Assembly (NCBI RefSeq): GCF_040807025.1
Contig: NC_090947.1
Span: 2,356,001-2,420,000 of the forward strand
Length of the DNA stretch: 64,000 bases
Direction of reading: 5' to 3'
Origin: Struthio camelus
Lineage: Eukaryota > Chordata > Aves > Struthioniformes > Struthionidae
The notes beneath the pieces were generated by a model that was given only the letters and a program-made list of their open reading frames with translations, made no database searches and was not told the DNA's origin. Position 1 is the stretch's first letter. Each line of letters begins with the position of its first letter. Positions 1 to 64,000 of the stretch are shown piece after piece. Position numbers and translations under genes: made by a program.

Positions 1-3000
1 AGGTGACATTAAACTCCTGTAAGCCGAAATGTCTGCAAGGTAGAGACCTTCACCTTTCCTTTGTATTTGTAAAAGAAAAATGAGCCGTCTGGGAAAGCAA
101 TTCATCCCACTCCATCGTCAGCTTCTGATTTTCTGCCAGCATTGGAAAAGGGAGGCCATTCAACCAGTTCGGGTGTCAACATTTCCTTTGTAGGCAGCTA
201 AAGTCAGGTAAGACAACTTTGTGAACCAGCTTTCCAAAGGCAGGCAGGTCCCTAGCCCACAGAGAGTGGAATTAAGTACCTCACTTCTGAACTACCACTG
301 GTCCATGCTTCCCCAGTCCATCTCTCTTTGCCTTCCCCTATGGCTACAGCAGCCATCTGTGCTGCCCATATATGCAGCTGGCAAAGGTGCTGCCTGCAGG
401 TCTGGATCTTCCCAGCTGCCTGGGAGCCCTGTTTTTTCTGTTGGGGAGGGTGCCCTCTGCCCCCATGAAAGGCTCTTTATCTGCTACAGTAGAGGCTTAG
501 TTAGTCTCTCAGTGCTGAGTCATGTTTCAAATCTGGGCTTCGAGACTGGGACAGTTTGCAGTGAATACAGGCAACGGTAAGGCCTTCAGCAAGGAAATCA
601 GATACAAACCTTCAGCAAGGACAATAACGGCCAGCCAACTTTTGTACGTGCTTTGGTGGTCTATCACTTGGAGACTCTGAGTCAAGATTGGATGTATCCT
701 TTTAAAAAATATCCTTCTGCAATAAGAAAATCCCACTGGGCTTGGGGCAGAAGTTGCTGGGTAACAACATAAAGTGTATGTTATCACAGGCATCAGAGTA
801 GAGGATCATAATTATTCCCGCCTGGATTTAAACCCTATGAAAACTCACTTCTTGTTAATGCTGAATTCACAGAGCAAGAATTCACATTTGGGATCTTACC
901 CAAGAAAACTGGCAGTCACTGACAGTCACATCTAAACACCGCTTCTGTGGTTGGAGACTGCATTTATGCTGCTAGGAACAACTTTCAGATCTTTTACTCT
1001 AATGCTGGTTTGTTTGCCGCTGCCTCTTTCTCTCACTTGGTCAGGGAATCATAACCTTGCTGGTCCGCAGAGCTGCCCTAGAAAATGGTGTCACTGCTAG
1101 TCGTTACTGGTTCAACACAAGGAGGAAAGGACAGGAGACGGCAAAAGGAAATTTGTTTTTGACATAGAGTGATTCATCTGATCCAGATCTCCTCCAGAAC
1201 TCTGGCTCCATCTGTATTGCTATGAGATACTCGTCTTTCAAAGAGACTGTTGGCTCCTGTCTTTGACCCAGCAATGCCTTGCAGACAGGAAAAAGGAGGA
1301 AGCACTGAAAAATACAGTGAGATCACCATTGGCTGAGCATCCCTGAAAGAGGACCTGGATACCAGTCTGCCCAAACCTCTCAAGCAGGGCGTGCTAGTGT
1401 GGAATCCAACTGCAGAGCTTGCCCTCACCAATCAGGCAGCAAAGAGCTCAGTAGCAGTCCCTTCTGACTCTTCATGATGGAGGCACAAGGGCTAACTTGT
1501 AGGGGGCCTCACCGGTTTGCAAACTACCCAGTCACATGGTCCCAAAATTGCTTTTTAAGGCTTAATTTCTGCATCTTCCATGGAGCTGAGGAAAGCTCAG
1601 CAATGAAGTAGGTGTCTTCCACTTCATCCCAGCAGAACTTGGTTCATGCCCCTTTGGCAGTAGCTGGAGGGTCAGGACCTAGCTGCATGAGTGCACATTT
1701 TGTGTAACACAGTGGGCTCCACTCAGCCCTTTGATTGCCCCTGGCTGCTCTTGTCTTTGTCCCGACACAGATTCGAGAGAGAGTTTTCTCATCCAGACTA
1801 GTTTGTTGGCATGACCATGTTACTGGCATCTAATCTTGTTGCCAGAGGTCCCTCTTCCGATGTCTTTAAAACTTTTTTGCCACATACACACAAAAATCAG
1901 CAAAAAAGGGGGTTCTTTTCCCCCATACTGCAGTGTTATGATATCTCCACTGAAAATAGGTGTTGCATGTTCTCAGTCCTGCCACCATGTCCCATTGGCA
2001 GTGTCCTGTGGCAGCAGCTGTACATCCAGAGTGATTTTTCAGAGGATAAAACTATAAAGCTCCAATTTTTAACAGGATCATTTTTATCCACTGTCTAATC
2101 GGTAATGAATGCACCTTCAGCAACGGAACAACAGTGCTGCCACACTTTGAGACTTCCTTAGCTTTAGATGGAGTAAAACAAGGCTACAAGGGGCTAAATC
2201 AGGTCCTAACCATTTGAAGGTGGTTGGTAACAGCAAGAAGAGCTGCCTCCTGGCCTGAGAGCAGAGCTGAAAACACAGAGATTTTGCGAAGCTATCGTTC
2301 CTGTTTTATCGTGCAAACGTGCTGGCGTCCCATAAAACAGCAACAGCTGTCACTCAAACAAACATCACTCTGTAAATCGGCCCAACCGACTGTTTTCAAA
2401 CCCAGGGTCTCCCGGCAGGTTTATGAGGTGCTGTCTGTGTGATTAACTAGTCCAGAGGCCCATGGTGCAGGTGCAGCAAGTGGGAGGGAGCTGAGCCGGG
2501 GAGATGGGGAGCAGGTTTCCAGCCCTGCCAGGGCCATGGTGCAATATACACCACCTCTACTTCAAGCTCTGCTTTGTGCTGGTGCACAATGAGGGCATTA
2601 GGCTCCAGAATCACACAGACATTGTACATCAATGTGAAAAATCACAAGACTTCTGACCTGGGATGTAAGCTGAGGTTGTACAGATCTCTTTTCTCTGTCC
2701 CATCCTTTTGTCTGGGCCCAGATATATCTCCTCATCAGTTCCCTTCCCTGCGAAAGCAGAAGGGCTAATGAAGAAATTAGCTTTTGCACAAGGGATGTAG
2801 AATATTCATGCATTTTTTTTCCTCACTAAATGAAGATCACAAACAACGCAAATATCCAGTATAGCTTGTAGGTAAGAAAAATGATGACTGACCTCCAGAA
2901 CTGGATAATCCCCTTCCCTAAAAACTGTTCATGCACCTTGCAGAAGACATCTTTTCTACAGTGGTTTTGCAAAGGGACTGAGATTGGTTTTTCTCAACAA

Positions 3001-4310
3001 CAAAGTGGCAGAAGGTTTTTCTTAGCTCCTGGCTGGCTGAGTACTGACTGAACTCACTGCTCTGATGATACTTGGATTTTAAGACACTTACCTAGAAATG
3101 GGAGAGGAGTGCCTAAAGTCATTACCCTGAGGTATCCAAATAAAGTGATTAATAACAGCACTAAATATCTCATGAATGGCATTTTTCCCTCTCCCTGCAG
3201 ATACTTGTCATCACTTTCAGTGATGGGGCTATTCACAGGTGCTATCTGTAATCCTAAACCCTGGATGCTGCATTATATTAACCTTCCTGAGGTATGTTTT
3301 AGGGGGGTGAGACAGACACAGTGAAATGCAGCCTTCCTAAGGCCATCACACAAGGAATATAGCCCTCCTCTAGAAATTCCCGTAAGCACCTCAGTTAAGC
3401 ATATGTCCATGGACACTTCGTCTCCCAAATGTGACCGCTCACTCAGATAAGCAGCAAAGGACTCCAGTGCAGTGCAGTGACTTGGATGACAAGCTCTTTG
3501 TCAGCATCAGTCCAAAGGTTGTTCCCCTCTAATTCATAAAAGGCTCCATGAAAAAGAAGAAACCATGAGTAAATGTTTCTGTTAGAGAAAATGTCTTCCT
3601 TCTCCTAAGGAGAATGGGATTAATTTTCTGTAACACTGCAAGCACCCTGCAGAAAGGTTTAAGTGATTGTGTACAATTTTAAACGTCAAATATTTTAAAA
3701 TCATTGATTCTCTTGACTAGCCCATTTGAATAAAAAAAGTAAATCAAAGTTATACCAACAATCATACACCAGTGCCCTCCCCCCTAGACATTGGCATCTA
3801 ATATTGCTACCCTGTGAATAATGAAAGGACCTTTCACCTTTCTCACTTAAAATCAACACCCTGAGTATGCTGTGAATGCTTCATTTCAAAATTATTTGAA
3901 CATCTCAGAAATAGCCATTATCCCTTTGAAATGCTCTTGCCCTGGACATCTTTGTTCTGCTTTTCATTACATAGTTACATTTGCTATTGTTTTAGGTTAA
4001 AAGGAAGCACATTCTAGTGCCAAATGATAACATTTGCACTTTTTTTGTCCCTAGCACTTCACAAACAATATGCCCAGTAGCTCAGGCACCCCAGGCATGA
4101 CATACAGATCAAAAAAAGGTATAGGAGCTCGACTATCTACCACTTAGCAGTAGGGAGCTCAACCATCCTACTACCAAGCTAGTTCAGGTCCCAGACATCC
4201 CTCTGTGTAACTGCAGTTTGTGTTGAGCCAAATAACCAAGAACTGTACTGTCCTTCCTAGATAAAGCATTCCCCAAAACTTTCAGTATCTTGTATGTGGT
4301 CTTTTCTGTT

Positions 4311-4385
4311 AACCTGGGACTCGGTTCCCAGCTCTGCCAACGAACATGGCTGCAGAGCTACATGGCTTAACTTTGGATTAGCCAC
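4311..4385 (+). mobile_element. MIR/CORE-SINE-type remnant
   Basis: The stretch contains a core resembling the MIR consensus as I know it: a 'gggactcggttcccagctctgcc' type block, cut here to its recognisable part GGTTCCCAGCTCTGCC, followed by a degraded 'ctgtgtgacctt...gcttaact' block. It is strongly diverged and incomplete. Assignment rests on memory of the consensus, not on an alignment. Confidence 0.45.
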
Positions 4386-6199
4386 AGTGATGGACTTGTT
4401 GTACTTTGAAGTCATCTAATTTGAAAACAAAGCATCTAGTCTTTTCTACATCTGTTCTTTGTCCATACTAAAGGACTGACTCCCTTTATTACGCAATTAG
4501 AGATGACGGAAACATGCTCAAACTAAATTCCTACAAAAGAAATGCAATTTTGCCAAAACTAGAAGGTTTTGTAGGCTCCACTAAAAATGTCACTGGGAAG
4601 ATTCCCCAAGATGAATCTGAAATATGGCCAATGGGACAAGGAGAAGAGGAGAGAGAGATCTACGTCCAAAATAATCTCAAGGACACACTCTTATCCTTTA
4701 GATAGAGGTACAAGCAATGGCTTTCAACTGCTAAGGCATTGTGGACAAAAAATACCAACTGAGGTGGAAATATTCCTTGAAAATAGGTTTATACTGGAAA
4801 TTCCATGAAACTGGCAAAATCCTAGTGTTTAACATGGGTGGATTTGTTCAGATAAGAGAGGCAAAGCAGATAGGACTGAGGAAAAGACCTCCCAGCATGA
4901 ATACGGAAAATTATACAGGGAGTCAGATACCCAGACCTTCTTACAGCCTTGAAATCCGAGGCCCCATGACTTCATATGCTAACTAAGACATAAACCCAGA
5001 GCAAAGTCTCTTACTCAAGAACTTCCTTTCATTAGGCCTTATTGATTAAAAATGGCCAGTAGCCAAATGTTATTTCCGGATTAGGCCTGAAGAGGTTCTG
5101 GGGGGAAATGGCTGTTGAGTGGACCTCAAAATTTTACCAAAGTGTCACAATCAACAGTGCCCCAATGCACAGTGCTGGTGCCACCTTGTTCACCATTTGA
5201 GAATCCTTCACCCACATCTTTCAGACAAGTGCAAAATTCACTCAACTAGTTGTACATTACCTCCTCTTCTGATGCACACAGTGGCAGAAATATTTTTGCT
5301 GTTACCTCCAGGAGCTTCCCCAGAGTTGGGAGCGCAACAGGTCTAAACCTGTGGTAAGAGTTTGCTTGTACGAGAGATGAAAACCTCAGCTTCTCCCCCG
5401 AGACACGACGTCTTTCAGAGCTGGCTTGTCTCAGGGGAGATCTTTTCTCTTTTTTTTCCTCTCTTTCTTCCCCTTCCCCCCTCCTGCTTTGTCCAGAATC
5501 TAAGAGAGCCAAATTCCCTTGAACATGCTAAAAGAAGGCTTGTTGGAGCATCTGCTCTCCATCTGTGGAGCCAGACATATCCCCAGGCAACACTATTAGC
5601 AGTGATGGAACTGGAAGGGAACGTGAAGCACTGAAGAAGCATCTGCTGAGAAAGAGGAACCTAGCATATAAAACTACCCATGTTATTTATTGAGCCTCCT
5701 TGCCTCTGTCCATTGTTCCCAGTGGACAACCACCATCTCCACAGACTTGGTCAGAAGAAAACTTGCTGTTCTCACTTACTTTCAGGTGACTTAGTGCCTC
5801 AGGTGGCCAAATGCTACTAAGTGTTCAGTTAAACAGTGACCAGGAAGCCACAAGAACGTTCAAAAGGCTGAAACCTGGGAAATGCAAAGGGCCCATGGGA
5901 GGCCAACAATGCAGAAGCAGTGCTGCAGAGGTGTTTTGGGTAGAAGTGGTGCAGCGGACAGAGGTGGGAAGCTGAGGCCAGAAGGCTTCCACTGCCCATT
6001 TTAGGTACAGCTGAGTTCAAATCTCCAAAGAGTCCAAAGAGTATAGAAGAGATTGCTGGAATCAGTCATGAAATCCAACTGCTAAGTGTAGAGACTGTAG
6101 GAAGTTGTTCCTTTTGAGGGCATTGCTTGTACATGACCCTGAGAAATACAGTGACATGGTTTAAAGGAAACCATTGCAGAACGAACCCTGCATCAACTG

Positions 6200-6335
6200 G
6201 CCTAAGTTCTAGTTTCAGCTCTGCCACCTATGACTGTGACCACTCCTTTCACCAGACTTAAGTCTCCTCCTGTCCTGGAGCACCTTGTCTATTTAGGTTG
6301 AGATTCTTCTGGAGCAAAGACTGTCTGTTACGATG
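6200..6335 (+). mobile_element. Amniote MIR-type SINE remnant
   Basis: The order of blocks matches amniote MIR-type SINEs: TTCAGCTCTGCCACC, then a TGACTGTGACCACT block corresponding to 'tgaccttgggcaagtcact', then GTCTATTTAGGTTGAGATTC and GAGCAAAGACTGTCTGTTA, which correspond to the 'tgtaagctcttcggggcagggactgtctctta' tail common in turtles and crocodilians. It is diverged but readable over about 135 bp, which suggests a slowly evolving genome. Confidence 0.6.
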
Positions 6336-7154
6336 AGGTTTCATAATATCAATATTTTACTCTTAGGGTATGTTAGTAGCAAATTATTTTTTCCAAAACT
6401 AGTACAAACTTTGTACCCTGACTAAGCCCTCAGAGTAGACCAGAGAGAGAAAGACCCACACTTGCCATGTAGCCATGATCACCCCTGTCAGATATTCACG
6501 CTTCGCATTTCCTTTTGTCCGGCAGATTTCCAGATAATGGATTCTTTGTTCAATTTGCTTGGGAGAGAAGGCGGCCTTGATGTTTTATACTTTGCAACTT
6601 TCTCACCTCCACACTTTGCAAAATCTCTTCTGCAGTCTGTTGTCTATTGTTTCAATCTTCCCGAAGCAGCCAGGATTATCACAAGGTGAAGCATTGGAAA
6701 ACCCACACTAGTAAAATGAGTCATTAACAGCCTAGGCCCTCTTTTAAAATAAATCTCTCTATTTACAGGACAAAGCTATCATACTCCTCTCTGTATTTTA
6801 AGCTACCGCTAAGAGATGGGGGACCTGATCACCCTTTTGGACCCATGGAGAATGTGAGTCATATTCTGGTTAATGGCTCTTTTTCTCAAGCTATAGAGAT
6901 TTGTGCTTTCAGCTGTCCCAGTCAGATAGCTTTCTGCGGCTTGTAAACTTCACAGTAGGCATCTCTTGAGCCTTCACTCAGCAACAGGACATAAGTCTGT
7001 GCACAGAGTCAAGTATTATTACCAGCAGTGTGTCTTCATAAAAGTTCTTAATGCCCTGCCTCAGAGAAAACATTCTGGCTTTTCCTAACTTAAAACATTC
7101 TTCTATTCCATTGGCTGAGCTCCTTAAAATATCACTTAAACTACTTTCTGAATG

Positions 7155-7246
7155 AACATAAACAGCTTAAGCACCAGTGAAATCAAAGAGACTGAAGCAC
7201 CCACTTAAATTAAGAATTTGCTTAAATGTTCTGCTGAATTTGTGCT
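7155..7246 (+). mobile_element. Sauropsid interspersed repeat remnant, copy A
   Basis: The stretch CAGCTTAAGCACCAGTGAAA, then TCAAAGAGACTGAAGCACCC, then TTTGCTTAAATGTTCTGCTG resembles a quasi-palindromic repeat often seen in reptile and bird DNA, with 'tgcttaactttaagca', 'gaaatcaatgggact' and 'tgcttaagtgctttgctga' blocks. A second copy lies near 43330-43522 and shares the GCTTAAATG(T/C)T 3' block. I cannot give a family name with certainty. Confidence 0.5.
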
Positions 7247-8658
7247 TTTAACAAACCCAAATATTTTGAATTAGAATGTAATAACCACAAAGAGGATGTA
7301 GAAAAGCCATGAGTGGCATATGCAGCACTTTCATCTCAATGCAATGATGAGATACCTATCTTTGAAAACAAATACGATATTTTAGGTATTCATTTCTGCA
7401 GCATAAGTTTTCTAAAACAGTCTATGGCCTAGACCTTTGACACTACTAAATCAATGGGAATAGAGACTCTGAGACCCTGGGATGAAGTGACTTCAGAGCA
7501 AAAGTCCCACTTGCACAATACACATTATCATAACAGCAATACCTCTTTGGAGGGCATGACAGATAATCCTGACCATTATCAGGAGACTCATCCCCGCTTA
7601 GCTGATTATCAACATCTCTGATTAAAATCATGCCTGCTCGAAGAAGATTAATAGGGGAGGTTATCTTGTCAGCCTGCTCTGAGATGGTGGAGAAGCCCCT
7701 CAGTGACTCTATGGCCCTTCTTTCTTCTTCCAAAGTTTATCTGAATAGAGTCTGATGTTTTGGGGATATGGATTAATACAGTGGGCAAATATCAGTGCAG
7801 ATGGCATCGATTCCATTTAAGAAAACTAATAACAGATGGAAATGAAGCTCAGTCTTCCAATTCACTGCACAAATGGGGTGGAAGATGTTTGGTGTCAGAA
7901 GGATTTGGACACCTGCCACTCTCCTGATTTCCGGTATTTCTATGTGGCCCTTCAGTGACAACAAGTTTTAACTCAAAAAGGTTGCCAGCTATTTTAGAAC
8001 TGCACCTATTGTGGTTACTTTCACTGCTTCTATTTTACAGTGCTTAGTATGGTCTGAGATAGAGCACTGAATATTTGCATCATCCACAACCTGTATAATT
8101 CAAGTGTGTGTCAGAAAACACTTTAACCGAATGAAGTGACACTAGCTTCTTTAATATATGATACCATAGTATTCCCATTTAAACACTGCAGTTCATCATA
8201 CATCTCTATCTCAACCATTCTCCCAGTAGAAGATCAGAAGATGCAACTGGCTTCTGCTATCAGAGAGGGCAGAATCATATGTTTCTGACAGCTTTATAAT
8301 AGTGTTTTGTTTGTCCAGCCACAGCAGAGCGTGCAGCTATTAACACTTTACCAAAAAGATAAAGGACTGTATTATGTTGTCTTCCTCCAACCTCTCCCTA
8401 CCAAAACAACAGCAATCACAATAAAGTCTCTGTGTGAACCCTACTTTAAATAGTAGGTAGAGAGAATGAACTTGTGGAAGAACTCAATAATTACTTTGGT
8501 GGATTTTCAAGGAGAAAGTCAATAGAAAATTGGTTCTTTCTTGATACATTCATTCATATTCTTTTGTAGTCAAGAGCTAATAAAAAGAGAAGCACTTATG
8601 CTAATTAGTTTTGAGTGGAGAAGAATAGTGTCAATCCCCCTGCTGAAGAGCCCAGAAG

Positions 8659-8668
8659 TATTTATATC
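8659..8668 (+). promoter_or_regulatory. Candidate TATA box of the PTF1A/FERD3L-type gene
   Basis: TATTTATATC is the only good TATA-like element in the 250 bp before the start codon. It would place transcription start near 8690 and give a leader of about 215 nt. The leader would contain a GGGG-rich tract (8766-8792) and a five-codon upstream ORF starting at 8827 and ending with the TGA at 8839-8841. The transcription start is inferred; the sequence alone does not show it. Confidence 0.4.
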
Positions 8669-8765
8669 ATGAGACCCCTTGGATTTGCAATTGGGGAAAC
8701 TTTTGCAATAGTCTTCCTCAAGGACACAACCCAGACTCTCTGCTCCTGATTTTTCTTCTTTTTCT

Positions 8766-8792
8766 GGGGCAGGGGCAGGGACAGGGGAAGGG
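8766..8792 (+). other. G-quadruplex-type tract in the probable 5' leader
   Basis: Four G-runs of three or four bases (8766-8769, 8772-8775, 8778-8780, 8784-8787), separated by two or three bases, match the usual G-quadruplex pattern on the coding strand. If transcription starts near the TATA-like element at 8659, the tract lies in the mRNA leader about 115 nt before the start codon. GC/Sp1-type binding is an alternative role. Confidence 0.45.
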
Positions 8793-8905
8793 AGCTGGGC
8801 CTTAATAAGAACCTTCTAAAATTAGAATGTACTGTTCCTGAAGACCAAGTTAGTCTGAAGTTGTAAATATTTCCATTAACTTGCTTCAGACTGGTGGGGC
8901 AGAAG

Positions 8906-9488
8906 ATGAAGGAACCTTGTTACAGCTTTGAGCAGGAAGACTCCATTTCTGAATTTCCCTTCTGGGACCAGGCAGATCCTAATACTGAGCTCCAAACGCA
9001 GTTGGATAACTTCCTATTGGACTGCACCTCCCTGGCAAACCAGTCCTCCCCTTGGTCGTCCTTTACTTGCCAGCCCCTGGTGCCTGATGACCCGCTCTCC
9101 CTCCTAGACCTCACCAAAGGAGAGCTCTGGCTGGAGCAGAGTGCTGAACTGGACAGCTCCCCATCCCAGCCAGGGCCCAGCACGCCACCAGCGAGACATC
9201 CCCGGCACATCCCACCTCACCCTTACAAGGTCCAAAGGCACGCTGCAAACATCAGGGAGAGGAAGAGGATGCTCAACATCAACTCTGCCTTTGATGAGCT
9301 CAGGTGCCATGTACCAACTTTCCCCTATGAAAAGGGCCTCTCCAAAATTGATACGCTCCGGCTGGCCATCGCGTACATAGCTCTGCTCAGTGAGATCCTC
9401 CTCTCCGGACACGATCCCAAATCCTACGTGGAGCAGTGCCTCAAGGATGGCTCTCAAGGCCACCTCCAGGCAATCTGGAACACAAGTG
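8906..9488 (+). CDS. PTF1A/FERD3L-family bHLH transcription factor, coding exon 1
   Basis: This exon encodes the first 194 residues and most of a predicted 206-residue protein. The start is the ATG at 8906, with A at -3. The frame is open back to a TAA at 8864 but has no earlier ATG; a GTG at 8894 is not a plausible start. Residues 1-80 are acidic and rich in aromatic residues and Leu, as in an activation region. Residues 81-105 are Pro-rich. The bHLH spans about 112-164: basic region [10 protein letters not shown] with the E-box-contact Glu at 118, helix 1 [10 protein letters not shown], loop VPTFPYEKG, helix 2 [28 protein letters not shown] and VPTF resemble FERD3L, while PYEK, LSK and DTLRLAI resemble PTF1A. 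The exon ends at a good donor (g|gtgagt, 9489). Family members are nuclear, pair with E-proteins and bind E-boxes, acting in neural and pancreatic fate. The role of this copy is not known to me. Confidence 0.88.
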
Positions 9489-10904
9489 GTGAGTGCTTGA
9501 GGGGTTTTATTTTTGGGAATCACAGCAATGTTTTGCATTGCCAATAGGAGTGGATCAGCCAAACTGCTTTCGGACATTCAGCTATCACATTCACACATGG
9601 CAAAAGAGTGTGGCTGAGTGAATGCTTCAATGAAAAAAATGCAAACTTTTCATTTAAAATTTTAACGTCTAATTTACTTAACAAATGAACTTTTTGTGGT
9701 CGTAGGAATGATTCCTTTTTTGAAACAAGACTAAAGATTTTGTTTATTCTCAGGATGTGTTTTCAGAGGTTTTTCTAATTCTGTGCAAAGTAGTTGTTTT
9801 ATAATGCCAGCTGATGAAGCCTCTAGAGATTTTCTTTAGTTTTAGCATGTACCTGACTGAGAAAATTCCTAGCTTTTAGCACAAACATAATCCAATTTCT
9901 TAAATGTGGGCACGTGTTGAACATGTTGCTCAGAGATGTTACAGTTCAGCATTGAGAATCAGGCTACAGAAGCTATTGCATTCAAATTTCAGATTTATTT
10001 CAAAGTATACGAGAGCAAATGTGTATTTGCAATTTACATTTTTATATTATTAGTTATATTTTAAAGTGGAGGATTGTTAATTCTGTTTTCTGTTTCACTT
10101 GTAAATAATTCTGATTTATGTAGGTTTGAACTTTGGGTTTCTTTCCAGCAGACTAAGTCTCTGCATCAGTCCAATATATAGTGAAGATGGGAAATTTCCC
10201 AAGTGCCCAAGTAACACGGGACCTCAAGTTTCAGATAGAAAATGGCAGATCTTTAAAAGGCTTGTGCACCACTTAGCAGTGCAGGGAGGAGCAGAGCGGG
10301 ATTGTCAGTAGTCCCCTGGCACTTCTTTGCACTGTTAGGTACTTAAAACCTTTTCTAAATCTGCCCTTTTGCAGTTTACGTTCCTTTGGATTTTATCAGT
10401 TTTGGAAGTCTATCAGTGAAGCATAAGTAGAGAAAAGTCACTGCAAAAGAAAATTCCCCTTTCATTTTGCAGAACATTGTCAAAGGGACAGAGTCTGCAG
10501 GGAAAAAACAATCAGTTTACTTTAAAGGAAAAGTTAATTAAGTCTTTTTCTCCTTTCCTATTTTTTTCCATCAGCTACACAACTGGGAAAATGAGTCCTG
10601 CTCTACCACTGATCACACCTCTCTTGCGTACAGAGAACAATTGTATTTTACTTTTCAGCTGTCTCCACCTTTAATGAATAACCAAGTTTTAGAACAACAG
10701 AAATGGCTCTCATAGGTATCACCTCTTTTCAGGTTTCAAGTTGACTAATATTTCTGAAGAGTTCCACTTAGAAAGAACTAAATGAATGAGGGTGCTTTTC
10801 TGGAGAGGCTGAATAGTTGATACGTTAAACTCTAATTTAAATGTATTTAAATTAGTGTAATATGTCTTTATTTTGTTTTCCTTTCTGCCTTCTGTTCTGT
10901 GCAG
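9489..10904 (+). other. Intron of the PTF1A/FERD3L-type gene (phase 1)
   Basis: The 1416-nt intron begins with GTGAGT and ends with a pyrimidine-rich tract and TGTGCAG. If it were not removed, the frame would read 20 more codons to a TAG at 9545, giving an unrelated tail. It is AT-rich and carries a perfect 10-bp inverted repeat (10832-10855) about 50 nt before the acceptor. No other coding sequence is evident inside. Confidence 0.75.
10832..10855. repeat. Perfect 10-bp inverted repeat near the exon 2 acceptor
   Basis: CTAATTTAAA, the four bases TGTA, then TTTAAATTAG form a perfect hairpin-capable inverted repeat within the intron, ending 49 nt before exon 2. It overlaps the zone where a branch point (CTAAT- or TTAAT-like) would be expected. 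It is AT-only apart from its outermost base pair and the loop, so chance is possible. Confidence 0.6.
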
Positions 10905-10942
10905 ATCTGACAGCCCGCCTGTCCTGGGTAAAGTGGGATTAA
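10905..10942 (+). CDS. PTF1A/FERD3L-family bHLH gene, coding exon 2 (C-terminus)
   Basis: After the acceptor tttctgccttctgttctgtgcag, shown here by its end CTTCTGTTCTGTGCAG, a phase-1 join to base 9488 gives DLTARLSWVKWD and then TAA at 10940-10942. Only 12 residues, one of them split by the intron, come from this exon. Its LSW motif recalls the HSLSW motif at the start of PTF1A's C-terminal region, which as I recall also lies just past the intron in PTF1A. PTF1A's second box, with the VWTP motif that contacts RBPJ, has no clear match, although a second Trp is present. The splice is predicted from motif quality, frame and motif likeness; RNA data are not available here. Confidence 0.72.
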
Positions 10943-11214
10943 GAGGTACCCAAAAGAAAGAAGAGAGATATTTAAAGGCAGCATATTGTGAAACCTGATG
11001 ACAAAACTGCTGGGTACCGGCTGTTAAATTCTCAGTACTGCAAGCAAAAACATGGCACTTAAAACTTCATTTACTGGCACTGCTCACTTACTCTCTGCAC
11101 ACCCAGCCTCTTTCATTAATTCATTGCTGATTAGGGCCTTCTGCTTCTCTCTTTTTCCTAGTATCTCACACATTCATAGCCTGCTCTTGCATGAAAATCA
11201 ATAACCAGATTAAA

Positions 11215-11220
11215 AATAAA
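11215..11220 (+). terminator. Candidate polyadenylation signal of the PTF1A/FERD3L-type gene
   Basis: This is the first AATAAA after the stop codon at 10940-10942. It would give a 3' UTR of roughly 290 nt. T/G-containing sequence (CTTTTTGAG, GTTTTGAG) follows within 60 nt, as expected for the downstream element. Confidence 0.5.
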
Positions 11221-11239
11221 CGCCATTACAATTGTAACA

Positions 11240-14200
11240 ACAACTTTTTGAGCAACAAGTTTTGAGCGTCCTGATCCACTGAGATGAATGAGAATAGAGC
11301 GTCCAAAGCTTGTTTCCGATGCAGCAAAAAAAAAACTTATGCATGATCACAAGAAAAAAACTAAGCGCTGTCACACTAATTGCTTGGCTTAAGACTTCCA
11401 AGGCAATAACTGTAAAAGTCACCAGTGATTTAGAACACAGACCATGAAAGGTCTGATTTTCACAAGGTGAGACACAGGTCTTTCTGTCTGTCTCCCTCCA
11501 AAGTTTCTCAGGCCGAGCTCCCAGTAGGACAGCCTTTTCAAGATCCGAGTCCAAAGTGTTTGGGCTACAAGCATCAAAAGGCCAATTACTGCTAGTACCT
11601 GGGTACCATCTCCTTGAAGCTCCTTTCATACCTCAGCCTAAATTTTCATGCAAAGATAGTAGCTTGCTTTTGACGTTTTTACAATAATGTTGCTCCCTTC
11701 TGGTTTGAGAGTTTGAGGAAGAGCCAGTGACGCGATGTTGCTCCAGCAACAGTCAGGAAGGCTTTGCTAAAACTGTACAACACAAAATGCCCCACGCATT
11801 CCCCTCAAAACAGACAGGCAAGGCTATATGCTCGCATTTGGTAAATGTTTACCAGATAGTGGTTTCCAAAGCATAACTATCCTATTCTGCAGCCCAGGGT
11901 ATTAAGGATTTTCATATTACCAAAAATAAAATCACAAAGAAAAGCCTAGAGCTGTTTCTTGATTTTGCATGATAGCTCTCCCATACCTTACCTGAGCATG
12001 CACTAAAGCTAACATTACATTTATCTGTTACCTGCATTTCCCCACCCTTTCAGTCCCATATTGCAAAGGCTTTAAATCAATTTGGGGTGTAAAGGAGCAC
12101 CATCATACACCTCACGCATTTCTACAATGCCCTGCTAGCATACTTTGAGATCTGAAACTGTTCTGCCTTGATGTACTTTATCACAGTATTTCTTAACAGG
12201 TAAAATGTTACTGCTAGATAAAAGAAAATGTATTTATTTTTAATGTACTGATTAGTTCTCCTAATAATTTTGATCTCTACTAGGAAAATCATATCAGCAA
12301 CTGGGGTTTGGCTCTGGCACAACTCTGATAGTTTTTGGAGGATCAAGGATGTACACAGGCATTTGAGGGGAAGTTGGAAGGAACTTTTTCTTTTCAGTTT
12401 TCCTGCCAGAATAAAAGGGGGAACGCAACATTATATTTCAATTAACTTAGAATAAAACATTTCATTGCAAACTTTTCACCCTCTCTGCTTTTCCACTCAC
12501 TTAAGACATTTGGACAAATTTCTACAGGAAACAGTGCCTGAAAAAGTGAAAATTCTAACAGCAATAAAAATATCTGAAAATGCAGAATTTTACTTTTACC
12601 TACTTCTCCATTTGTCTTGGCTTAAGTTTTTTTTAATTTTACTTGAATACGCGAAACATTTCAACCAACAAGAATCTCTATTTCTCTTTTAAAATATGAG
12701 ATCAATAATGCTTCCAAATATGTCCCTCCCTTTTGCTGGAAGGTCAGCCTTGTCCTGCAAGCACAGAGTTAGCTGGGAGATCAGGGCACATGAGCAAGGT
12801 TCCCGTTTCTATCATATCTGCATGACTTGGAGCACTTCACTGATATACTGATCCGCTCTCCTGTTGCTCCTTTGTTTGCCTAACACTTTCTCCAACCAAC
12901 GAATGCCTTATTGTGTGGTTGGGCAATGCCTAGCACACTAGGACCCACTGGGGACCTCCAGCTGGACTGAAGTGCTAATAACGTTTAAGCTACCTGTATT
13001 TTACCTGCAGTGGTAAAGCGCTCTGGGTGAGGCTGCACAATCTGTGTATTGTATCAGTGCAGCACTTCTGGTGCTTTGCTTGACCTTTTGGATGTGAGGC
13101 CATCCCCGTTGTGTCCCGGCAAGACTTAGGTCTATGTGATTACCTTACTTCAACTCACCTGGCAGTCTGAGCTTGCAAGGACTCAGCCATGAAGAAGGTC
13201 AGAGGCACATTAGAGCGCTAGTGACTCAGCTACCCTTTCACATGAAAGCTACATGAGGTGATTGACCAGCCCACATACATTGAGAGGCCCTACACAAGAC
13301 CAGGAGAATAAGTGACAGGCATGGGGTGACAAAACCAGAGGATAAATCCTCTGTGAAACTTAATATCATCCACTCAACACTCTCTCTGGGAAACAGACAG
13401 CAAGTACATGCTACAGCAACATAACTGGCAGTAATGTGGGACCCCAGTGAACTTCTCTGCCAGGAGAGGGCTTTGGGAGGGTGTTTGATCTCCACATTGT
13501 CCTCCTCCTGGCCTACAGCTACTGAGGAATGTCCTCTGCGCTCATGCTAAACAACCAGAAAAACAATACAATCCAAGCTGGCCTGTCAGTGAAATTGAGC
13601 CAGGAGACAGCTTTTCCTAGGAGAGCGCACACTGTGAGAACCAGAGCAGGCCATCGCTCTGATAGAGACTGGCCTAGATCTTTACCTCAGGAAGTATGCT
13701 TTTATAAGACTGCAAACTCAACCTCTCAACCTTAAATAGGAGGAAAATAAAAAGAGCCTATCTCCATCTCTTCCTGTCATAGCTCGTTGCAATCTTTCAA
13801 ATTTACAGGACAGCACACTTGTGAAACAAACTTTGCTTTTTTACCCAATGAGCTCATAAAAATAAATAAGAGGCTAGTACCTTCTCTATAGACTAGCCTA
13901 AACTGTTAATTCTCCAGTTACTCACTGATTTGCTAATTTGATAATTACTAATTCATGTGCTTATGAGCAAAATAGTTACCTAATCAACAGTGAAAGTGCT
14001 CATCCTTCCTCCTCCATCATGATGCAGGCATCCCCTGAACTGCACAGGGGAGCACAAGAGCCTCGCAGTCCAGCTGCTGGCGGATCCACTTTAAAAGCTA
14101 TTTGGGTGAGCTGATGCATTTGTACTTTCTAGCTAGGAAGTTTGGTCTATACCATCCCTATTCGTTGTTCCAGTTACTGGGTAAGAATTTACTTAATTCT

Positions 14201-17200
14201 AACGAGTTTTGGTCTTATCAGATGTTAAGAAGTGTTATTGTCAGGTGTTATTTATAAAACTGCAAGGGGAGCAGATCTCATTCTTTTTTGGTCTTTAGTA
14301 TCTGCTGTACGTGTTGCTCTTGTTTTAGTCTAAGAGCGCTCCTCCCAGGATGCATCAGGTCTTAGCATAAGCTGTGTGCTAAGCCTAAAGCTTGAGCAGG
14401 AGTTCAGTGAAAAGTCACACTTTCCAGAGGGACTGCCCGGCCCCAGCACCCTGTGTAAAGGAGCATAGCACACACCTAAGAGCAAGCCCCTCCAGCACTC
14501 TCCATCCTTCCCACCTGCTCTGGCAACAGTGGTCCTCTGGGCATATGAGCATTACTGAACACACAGGTTGGCAGCGATGGGTGGTCCAGGATGGCTTGAT
14601 CTTTGAGTCCAGGGAGCCAAACCATTTGCATGGCACCTAAAGGAAATGAAATCACCCAGCCCCTTGCCTAAGCGTCCCTCCTCTTGGCCCTCTAGCACAC
14701 ATAGGATCTGCTGTTGTATTGCTCTCTCCCTTGCGGGGTTAAGGCAAGCTCTATCTCTCAAGCAAGCTGATCACTGGGACCACAGCCATCCTCCAAGGGC
14801 TTAGAAACCCCTGTCACAGGCTCAGGTACATGCTTAGTGACTGCAGGACCCATGTTCTCACTGCAATGTGGAAAAGCAGGAATAGCCACATGTCCTTTTT
14901 CCAAAGCCAGACAAACCCTTCAATGGCAGGGCAAAGATAACAGGCAGCCTGGGTGCCACAGCCCCCAGTGCCCTTATCCAAAGGAAGAGGTTTCAGCAGC
15001 CCAAGCCCTGATATCCACTCATCTCCTCATTCTAGTTGCCAGCCTGAAGGTCTGCATCAAGGGAACATGCGAAAGCCTGCATGTCGCCTTCTCCCAGGCT
15101 GGCTTTACTACCCTGCATCTGTGAAAATGGCACCATCTGGAAGAGGAGGGCAGAACTAAGCCTGCTATTTAGAAAGCATCAGAGTAGATCCAACAGGACT
15201 GTGTTTGAGTTCTCATCTGGATGTATATTTCTCCATCGGAGGTAACATTATTCTAAGGTCCTTACTGATGGCAACAGGGACAGGTGACTCCTCCCTCCAG
15301 AAGGCTTTCAGAGAGGACTGTAGCAGATCCCACTGGTTGCACACCATAGTCAGTAGGCACTCATAACAACCTCTCTGGGTGTTGTCATACCTGGTGGTGG
15401 AATAAACCCTACTTGGGAGCACATCTGCCCTGCAAGGTCCTTCACACTGAATAATTTTAGGTGCCCCAAATCCCTGGCTCCAGATTTCTCCCAATGCAAT
15501 AGTATCCCACCAGACTATGTATTGCTTTTCTTTTCAGTATGGCACTCAGAGGTCCAGGGTGGATACAAGATAATAATGCCCTGTTATGAAACAAACATTT
15601 GCTGCAGGCACCTGGATGGGAGCAGAAATCTCTTTGCTTCAGTCCAAAAACCCTGACAAATAGTTCCTCTGAAGCAAACTGGGTGTGTGAAGTAGCATCA
15701 GGAAAGCATGCTCATATAAAGGTCAGGCAGTCTCTCAGGTTCAGGAACTACTTGGCTGTGGATGGACAACTAATCTGGGGAGTGCATAAGCACCAAAGGT
15801 GTCCTAGCAATAAAAGCAAGAAGAAGTGTCCTGGAACAAAGATTTTCCTCAGTGTGGGAACTCCAGCTGAGACTAGCTCTAGGTGTTGGCTAAACTGATT
15901 TCAGAGCTGAAGTCTTCCTTTGAGATGCAGACTCACATTGCTGATGCTCCATGCTGCAACAGTAATGTTAGGAAGGGCAGAAAAACCTGCTGAGCTTTCT
16001 GCAGCCTAGTTTGATTGACTCCACCATCGAGCTCCTGAAAGGCCTGTGGTCTGTATGCTGGTCAGCTCTGAGAAACACCCTGCTATAAAAGGCACTCCTA
16101 CCTATCACTGCTGCTGTCAAAGAATTATTGCACAAAGCATGACTTTGAAGAACAGGCTGCTGGAATTTGATGATGACTCTAAGCTCAGGAAAACTGTAGC
16201 CAATAAATCCTGCAGCAGGATATGCAGGGATTGGGGTTTGGGATGGAGTCAAAACCAGAAATAAAAATATTCCTTTCGGGAGTTAAAACTCTAATCCTGG
16301 GCTCTTGAGCCAGTAAGTAGGATTCAATAAATTTATTGCCACCATTAAAACTGATGAAGCTGTTTCTCCTCATGCTCACTCTATTTTGACACCAGTATCG
16401 TTCCATTGCCTTCAGTAGAGCCACATTTCATTTACTCTGGCTAGCGGGGACAGCTTGTCTCTCTCCGTCCTTCCTGAGCTACCTGGAGTCTGTCAGGGTG
16501 TTAGAGCCGACATATTAGCCTAAACAGGCTAAACCATGTTTGGAAGGTGTCTTGATAAACCATTTGGGTGCAACTGACTGCTACTTTCACCAAACCAGCT
16601 TAACTGGTGAATGCATAATACAATCAAACCAACTTGTAATGTGTCACCTTTTCAGCCTCACTGATGACTCCATTCATTTGCGATGAATAAAAGGAAATGG
16701 AGAGGGTATCAGCACTCTTGTCTGAAGGAAGCCAAGCCAGTGCTAGGGCCTTCTTCCTACTGAGCAAATTCCTCTAAAGCCTTGGCTCTTCAGGGAATTT
16801 TTCCCTGGACAGCCCTTCCTGAATAGCCCCAGGCACATTTATTCTGAAAGAAACCTCCTTTTTCTGTACGAATTTCTGCCCCTGAAAGGGCTTTATAAGG
16901 CAGGAAGCTACATGAGGAGCAATTATTTCCGTGCTTTACATTTTCATACCAGCTTAACAGAGAAAAATTGCTGTGTGCAGACATGCTCCATGTCCACCCA
17001 TCTCCCTTCCTGCCAGTTCTGGCGCATCCCCTGTGTCGTGCTTGATAGAAGTTTGCCCCGTTTTCAGGTCTCCAGTCAATGGGCTGTTCCCCTGACTGGC
17101 AGGGCTGGCAATGCTCTGTCAGGGAAAAATAAAGTGAATATCAGAAGTAGTTCCATTTCTTCATCTCTCCTCCAGGACTTTGAAATTTTACACTAAGAAC

Positions 17201-20000
17201 AGCAATTATAGACTTCCCATAACCTATATACATCCTATTATACACAGATGGAACCTAATTGTACAGCTGCCCATACAGAGTAGAGCACACCCCAGCACAG
17301 ATCAAGATTTTAAGAAGATGAAGTCCTATAGGAGGCACCTTAGTCCACCCGTAGGTACCCACATCAACTTTCAAAGCAGCTCTTTAACCTCCCTGGGATT
17401 AGATTCAGGCTCCCCCTTCCCAGTGTTGGGAAGGGCAGTACAGATAAGCTCTGGCCTTTCCTTGTCCTCTGTGAAGCACAGGGATCCTCTCACCAGAAAT
17501 TCAATGGCCAAACTTCTTATGGAAGGCAGCCAGGAGGGGTAGAAAAATCGTCCCCTCCTATTGCATCTGAGGACCAGGTCAGAGGCCCATCAACAACACA
17601 AGAATCGTTCACTTGAAACACACTCCTTGCTTCCAGCTCACCTGGGTCCTTGCCAAGAAAAACAGGAATGATTTGTTACACCTTCCTTCCCCCAGAATTA
17701 AACTACTGACCCTCTCTGAAACAGTATACCATGGGTCTCCTTCACCAACCTGGAAGGTCTGGAACAAAAGAAATCACATCCCTATTATAAAGGAAGAAGT
17801 TCTTCTGAGAATACATTGGTAGTTTCTTTAAAGGACAAAACCAAGGCCAAAGGCACTTCTTTTTTTTTTAATCCTTTTTGCTACAGACCCACAGCAGCAG
17901 GCTTCCGTTCCAGGATTCCTACTATGGCAACATGGAAAAAGGACTTCCGTGTTTCACCTGAAACAAGACTGGCCAAAGAAATGGGCAATATTGCTGCTTT
18001 TTTGTTGCCGGAGCTTGGCCACGGAAGGCCTCATGATTCACAAGCTGCTCAACTTGTGGTATTCAAGACTTCAGTATTGAAGAGAGGTAGGCCAGCCTTC
18101 TAGAAACCCAAGACCCTGGTTTGGAGGGGGACCCTGTTAGGGCCACTCCCATATTGCCTGTAAAGAATTTGGACACTTACCATGGTGCTCTTTGATTCTG
18201 TAGTTGAATGAGATGAAATTTATCAGAACGGGGACTGCAGAAAGGAGGCTAGACCCAAACAGCAAAGCGACGTAGAGGCAACAGCTGAGAGCAAGGCAAG
18301 ATTTTGTTACGAAGACAGACTTTGTTATAAGAGATAGAAATCTCTTAGAATGAAGAGGCTGCTGAACTGCACAACGACATTTATCTCATTTCAATAGGTA
18401 GCCATGGTTTCATGCAGAAGAGATGCCCTGGTTTTAGCTGCACATCTGGAAAATAGGGCCCCTATCAAAACCTCATTCCTGATGGATGAGAGGAAATGGC
18501 CTTACACTGGCTTTGTACATAGTCCTGCACATAATCCTACTGGACTTCATGGCTATCTCGCATTGCTGGTGTAAGATTTGCAAAGACCTGCCATGGTGGC
18601 TGGTTCCATTTTGCATACGGACAACAATCTTTGAAGTCAGTACACTGCTCAATGGCTGTCATCACAATGACAGATCACCTCAGGCTGCAGTTGTCTCCAC
18701 ACACACAACCATACACAATACTTACACTGCTAAATCTGTTTAGGAGGAGGAAGAGGCCTAACTGCAAGGACTGGATGTGTTAAAAATCCACCCTGAGCCA
18801 AACAACACACGTTATGTCTTCACACAAATTTCTTTCTGGATGCTTAGCATTGGCTGGTCAGGAAAACACTGTTTTCCCTCTAAATTACTAATGGGAACAT
18901 TTGTTCCCTCAGGACAACGGCGGTCAACACAGGAGCTCCCAAGTAGTCTTTTCTTCATTGCCACAAGGAAGAATAAAGCATCTCTGTACCTCTCATGCTA
19001 AAACCCCATAGCTCTGAGAGTACTACCACCATGGTCTGCCCTGGAACCTACGTACATGTAGGGTGACAGCTGAAGCCGGCTCAAGTGCAAAGAATTTTAT
19101 TCCTTTCCCCTGGACAGCCAGAACTGCTTGCAATTCCTATTTCCTCTCTGGCCCCACTGGCCACATTCTCGTCCCAGCCTTTATGTTATTCACATGACTG
19201 GTTCTTCATCATGAAGAGTTCATATTGCTCAGGACTTCCTGGGCTTTAGGCCACGCTTTCGCTGTGCTAAGCATACAGTGTAAAGGCATGGGATATGGCC
19301 CTTCAAGACTGCCTGAATAAGGCAAAGCAGGAGCAGATTACAATAACCTGAGAATTTCTTACAGGTACTGTGGTCCTGCGGTGCCTGGATATGCTTTGGA
19401 AGATATTTCACTCTTACATTTGACTTTGTAAGAGCCTGTTCCCTTTGCATGGCCATAGGGCAGCCTGGTGGGGGTCCACTCCTTGATCAAAGTAGGACCC
19501 ACGTTTACAGCAGGACTCTGCCTGCAGGAATGCCTTGAAGCCAGGCAGTCAGTCCTAGGGTTTCTACAAGTAGGAAAGGAGGCAAAGAGGCAGTCTGTTT
19601 GAGAGGAAGTTAGATATAAATAGCCAGTATCCTGAAAGCCCTGTGGAAGTCCCCTTATGACAGTCCAAGATATTATCCTCCTTCCCAAATGGGTACCCTC
19701 AAAAAAATTCAGGACTAGGAACCCAGGATACAGCTGTAGGGGTTGCAAGCATACCCTGACCTTTGGGAAGAGCCTCCCAAGCCACATCAGCTCCTTCTGT
19801 GGGAACAAAGCGCAATTACAATCACTGCATCTAATTTTAGCTGACTCCCACTCCCATCCAGTCTGTTTGCTGAAGCCTGAATGCATTTGAACAGGGAAAC
19901 ACTAGAGCCAACATGATTCCAATCTCGAAGATGATCTCTTACCAGGGGAGGGGAAGTGGGGGGTGGGGAGGAGAACTGGACCATGTTTTGTGCTAGCAAC
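11240..20000. other. Non-coding intergenic interval, first part
   Basis: No supported gene. Open frames of 60-140 codons occur on both strands, but none shows a domain and many overlap one another. One well-ordered MIR-type remnant lies at about 12770-13005. The 14-20 kb part is somewhat more GC-rich and has more chance open frames, including one of 175 codons at 19359-19886 on the minus strand with no recognisable motif. Confidence 0.6.
12770..13005 (+). mobile_element. Amniote MIR-type SINE remnant, near full length
   Basis: Ordered blocks are visible: a TGCATGACTTGGAGCACTTC block like 'tgacttggggcaagtcactt', a linker, then CAATGCCTAGCACACTAGGA, GACCTCCAGC and GTGCTAATAA. The last three resemble 'cagtgcctagcacaatggggcc...tcggttggggcctctaggtgctactgtaata'. 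Repeats with this 3' end are widespread in turtles and crocodilians. Confidence 0.6.
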
Positions 20001-20056
20001 CAAAGCCTGTGGAGAGTGAGGGTGTTTGTGCGGATGAAAATCCAGCTGCAGGCACT

Positions 20057-20068
20057 GCCCTCTCGTGG
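20057..20068 (-). promoter_or_regulatory. CTCF-like motif, reverse orientation
   Basis: GCCCTCTCGTGG matches the reverse complement of the CTCF core CCASYAGRKGGC at 11 of 12 positions. Such a short match can occur by chance, so occupancy is unproven. It lies 9 kb past the first bHLH gene and 29 kb before TWIST2. Confidence 0.35.
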
Positions 20069-22936
20069 TACATGATGAAAATCTCGCCCTTCCAGGAGAA
20101 GCACAGGATGGCTAGTATAAGCATTGCTACTCCAACAGAACCCCATCCAGGGGCTCACCTTGGAGAACACAACATACAGAAATGGCTATTAAAACAGACA
20201 CAAATAAACAAATGTATGCATAGTTATCTATCTATGCATTCAGAATATGTTTTATGCCCCTTCAGTACAATTAAACCCCAGGTGTTTTATCTTTCTGATG
20301 TAAGCTGTTTTTATGCATTTATCTCCCTTCTCTCCGAGTCCTTGTTTGTACACCTTGCACATAAGAAGAGCCTGAAGTGTTATTCAGCTTTCTAACACTC
20401 CTCTCTACATCTGAGTGCTCAGAAACATCAGTGCACTACTTGCAAAGCTTCCTGGAGAGCTGAGATTGCCTGAGCTGGTGCACAAAGACTACATCCACAG
20501 AACATCCACAGGAAGCAGCGTGTCATTCCCAGTGCACACTGCTCTAGTCCTAGAGACTACCCGTGCTTCAGTGAGATGCCTCTTTCTCTCATCACAGTCT
20601 CACAAATGCCTAAGCCATCTCCTCCAAAATACTTTCCAAAAATAATCAGGTTGAGGCAGGCACTGAGCATGGAAAACTTTAGCCCAAGCAGTTCGTATTA
20701 GGCACTAGTGTACACAAATGAAAATGGAGTAAAATAATGAGAAGCTCAGTCACAGGTTAAACTATCTGGAGTGGACACAAGTGCAGGTGTACATGCGCCT
20801 TTCTCTTGCAAAGGTGAGATGGGACAAGAGGGAATAGTAAAACTTCATGATAAATAAGAATTGCTGACCTCTGAACATGAAGATCCCAAAAGCACCAGCT
20901 TGGTGGGCCCTTCCTTGTGGCAGATGTTTTCAAAGTGTTTCAGTGCCTGGCAGGCTTCCCTCTTGCCTGGTGCTCTGGCAACAAGTACCGCTCAAAGACC
21001 AGGCTTAACAAAAACCCATTTCCTAGGTCATGGAGTGAGATTTCAGCTGGGACTTCCAAAAGAAGGACTTTTGCTAAATCGCAACAAAGATCCTTAGAGG
21101 GGAATCTGACCCCTGATATCCCCCCTCCCCCCCCCCATTGAATTGGGGGCATGCATGCAGACACACACACATCTTGTTCAAGTGCAGAAGAGAGATTTCC
21201 CAAGCTAACATTTACACAGCACTCTGGAGGGCAATAAAGCTATGTGAACTGTAGCAATAATTATTGGATGTTATAGCAGTCAACCTAGCCAGTGAGCTAA
21301 CCTGAGACCTGGTTTTCAACAAACATCAAATTCTCCTGTTGCTCGGATACCTGCATTTCACATCCATGATTTCCAAGGCTTTCAACGTGTGTGTTGCTCA
21401 ATGCAAACTCTTTCCTGCGAGCTGCTCTCTCCTTGCGCTGTCTAAATTACAGTGGGTCCTTCTGAGGGGTGGCATATTTTTCTTCTCCCATGGAGGTGCA
21501 AACTAACCAACCCAATGTCGCTACCCTATTAATGACTTTGGGGTGACTCTGGGTGTCACTCAAGTTTGCAATAGAAAGTTAAATGATGTGGGGCAGACTT
21601 TCCCAGAAAGTGTAAGTCTTTGCACGCATTTCGGCCACCTGGTTTGCTCTCACAAAGGATAAACTGTTGCATTTTGGATTGCTTATCTATTTTCCTTTCT
21701 GCTATTGAAATACATGCTGCACTCTTAAATTAACCTTTTCCAGGAGCGTAGCGTGATACTGTCGCTAAGTTCCAATAGTGACTATCTAGCTCTCCTTCTG
21801 CCACCACAGGCTAGGATTTCTGCAGCCAAATGACCATACGGTAACTTCAAGCTTAGGAAATATTGTACTGCATTAGCAGAATGACAAATCTGCCTCTGGG
21901 GCGGGAGGGAACCCTCAAACCAAAGCAGAAAAAAGTCTTTCAATAACTTTGCTTTCCTTTTCCGTATTATGGTCTTTCTATTAACTCTTACATCTTCTTA
22001 TGGGCTGATCCCAGAACAGCTCTTTAACAGCCAAGCTAGTCTCGGCAGGGTAAAACATCAGCAAACACACAACACTGAGCTAACACTAAAACTGAACAAA
22101 TTGAAAGTAATACGCATCCTTCCTGGTGAATTGAATTAACAATGTTAAAATCACTAGTAACTACATAATCCTATAAAACTGGGAAATCAAATCAGTGAAG
22201 GAAGTTGGCAGCGCCTTTACATTTTCATTAACAAAAAAATATTTGAAATTACCAACTTTAGAGGTATCCTAAATATCGTAGAGGAAAATGTAATTCAGCA
22301 AAGAATTGTACTCTATCAAAATAATTTGCTCTTGGGAAGCTCCTGAATGAACGTTAATAATCTTAACCTTGGTTATTTTGTAGTTAAAAAGCGTGGTCCT
22401 TATCTTTTGAGAGCAAGTTCATAAAATAAGAGGTTATTTAAGGAAAAGTAGAGTCTTCTTCTGAAGGCATTTAACACAAATATGAAGGAGTGAGACCAAA
22501 ATCCTAACCAATATAAATACTGATCTTTTCAAAACAATAAGAAGTAGTTAGAAGACAAAATACTCAGGGAACTTTTTTTCCACTTCACTAGCACACGTAT
22601 GCAGAAAAAGTACTTTTTAAACTACTCTGACTACTCGAATAAATTTAAGACCCTGAATAAATAGTGATGGAAGCGATTTTTAAGCTTACTCTGATTTTTT
22701 TTTTTCCCCCTCTCCCTCTTCTTCTTCGTGATTCCTGTTACCTTGCTAGCTCAAGTTCCCAGCTGCAGGGAAGGCTTTTCCCCCACTTTGTGAGTGGATC
22801 AGCTTGGATCCAGGGAGGGAATTTCATGCTTGTGGCTGTCTCCAGAGTCAAGAAGCAAACTTTCCAGCCTCCCTTTGATAAAAGCTGTGCTGCAGCAGAT
22901 CAGTACATTTGAGTCTCAAATTGAAAAGAAAAACAA

Positions 22937-22956
22937 CCCCCCCCCCCAAAAAAAAA
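22937..22956. repeat. C-run followed by A-run
   Basis: Eleven C followed by nine A form a simple mononucleotide tract. No function is suggested. Confidence 0.85.
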
Positions 22957-25900
22957 GAAAAAGCCTAAAACAGGTTTCATAAACTCAACCAGATGCCTTA
23001 GAAGGGTAAAGATCTTGTTCCTCTTTAATTAAAAGGTATAGCAAATAAAACCTGGCTTTAATTAAACAGCAGGAATATAAGATGTTATCTCCCCAAACCT
23101 TTCCACAGCAGTGAACTGACTTTTGCTTGTATTTCTGAAATTCAGTGCATATCAATCCAAATATAACACATAGAGAGAAGATAGTTTTTATGAAATTTTT
23201 CATATACTCAAAAATATCAAGACAGCAGTTTCTGAGTGGATATCACCTGGCATGGCCATTGGTTTGCATTAGTTCAGACTAACACCAAAATCAGTCCTTT
23301 TCATTCAGTTCACATTGACTTGCCTCATCCAGTTTATATGCTAAAGTAAACATACACACCACTTGTTAAGAAGCTGTTTTACCCACGCTTAGCCTTCAGT
23401 TTTCACACCAAGGAATACAGGGAAATTAACTGTAGGGTTTAATCCATTTTTCCAGATTTTCAGTCACTAAGATTTTTTGCCTCAAGGTCAGAGCCCTCTG
23501 AGCAGTAGAGAGGAGCCCCCCACTCAGCAGGCACAGCCCAGACAAGCAGAGGCTCACACAACAGCCCCCCTGACTTCCCTGGATTTTGCACCACAGTAAA
23601 AGCTCTTGGCTTACCTTCCCGCTGCAGCAAAGCAGCTCAGTGACCCAACAGGCCACTCAGTCCTAAGCCACTTCAGGGCTTCCCTCCTCAGGCAGCCAGC
23701 ATCCTCACCTCTGCAGCATGCCAGAGCACTTGCACTCAGCAGCTACTAGATTTCAGAAGAAAAAACACTTCACGTGAACACATCCACACTCACAAGCAAG
23801 GTTAAGCCCTTGGTTTTCCCCAACAGCACAGTACCCTCAGCCAGGGCCAAGCCTGCTTGTAAAATAGGACAGGTGTACTCATTACAATCATCTCCCACTA
23901 AAAAAAAAAAAACAGGTTGAAGGGTTTAAATATAATTAGCATGGGCTACACTCCTTCCTTTAATTACTACCTTGCTGGTTAATGTAATCAAGAAGGTAAA
24001 CAAACAAGGATTAACTCCACTAAATTTAAACATGTATATATTCTATTGGGCAAGGTGCAAAGGAATTTTTTTGTTGTTGTTGCACTGCTACAGAGCATCA
24101 TTTTCTGTCTGCATTGCAAATTACTTTCAATACAAAAATATTTGCCTTAGAGAAGACCTCTTCTCTCTCTGCCTCTCATAAGTAGGAAGTTAAATTTACT
24201 CAATTGAATTTTATTTCACATTAAATATAACAACGTTTTGCACTTTTACAGCGTCTTTCACCAGAAGACATACAGGCACTTAAAAGCCTTTCATCATATG
24301 GGAAACGAAAGATTGCCTTTGAGTAACACACCTGCCACTCTGATAACACATCCAAAGTGATGTTAGACCTAAGTACAGATTTTGATACCAGATTCAACGT
24401 CCCCAAGTGCTTGCGACAGTATATTGCTGCAATCCCTGTAGCTGGACCTGCTTGTTCGGGGCCAGAGAAAACGGCCAAATCTGGAACTGAATTTTAGGCC
24501 TATTATTTGGACATGGGATGGGATATTTTGCGAATGCCCTTTATCGTGATACAGGAGCCATAACCTTCAGCAATAGCCATTCACCTCACATAGAAAGCTC
24601 AGTTTAAACCCCACATAAACAGAGGAAATGATCTTAGCAGCAGAGATCGAGGCGCAATGTATTAATACAACCATTACGGACTGCCGTGATCCCCAAGTTT
24701 CACATTCACAGTAGCAAGCCCAGATAAATACAGGCCTGTGGATATAAATTTGTTTAGGTAGGTGCATATTCTGTACCTCACTGCAGAGAAAACCAGCTTA
24801 TACACTGCCTTCCCCCTTGCTCTTACATACACTTTCCCCCTTTTCCTACCTCCATTGTAAAACAGCCCTTGGGATCTTCTATAGATGTACTAAACAAAAA
24901 AAAAAAAAAAAACAAAAAACTCCAGCTCTCCCTGAGAAGGAAAGTGAGCTCTACTAACATGTTTATTGATACAGGATTTTAAGTACCTGACTGACAAGCC
25001 TTTGCTTATAATAAAGACACTTTTGGGGCAAATTTTATGGAATGCGGCATGCTGGAGTTTAAAGGAAAATGGGAGATTGCCATGGTAACAGCACATGGGG
25101 GCTGCAATTTGGAGAGGACCCTCTGGGAACCACAACACCAGCAGAATTTTAAGCATTTTCAACTTTTTTTTCTTTAATTACTTCATAGCTGTGCCAAAAA
25201 ATCAATGGGGAAAAAAAAGCAAAATTCCACGGTATTCTTCGCCACTTTGCAAATAAACATCTGTCCTTTCCACTTAAAAACTGCAAGAAGGAGACAAATG
25301 TTAAAGGAAAATATTGCTCTCAACAGCCTGTGTTTTAGAAGCAACACTGTAAATACTGCAGGAGTTAAAACAGGTTAAAAAGATGCTTGATGGAGAATAG
25401 CAGCTCACTGAGGCCACGAATCTGGAAAGCATTACTGCTTACGACAGTGCTTTACGCACAGCGAGCCTGATCCTGCAGCGACTTATTCATGTGCTCCATT
25501 TTATTCACTCTGAGTAGCTCCTCTGAGCTCTGGGAAACTCCTTGCAGTGCGCTGCTGCTCTCCGATATAAATCTTGACAAGATCTCTGCAGCCCTTAATA
25601 ATGCAAGTCCCAGGGTCTTAGCACGTCTAACGTTCAGCACGGGATTAGGTGGTCCCCTAAATAAAGACAGACCTCAACACCTATCTCCACTAAGTCAAAG
25701 ATGAATCAACGACGGAGTAAGTTAGCCCGGCTGGTTGGAAAATGCAGCTTTTGCAAAGCAAACTTTAATCACGTTTCATATTTTAATTTCTGGTGTGAGG
25801 TAGTTCACAAAAAGCGGGAATTGAACCTACCTGCCCAAAATATAAATCCAGGGTTTCTCTCAAAAATATCTGCATTTCCAGGAATCAAATCTTGATTTTA

Positions 25901-28711
25901 TAGCAAACTAGAAGCATCTAATAAAAACTGAGATTTTTTTTTTCTTTTGTTTTTAACAGACAGTGTTTTCTGATCTTCTGTTCCTAACTTGGGCGCAAAA
26001 CACAGAAAAAAAAAAATCCTTTTCACATGGAAAATTTTATTTTGTTTAAAAGAAATTCTTTAAAAATGTATCAATCATTTCTAACAGCAACTTGGAGACA
26101 ATACAAAATTTAATAATGCACAAACACATGTCTCAGTTCTGCATCTCTTGTCATTTGTTGTATTGCCTAAAGAAGTCAAAGGCTGCAAGAGCCCATCTAC
26201 TCCGGCAAACATAAATGAGACTTCATAACATCTGGCCAGATGCAAATTCTACCAGAGAAAATTCTGTTTCACAGTCGCAGCCATACATGCTGTGTATATC
26301 TTTCGTTGTAAATGCATATAGCCAGGAAAACATAAAGAAACTTCTGTCAAATAACAGGAGAACAGGAAACATTCATGCTACTTTTTTAAATGAAAAGGGT
26401 TTTTTTTGTTGGCTGGTCACTGGAAATAAGTTATAAATCTGACTGTGACCTCAGTTTGTATACTTGCCCTTTGAAAACGACTACAGGTGTTTACAAGCTT
26501 ATTTTGTATTCCACATAGTTTTGCTCATTTCTGGTGATCTATTATCATGTAACGATTATCTGAAACATGCCCCATTTCTTGCTGGAAATAAGTTCTCGTT
26601 GCACATAAGATAAGTTTTTGCTGGGATCATCCTGCGGTATACACATCCTGCACCAGGGCACATCCCAGAGCATCGGCTGACACCCTGTCTCAGAGAGCAA
26701 GGCTATCAGAGCACTTTGGAAAGGAGGAAGCACCTCCAGACGCTGAGAATCGGGGCTCACTGACTTGCGCTGATCCCTGCGGCGCGTCTCAGGATGGAGC
26801 GAGCGCCATCATTGCATGTTTTTGCCTGCTAGCCAGATCCTCTTCAAGGGGAAATCAGAGCGGTTACGCTGAAGGCAAGTGACCCACCATCTGCTCATCA
26901 GCTGTGAAGCAAACGCACAACACTTTTCAGCAAGGGCACAGCTGCAGAGTGGAGCCTTTCTGCTCATTTTTAACACAACCAACGTTTGTCAAAACAGAGA
27001 TGGGATTTTCAGAAGAACTCGATGTTGAGCTTGGCGATGTCAGCAAGATTTTGACCAGTGATTTCAGCAGAGGCAGGGAGAGCCCCGTGCAAAGCTTTTA
27101 AAAATCCTGCTGCCCTGACACCTGCAAAATCCCAAGGCTTTCCATCGAGTGGGTCTGAAACCAGCAGTGACTTTCAAACATCGTTAAAATAGGTGGTGGG
27201 TATAAGATCTAAAGCAGCTCCTTGTCACATAAGACCCTTATTACAGCAACATCCTTGAATCTCAAGAGCAGGAAAGTGCTAATAGCACCCTTCCTGCCGC
27301 TTTCTGAAGCGCCCGTCTATACATTGCCAAAAGATGTGGTTGCGCTGGGAGTCATGAGCTCTCCAACACGCGACATGGACAATGATAAAAACATGAAGTA
27401 TAACTGCAGAGCCAGAGATGGTTGGGGCATATTACCATGGCGTCGGCAAGAGGAAAGCAGGGTTAGTTCAGAAACACGGGTCACAGGGCTGTTGTCACAA
27501 CTTGACAACAGTGGGAACTGAAATGCCCGTGGGTGAACCTTGAAGCACTGGGATCACTCCTGCCTTTGATCTTCTCAGCAAGTAGCTGGAATCAGGTGGA
27601 AGAATATAATAACTAATAGTGCATTTCTGGAGCTCTGCAAATTCATGGAAACTGCAGTAAATCAAGGGTTAGAAGAGACGGTATGGACATGTACTTCACA
27701 TGCTCATGAGAGAACATCGTTAACAAGTACATCACAGTAAAGTATTGACTCAAACTCTTCTGTCTATCAAGACGATGACTGTGAAAACACATGGATCCAT
27801 TCTGCTGAGACTGAAATTAACCACTAACACTTTCCACATTATTTTTGCTCCTTCTGGAAAATGTTCACTTTTTGAAAGGTTTTGTAAAAATTTTGAAAGT
27901 GTCCTTGCACTGTTGCTAACCTGGCTGATCACCATCAGCTGTGCTCCAAAGACAGAAACAAAAAGAGAAAGTGAAAACAAGGAATAAAAAAAGTGTTTAA
28001 TTATCGAAAAAAAGGAGCTAATCAAATGGGTTTGTGAAAATTCTAAATGTAAAAACTGTATTCTGACAAAAGAATAGGTATGGCCTATTTTAGTAGAATG
28101 AGAAATCCACAGGAACAAAGGCAAATCCCTCTTCTACCTATTTTTTAGGTGCTTCAGCAAGAGCTTTTTAACTCATTTATTTTGGGTGGAGGTGACTGAC
28201 CCCACCTCTTCCCCTCCCCCCATCTCCTCCCAAATATAGCAGAAAAATAAATATTGTTTAACTCAAACATGTTACCTTTTTGTCCTCTAAACCAGAAAAC
28301 AGTAGGGGAAAAGTTTTTCAGATCAAACAATATGTTTCTTTGTATCTGAAGCAGTATGTTTCAGTTTTGGATTGGAGTAAATTTTTCACAATTTAGTAAC
28401 AAAACATTTAACTAAATTTAGCCTCATAATATCTTGTTGAAATCAAAACATTTCCCTTCTAAAATTTCAGCGAAAAACAGTTTTAATTAGGAAAAAACCC
28501 ACCCTTTTGAGCTGAATCTAACTTACATTCAACATCAGCTCACAATTAGTTTTTGTCCACCCAAAAATGCATTTTTTGGCACATCAAGTAAATGTTTACC
28601 AAGCTCTGGTTTGTGTATAAGCAGGTACTCTGGAGCCCTGATGTGCAGTTGGGTACTTGACTGCTACCACAATTTGAACATCGCTGTCCTATCTGCACTG
28701 CAGCTAAGAAC

Positions 28712-28775
28712 AAGGCTGCATTATGCTAGGTGCTGCAGGAACGCTCTGAGAAAAATAATTGCATCTGTATTATTA
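28712..28775 (-). mobile_element. MIR-type SINE 3' fragment, reverse
   Basis: GCATTATGCTAGGTGCTGCA matches the reverse complement of the conserved SINE tail 'tgtacagcgcctagcacaatggggc'. It is followed by an AT-rich ATT/ATC stretch to about 28793. Short and diverged. Confidence 0.45.
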
Positions 28776-30600
28776 TCATCATTATCATTATGGAAGCTTG
28801 GGTATCTCAGGTTTGTACAGGGTGGTATTCAACCATCAAAAAAACGGAGGAAGCAAAAGGCATTCCCTCGATTCTTCTCTTCTTTGGATTATACTATTCA
28901 TTTATTTCTAGTATTCAGCTTCCCTGTTGTCTTTAGCAGCTCATACTAGACTTTAAAGTTTTAACTTTGCTTAATTCTGTCAATAGCTGAGAACAGCAGA
29001 AAGAGATGATTGTCAACACAAGATTATAATATCTGTTTTGGCTCTTCAGTGGCTCTGAAAATGTGCGAGTATGGTTGAGGAGATGGAAAATAATATGAAA
29101 CACTCACTAACAGCATGCAGCATAGAAACTTAGAAAACCACTGTAGTCATTGACTCACAGATGGTCGAATGAACAACATGTTTCTATTCCTGTATTTAAT
29201 TAAATCTTAATTATGCCACCAACAGGGTTCAAAATAGCATTATGAAACAGCTTGCAAGAATACCAAAATCTGATTGGCTGATGAGACTTTGAACTCGTGC
29301 AATTATCTTCCCAAAAAAGTGCACACGTTGGATCTACAGTCTCTTCACCAAACAGCCGTTGCACCACAGCACACAATTCAAAATAGATTCATGTAAAATA
29401 TACTCAGTTAAAGGCATTGAGCTGATAAACTGAGAGATAGGTGTTAAATTAATGATGAGTTCGGTGGAAAGACCCCAGGAGTCAGAGGGAACCTCTTCAA
29501 GCCTCCAGCATACTCTGGATCAGGCAACTGCATGGAGGTTTTGCATCTTACCTTTGTTGGTCTTTGGACAAAACGGACCCATAATGAAATCAAGCAACAC
29601 TAATACAATTCTTCCATCAGCAGATCACGTGAGTTAATTAAAAACAGCTGCTTGAAATATTCCTTTGAATTGTCTTTTCATTGTTAAAAGAAGGCCCTCC
29701 ATTGAAAAGAAATATTTTCAGATTTTTTTTTAAATGTTTAAAAGTTAAACAACAGCAACTTGCAAATGCTTTTCCTCAAAGACTTTAGTTTCTGCAGTAC
29801 CTCTCAGAGAAACGGGTGCGAAGGATGGTGGGAGCTAACGCTGCCTTCTAACTTCAGCTCATCTGCCCAAACTCAAACCATCTCAAGCTGCTTTTCCAAG
29901 CTATCCCTAACGTTTTTTCCTGATCCCAGCTCCCTTAATAAAAAAAACATCCACTCGTCCTGACTACTGTTGCTTTACTTGGCATTTGATGTTCAGAGAA
30001 CAGATCACATGACCTTTTCTCCCTTACAAACATCACATGAAAGGACTACATATCTGTGAGCATAAAGAGCACAGCATCTGAGATGCACCTATCCTACAAG
30101 ATGCAGGTTCAAGAAGAAGTATAAGAGGTAAAAAATAAACAAACAAACAAACAAAAAAAAACTTACAATTTTAAACTTTTATCAAAAGGTTTGCCACACT
30201 GGTGAAGTTTTCATTGGTGAGCGCATATGGCAGTTGTTCAACAATTCGGTAGCCTTCCAGTCTTGGTCTGAAAAGACATCTTTTCTAAGCAGAGCAATGT
30301 ATTGGAGGGGAAAGGGTAAAATGGAAAGGTTATCACAGTTTTTATTCTTTTTCAATGAGCTATTAAAATTTAATTCATTCTGTTGAACAATCATTAGAAA
30401 AAATGATGTGATGCATTTCATAACAGGGTATATGCACTCTCTACATTTCTTAAGAAGGTGGTCGGAGGACATAAAGCAATGAGCAAGGCTCTGTGGAAAA
30501 TGTGGATTTAAAATTATTAAGGAAAAAAAAAAAAGGCCCATACTGCCCTTGTTGAAATTTTCTACCCGAGACCAGGAATATATTGAGGGTTACATTTTCA

Positions 30601-30654
30601 GTGAAAATTACAGGATTGCAATGGTTTCCATTTGAAAATGGAAACCCTTTTCAC
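30601..30654. repeat. Nested inverted repeat
   Basis: The inner arms GGTTTCCATTT and AAATGGAAACC (30623-30646) are perfect 11-bp inverted repeats with a two-base centre. Outer arms GTGAAAA (30601-30607) and TTTTCAC (30648-30654) pair around them. The arrangement resembles the end of a small palindromic transposon remnant or a hairpin; no target-site duplication was identified. Confidence 0.6.
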
Positions 30655-32554
30655 AATGATTTTTCCTCCCCTCTTTGAAGATATTTTTAAAGGTGAGCTC
30701 AACTTTCTAAGGAAAGCAGACCTGTTACACAAAAACTTTCATTAGCACAAAAAGCCAGATTTGAGTAGAGTGGGGGGAGAGGATCAGCGACGGGGAGAGA
30801 ACAGTTTCACTGGAAAACTTTAATCCACTCGAATCTTTCACCCAGATCCCCTGTGCTCAGAACAATTTCCCTTTGAAATTACAAAGGGTCTTCATCAAAA
30901 TGGAGAATGGAAAACCCTCAGGATGGAAGAAATTCATGCTTTGGACAACTTTTTGCCTGTCTCAGAGAGAAGGCAGATCATAGCATGCCTGTGCCAATTG
31001 GGAGCAAAACTGTCCGCACAACCGATATGCTTTATGTGACTCGGCATTCACCTGTGGGGTGTGCATGTCTAGGGAGGGAAGTTATCTCTGCTGCAGCCTT
31101 GATAAGCTAACAGGAGTACTATGAGACGCATGTATGGAAGCTTCCAGCCCTTTAAATTTTTATTTTGAAATGAAATATGACGCAGACATATTTAGTAGCT
31201 ATTTGGCAGAGCTCCCATTTCCTTTAAAAGCCCACCATATCTGCAGAGAGAAAACGTCTTTTCACAGTCTTTACTAGCACATTTTGATTTTCAACCTAAT
31301 TTGATTACTGATTCATCTTAAAGGAGAGGAGAGTTTTTCACGGGCTTTCCTTTTTCCCTAGTGAGGCCTCACACTCCCTGAAATATCCAAAACTGCTGAC
31401 ACAGTGTGCTCCTCCAAGAATCTAGGATCTTTCCCACTGAGTTACAAGCTGCCAAGGAGGCTATATTATAACAAAAGAAGTTTTTATATCCTCCTGTAGG
31501 CAGAATACTGGAAACTACCACAAAATGTGCATTATCTGAACTATATTTGTTGATGGTTAGAATCAGCTTATTTAGGAAATTTCCAGCTGACATGTAAACA
31601 CACCGCTAAGAAGGACAGAGACAGCAACTGTGATGCAGCCAGTGTCTAAACTCTCCTGGCTCCAGTCCTGGGGCTTAATATCTTAATAACTAGTCCTTAT
31701 GAGTCACTGCAGAAAAGGAGCCAGAATTGCTTTTGTCACATTTGGTAAGTGGACTGAAATGCAATCATGGACCGTGCAATGACTCAAAATGGGGCAGGAT
31801 GAAACATCTCCATTGCAACAGAAATGCCATCATTTGCTAGAGACCTTGCAGGGTTACTTAAACATAACCAAATCTTCGCTGGTGACAGAAAGATTCATCA
31901 AACTGAAACTACCTTATGAAACAGAAGCAGCCTCCATGAATGATTTCCAGACTGAAATCATGTTATAGTAACAGCCTGGTTGACCTCTCCATCACAAGTG
32001 CTGTCTTGTGGCACGGTTGCCCCAATCACCCATCTCTCCTGGCCATCTTGGCACAGCCAACACGGTGGTCGCATGAGATTCATGCAGGTAATAGGCAAAA
32101 CCTGGCTGCTCTTGAACAACCAAGAAGATATGTGAAGTAACTTTACAGGATGAAAGCATCCTGTAGGCCTCCTATGTGTGAACTGGGAATAAGGCATACA
32201 TTTTTAAGGGTGAGGAACTAGCACCAGACTACTAAAAGAAGTGGCAGACTCTGTGTCTCTTGACATCTCGAGCCTCAGACCAGCAACGTCTCTCATATTT
32301 TCTCATCTCTTCCTGCTGCAAAGGCGATAAGAAGAGATTAATTCAGTGACAGTGGTTTTACTTTTTATTCTGCTTTCTTTTTACTGGACAAGTAGAGGAT
32401 AGGGATTAATAGGGATTAAAAGGAAAATTAACACAAGAAAAATGTGAAAAGCTTAAAAGGAAAGAAGGAGAGGGACAGGGAGTGAAAATTTTTAAGCAAA
32501 CAAGTCAGTGGGCTCAAAACAGGTGTAACTGGACAAAGTTCTCCAGCTTACCAT

Positions 32555-32615
32555 AAACATGAGGTCAGATTAGGTGATCAGACAGCACCTTTTGACATTA
32601 AACTTCTTGGACACT
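32555..32615 (+). mobile_element. CR1-type LINE 3' tail remnant
   Basis: GGTCAGATTAGGTGATCAGA followed by CACCTTTTGACATTAAAC resembles the 'ggtcagactagatgatcataatggtcccttctgaccttaaa' 3' end of sauropsid CR1 elements. No reverse-transcriptase coding sequence is present, as expected for a short 5'-truncated copy. Confidence 0.5.
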
Positions 32616-35600
32616 TCATTAAATCAGTGAAGAGCACTAATGGTTCCCAGAAGGACTGCCTGAATTTTCACTAAATCAGAAAGATTTGGTGCATCCCAAA
32701 CTTTAAAGATCAGTTTTGCTCAAAAAAGTGCCATTGTACAAAAAACGACTGACAATTTCTGCCTCCTGGTTAATTTCTGCACCAGACCCTAACCTGAAAT
32801 GCAAATGAAATGCAAACAGGCAGAGCAAAGTGGATGGGAAGAGAAATTTACTACTGGCCAGCCCACCTGCTCAATCTGGAGCCTGAAAATCAAGATGATG
32901 TCTTTCTTTTCCATTTTGTGCCTCATCACGAGCAATACAAAATTTGCAAGCTGAATTATGCTAATTGCTGCTCCACAGTTCCATTATATCCACTATATTG
33001 CACTGTTTTCCCTAAACTGCAGCTGATGGGAAAAGAAAATATGCAGGAGCTAGTCATGAACTCTGGAGTGGGCCGTGCCAGCTCACTCCTTCTACTTTTT
33101 TGAAAATGTTAGACTTAGATGATGAGTTAACTCTGCATTTACTAATGGGACCAAGGAAGAGCAAATCTGAAAGTAAAAGAATACTATTTTGAATGCAAGC
33201 AAGCAGCTTTCTTTTGGGGAAAGGCAACGTTTTTTTACATACGAGTTTCACAGGGTAAAACTGAACTCTTACAGTGACTTTGCGGTCAGCAAAGTGTTTG
33301 TAAAAACATCACCTTATGAGTCATCCGCTGTGTTCCCCATGCACATTTACAGACATATCTGTCAATCTCAGCAACAAAACTCGGTTTATTCCTGTTGGAA
33401 CAGCAGATTCAGAATAGCTCTGAGAGAGGGAACTACATCCCCCTCTGGCTCCTGTCTTCACAGGACATGTTAACTAAAATCCTCCTTGCAGAATCCGATT
33501 ACTGGCAAAGATGTAAGAACAAGAAGGAATGCTACTAGATATTCAGGTCACCTTCTGCAAAGAAAAAGTAGGGCTGCCCAGAGAAGGGAATAGATTCCAT
33601 TCCCTCCCCCCACCTCCCCCCCAAAAAAACCTTCTGGAACGGTGCTTTCATTTGAAATTCTTCATGAAAGAGTTGTTATGAATGGAAAATTCCCTCTCAT
33701 TTTCATTGCCAAGAGGTGGGGGAAAAAGGAGAAAGGATTTGTCATGTGTGGGGTGCTCCCCACTGCCTGCCTCACTGATTCCTTTGTCCCTCTTGTTCTC
33801 AATGGAAAAAAAGGAAAAGTGTGAAAGAGTCAGGAACAGGGTGAAGAAATACTAAAGAAAAAGTTATTCTCCGTTCCTTGATTTTTTTTTTTTACTTTCC
33901 CCTTCTAAATGAGCAACAAATAGCCGTGAAGTAAACGAGTGAAAAAACTTGTCCCTAGTAATATTTCCCTCATTTTCTACTAAACCTAGGAGAGTTTTAC
34001 GTAATTATTACAAACGTGAGGATATCTAAAAGCTTCAGGATTGGGAGGGGTACCCTCTTTTTGAGAGACAAGAAACAGAAATAGAGGAAGTAAGAATTCT
34101 CTTTCATTTCAAATTGAATTGCTCCCTGCAAAATATGTGAGGAACCTGAAAGAAAGTGGGAGTTATACATTCATTTACAAATTAAAAATGTAGATATATC
34201 AACAATTCATTACTTCCTCCTCATTTTGAAACATTGAAGGGAAAATATTGGAAACTGTAATTTCCAAAAAATTATCATCATTTTTGTCTAAGTTGTATTT
34301 TCCAGCAAAACAAAACAAAGCAATACAAATCTTATCAGTGACATGTTTTGGTCTTCTCTCTCCAACAGTCTCTTATTTTTAACCCAAGAGATTTGTATCT
34401 GGGTCAAATGTATGACCAATAGGCCTCTTTCTACAGCACAAGATTTAGCCTGTCATTTCTCAGGTTAGAAATACATTTTGCAAACTCTGTTAGGGTCAGT
34501 GATTAGAGTAAGTTTAAGGACAATTCATATTCCATACGAATTGGTTGGTCCATTCCTAGTGACAACAGCCAGAATATCAAATATAAGACAAAACTGGCCT
34601 ACTTAATGATATTTAAAACACATGGCATAACAATATATACCACGCATTTCCATAGCTTTGTGTGTGCCTGTTACCGATCGGCCTTGCGTTATAATGAAAA
34701 TATTACTACACATTGTATTGCCATCCGCTCCCCCTTTCCCTTCCCTCCACATGGAAGGATTTCGTCACATGTCTGCTCCAGTCTGATTTTGTTATTCGCC
34801 AATGCTGCATGCCTGACAGATGTTTGCTTGCAAATTTCTAAATCAATCTGTATTGGCTTCCCTTTGCTCCCACTGCATTTGCGAGGAATTTTACCCCATC
34901 TGTATCAGGAGCAAAGCAGTCCACCTATTCCTGCCTCCTTCCCACTTCAGCTAGGTGAACCAATACAGTGGTAGTGGGAAACAACATGCTTGGGAACATA
35001 CAGTAGGAAAAAAACCTTCCTATGTCGTTTCCTACATTTTCATGGTCTTCTGCCAGAGGGCAAAATAAATGTGCCAATACAGAGAGATCCATGAGCAGAA
35101 AGCACTCTGATGGCTCTGGGCTGACCCTCATGTCATGCAAGCTAAGAAGTTTACCCCTCCGGCATCAACATCCCTCAGTAAGTTCCTGCATCAAGCCCAC
35201 ATCTTGGAGGCTTGAGGGCTGGAAGAAAGGGTCTGGGGACCTTGCGACTAATAGGTGGGTGGCCCTTCATCATCCACAGACTGAGCACATCTGACTTGTT
35301 GACCAAAAAGTGCCACTAAAACAACACACTGCTGCTGTTAGCAGAATCACACCACCACAAGGAAGCACACCAAAGGTGCTTTCACTGACTTCCCCTATAC
35401 CTCCGCGGAAATCTTGATCACCAGCTATGTTTCTATGCACCTTTGCTAGGCAACACCCGGCTTGCAGAGGTTTCACATTAAAATCTCCCTCCATTCCTGT
35501 CCACATAAGTATTTTTGCATAGAGAAAAAAGACAATATTAAAAGAGCAGTCACACTTTGAGTTTTTCAAAATTATTCAAGTGAGATCAGACGACAGACTC

Positions 35601-37929
35601 ATCTTTTGTTACACTTGAGGTAAACGATGCTGCCTATATCCCCTAAATAAAACTTGTCATGCCTCCCGAAAACTCCCTTTAGGAAGTTCTCAGTTTCTTG
35701 AAAAATAAATTGTTTATTTTCAATACACTGTCCTTCTGTCTGTTTTCCAAATCAGGTTTTTGACAAAACAATGAAATGTGCTTCCATCAAAAATTAGATC
35801 CCTCTGAAAAAAACATGGAGCAACTCTAGTTACAAAATACCACTGAGATCTTGTTGCAAAACATTCAGTGAGACACTGAGGTTCCTAGTTTTTAGTTTAG
35901 GCTTTGCCTCAGAAGCTAGAAGGTGTATGTCCCACCAACCCTGTCAAAGGTTCAGAAAGTGCCATTTGTGCTTTTTGTAGTGTCGCACTGCAGAACTTGG
36001 TTCTTCGTTAGCCAAGCAAGTCTCGGTTCCCAAGATGAGGCTGAACCAGTACAAACCGAGTCAATGAAGTGTTTCTATTACTTTTTCCAAGGTTGCTCTT
36101 CTCCTGTTCTACTTTTTGTGCAGGCAAGCTCTCTTCAGGCTTCTTTCACTGAACAGTCGGAGGGAAGAGTTTTTTAATGATGAACCTGTTTTTTTGGAGG
36201 TTCTTTTGGATTTTTTTTACAGCTCAGTAAATGCATGTCACTTGGTTCTTGAAGGGCATTTTGCATAGAAATCAAGGGGCTTTATTGGAATTTAATCTAG
36301 GTCAGAAATGTTTGACCTGCCTCTTGGTGTGATGCCAGAGAATAAAGCGCGTCTAAAAGTATTCCTCTAGTTTCATTGCAGGGACTGTGGATCTGTGCTA
36401 CCCTCACTGCAGAAGGAAAATAGAAGACAACCAAGCAGATGTGGAGAAACAATGAGGTGTTGTAGAGTGACTGGCTAGGAAGATAAACCCTCACAGAATC
36501 CTTAAGCAAATTCAAGCACTCCAGGAAGTCATGTAAGCAATCAGGAAAGGTGATTTCATCCCTCCTCAGTCTTTGCATTTCAAAGGCAGCCTGCAAGGCC
36601 AAGACTCAGAGCTATGAAGGCAGATTCCACTTTGAGTGGCATAACCAAGGATTAGGCTGACAGTCTGAGATCTTGGGAGGCTGTGAGCAGTGACCCATAG
36701 AAGTGACACACCAGTGCAACCAGAAATGAGGAAATCAGGGTCTGCAAAGTGCTGAGTGTCTGGGACAGGGAGCAGGCAGTCATGGCCAGTCCAGGTCATG
36801 AATGGGAGCAAGAGACGTGGCTCACAGCCATCTGTGAGGGTTTCCCAGCTAGCAAGACTGCTGCGGTGCAGTCCATATCCCATGGATGTACCCACTGTCT
36901 GCCTCAGGATCAGTTCACCCATCCTTCCCAAGAGATAATTCACAGCAGCAATCAGAGCAAGATAAGAGCAGACTCACAGTCACCATGTGGGAACTCACGC
37001 AGGCTCATGTGCCCAGAGACTCATTAAGGAATTTCAGCCAGCCATCGCTGAATGAAACAGCACAGGCTGTCACTCAGGAGCAGAAGGTCTTTTACGTGAA
37101 CAAGATGGTAAAGGGATCTAATAAACTGGGGATCCCCCAGGAGACTCCTGTTTCCTTCCTCTCCAGTCTTCCCAGCAGTCAATGGACCAACAGTCTTCAT
37201 GCTTGGATGTGAGAGTAGTCCCGCTGAAAGCCAATTGTATCTCCTGCTCTGTTCTCTACCATCCTGCAGAAAACAGCTTATCACACTGCTTTATCCTTCC
37301 CTTTCAATCAGCTGAACAATTCTGGGATCCTCCAATGGTTTTCTTCTCCCAATCCTAAAATAAGAATTTCCTACTGGTGATAAAACTACAGAAGAGCCAC
37401 ACTAAATTCCCACCAGGCACATCTATTGTCAGAGCCAGCAGCAGCTCCTACAGCTAAGTCCTTCTAATGTTAATTCTTTCTAAATGAAAGACTGCCTAAT
37501 GGAATATTGAAAATTGAAGCTCTGAGGTCTGCAAGCAGCTCCCCTGAACATTTATTACTTTTTCAGGTATCCTCTGCTACATCAAAATTATACCGATGGT
37601 TCTGTCACAACTGCAAAAGCAATGGTTTCAATGTCTTGCCCATACACAAAAGGTAAGTCAGTTTATACAAAGGGTTTTCCAGTTATATTTCCTCCATGTG
37701 TTGTTTTTATGTATCTTCCAGGGAAATGCAACCGGAGAATTCGAATTTAATAAACTCAGGATATGGGGCACTATTAAGTCTTCAAAGGATAATCAAACAA
37801 CAGTGATGGATCAAAGGCCTACAAAAATATTGCAAGAAATTATTGGCCCTTTAGGAGACTGAGACATGACAAATGCCTACTGGACTCGTACGTTAGCCCT
37901 CTTGTGAGGGCAGAATTATTAAAAGTTGC

Positions 37930-38000
37930 TGCAAAGCCTGCTGAGAGCAACATAAAGATTTCTGCTGACTTTGCAAGTTCTGGATTAGACTACAGGTCAC
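37930..38000 (+). mobile_element. Possible sauropsid repeat fragment
   Basis: GCTGACTTTGCAAGTTCTGG followed by ATTAGACTAC resembles the 'actgacttcaatgggagctgctggattaggcc' tail seen in many reptile and bird repeats. Weak and short. Confidence 0.25.
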
Positions 38001-38093
38001 TCAATAGAGAATGCAGTGGAACCAACAGTAAACTTCATCTTAGTCAAAAGAGCAAAAGAGAAGGAAATGAAACATCATAGTAGTATTGATGCC

Positions 38094-38109
38094 AAAAAAA
38101 AAAAAAAAA
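38094..38109. repeat. A-run (16 bases)
   Basis: An uninterrupted A mononucleotide tract, with no flanking element recognised. Confidence 0.85.
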
Positions 38110-38228
38110 TAACAAAGCTCAATAGATAATGACAAAGCTGGGGGAGGTGCAGGCTGAGGACAGTTACACTTTTTATCTCTCCTCTTTCAGCAATTAAATG
38201 CAAGTTAAAAGAACTCTGAGCAAAAATA

Positions 38229-38248
38229 CACACACACACACACACACA
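38229..38248. repeat. CA dinucleotide microsatellite
   Basis: About ten uninterrupted CA units. A likely polymorphic marker, with no gene nearby. Confidence 0.9.
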
Positions 38249-41200
38249 AATCCTTGCAGTCCACTTTGCTGTGGTGCCCTTCCTCATGGCAAACCCTACA
38301 AGTGTTTTTTCTCAGCACTGAAGCAGAGAGCACAACCCTACACTGATACAGTTTTAATTTAAGGACTGAATAACATGGAAGTTAGAGCACAGCTGCTGCC
38401 CAGATCACTTCCTGAATTGGGGCTGCTCCTGGAAAGGATTTGAGCACGTGCATCATCCCCTTAACTTCAACACAATGACTTTCATGTTTCGAGGTTGACC
38501 ATAGAGGATGTCATTCTCTCCTGCAGAGGCCAAGATGTGCCCCAGCATGGCAGAGTGTACTGGTGCACCCAGCCTTGCAATGCATCTTACAGCTTCACCG
38601 AAAGGAACAATTCACGTACGCATTTCTCATCTGAGGTGCTGAAGTTAGGACGTGGGCATCTAGGATGGAAAACGAGAGCCCAGTTTCTTGGAGTTCAGCT
38701 GGAGAATCATTTCCCACCATCCAGTCCAAACACAGCCAGGCTCAAGATCATCCTGAGCAAGTTGACCCTGCACAGTGGAGGATTCCAGAGACACAATGGA
38801 GCAAGGCATCAGTGGGAGCTATGAAACAGAAAGAATATCTGCCTCCTGGAGGCAGCAGGCCTTGGGGGGCAAGAGGTAATATATTTGCTACCTCACCAAA
38901 ACATGTGTCTTCCCTGACACTACAAATACAAACCCATAGACACTCCCTAATGCTTTGCAGGAATGCTCTTATTGTGCCTTTGAGGGGTACAGCTGTTTCC
39001 CTGATAATTTCGTTTCCAATGCTTCAGCAGGCTTCAGCTACTACATGTTCCTTACAACAGCTTTCATGTCTATACAGTAGCGTGTTTACAACCAGACCTA
39101 GGTCAAGAGGGTTTGAGAGGTGCTTCGAGATACCCTAAAAGACTATATGGTCTACACAAACAGAGATCATTACTCTTGAGAAAACAACCACTTCGTTGCT
39201 CCGTTTCGTAGCAACAGTCCAAAACTAATGTTAATGTTTTATGACTTTCTTTGGTTGCTTTTTTTTTCAAATTCTACAAACCTTAAGTTTTGAGAGATTG
39301 CTTGTTTGGGTTGGGCCTTTTTCACCCAATTGCTTTTCAAAGAAATGATGGGGCTTTCCTACTTTTTCTCCCCAGATCTTAATAGGAATGTCAAGCCTAG
39401 TTTCCCCTGGACTTGCTGACGGTCCCAGAAGTGGAACCTGAGCTTTTAAAGTCCAGCTGAGTCTTTAACAAAACTATCTTTTCTCCTCAAAGTTTATTCA
39501 GGTGCTTGAGTTAAACAGGTGTTAGTCAAGACAAAGAAAAGGCAGAAGTTTTAATTAGGCTAGGAAAAATAATTTCCCTCTCAGCTCAGCCTCTTTGGTT
39601 GAATGTCTCCTCTGATGCTGTAAGTGTAGCTAGTCAGTGATCTCCCCCTGCACCCCTAAAGAATTCAACTTTTCGGCATCAAATTAAATAACAAAATTTA
39701 AAAAAATCAGCTGATAATTAAGCAATTTGATCTGGAGGTGCCAGCCCATTGCTGGAGCAGAATTCAAAGGGAAGGCACTGTGGCTTTCTGTGTCTACTCC
39801 AATTGTGGACAGAAAACCCCAGACACAGCAAAACCCCTCCTGCTCAGCTGTCAAGGTGTGTAAGGGATGTCCATAGAGGGAAACAGGGGCAGAAGGTAGC
39901 TACAGTACCTGGAGTCACAAGTAAACCTAAACCGAAATACGAGTAGGGAAAGGGCTCAGAGTTAGGGTGCTTGGTTTTCCAAAAGAAATTACATTTTCCT
40001 AGGAACGTTGACATGTTTCATGAAACATTCTATTACGAAAAAAAATCCGTTTTCTCTCAAGAATTAATTCTGGCAGGTTTTTATTTATTTACTTGGTGAG
40101 AAGGTCACCAGGCATCCAGGGGGTTCTCTATGGTGATACCCTTTCCTTCTTCTACACCATTTAAATATGTAAGAGCAGGAAATGAAGGATCTCTTCCACC
40201 TCACTTTATTTGGCATTTGATAACCCAAGGAATCTTCAGCAGATCACACCCCTCTGCTAAGACGCTAAGCCATTAAAGACATGACACAGCATCGCTGACC
40301 TCCACAGAGTGTCAGCCACTGCTCTCCTGGGGCTTTGGCTAGGCCCATGTTTTTCAAACAAAAAGCAATAAGCAGGCTGGGGGCTGGGCTGGTATATTTT
40401 GTCTTCCTGCTGTGGAAATGTCCCTAATACCCAAAGGTGCATAGGGAGCACAGAGAAATGCCAGTGGCAAAGAACTTAAAAACAACTAAAATGTGGTTAA
40501 AAAAGATGAATAAGATATGAAGAGTGGGTATAATTTTTGAGAATTGTTTCCAGGAAAGGGAAGACAAATGATTAGCATTTGTTTTTTTCCATCAAAGCAC
40601 AGGAGAACAGCTGTGATTTGGCTCATAACCAGCCCTGTAGCTTTTGAAGTTTTAGGCAGAAGGTGTGAGTCTGTCTTTTATGTGGGTGAATATTAAGGGA
40701 GGTTTAGTCCAGCATCTAGAGCTGGCCCAGCACTGGCAACGACCCAGGAAGTAGAGCCCTTCCCTTTGGTACCAGAAACCAAAGTCCTGTCCCTAGGATG
40801 CCACTACCAGGTTGATAGAGAGTGGGCATATTTCGATGGCAGGACTTTCCATAACCAGGAACCATGATGAATGACCTGTCACTCAGCAGTGACTCATCTG
40901 GCTCATCAACAAGTGCCGCTAATGATCTGTCCAGTCTCCCTTAACCGGAAGACACATGCAACATGATACATGGCCACAAATATGACTTGAAGGCTGGAAG
41001 AAATGACTGGAGAATTACGGTTTGGTGGGACAAGGAGTGAAGACAGACATTGCCTGTTTTTATCTGGACAAAAGAAGATTTGGGGTTTGCAAGCTATGAG
41101 TAGCTCAGGGAGCCGTGAAATCCTAGGTTTCAACTGCTCCCACCCTTTTCTCCTTGAAAATTCAGGCTTCCTTACTTCAGAAACCCTAACAAGTTTCTCT

Positions 41201-42025
41201 TTGTTTTGCCCTAACATTTGAAATTGGGATTTTCCAAATTCTGACGGTTCCAGAAACCCTCATAGGCTCCTGTGCAGCTTTTCCCGCGGCTGTACTGGGG
41301 CCATCTGCAAACACACCCAGCTCCTGGGAGCGGTTCACCTCCTCCAGGCAGAGCTATCAAATAGCCATCTAAGTTCAAGTTCATCATTTAGGCTTCCCAA
41401 CATCCCACCTTCCAAACTGCTAGATAGTGTACCTTGATGATTAAATTTTACAAGGAGCCCCAATGATTACATTTTAGTTGGCTGATGTTAGGGACGATGA
41501 ATCCCTCTTGCTACATGCACATCCATCAGGTGATAAACCCAGGCAAAGTTGGCTCTAGACCTGCCTTTCTGCATGTTGTGCAATTTTTTTGATTTCTTCT
41601 CTTCAGTTATGAGACTTTTCTCAAGACCCTCTGGACAGCAGCAAGGAGACATGCCACTGAAGCCAGGCATCCCCCTGACACAGCCTTCCAAGTGGTTTAA
41701 CTGCCAAAGTAAATGGAGAAAGGTAATTTTTAACATGCTTTGAGAAGGATTCTTACATAATACTGCTGGGCCTATGAAGAAAATCATTTATTTCAATGCC
41801 AATACAATTACAACAGGGCACTGCTTTTCAGTACATTGTTGCTATCATTTTACCTCACCAAACAGTTTACTACAAGCTGATTTTGCTCTCAGGAGTCCTG
41901 GTAAATCCTCAAAAATGCTAAAATTCAGAAACAACAGCAACAGTACTTTGGACTTTTTCGTGGCGGGCTTTCCAGTCATGTGAATTCACAGTAATTGTGG
42001 GTTTCAAGAAGTGTAAAAAGAGTAA

Positions 42026-42044
42026 TTGCACACACTGTGTGCAA
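42026..42044. repeat. Perfect 9-bp palindrome with one-base centre
   Basis: TTGCACACACTGTGTGCAA reads the same on both strands apart from its centre base. It could be a dimeric protein-binding site or chance; no known motif is claimed. Confidence 0.75.
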
Positions 42045-43329
42045 TGTGCGCTGTGCTCAAGAAAACATGACCAAACCCATAGCTAGATCCAAACCAAGAG
42101 GCAGACAAAGGGGCAGGGTGTTTTGCAAAGGCTACGTCTGACTAGCAGCAATAGTTCTCATCCTAGGACTCTGCCGACACCCTTGCGGGGGCTATGGAAG
42201 GCAGCTAAAACAAGTGCGCCGGGGCCTTAAATCCGCTCTACAGGATCAGTGCTTTCATTACATCAGAGGTTCTAGGGCTTCACAGATTAAAAAAACAGAG
42301 TAGCGCTGGCCTGAGGAAGTCAGCCTCTGCAGACCTTTTTTGTAATCCCAGAGAGAGGATCCACTGTATCCGGAGAGGACAGACTCTCTCTTCATGGACT
42401 GTACAGTGAGATGAGAAAAGTCAGTTTACACTGGCAATAGCCTTGCTGAATCCTTCTCAGGCAACAGTCTGCACCTGCACAGCTAAAGTCAACCAAAGTT
42501 TGTTCTCAGGAGCAAGTCCTGGCTCCTCAGCAGAAGTATTTCTCCATCTTCTGAAGAACAAGCTATCAACCAGCACTAAAAACTGGAAGCCAGACTCGAG
42601 GTTCTTCTGAATATACTTGACTTGAACTGGGTGCTGTAATCCAAAAAATGGACAGGAGCCTGACCAACAGTGCCTGAACACCTGTGGTTGGTTTTGGATT
42701 CTCCTTGATGTTGGTGAGAAGTGCTTCCTACACAACTTAATGAGGTTGAAGAGGGGGGAGAAAAGTCAAGGATAACAGAATACTTTGCATGTTTTGATTT
42801 TCCAGTTCATGAAATAATATTTTCATTTTTCATAGCCCAGGTTTTAAGCTACAGTTACTAGTTCTGTAGCCGCAATTAATATTTCACTTTCCAAAAAGAG
42901 GAAAAAATCTGTCTTCCCTGTGGATTCCCAGGGAGACATTCTGCTTCGATCTGCAATTAGTGGTGGCCTTGGGTAAATGATCTAAAATAGAAATGTTATT
43001 TCTGGAATCATGATAGCTACTACATTTTACTCCCCCCAAAACTGGTTCTACTTTTTGCTTTCCATGATCATTAAAAATAGAATCCACAATTGCAATGCCA
43101 CTGCATTTTGGTTTCTTCCTACGGCAGACACGCACTATCTTTCCAACGCTACTGACATGGGAAATTACATGGATTTCTAATCTTGCCAACAATCAACACT
43201 AGACTTGAAACACTGCACTAGGCATTCAAGGCAGAACTGTATCTGGTCTAAATTATCTTCATTCTATTGATGACGGAGCTTGGACTACTGAGAGCTGTGA
43301 ACTGGTCCTCCGTCTGACAGATTAATGTC

Positions 43330-43522
43330 CGAGTGCCTGATCCAAAACCTGATGAAGTCACTGAAGATCTCGCTTCTTATTTCGGCAGGATTTCGATCAG
43401 AAATTTAGGCCTGGATTTAGCATATGCTTAAACTTAAACACCTGCCTATGTCCCAAGGAAGTCAATGTGAATCAAGTGCACATCTCACTTGCAATGCATG
43501 CTTAAATGCTTTGCAGAGTCTC
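43330..43522 (+). mobile_element. Sauropsid interspersed repeat remnant, copy B
   Basis: Blocks in order are GAGTGCCTGATCCAAAACCT, GAAGTCACTGAAG, GCATATGCTTAAACTTAAAC, AAGGAAGTCAATGTG and GCATGCTTAAATGCTTTGCA. The series matches, with decay, a repeat familiar from reptile and bird DNA ('tgatccaaagccc', 'aagtcaatggg', 'gcatatgcttaactttaagca', 'gcttaagtgctttgctga'). It shares its 3' block with the shorter copy near 7155-7246, and is the longer and clearer copy. Confidence 0.6.
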
Positions 43523-44786
43523 AGCGTAGGTTAGAAAAGCCATGAATTACACAACATATTAACAATCTAACTCACCACAGTATATTTTGAAAGTTATTTA
43601 TAATTTATATTGGTCACTATTACACTGCTGACAGTCTGACCTAGCATTGTACATAGCAAATAAAGCAAGCACTGAATAACGTACATTCTGAGAGAAGGAA
43701 ACAGAAAAGGCAAGTGTTTGGGAGACAAGGGGACTGAGCATCTGTGTGTAACATGCATCTCCCAACATTTCGTTTTTGGTCATTCTTTTGTATTGCAGGA
43801 GGAATGGGAGGGCCAAATTATGATTTTGAAAGCCTCATTCTAGAAGCAGAAAAAGAAAAAAACAGCCTTTGCAAGTCATATGCTATGTCAAAGCTTGGAT
43901 GGAGCTTCTGGCTTGGTAAAGGAGATGAACAAAGGGCCTCCAGGGTTTTTTTCCATGAAGAAAGAGATGTCCACCAGGACAATCTCCAAGTCTTTCCCTT
44001 CCCTGTTTTCTCTCATTCTCTTACAATGTCTTCCCTTAAAAAGTCCTAACTTACAGCATCCTCATGCACAAAGTGAGGAGGCCAAATGGAGCAATCAAAC
44101 CAAGTATCAACCCTAGGTACCAGCAGAGAGCTGCTACCTTTCTCCCTATGGGACTGGCATCTGCACGCTCAGCTGCCCAAGCAAGACCTTTTCAAATGAA
44201 AAGCGCACCTTGACCTTGACTGCATTTGTTGTCAGGATAAGCAAGTAATAGGGTGCACTGTCCCCATTTCAGCCTCTCCTTTGCTTGTGTACGCTGATAT
44301 GCTGCTTCAAGGGTTTATAACTGAAAAAGCAGAAAAGAAGAGCGGGCACATCAGCTGGTAACAGTTTAGAAACAGATGTACATTCCTGCACAAAACTCCG
44401 ACATTAGCATATCCCATTACTTTGAAACTGTGCTCTGCTCCAAATATCTTATCCCCAAAGCCTTGTTCTCCTTACCTCCTGCTCCTCACTTGCTGCTTCT
44501 TTGCTTTTGATTATGAACTTGTCATGCATGGTCTGTGCTTAGGGAAATGTCCATCCACCATGTCTGGCTGTTGCTGCAGTGCAACACAAAGGATAAAGAA
44601 ATAAAGTCCACAGAGAGGATGTTCAGCACTAGACATGGCTACTTTTGCAAAGACAGCATGTGAAAGATGCCCACACCAGATCAGAACTGGTGGCTGCTAC
44701 ACAATCAATGAGGAATTATCCCAGGAGGCCCTTTTCCTAGATCACATAGAAGGCAAGGAAAAAAGTCAATATAACTAGACCCAGCC

Positions 44787-44834
44787 ATAGTAGAGGCCAT
44801 TCAGTGCTGGATAGTAGAGGCCATTCAATGCTGG
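44787..44834 (+). repeat. 24-bp tandem duplication
   Basis: The unit ATAGTAGAGGCCATTCAGTG plus CTGG occurs twice head to tail (44787-44810 and 44811-44834), differing at one base (G/A). It is a recent local duplication by replication slippage, since only one mismatch has accrued. Confidence 0.9.
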
Positions 44835-47029
44835 ATGCACTTTGCAGCTAGGGTTATTCTGAAGGCAGAAATGATGCTTTTCTCTATACCAATAGGTAGT
44901 GAGGACAAGGAAGGCAGAAAGCACATCTTTCAGCTTGCTCTAAAGATTAACATCCCCGAACAAAGGGGAGTTGGAAGAGCAGTCAGTGTTGGGATCCCCA
45001 GTGCTTTGAAATATCATCCCCCTTACTGCCAGGGCACCAAACCTTTCCCTACCTCATACTGGAGACTAAGGGGAAGGGCAGCAGGAGGCAGACACCCAGA
45101 TGGTCTCCTCTATAGTTCTCTGCTAGTGCAGATGTCCCTTCCAGTGGGACAACTGGACCACAGACTTCAAACTGAGAACAATCCCTTCCCCCAAAGTCCA
45201 GTCTATGATGTTCTATTGTATTCTTCTAATTTTTAGGAGCATGATAATGGTAATGGAACAGTAGCCACATCATAATTAATGTCATAAGACATTTTTAAAA
45301 GTGGCATTAAACTTCCACCAAAACAGTCTATTTTTTTTATCACAGTTGTTATTTCATAACTTCTTTCCTGCCCTGCTGTGTAATAGTAGGGATGCACTCA
45401 TCGTCCTCCTGTGCAAGCAGCTCAGAGGAGCTAGGGAACAAGGTACCTTTGTACCACGTGTCCCCACCACAGACCTTTCAAGCTCCCTCTTCCTTCAGGA
45501 GAACCAGATCACATTTCACCAGGGTCTGCGCACAAGTAGACTGAGCCTTTGATCTGCTCCAAGGGAAGATATTTGCAGTATTGTCAACACTGTACTTAGC
45601 TCTGGCACTAAGTACTGCTAGGGGACTCCACGGCCGTAAAGTGTACACAGATACACAGCAGCCCTGGAGCAATTCTAGTTGGAGCTTGGGTTATAGACTT
45701 TATAATTATGACACAGACTAGTTTCACTATAAATTTCCTCTAATGAAGTCTGCCTGAAACTAAAAAGCTTTGCGCATTTAGAGTTTATGCACAGCAACAG
45801 TCCCCTTAGGGAGAAATTCTGCCGTGCTTTGTCATGCAAACAGTCCTTCAGGCTGTTCGCAGAAGCCAGGCAGAGGGCTGGGGCTACTCATTCATTTATT
45901 TAATACAGCCCTAGCATGCACAGGACCAGGAGGAGAACGTGGCCCAACTTCACCAGAGAGGCACAGCACTCCCTCTGCTGTGAGTGCCCACTCCTCCTTC
46001 ACACACTGCAGAATTGGAGGAGGCACGTCAAAGAGCGCGAGGAGCAATAATAGCTTGGATGCTTGCCCAGGACGGCACAGCACGGTCAGTTTATGAAACC
46101 AGTTATCTCCAGCCCATCTGAGAGCCTGCGACTGGGCCCTCCCCACAGGACTATGCTGGGCAGGTGGCTGCCTTTCAGCAGCACCGCTTCAGTAAGATAA
46201 CCAGAAGCTGCACATCTCCTACTGCACCTGTCTGTGGCCATATACGTATGAGATGGGCCTGGGGACGGCCACAAACAGTATGAGCCCCGTGGCAAAACAG
46301 CTTGTCCCAGCTGAGAGTTGGGCATTTTGAGACAGATCCACACGGTCTGCCCCCAAGACTCTTCTATGCACCACCACTGAAAGGACCCAGTACTGCCCCA
46401 TGGAAGCACCTGACTCCCATACCCCACCAAGAAACGGTGGCCACTGCAAAGCAAAAGGCCTTCTCCAGAAAGCCTTTTACAGGAGTCCTTAGTGTCTTTG
46501 GGTAATACGCACTATGCACTGGAATCGACCGCAGCGCTCAACCCAGCACAGTGGATTTTAGCAGCCCAAATATCCTCTCTTGCACAACAATTCTGTGCAA
46601 ATCCATTGCAGTTTGCTGCCGTAAATCTGGTGCAAGCAAGCAGAGGACCCAGTCCCACTAATAGCTAACCTGTTTGCTCAGAAAATCATGCTCTTTGCGG
46701 TTGGAAAGCAGAGACTTCCCTCAGATCTTCAGTGCTGGTTTCCCTGGCTCATTGTGCAATGGTTTCTCTTAATCTTGGAAATGATCCCAAGTGCTAAGAA
46801 TAGGAGACTTCTAAAAACTTCGAGCACAAAACTGAATACAACTTATGAAGGCTGTTTTGCCCTCCGGGGTGCAGTTTTACATTGGCATCACTAAATTGAC
46901 AGCAGTTTATTTTGCTTCCAGGATGGGACAAGAGCCATTATCATCATTTAGACTTCTTTTCTCACCCTGCCTTGCCTTTCCGGAGCCTAGCAATCACCTA
47001 AGCCACACTAGCATAACGTTCAAAATTAT

Positions 47030-47085
47030 TTCAGTGGAGTCACTTCAGCATCAGATCAGCCCCAAATTAAATCTGGACAACCACT
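47030..47085 (+). mobile_element. Possible sauropsid repeat fragment
   Basis: TTTCAGTGGAGTCACTTCAG followed by CATCAGATCAGCCCC recalls the 'ttcagtggagttacaccagc...gatcagaatctggccc' repeat type of reptile and bird DNA. Weak. Confidence 0.3.
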
Positions 47086-47800
47086 GCAGCATGAGAAAAC
47101 GCTTTCTAATTTCCCAGTGTAAATTCCGTTTGCCTTAACTAACCTGAGGACGATATTCTCCCATCGGGTCCGTGGAGCCGCCACAGCACCCTGCACTTGC
47201 GGACCCCCAGATTTCTGCATGCTCCTGCAGACACAAAGTTACTGCCAACCCCTCGCCCCAGCTGTGAGCCCCCGGCCCTCCTGGAAGCCTAACTCTCTCG
47301 GAAACCTGGCTTTGAGGTCCAAGCGCGAGTGCGAGGCACCCGTCCCGTCCGACTCGGCGGGGTCTTAAATTGGATTAAAAATCTATTTGCAGAACTGCTT
47401 TGCCTTCCGACTTCTGTGCTGCACCTGAAAACCTTTCCTTTTGAAAGCAAACACAGGCTCTCCCCAGGGGCTGCCTGGGGAAGTCTTTCCACTATAAACA
47501 TTACCTACCAGTAGTAGAGTCAGCCCCAGGCAAGCCAAAATTCCTTCTCTTACCAAAGAACACTTTCCAATCAAACCAGACATTATTTTTTCCATTAATG
47601 AGTGTTGATGCCTACTGGAAAACTTTGCAATGAAATCTACTCCAAACTAATTCTTCTGATTCAATATCTACATTTCGTAGGGTTTCTTTTGTCTTTTGTC
47701 TTTTTTTAGCTATATTTTATTTTTCTGAACCTTATCGAAAACCTGATCTTTGCTGCTCAGGAATGCGTCTGTTCCTGCAATTTGGGCTTTAAATGAAATC

Positions 47801-47880
47801 AGAGGACCAAATCTGATTTTACTTTGCATTAAGTCCACGGAAGCAAGCAGAGTTTTCCCACATTTTCCCTGGTGTGATAG
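47801..47880 (-). mobile_element. Sauropsid repeat remnant
   Basis: GGACCAAATCTGATTTTACT, then ATTAAGTCCACGGAAGCAAG, then CCCTGGTGTGATAG follow the order of a repeat that reads 'ggccaaattctgatttcagtta...gtaaatccagagtaactccactgaagtcaatgg...cactggtgtaactgag'. About 80 bp is readable. The strand given is arbitrary because the element is close to palindromic. Confidence 0.5.
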
Positions 47881-48189
47881 CGAGGAAAAAATAGATCCCT
47901 CATCTTCTGTTTGATACATCAGAAACCTCGGAACTACCACCACAATCTTCATGCCCCAGAATACCACAATTTCAATGGTATAGATCAGAGGAAGAGGTGA
48001 CCTCCTACCCATCTCGGGTCTTGCTCCCCAAAAAGCACTATTAGTGTGTAAGGGGGAAAAACGTGGGAAGAAAAATGGCAGGTGGATGGGCTATGTGGCC
48101 AGCACTGCTTCCTGGGGCACATTCGCCAGGGTTTTATAGAAACTATTCGCTGCTTTCAGGATGATTCATATTTCGGGTTCTACTGGGTT

Positions 48190-48860
48190 TGCCTGGGAGG
48201 GTCCTTCCACGTCCCTTTGTCCCCTGCCAGTGGAAACATTGCCTGCTGCCCCCAAACCTCCACCTTCCCCACAGCGCCTTGCGCCCCGGGGATCTCCTGC
48301 CAGTCCAAGGTCACCTCACCATACCTGGCAGGGGGCAGATCGCCACCCCGTCTCCGGATGGCACCTCCAGGGCGGCACGGGGGAGGTCGTAGCTGGGTGA
48401 GCAGGGTGTTGCAAGGGGAAGCGACGAGCAAGAGCACTTTGCAAAGGGCAGTTTGAAAAGGGCAGCCTGCCACGGGCAGTTTACAACGCCTCCAGCCCAG
48501 GAACCCCAGCGCTGCAGCAGGGCAAAAGCAAAAGCTGATGCCTTCTCCTCGCTCCGGGCGCATGCAAGAGCCCAGGGAAAAGCCGAGCTGTAGCATGCAC
48601 TGTACTTGGCAGCCTGATTCAGGCTAGGTACCTCTGCAGCGCAGCAACGGAGCTGGGAGTTACCCCTTGGCCGGATGGGACCCCGCTCCTGGAGCCGTGC
48701 AGAAGGGCTGGGAGGCGCTTCGCAAAGCCCGTAAGCGCTCCACCAACAAACCAGCACCCCGAAAGCCCAGGCAGGGGGTTGCTCTGGAGGGATCCCTTCC
48801 CCAGTGGCAAACTTGAATCTATGGGGAAGGGAGAGACGAGGGGCTGGGGGAAGGGGGAGG
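48190..48860. other. CpG-rich region upstream of TWIST2
   Basis: This stretch is GC-rich with frequent CpG and unlike the AT-rich sequence before it. It forms the upstream shore of the TWIST2 CpG island. The 186-codon minus-strand open frame inside it (48311-48871) is a by-product of high GC content, which removes stop codons; it shows no known domain. Confidence 0.6.
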
Positions 48861-48972
48861 GATGGTTGCAAGCTATCTTTTATTCGAGGTGCATTCCCAA
48901 GATTTTAGTTAAGTGTAACATAAAACTGTGAAAGTTTAGCAGGGGAAAAGCTTTCCTCCCACTGACCTGGCC

Positions 48973-49023
48973 AGCCAATCAGAAGGGAGCCCCACACCTC
49001 CCTCACTTCTGACAACTATTTAG
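48973..49023 (+). promoter_or_regulatory. Candidate TWIST2 core promoter (CCAAT box plus TATA-like element)
   Basis: AGCCAATCAG (around 48973-48982) is a near-ideal CCAAT/NF-Y box. CTATTTAG lies at 49016-49023, about 40 bp on, the usual distance between a CCAAT box and a TATA-like element. Transcription would then start near 49045-49050, giving a leader of about 235 nt. A second TATA-like word, TATTTAA at 49206-49212, would give a leader of only about 40 nt; both could be used. Confidence 0.5.
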
Positions 49024-49279
49024 CAACTGAGCTCAGCTAAAGTTTCCAAAAAGTTAGAATAACTTCCTCTCTCCAAGACCTCAATTTTTGCACAACCCCG
49101 TCCTTGAAATAAGAGCCCTTCAAGCAACCTGGAAAACGTTTGGTCAGCAAAAAAAAAAAAAACCCTCCTGTTTTTCCAAAGGATCTGTCTCAGGAATTTA
49201 AAGCATATTTAAGACACACACACTCACATAACATAAGGAGGGGGGGAAAGTCTCTTCCCCTCCCCTTCTTGCAGAAAGC

Positions 49280-49762
49280 ATGGAAGAAAGTTCCAGTTCT
49301 CCTGTTTCCCCTGTGGATAGCTTGGGGACCAGTGAAGAGGAGCTGGAAAGGCAGCCAAAGAGATTTGGCAGGAAGAGAAGATACAGTAAGAAATCCAGCG
49401 AAGATGGCAGCCCCAACCCAGGGAAGAGGGGGAAAAAGTCTAGTCCCAGCTCCCAATCTTATGAAGAACTCCAGAGCCAGAGGATCCTGGCCAATGTCAG
49501 AGAGAGGCAGAGGACTCAGTCGCTCAATGAAGCTTTTGCAGCCCTGAGGAAAATCATCCCCACTTTGCCCTCTGACAAACTCAGTAAAATCCAGACCCTC
49601 AAGCTTGCGGCTAGGTATATAGACTTCCTCTACCAGGTCCTACAGAGCGACGAGATGGACAGTAAGATGACTAGCTGCAGTTATGTGGCTCATGAGAGGC
49701 TGAGTTATGCCTTTTCAGTGTGGAGGATGGAAGGAGCGTGGTCCATGTCGGCCTCACACTAG
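49280..49762 (+). CDS. TWIST2: TWIST2 (Dermo-1) bHLH transcription factor
   Basis: This is a complete 160-residue protein from ATG at 49280 to TAG at 49760-49762. The N-terminus [20 protein letters not shown] and the C-terminus [15 protein letters not shown] identify TWIST2. The absence of TWIST1's glycine-rich tracts separates it from TWIST1. Basic clusters RFGRKRR (28-34) and KRGKK (49-53) serve as nuclear localisation signals. The bHLH spans about 67-118 (basic region [12 protein letters not shown] with the E-box Glu at 75; helix 2 [20 protein letters not shown]). The Twist box is at 141-160. TWIST2 dimerises with E-proteins, binds E-boxes, and restrains MYOD1 and RUNX2 in dermal, muscle and bone progenitors. 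The reading frame has no defects. As in mammals, the coding region lies in one exon, followed by a 3'-UTR intron. The start is supported by conserved N-terminal sequence. Confidence 0.98.
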
Positions 49763-49799
49763 CCACCGCCAGGGCAAAGCAAATGCATCTGCCGAAGGG

Positions 49800-49805
49800 G
49801 TAGGT
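49800..49805 (+). other. TWIST2: Candidate 3'-UTR splice donor of TWIST2
   Basis: GTAGGT follows CCGAAGGG 38 nt after the stop codon. In mammals TWIST2 has an intron in its 3' UTR with a donor shortly after the stop, so a donor is expected here. The matching non-coding second exon was not found and probably lies beyond the window, because the mammalian intron is tens of kilobases long. Confidence 0.5.
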
Positions 49806-49849
49806 ACCTCTTTTCTTTTCCCAGCTTGCTGCAGCCCGCATCGAGGTGC

Positions 49850-50650
49850 TCCAGGCGTCCTCGGGTGAGGGCTGCGGTGAGCAAAGTTTTCTTGCTGGCC
49901 TTGTTCAGATGTGGGGCTTGGTCCGGCTCACGATGGGACGGGGCGGCGGGGGGGGCAGAGCAGGGTCGCTGAAACGTGTTGGCTGCTTACGGCACAGCAG
50001 CGGCGCCCAGGTGAGGTGGGATAGCTTGGCCGGGTAAGGGGATGCTGCCGGGCGATGGGGTTGGGGGCGTGAGAGCAGGCCACGCACCTGGAGATTAAAT
50101 AGCGAAAGCGAACGTGTCGGGCCCCCTGCCTTTCCGCCGCACCAGCTAAAACTCAGGACGAGAAACTCCTAGGGAGACAAAAGTCAGATTTGCCGTTTTT
50201 AAAAATATCAGCGTGCTTCCACTCTGCTGGGATGGGGGGGCAGAGAGGGGCTCCGTGTTGAAAATCGGCTGACAAGTCAAGGGTGGTGGCGGCGGGAGGG
50301 TGGGGGGGGGGACCATCACTGCGTGAAATTGGCCAGAAAGCGTTTCTTTGGGGAAGGATTTTTAAAAAAAAAAAAAAAAAGAGAGAGAGAGAGAGGAAAA
50401 GGCAATCAGTAAAAACAGCCTGACAAGGGGGATCGGAACCAGCTGCCGCGCGGCTTGGAGAGCGGCCGTGCCCTGAACGCCCAGCGCCCCTGCATCCTCC
50501 GCTTGCCCGGGGAGGGCTGGGGGGGATGCAGCGGGTCCGGAGGACCCGAGCGGGGTTCGCTGACAAACCCTCTCTGCTGCAATCCCAGCTCCGTTTCCGC
50601 TAAAAGAAACAGCCCGCAGATGTCGGCTGCCCGCGCGCCTGGGCCGTGCC
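49850..50650. other. TWIST2: CpG island, downstream part of the TWIST2 island
   Basis: CpG-dense and G-rich, with G-runs at 49935-49964 and 50281-50311 on the coding strand that meet a G-quadruplex pattern, and an A-run plus GA repeat at 50364-50395. It continues from the coding exon into the intron, as is common for developmental regulator genes with Polycomb-type CpG islands. Confidence 0.6.
50364..50395. repeat. A-run followed by GA microsatellite
   Basis: Seventeen A followed by about seven GA units. GA-rich tracts can bind GAGA-type factors, but no role is shown here. Confidence 0.85.
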
Positions 50651-52079
50651 TGCCTCTCTCCCCTTCCCCCTAACGCAGTAAAAGGCAAACAAAGATAGAA
50701 GAAACTCGTGTCCGATTTTCATAGCGTTCAGTTTCCCTTCCCCAAAGTGCCGGTACATTTAAGGCTGGTGTTAGATTTTTCTAGACTGGAGCGCAGTTTC
50801 TGATTTACTCCGAGCGCTAAACTCTTCCCCATCATTTTCCATTACCAGAAAGCTACTTCCTCTTATGTTTCCTTTTTAACGCGCTGGGGAAAAAATAAAC
50901 TATAAAAGAAAAGAAAAGGCCTTTAATAGCACCCTCACCTCAAGCTAATTAAGCAGACCAGCTCTGCATTATATCACCCAGAGGTTGCACACATCCAGTT
51001 GTTTTCTTGGTTTCAGTACATAAAGCAGACCTCGGGAACCGACTTCATACAAGAAATGCTGTTTACAGCTGCAGGACGGAATTACCTCAAAAGGGAAATT
51101 TGCCTCCTGTAACGCAGTGCATGATGTAAAATGAAATAATTTCATCATGCAGAGAATCAGTTCCTTAAAGCAAGTTAAGCTTGCTTCTTAAAGCAAGGGA
51201 AAAGCAAGTCCATCCTAGCCCATTGGCCAGCTTTTTTTCAAAAGAGGCAAATCCATCTTTGTTTTACCACCACTAAATGGCCCGGTTAAAAGCCTTGACA
51301 CAGTTGCCGTCTGTTACTTGAAAATGCCAAGAAATGTTCAGAAAGGAATTACTACCGGTGTAAAATGCAGACTTAAAAATCATTTTAGAAGCCACTTTAA
51401 ACAAACGTTTCGCTTGCATCTTGAAACGTTCTGCATTTTTAGTGCTGCAATAAAAGTTTCTGTGCGTTCTTCTAGGAAGCCCCAAAAAGGCTAGTTTTCT
51501 AAAAAAATTAATTGCTCTACCCATTGCATGCTTTCAGGAAATTAAAACTGTCTGTTACTTTGTTTTGTTTAAATAGGTGACTCTGCTGCCGTGGTTTTTA
51601 TGGGGGTTACTAGTGTTACTATTTTTTTGTGTGCTGTGCCCTAATTTCAACTGTAAAAAGCCAAAGTCGAGTCATTTTTTCAAAAGATAAACTCTCCGTT
51701 TAGAAAAGCTAGTGCCTTTTCCCATGCTAATCTGGCTAAAAAAGTTGCAGCAAATAGATTAAAAAAACACACACAAAACCTAGGCTTCTTGTCAAAAACA
51801 GATGTAAAATATCCCGCACACATATTTCTTCAGCAGTTTAGATTGGCTGAACACTAAAGTGCTGGGATGGAACAATGCATTTATTCTGTTGTTTCCTAAA
51901 TGATACGCTGCCATTAGCCAATGATTTTTTTTTTTAAATCTATTATCTCACATATATCTGTTCCTCTGTTTCACACAGCACTTTAGGGGCAAAAACTGCT
52001 TTTTAAACCACATTTCCAATGCACTGTCACTGGACTTATTACTAATGCTGTTCTGACAAGGTGGAGGTAATATGTGGAT

Positions 52080-52730
52080 CCTCAGAGATTGCTCCTCCGT
52101 AAGAGAAACGGAGAGCGACGCTTCGGCGTGCATGGAAAGCTACGGAATAGATCCCAGCCTAGATGTGTTTTCGGTTTGCTTCACGGTGAATCGGTAGCCG
52201 GTACCTTTTCCAAAACTCCGCTGCCAGCCGACCGGCTAGAGGTCAGCTTTTTGCTTGGCCTCCGCGCCCGCCCGCGGTTAGGGAGCGCAGCCGTCCCCTT
52301 GCGTCGCAGCCCCAAGCCCCCAGGCGTTCCCTGCGCGCCCTCCGCTCTTTGTGTCCGTGCGCGCGAGCACACGCGTGCGGTTGAGCTGCTGAAAACGTCG
52401 CTGACAAACGGGCCTGGCGTGCTGCGGCGCGGTGTCAAATGCTGTCGCTTCTGGCAGCAAAAATTGCGCCTGCCAGCAAAAAATGCCACGAAGTGCGCTG
52501 AAATGGGCAAAGAGAGTCAGCTGGTGTGGCAGGGGATCCTGCGTGCCTCTGTCCCTTCCCAAGGAGCTTTTTGGCACACAACAGGGATCTGACCGCGGTT
52601 CGGACAGCAAAGAAACCTTGGGAAACGGCTCTCTGAATTCGGGATAGCATCCTGCATTTCTAAGGAGTCAGCAAGCGCCCCAACCTTGGGGCGCGCGCAA
52701 AGCAGTGGGGTGAGTCCCGTTCGGACTGTG
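52080..52730. other. CpG island away from any known promoter
   Basis: Dense CpG is visible, strongest at about 52255-52445 (for example TCCGCGCCCGCCCGCGG and GTGCGCGCGAGCACACGCG). It lies 2.3 kb or more beyond the TWIST2 coding exon, separated from the promoter island by AT-rich sequence (50700-52070). It could be an alternative promoter, an orphan CpG island with enhancer activity, or a non-coding RNA start. No coding exon is recognised. Confidence 0.6.
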
Positions 52731-52898
52731 TTGTCGTGAAGGTCCTACCTTTTCCTTGGGGTCGGAAAGACATAGGCAAGGAAGGATTTCTCTTCGAAGG
52801 GGCGGTCATTCCTGTTCAGCCGAAAAATCAGAGCAACTTTTTGATTAGTAAATCAGAGCCCTGGGAACTGGTAAAATGCCACCTGGCCTCTGCGAATG

Positions 52899-52910
52899 CC
52901 AGTAGGTGAC
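52899..52910 (+). promoter_or_regulatory. Weak CTCF-like motif
   Basis: CCAGTAGGTGAC matches CCASYAGRKGGC except at one usually invariant G. It borders the orphan CpG island. Low confidence. Confidence 0.2.
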
Positions 52911-55855
52911 TGCTGCTCGCTTCTCTGGCAGGGAGCGCTTTCCCTGTTCTGCTCTGTGTAACAGACAACTTACTCCTGTCTTTTCAAGAGAAACAGGCAC
53001 AACTTTTCATTTGGATTAGCGTACCAGGCGGTAGGACGTTTCAGCAGATTTCTGAAAGGCAGGTCTCCTGGAGCCTTCCTTCCCCTCGTCTCTGCCTCCT
53101 CACCACCAGCACCTGTGCCCCTTACCTTGCAACCGTCTTTTTTATTTTCCTCTGGAAAATTCAAGATACTGGAAACTGCACAAATATCAGGAGAACAGAA
53201 AATATGTATTTCCCATTATTCCACTTGGTAGGAAAAGCGGGATCTAAGCAGCATGTCAGGGACAGCAGGAATAAAAGCTGGCACGAAAAGAATAAAACCG
53301 CTAAAGCATCAGCAAAGTGTGAACGATGATATAGCATGAAACCCCAGAGCAATACGACAAGTCCGCCAGCAAAACCCGTTTTCCGTTTGTGCTGTCATCA
53401 GTGAACTTTGTGATGAGCTGTTTGCGTTCCCTGGGCTGGTACTTCTATTAATAATGCCTTTGCTATCTTTTTGCGTTTTGTGAGACAAGTATAGTGCAAG
53501 CATGTGTGATGCAGCATTCTTCCAACTGTTCCTTAAGAGCTGTAGGGCTGCTTCCAGAATAAAATATTAGCATCCTATTTCATTTAGTCCTTAAAGAAGC
53601 AAGCAGATGTTATCTTTGCTGGCCCTGGGAACAACCTAATTCTATAGTTTATGAGAGAGCTTCAGTTTACTGGGGGTGTTGTGACACTGGAACTAAGCCC
53701 TTTTTGTCCCCAAAGCCCTATTTTTTTATATGCATCCTTAGAAAATGTAAATATGTTTCCTTGCAGGAAGGATTGTAAAGTTTGGTATTTACATTAATAG
53801 GTTTATAGCGGAGTTTTTTCATCTCAGTGCATTTAAAAGCCCAGCAAAATGCATTTTGGATCTTCTGTTTACATGTCTGTCTTTTCCTGGGAAAGAATAA
53901 ATCTGTTACAGCGTACACCAAATACATAGCACTCAGCCAGCAAAAGCTCAAACTAAGAGACCCTTGAAAGAGAGGGTGCAAGGGAAATTCTCCAGAAACA
54001 CAAATGCAAAAGACAAATCTGCTATGGACTATATGCACATAAGCTAATTACTGATCATACAGAGCCAGAGACACGTGTATTGGATAGAAACACTGAATCA
54101 GAACTAAAGGACCGTTTAGAAGAGCAGCAAAAGCATGTTATTACTTAATCTCCTGGAACCAAGGCTGTGGTAAAAGTCCTATCATGACAGATGTGCATTA
54201 AGGGTCATTAAGGGAACAGTAAATGCATACGCTTTAGCAACGTAGACCTAATTTGTCTCAAATTAGTTATCTCCGCATTGGTCGTCTGTGCGGAGTAGCT
54301 CCAGTTTTAAGAGCATGCAAGCTTCATAATTAAAATAAAGGGGAAGATTGCAACTCTTTCTGAGTACTGCCCTTTGCATTTCTTCTTCAGCATTTGTTGA
54401 GCATTTTTTATATAGGGATAGGTAGTGGCAATAAATTAGCCTTGAAGATCACTACAGCTTTTTACAGAGCAAGGACAGATCCTTGTAACCACAGCTGAAA
54501 TCTCTTTTGGGGACATTTCTTGTCACTCTTTCCTCCTGGCAATATAATTATTTTTATAGCCGTAGTTCTCAGAATCATTTCCATGTGGTTCAGCAAGACT
54601 TTGAAACTTCTGAGCCTGAAATCTACAGAATTTATGTCTTGCTGCAAGTCATAGGAATAGTTTGATGAGGCCATGAACATGTAAGGGAATGCCACCACAA
54701 CTCAGAGCACAAAGCAAGCTCTACATGTAATCAGGGAATTACAGCTGCCTTTGGGGAAAGCATACATTTTTGGTAGCTTTTTTCCCCTATCCAGGTTTCA
54801 CAGAAGATTAGGGGGGAAAAATGATTTAAAAAATGCTCTGCCATGGAAAATAGACTGGGCCAGATTGTCTCTTGGCTCAGGACAACCTTGCTGATGCTCG
54901 CTAGCTGACAGTCCCATCAGACATCTCAGTGGGTTGCTCTAAGTGACTTGGAGAGTGCTGTACACCAACACTTAGGATTTACTTCTCAGGCAAATTTGGA
55001 AGTGAGGAAAAACAACAAGTCCTCCAGCTGGAAACTAACAGCATCATGCTAATTAACGATTAGGTCTCGAGAATTAAAACAGTAAAAAATATTAGCCTAA
55101 AAAGAAAAAAAAAAGCAACACCTGTAGGCACCGCAGGATTTAATTAGATTTGTAGTTGTAGAAGATGACCCCCTCAGCATCAACAGCTGATCTTATACAA
55201 ATAACAAATTAACTCCGCCAGCCAAAAAATCAAACCACAACAGCCTTTACCCTCATACCCAGCTCTTTAACCATTTCCACTCCAGGGACCTCCAGGCCCC
55301 CAGCCAGACCCTGACAATTGCAGCAGACCAACCAAGCCAGTGTTCAGGTTCAGCTGCAACATGATAGCTTTTCATTGCATTGGGCGACTAAAACATCGGC
55401 TCCCACTCTAATTAAGGATTATTGTGTTTTGTCACCATTCTAGCCTTGGTCCTACAGCAGGGCTCCTCTGTTCACAGAAGACTCCCTGTGTGGTCAGACC
55501 GGTCCGATCAAGGCCAGCTTTTGCAACACACTTGTCCCCTTTTCAGGGCTTACTGAGCGCATTGCAAGGGTGCAATCAGTCTGGCCTTCTGGATTGCACT
55601 TTGGTGGGGAGTTTTGCTGGAGTAAAGATTGCAGGGCAGAATCCTATTAAACTGAGCTAGTTAAGCAGCAAATACGCTGCTCTCCAGCAAACATCCCATC
55701 AGATTGCGCTTTTCGTTACGCTCTTCTCAACCTCCCTGGTACTGCTGGTGCTTGTATTTTCTCTGCATGCATGTGTACAGGCATGTAAGGAGGGAACAGG
55801 GCTATGCTAGCTCTTCCGGATATGCCTCTCCTCCTATATTACAGCAGGACTTGGC

Positions 55856-55880
55856 GGGGGGGGGGGGGAGGGGCGGGGGG
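55856..55880. repeat. G-rich tract
   Basis: A run of 13 G, an A, then GGGG, a C and six G. It meets the G-quadruplex pattern on the + strand. Confidence 0.85.
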
Positions 55881-57954
55881 AGCTTGACTGGTAAAATAGA
55901 GGACCTCCCTTTTAATTTTTTGCTCAGTCTCTCACTCGTAGAGTTCAACTCCTCCAGACTTTTGTCCATCAGAAGAAAGGAGCATTTTCACTTATGCAAG
56001 GCAAATCTGCTTTTCACCCCTGAAAATCAGTTGTCACATCAGAGGAAACAAGGTTAGTTGGAAGGAAACCTGAGGACAACAGGACCAGCCGCTGCTGCGG
56101 AAGGGTTCACACGGCAGTGCAGCGCACACGGCAGTTCCACCACAGTGGGACTCCAATTCCTGATAGGGAGGTTTTTGGCATAACTCCTATACAAATATTA
56201 AATAAATAACAACAACGGTTAAGTATCGCTAAAATAGGCAGCTGGAGTTTTGCACAGAGGTGTATGGCCATTAGATGGCTGATCTCTACAGACGGTCATC
56301 TCAGAAGTCTGAGCCTTTCTGGGAGGAAAAGATATTTCAACCTAATCATCCAAAGCTCACCCAGGCAAAAGGCAGGGCTGTGCCTTGCACAATGACTTTT
56401 CCAAACCAGCAGCCAGTGGGTGTTTTTCAATGTAAGCGATGCTTTCCGTGTGCGGTGCTCTCATCCTGCCCACCTACAGGGAAGCGTGCAGTTTTACCCG
56501 GGACAGGGGCTCTCCCTGAAAAGGGTCTGGGTGAGAAAGAGGGACGTAAGCAGGTAGCTGGGAGCGCAACCCTGCCACTCTCAGATGCAAGCGTCACCAT
56601 GCTTCTCCGAGGGACATCTTTTGTAAGCGTTACAGTAATTTGGAATTATTTTTTCGCTTCTGCAGCGTCTGTCTTTGCTAAAAGAGTCTCATCGCAGCAA
56701 GCCGTAGCATAAGCAGCACCTTGAAATTTCCCTTGCAGTCTGCTCAAGAAGGCAGCAACTAGGCAGGCCCCGTTGTGCATAGCTTGCAAAAGTGGTCAGA
56801 CATCAAAAAGAAAATAACCCTTTTGCCCTGCACTATACACTGAGCTGGAAATGAGCAATAGTCCCTCCTCTCCCTCCCCTTCCCTTCTCCTCCCATGTTC
56901 TTCTCCTCTCCATCTTTTAACCACAGCTTGGAAAGAAAAAGAAAAAAAAAAGGTCTACTAGTTCAGCTTGATATATATTTATTGGAAGCGGTCCAGTGAG
57001 CCTGTACTAGCTTTAATTGAATTCTTAATAAGATAGTTTGCCTTGTTAACTGCCACCCCCGAGAAGAAGCTTTAGCATTTCCTTAAGAGATATGAGACCT
57101 GCCAAACACACGCTCTAAAATATATGAATTAGGTTTCTGATGATTTTGGCCACCAAAAATCCTCATGTAGTATTTCATGTGATTATGCTTGCTTTTTAAG
57201 GGGTTCGGGCCCCCTTGAAAAATCACGTTTGTGCTTAAATCTAAATAAACCTAATTGCTCCAGCTAGGAGAGATGGCAAGATCACAGCTTCACTAGGACT
57301 CCTGTTAAAAAGCAGCTGATGGAGCTCGGAAAAGTCTGGGGGGTTGGATGGAACAAGGGAGCAGATTTCATGTAGCGAAGCGGAAAGCGGCATTTTGCAC
57401 TGCTCGGGGGAATTCCCTGGCCGATCCGCATCCAGCTTGCCTGACACCATCTTCTCACACGCTCACCAAGGGCTGACGCATTGATGTTTCCAGCGTGTGC
57501 TGGACAGCCCGGACCCAGGCAACGGCAATTCGAGGTAACCCCAAGGTGGGCTCAGTAAAGCCCCTGCCAACCCGGCTTGAGGGACTGGGGCCTCTTGGCC
57601 AATAGACGCTTCTTCTCTGCCTGGTAAAGGAATTCAAAAACAGTCGAGGACGTTGCATGTACGAGCTCCTGAGTATTAATCTGACTGAGGGCTTACCAAA
57701 AGAGAGAAAGTTTCACACTCGCACAAGCGAACCCATTTAGGACTGACCCTAGTACCACATTTTATGTGTACCATGAAGACATCTAGCAGCAAGATATGGC
57801 TCATAAGAAGAAATCCCTGGTCAGGAGGAGACCTTAAGAAAATATCGTAGGGATGTTAGAAAGGAAGAAAGGACTGGCACGCTAACGCTGTAACTGCCAC
57901 CGCTAACAGGGTGATTTATCTTTAGTGGAAGACAAAAAAAGTTGCTTAATCCTT

Positions 57955-58200
57955 CCGTGGAGCATGTGCCACCGAAGGGCTGCTGACCTCGCTGGCTGTC
58001 CCTGTCCCGTCCCGTCCGTCTGCAGCGGGGTGCTCACGGCAGCCGAGCCGTGCAGGTCGTGTGCCGCCTCTGCGCTGGCGGCTGCCCGGGAACACGGGGG
58101 ACGCGGCGCGGAGAGCACAGCGTTGACCGCTCGCGGGATAGTGAAACCGAAGGCAGCTGCTTTTGATAGGAATTACGAGCAGCTGAAGTGTTTCGCCGCC
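57955..58200. other. CpG-rich patch
   Basis: CpGs are frequent over about 250 bp (for example GTCCCGTCCCGTCCGTC, CGGCAGCCGAGCCG and GGACGCGGCGCGG), flanked by AT-rich sequence. Open frames here on both strands reflect composition only. It may be an orphan CpG island within the TWIST2 intron. Confidence 0.5.
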
Positions 58201-58285
58201 GATTCTCTGTACGTTTTTGCTTTGCTTTTGATGGCCTGATCCTGCATTCCCAACTCGCGCCGGCTTAGGATGGCATCCCCACTCC

Positions 58286-58306
58286 GGGGGGGGGGGGGGG
58301 GGGGGG
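58286..58306. repeat. G-run (21 bases)
   Basis: An uninterrupted run of 21 G, followed by AGGG. Such tracts are hard to sequence, so the exact length may be uncertain. Confidence 0.9.
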
Positions 58307-60852
58307 AGGGATGTTTAAAGCTAAGCATTATTCTGAACGGGGACATTTTTAATTATTTATGTCACTATTGCAAACGTAGCTATCGTAGCCGAGGGCCTCT
58401 GATGCAGCATGCCACGTCCAGGCATGCAGGGAGCCTGACGCACTGATTTAAGAAAAAGCTGTAAACTCCAGTTCAGGCATTTGCCCGGCAAAGATCCCAG
58501 AGGGAAAAGGGTGCCCGCAGGCTGACTTGAGTAAGCGGGTCGGCCCAGCAAGAGCGGGTTTGTTGAGCAAAGCCCCAACGCCCGCACTTGGCCGGCTTTT
58601 TGCAGGGGTCGTTTAAGACTAGCCATAGCCCGCTCCCAGGGAACCGCACGCCCATTCGTGGTGGGATTGCATCGGGAGGGCTGGCAGCGGTCTCGCCCTT
58701 TCAAGGCAAAACCCTGCCATAGGGGACAATGTCCATACGAGATACCAGGTGCCAACGCGAAACAAATCGGCCCGTTTCCATCTTGCCAGCGTAGACTCAA
58801 GGTCTAGAAGCAGCTAATATTACCGATGTGCTCAGAGATGCCCCCCACCCTGTGCACGGGGGGCAGGCCAGGGTGCCATTTGCCACGGTAAACGGTATAT
58901 TCACATATCGGCATAGCTGCAGACCCAGCAGGGTTCCTGGGAGAAGAATAGCTTGGGGCACAATCAAACAGTTATTCAAAATAATTAGGACAAGGGAAAA
59001 ACGGTTTTTCAGTATGCCAAACCTCAGCTCCCCGTTCTTTGTCTCTCCCTGCCTTGCACACTTCCTACCCTGACAACCGGAGCCATCTTGATGCATTTAG
59101 ATCAATGTCCACGTACATCAGTGCACGGGTTCACATCTAAAGAGCACCTTCTGCAAATTCTTGCAAGCCGTTACATCTTTTTCTTCTCTGAATGCACACC
59201 AGCACTAGCCCAGCGGGCTATAGCTATGGCACGCAGTCAATCGGTGGGCTACCATCTTCCACTGAGAAGCGAGAGAAATCAAACCCATTTAAGAATAGTT
59301 ATAGGGAACCAAAAGAGGTGTTGCAGGCTGCAGCATGAAAATCTCACAAGAAGTTACTGAGACATAAAACTACGTGATAAAAGCAGATCATGAGATATAT
59401 TGTCTTTAAAAATATATATATAATTATAAAACACACTAATGTATATTGCTATGCATTTTAAGTGTGTAAAATTCTGCATCTGCTAAAACAATTTATTATT
59501 TTGTCTGAGGAGCTCAGGAAATTTCTAACATAGCCCAGTCCATTTTGCTCTAATTGTTAGGGCAATGCTTCAGGCATGGCGCCGCAATCTCTGTGTGTTC
59601 AAAGCTCTCTTCCAGCTCAATGGGGTTTTATGCACTGAACGACCAGATATTTTACAAGAGGTTTTTCATCCTTTGCCATGAGAAGGGCTGTTTAATAGAT
59701 TCCTATTATTACCAACAGAAAATAACCTCTCTTTTATACTATATGTGTCTGAAACAGTCATTGCTTGAGTGGAGCTGGAGCGCAGCTGAGCGTCTGCTTT
59801 CTGACCACCTTCCCTGCAGAGAAGAAACAAAACTGCCTTTGCATTTTGGTGCGGAGAGGTGACTCAGAACATCAGGTCTTGAACTGTTCAAGCCGCAGTT
59901 TACATCCTAAGCGAACACGAGCTCAGGGCATCTCCTTCCAGTGATCAGCCCTGCCCTTGGAAATTTTAAGCACGCAGCCTAGAGATCAAAACTGTTGCGA
60001 TGACCTGATGTATGTGAGGTAGTACCTCTTCACCATTTTATGCACCCTCTCCGGGGAAAGGACTGCACAAGAGCACCACAAAAAGACGCTCCTGCCCCAA
60101 AAATGTATTACAGGTGGCCGCTCCGGCCAGCAAATATCATTCAGCTAAGGTGCGCACAGAGAATTGGAAAGGTGGGATCGCATTTTCAGAAGTGAATCGG
60201 GAGCTTAAAATGTGCTTATTTGCAATGGGACTGAGTTAATTTGAAAGCTTAAGTGTTTTGGGTTTTGTTTTTTTAAAAATCAAGCAATACTTTCACTCCC
60301 AGTGGGTGGCAAAAAGTAAATATTTTAAGGTGACTCAGTTGACTAAAGGGAAACACTCTCAAAAATACCTTCATTGCTTTTGAAAATTGTAGCCCTTTAT
60401 TCTTAGCAATAAATTATGTCAGAATTAAAAAAAAAATGCCTGGCTTAAAAAGTGACAGTCTTCAGAGGTATCTCTATGTTTTGGTATTGTTACCGTTCTC
60501 AAATAAGTCATCACTGGACTTGACTGTTAGAAGCACTTTTCATGCACCCCACATAATGCATCAGAAAGTATGTTTGTAAGTTTTGAGTATATTTATAAGA
60601 CCTGCTCATTCATCCCTGCTCCTTCAGAAAATAAACCTCCTGTTTATAGCACATGTTCTGTGCTGTTTCCAAATACCGTAATTTCCCCAGCTGTACAAAT
60701 TGGTTGTGTTATACTTCTGTTCCCCAGTGCAGTTTTTTTTCTTCATCTTACATTTAAAAGCCTATTACGTGAGTTTTCTGTGTGACGGACCTTTAGCAAC
60801 ACTTGCATTTTTTTTAAATGCAAAATCTCTTTCTAGATAGGACATCAGTAGA

Positions 60853-60865
60853 CCCCCCCCCCCCC
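60853..60865. repeat. C-run (13 bases)
   Basis: A simple mononucleotide tract with no associated element. Confidence 0.9.
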
Positions 60866-61224
60866 GAATTACCCTTGCGCTGCCACTGCACTGTTCACCG
60901 TTCTTGAGCTCTTACTTATTTCAGGCACCTCCTTAAAATGGCATATACAGCCAAAACATTTCAAAATGATTGGCTTTTGGGTCGTTTCTGCCATGCCATG
61001 CTAGGGCATTTGGTTTGACAGACGATCATGGAAAAGTTCAAGGGGGAGAAACCCTGCCTGAATTTCCCTGCTGTACTTACTGAAACACGCAGCTTGGGAA
61101 GTTTGCCTGCGTGAACTGTAAAACGGCACATGTCAAGGAGCCCCAGCGCAACCACATCTCACAGCGCCTTTTATTCAGAAGAGGACCTCAAGTCTACATT
61201 GTCCCCCACGCCAGCTATACCCGT

Positions 61225-61430
61225 GCACTGATGGCTTGCCCACGTTGTTGGCGCGGGTGACGCGTGCCTGGCAGCTGGCGGGAGCTCTCAGTCCGACGAG
61301 CGGCTTCCTCGGGGCAGCAAACACGGAGCCGGCGCTGAGACGCAGCCAGGCTCCAGCGGTGTTGATCGCCCTGCAAAGGCGAGCGCAGTCCTTGATGCAG
61401 GAGCTCCTCCCGGGCGCTGCCTGATGGATC
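61225..61430. other. CpG-rich patch
   Basis: Repeated CpGs (TTGGCGCGGGTGACGCG, GTCCGACGAGCGG, GAGCCGGCGCTGAGACGC) in a 200-bp stretch bounded by less CpG-rich sequence. It ends 106 bp before a long T-run. No gene is recognised. Confidence 0.45.
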
Positions 61431-61534
61431 ACCTGTCCTGCTGCAGCCTGCTAATACTTCACAGCGCTTAACGCAATCAGGGAGTTAATTCAATAAAGTT
61501 GCTGGCCCACAGGGGTGCGTGGTGGAGGGAGGTG

Positions 61535-61535
<1 letters not shown>

Positions 61536-61567
<32 letters not shown>
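61536..61567. repeat. T-run (32 bases)
   Basis: An uninterrupted run of 32 T, the longest homopolymer in the window. It could be the reverse-strand poly(A) tail of a retroposed sequence, but no recognisable element adjoins it on the downstream side and no target duplication was seen. Confidence 0.9.
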
Positions 61568-61569
<2 letters not shown>

Positions 61570-61589
61570 CCCAAGCACGCTCGCCTTTT

Positions 61590-62060
61590 CCAGCTAGCTA
61601 ACGCTTTGCACGTGTTGTCCTAACCACCTGCGCCTGCAGCGCACCACGGGGGAAGCCCGCGGTACGGACGGGAAAACAAGCACTGAGCCTAAACCCATCC
61701 AAAGTGCTGAGGTCTTCAAAGGCACCTATGGGAGCTGCACGCCCAGCTCCCCCGGGAGGAGAACCGGCGTGACAACGCTCAGCTTCGTTACGGAAGCGAA
61801 GCGGCGCTCGGCGTTGGCCGTGCCTCTGCCGACCGCCGCTAACGAACTGAGCTTTCCCCGAGCCTGGCTACCACGCCGGCCGGTGCAGGTTCGGTGCGGA
61901 GACAGGATCAGCTCGGGAGGCATGAACGCCTCTCCTCCACCTCCGAAGGGCAGTGAGCCAACAGGTGAGCGGCAGGACCTCATCCTGTCTTGCCACCCGC
62001 CTTGGCGTCTCGTAACACAGCGGGAGCGCTCCCAACTTTGGGTCCTCCTCTCCCTTGGCT
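61590..62060. other. CpG-rich patch
   Basis: CpG-dense sequence (for example GAAGCGAAGCGGCGCTCGGCG and CACGCCGGCCGG, each under 22 bases) over about 450 bp. It is probably one island with the 61225-61430 patch, split by the T-run. Role unknown. Confidence 0.45.
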
Positions 62061-63594
62061 GTCAATGTGCCAGTGCTGCCTAGGGATACGACGCCACGAG
62101 ACTTTTATCCCAGCAGGTTCAGAAGTTATTAGAAGGGGGCCAACAGGCAGACAAGGCCATTCCTCCAAGCTTAATTTTCTTAGGAAACTGAGAGAAAAAA
62201 AAAAAAAAAAGGAGCAAGAAAGAAAAATGATATTTGGCAGTAAGCAGAGGGTGGGGATCCCTGCCAAGGCCTGGACAGCTGTACCTTCTTCACTAGCAAG
62301 TTGTGCGATCAGCCGAAGGCTGTGCTAGAAGCCAATAGGAGTTACCATAGCTGCCACATTGCATTTTGCTGATCCTCCCACTGGGAGACACCTTAAAGAA
62401 ACAAACCCACCCTAACAGCTATGCGAGCGCTCATACTTTACAATGCGATCAGAGGAAAACTATGGGTGACCTCTTAGACGCTTTTTTTTTTCCCCCCTCC
62501 AAATCTCCAGCATTTGAGGGCTGGTTTCTGATCCAAGAAGAGGGGACAGGGGAGGAGAGTAGTTTATACAAACTTTTTCCATCTAGTGCAGCCTTGCTTG
62601 CGTTCCGCTCACGCACAAAAGCACCATGCGCCCCTCCCATTCATGGCTGCAGCACGGCTCCTGTTATGAGACCTTCCTGCCATCTCAAAATAACCCAGGA
62701 AATTGTGCAAAAGCGCCAGAGGGTTCAATTCCTTGCTGCTAGAAGCATGCACAGCTCGGGATTTGGGACCGGTCTGCCCCAGCAGTTGTAGCCCATTCAT
62801 TTGTTGCATTGCAAATCTTGAAGCGCTCTTTTAATGGGGGGTCTTAAAAATAGCAGAAAGCAAGGGACGCTTAAGGGGGAGCAAGAGCTCTCTTGAGGAT
62901 GGAGGAGCTTTGAGGAGCATTGATGGACTATGCCCACTTGAAGCAGAAATAAACCTAGAGCATTCTTGCGAGTCCCAGACAATGGCTGGTAGAAACCTTC
63001 ACTCCCTTCCTAGCAGAACTTGTAACAGAATGGAACGTTCTCGGAATATTATTTTTTTAGATTGACATAGCAAATTGGTCTCACTTATTTAAAAACAGCA
63101 TATTGCTAGGTATTCTCCCTTCTTTATCCATTCCTTACATGACAGCCAAGCGCTCTCTGAGTTCCAAGATTTTTAACTCACTTTCAGGAAAGCAACCTTC
63201 TGAACTCCAAAAACTTAACAAGAACCTGCCGTGCGTATTTTTGCTCCCCTTGTAAAGCCCATTTTCCTTGAAAACCTCTCCTGTAAAAACTTATGGAAGA
63301 GCTATGCTTATTCTCGCGTCCTGTGCGCACAGTTTTGCTGGGAGCAGGGTCTGAGATGTCGGATCTGGTTTCACTGCTGCCTCTTTAAGGCCGTTTTAGG
63401 TGCACAATGCACAAATGGATACACAAACATCCCAATGATGCACAAACATATTTAGCTGCTCTCAATTTCCTAGCAGCTCAGTATGCAGCGGTTCCCCAGG
63501 CTCACATAGCCCAGCAATAGTCTGTTTAATAAAAGAGTCACATGAGCACAAACACATTTTGCGCCTGGGCTCTTGCTGACTCAGCATCTGCTGG

Positions 63595-63606
63595 CACTAG
63601 AGGGCA
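63595..63606 (+). promoter_or_regulatory. CTCF-like motif, forward orientation
   Basis: Within GGCACTAGAGGGCAGGA, the core GCACTAGAGGGC matches CCASYAGRKGGC at 11 of 12 positions, failing only at the least constrained first base, and is followed by the favoured purine. It would mark a possible boundary or loop anchor inside the TWIST2 intron. Confidence 0.45.
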
Positions 63607-64000
63607 GGATACACTGTATTAACGACTAATGTGGGTCAGAGATAGCATCCAAAGGGCATCTCTCTTGCAAGCCTCATAGGAGAAGGTGCCTAACTCTCTC
63701 TGCCAGTAGCGTACGCAGGTCAGGAGCTGTCTGGCTGCACAGAGCAAAGCAAACCTGAATTTTGCACCCAGCATGCCCTCATCCGGACGAGCGTCTCCTG
63801 TGTTTCTTACTTTAGGGCCAGGATACCACGTGGCGCAGGAGACATTTCCAACACGCTGCAGTCACAGCTGTGTGCTGCTTTCCCAGCTGCGTAGGTCAAG
63901 GTGGGTAAAGGACTGGGCTGTGTGGTGGATCCAGGCAGGCGGCGCAGAACTGCACCGCGAACCCTGTGGCTCAGGCTCTCAGAAATGACAGTTTTCATGC

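Follow-up and report, generated by a model that had tools for sequence, protein, structure and literature searches.

In a window of 64,000 nucleotides of ostrich DNA (Struthio camelus, contig NC_090947.1), the whole stretch that was analysed, we found upstream of TWIST2 a real two-exon gene encoding a class II bHLH transcription factor, whose splicing we infer from its sequence. This gene would be, with a probability of roughly 0.6, a third ancient vertebrate lineage of the PTF1A/FERD3L family that was kept at TWIST2, its type being most likely Fer2.

Results

Structure of the bHLH gene and its locus

The bHLH gene is read on the + strand as an open frame from the ATG at 8906, and its Pfam HLH domain (PF00010) scored 68.7 bits against a cut-off of 20.7. 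When the whole genome was searched with PF00010, the gene reached 71.7 bits (E 7.2e-17, rank 13 of 125 HLH matches), a match far beyond chance. With a complete HLH domain above the curated cut-off and an intact basic region, ANIRERKRM, it belongs to the class II bHLH genes. A reading made from the sequence only had taken it for a single exon; its frame, however, enters an intron, and a consensus donor after 9488 together with an acceptor carrying a long pyrimidine tract before 10905 gives two predicted exons. The predicted protein, assembled from 8906-9488 and 10905-10942, has 206 aa and ends in ...IWNTSDLTARLSWVKWD.

Table 1. Features of the window and the convergent TWIST/HDAC pairs of the genome
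Feature	Position or contig	Strand	Details
Exon 1 coding part, PTF1A/FERD3L-family bHLH gene	8906..9488	+	Open frame; splice donor GTG/GTGAGT after 9488
bHLH domain of this gene	9233..9388	+	PF00010 genome search, C6:2365233-2365388
Predicted phase-1 intron, 1416 bases	9489..10904	+	GTGAGT ... pyrimidine tract-CAG; phase equals that of the PTF1A intron of the same genome
Exon 2 coding part with stop, (D)LTARLSWVKWD*	10905..10942	+	LSW motif also in PTF1A exon 2 (HSLSWTDEKQ)
Likely polyadenylation signals ATTAAA and AATAAA	11209..11220	+	About 270 bases past the stop
TWIST2 coding exon, 160 aa	49280..49762	+	Pfam HLH 63.1 bits; TWIST C-terminus at its end; bHLH 52/54 identical to TWIST1 of the same genome
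TWIST2/HDAC convergent pair	Contig C6		108 kb apart
TWIST1/HDAC convergent pair	Contig C2		105 kb apart
TWIST3/HDAC convergent pair	Contig C28		22 kb apart

The predicted stop codon at 10942 lies 38.3 kb from the TWIST2 start, and both genes, each with a Pfam HLH match in its frame, are on the + strand, in agreement with the sequence-only reading, which had placed a PTF1A/FERD3L-family gene and TWIST2 about 38 kb apart on the same strand with no gene between them. For the latter point, the interval from 10950 to 49200 was scanned for genes by comparing the 20 longest of its 110 stop-to-stop frames of at least 75 aa with Pfam. None of these 20 frames gave a match at E<=0.01, and no family reached its gathering score in an Rfam scan of the window, so that the interval holds no gene as far as these scans extend. 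A SOCS-box gene, presumably ASB1, is found 130 kb upstream, likewise on the + strand.

The gene lies in a duplicated TWIST-HDAC block

Three TWIST genes are present in the genome, and each is convergent on an HDAC gene (Table 1). Duplication of a TWIST-HDAC block, as had been proposed, is therefore well supported. FERD3L was found on contig C2, about 17 kb upstream of TWIST1 and on the same strand, and thus the arrangement said to mirror that of the window exists in this very genome. The window gene occupies the FERD3L position (paralogous position, strand and block), as would an ohnologue of FERD3L, and the bHLH domains of TWIST1 and TWIST2, the genes of the two blocks, are 96% identical.

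Three regions were the targets of further blastn and tblastn searches: a 20-kb stretch covering the FERD3L-TWIST1 interval (the bHLH of TWIST1 falling just outside), the 10 kb above this stretch, and another 20-kb stretch that starts just below the TWIST3 bHLH and extends to the upstream side of TWIST3. With blastn (E<=1e-3), no conserved non-coding sequence was detected between the window and the FERD3L-TWIST1 and TWIST3 regions; the only two matches were coding, one between the coding sequences of TWIST2 and TWIST3, the other between the window bHLH exon and FERD3L. Relics of the other gene, FERD3L or the window gene, were sought by tblastn beside each TWIST, and besides TWIST itself chance-level matches only were obtained, those in the 20-kb stretch at TWIST3 and on its upstream side being at E 2 or more.

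The window gene is not wholly new, since a chicken 'PTFb' on the TWIST2 scaffold already figures in a survey of 2010. In Table 1 of that survey, 'PTFb' (XP_001234487.1) shares scaffold NW_001471728.1 with Dermo-1a (NP_990010.1), which is given as human TWIST2's homologue; Twist1 and PTFa are placed on scaffold NW_001471633.1 (PMC2862960). The chicken gene, assigned there as the orthologue of human PTFb (FERD3L), is most likely the orthologue of the window gene, judging from its scaffold company. The PTFb gene counts given in the same source are three in lancelet, two in fly, two in zebrafish, and one each in mouse and rat (PMC2862960).

Divergence from FERD3L and PTF1A

Of the genes found in this genome, FERD3L comes nearest (66-69%), with 38/55 identical residues in the bHLH core (69%). 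The PTF1A bHLH exon reads N in this genome and was replaced by a provisional human sequence, to which the window gene is identical at 37/55 positions (67%). Among 57 sites, nine are shared with FERD3L only and seven with PTF1A only. Within-family paralogue pairs were 73-96% identical in their bHLH (n=18), 17 of them at 83% or more and the lowest being ATOH1/ATOH7 at 73%, and between-family pairs were at most 71% identical (n=258). The window gene and FERD3L thus fall below all 18 within-family pairs measured, outside the range of these vertebrate paralogues. In structure, too, the gene departs from FERD3L, since its coding sequence is predicted to be split over two exons and its C-terminus carries a motif. 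A PTF1A orthologue would carry both the C1 and C2 tryptophan motifs; only the LSW motif is found here, the predicted stop preceding any C2. Separate genes for PTF1A (exon 2) and FERD3L were found on contig C2, and we rejected the window gene being PTF1A itself or a misread FERD3L.

Phylogenetic trees placed the window gene in the PTFa/PTFb group. The clade of PTF1A (provisional human row), FERD3L and the window gene received 96/92 support in a 27-row tree, which carried a long-branch warning, and 93/91 in a 17-row tree, just below the level starred by the tool. In both trees FERD3L was its sister (90/80 and 87/80, with long-branch warnings), and either alternative gave an AU p of 0.19, neither being rejected. 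The trees, like the identity comparisons built without invertebrate Fer2 or Fer3 rows, weakly favour FERD3L as sister and lean to the earlier reading, according to which the two genes are partners from one duplication. A search for invertebrate sequences with the gene and with a three-row alignment confirmed none among viral and bacterial contigs, there was no match in phages and plasmids, and five peptides of the protein did not occur in open-access papers, a body that misses most subscription papers.

Discussion

Altogether, the open frame, its position, the block, the divergence and the shared motif are directly observed, and several histories could account for them. That the gene is a recent lineage-specific copy of PTF1A or FERD3L, near TWIST2 by chance, is extremely improbable: no point in its favour was found, the identity to both genes is too low, a tblastn search with the full protein aligned the bHLH of FERD3L alone, and chicken too has a PTFb gene on the TWIST2 scaffold (PMC2862960, Table 1). 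One of the outcomes that would have overturned the sequence-only reading, a recent copy, was thus not encountered. A decaying pseudogene relic is hardly more credible; one residue of the aligned bHLH stretch, a Gly at position 35 in place of the Arg of FERD3L and PTF1A, could point to decay, but the 206 predicted codons stay open over two exons, the splice sites are good, polyadenylation signals are present and the basic region is intact.

A more serious competitor, which we nonetheless hold to be doubtful, is that 2R yielded two copies of a single ancestral FERD3L-type gene next to TWIST, FERD3L being the TWIST1-side copy and the window gene the TWIST2-side copy, either fast-evolved or keeping an intron and C-terminus lost by FERD3L. 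The relative position, strand and block of the gene argue for it, as does FERD3L being both the nearest gene detected in this genome (66%) and the sister in the trees. This claim is nevertheless weakened, because an identity below all within-family pairs, found next to nearly identical TWIST1 and TWIST2 bHLH domains, and the seven residues, phase-1 intron and LSW motif common to PTF1A and the window gene and missing from FERD3L make the gene look too different for a simple duplication twin. Against an ancient Fer2-type lineage, in turn, weigh the placement beside FERD3L in both trees, the fact that fast post-2R evolution could also yield 69% (ATOH1/ATOH7, at 73%, being not far above), and a tandem Fer2-Fer3 ancestor as an extra assumption, no relic of either gene being found beside the other's TWIST. 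A planthopper survey also weighs against it, as it classes the Fer2 gene of that insect within PTFb, to which FERD3L belongs.

If the window gene is of the Fer2 type, Fer2-type and Fer3-type genes were both probably upstream of one TWIST prior to the two rounds of genome duplication in early vertebrates, and a class IIa HDAC gene would have stood in convergent orientation to this TWIST. Once the block had been duplicated, the TWIST1 copy would have retained FERD3L (Fer3 type) and the TWIST2 copy the Fer2-type gene. Loss of the gene in mammals is plausible. The chances are about even for the complete history, in which a Fer2-type gene, orthologous to the fly dopaminergic-neuron specifier and the Ciona marker, persisted next to TWIST2 in birds and disappeared in mammals, an ancestral Fer2-Fer3-TWIST-HDAC block having been split by reciprocal post-2R retention. 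This bHLH family would then have been linked to TWIST and class IIa HDACs already before the vertebrate genome duplications. One published passage counts two vertebrate genes for the family, PTF1A and NATO3/FERD3L. In work on dopaminergic neurons, mouse Nato3 has served as the counterpart of fly Fer2. Should a true Fer2 persist in birds, this pairing would be one between paralogues, and a neuronal-identity gene would have been lost on the way to mammals.

From what is known of the family, the protein is expected to form dimers with E-proteins, to bind E-boxes and to act in specifying a neuronal subtype. Binding of PTF1A to RBPJ is reported to need the C-terminal tryptophan W298. As the window protein is without the C2 tryptophan motif, the RBPJ contact of PTF1A, a plain bHLH/E-protein dimer is expected and not a PTF1-type trimer. 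We take this C2 tryptophan to be W298.

Compared with known systems, the window gene shares with FERD3L/NATO3 (PTFb, Fer3 type) its place upstream of a TWIST on the same strand, ANIRERKRM and the VPTF.YEK loop, whereas FERD3L is one uninterrupted frame ending 9 residues past the bHLH core and the window gene has a predicted intron and a C-terminal extension. With PTF1A (PTFa, Fer1 type) it shares a phase-1 intron after the bHLH and an LSW motif in exon 2, both lacking in FERD3L, and residues such as H26, P31, K38 and D40 of the aligned stretch; PTF1A, in contrast, has the further C2 motif 'VWTPEDP'. The literature gives Fer1, Fer2 and Fer3 as distinct families, and a Ciona gene called fer2 marks dopaminergic neurons. 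By family logic, the Fer2 (48-related-2) of Drosophila and Ciona would be expected to match the window gene. The Fer2 sequences may be close to it, which we take as a lead only.

A bHLH gene upstream of TWIST2

A Pfam scan found an HLH domain (68.7 bits) in a frame opening at the ATG at 8906, on the + strand of the window, which corresponds to G000:C6:2356001-2420000. The sequence-only reading had placed a PTF1A/FERD3L-family bHLH gene in a single frame here, upstream of TWIST2; both genes were confirmed, and the new gene gains a likely second exon, its coding frame most likely not stopping at 9547. The predicted spliced product is 206 aa long with the C-terminal end IWNTSDLTARLSWVKWD, and polyadenylation signals follow ~270 bases downstream. 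The stretch between this gene and TWIST2 contains 110 frames from stop to stop that reach 75 aa; the 20 longest gave no Pfam match at E<=0.01. An Rfam search of the window gave no family at or above its gathering score. A 24-base unit repeated 2.1 times (96% match) was seen at 44787-44836, within a 153-aa open frame without Pfam match.

Features of the TWIST loci (positions without a contig name are window positions; C2, C6 and C28 are contigs of the same genome, G000)
Feature	Position	Strand	Remark
New gene, predicted splice donor	after 9488	+	GTG|GTGAGT
New gene, predicted splice acceptor	before 10905	+	long pyrimidine tract
TWIST2	49280-49762	+	160-aa frame
FERD3L	C2:35321852	minus	HLH genome search
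TWIST1	C2:35304535	minus	HLH genome search
Third TWIST (locus L025)	C28:2541811	minus	HLH genome search
HDAC domain exons	C6:2513590-2528012	minus	
HDAC domain exons	C2:35158646-35199656	plus	
HDAC domain exons	C28:2516332-2519432	plus	

Three TWIST genes facing HDAC genes

An HLH-domain search over the whole genome (1.45 Gb, 262 contigs) yielded 125 matches (E<=10), and 30 of these loci were retrieved. FERD3L and TWIST1 lie 17 kb apart, both on the minus strand, and a third TWIST shares 93-94% bHLH identity with TWIST2 and TWIST1. From the positions and strands of the HDAC exons, each TWIST gene converges on an HDAC gene, at 108 kb (C6), 105 kb (C2) and 22 kb (C28). The proposed duplication of a TWIST-HDAC block is therefore well supported. 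Among class IIa PDB entries, the C6 exon was closest to HDAC4 (80.7 bits, against 73.7 for HDAC7) and the C28 exon to HDAC7 (77.1 bits, against 71.7 for HDAC4), in a comparison of 41 residues where some HDAC6 entries outscore the class IIa ones. A further HDAC gene lies at C25:4685636, with the closest HLH match almost 2 Mb away. From their position and sequence, we take the C2 and C25 genes to be HDAC9 and HDAC5. The vicinity of the third TWIST showed no bHLH of the PTF1A/FERD3L family. The SOCS-box exon at C6:2234920 (plus strand) is presumably ASB1; the new gene lies 130 kb downstream of it. In zebrafish, twist2 adjoins hdac4, as in human, and twist3 adjoins an hdac7a-related pseudogene (PMC3426487). 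The third TWIST may correspond to both Dermo-1b and Dermo-1c, which share one scaffold in the chicken survey.

The HLH-domain search also detected a third paraxis/scleraxis-type gene (L006, C6:39850540, minus), the others being on C18 and C2; Scleraxis2 is also entered in the chicken survey (PMC2862960). The large contigs C40 and C41 each have an HLH match, the two agreeing in score and frame length, and C41 has a TAL2-like gene. These contigs may represent W and Z chromosomes that are large and have differentiated little, the situation in ratites.

Divergence from FERD3L and PTF1A

Genome-wide, FERD3L gave the closest match to the new gene (66% over 61 aa). We calibrated this distance by aligning the bHLH of all 30 retrieved loci except L029, hence 29, together with a human PTF1A row; family labels are our own assignments, and the HAND1 basic region is incomplete. 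Within 10 families, all 18 pairs showed 73-96% identity and 17 at least 83%, the exception being ATOH1/ATOH7; TWIST1/TWIST2 reached 96%. The maximum over 258 between-family pairs was 71% (NEUROG1/NEUROD2). The new gene matched FERD3L at 38/55 positions and human PTF1A at 37/55, and these two matched each other at 34/55. On these calibrated identities, the split from FERD3L looks as deep as one between families, and PTF1A is about equally distant. Over 57 aligned sites, 30 were common to the three genes and 7 differed in all; the new gene shared 9 with FERD3L only and 7 with PTF1A only, and 4 were shared by FERD3L and PTF1A alone.

A tree of 27 rows (26 of the 30 loci, omitting L015, L021, L024 and L029, plus human PTF1A) grouped the three genes at 96/92 and placed FERD3L as sister of the new gene at 90/80, with a long-branch warning that included FERD3L. 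With 17 rows, the values were 93/91 and 87/80, and either alternative pairing, when held together, was not rejected (AU p 0.19 for both). The trees thus lean towards a FERD3L sister without deciding, and, with vertebrate rows only, cannot tell a split at the two early vertebrate genome duplications (2R) from an older one.

Earlier surveys

In the chicken survey, PTFb (the FERD3L/NATO3 type; XP_001234487.1) is on NW_001471728.1, the scaffold of Dermo-1a (NP_990010.1, entered against human Twist2), and Twist1 and PTFa (the PTF1A type) are both on NW_001471633.1 (PMC2862960). Since scaffolds may be long, this indicates linkage, not adjacency. The chicken PTFb is most likely the orthologue of the new gene, mistaken there for FERD3L, because the window gene is the only family member found on the ostrich TWIST2 contig. 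By the same survey's count, lancelet has 3 PTFb genes, Drosophila and zebrafish have 2 apiece, and limpet, chicken, rat and mouse have a single one each (PMC2862960). The Xenopus survey has one PTFb on a scaffold without Twist1 or Twist2 (PMC3842043), which is neutral on TWIST2 linkage. A planthopper survey names Fer1, Fer2 and Fer3 as distinct families, its table putting NlFer2 in PTFb (PMC5126786), and a Ciona gene bears the name fer2 (PMC7596717). A C. elegans paper mentions two vertebrate genes, PTF1A and NATO3 (PMC11703107), and papers on Fer2 treat PTF1A or Nato3 as its counterpart in vertebrates (PMC4207665, PMC8931002), one adding that others regard fly Fer3 as the Nato3 homologue (PMC8931002). 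Our literature search, with most subscription papers outside its reach, found no description of a third vertebrate family member beside TWIST2.

Intron, C-terminus and origin of the gene

PTF1A exon 2 was found on C2 (L043; 92% to a human query). Its bHLH exon is a run of N in the assembly, and PTF1A would therefore be scored as missing if the assembly were surveyed for HLH domains.

The new gene had been read as the TWIST2-side 2R twin of FERD3L. The trees lean that way; the 38/55 identity, intron and C-terminus fit less well, and of the two interpretations we regard this one as the weaker. A Fer2-type lineage of ancient origin, kept at TWIST2 while the Fer3-type FERD3L was kept at TWIST1 (reciprocal retention), would by inference better account for the divergence, intron and C-terminus. 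The PTF1A intron is in phase 1 after ...ICHRGT, with HSLSWTDEKQ in exon 2; that predicted in the new gene is also in phase 1, after ...AIWNTS, with ARLSW in exon 2. The two are alike in this intron and in LSW, whereas FERD3L is one 190-aa frame from the first Met, without such intron or motif. PTF1A requires W298 to bind RBPJ (PMC6054649). The tryptophan of PTF1A's VWTPEDP, probably this W298, has no counterpart in the new protein. Given this missing counterpart, the new protein would act as a bHLH/E-protein dimer without RBPJ.
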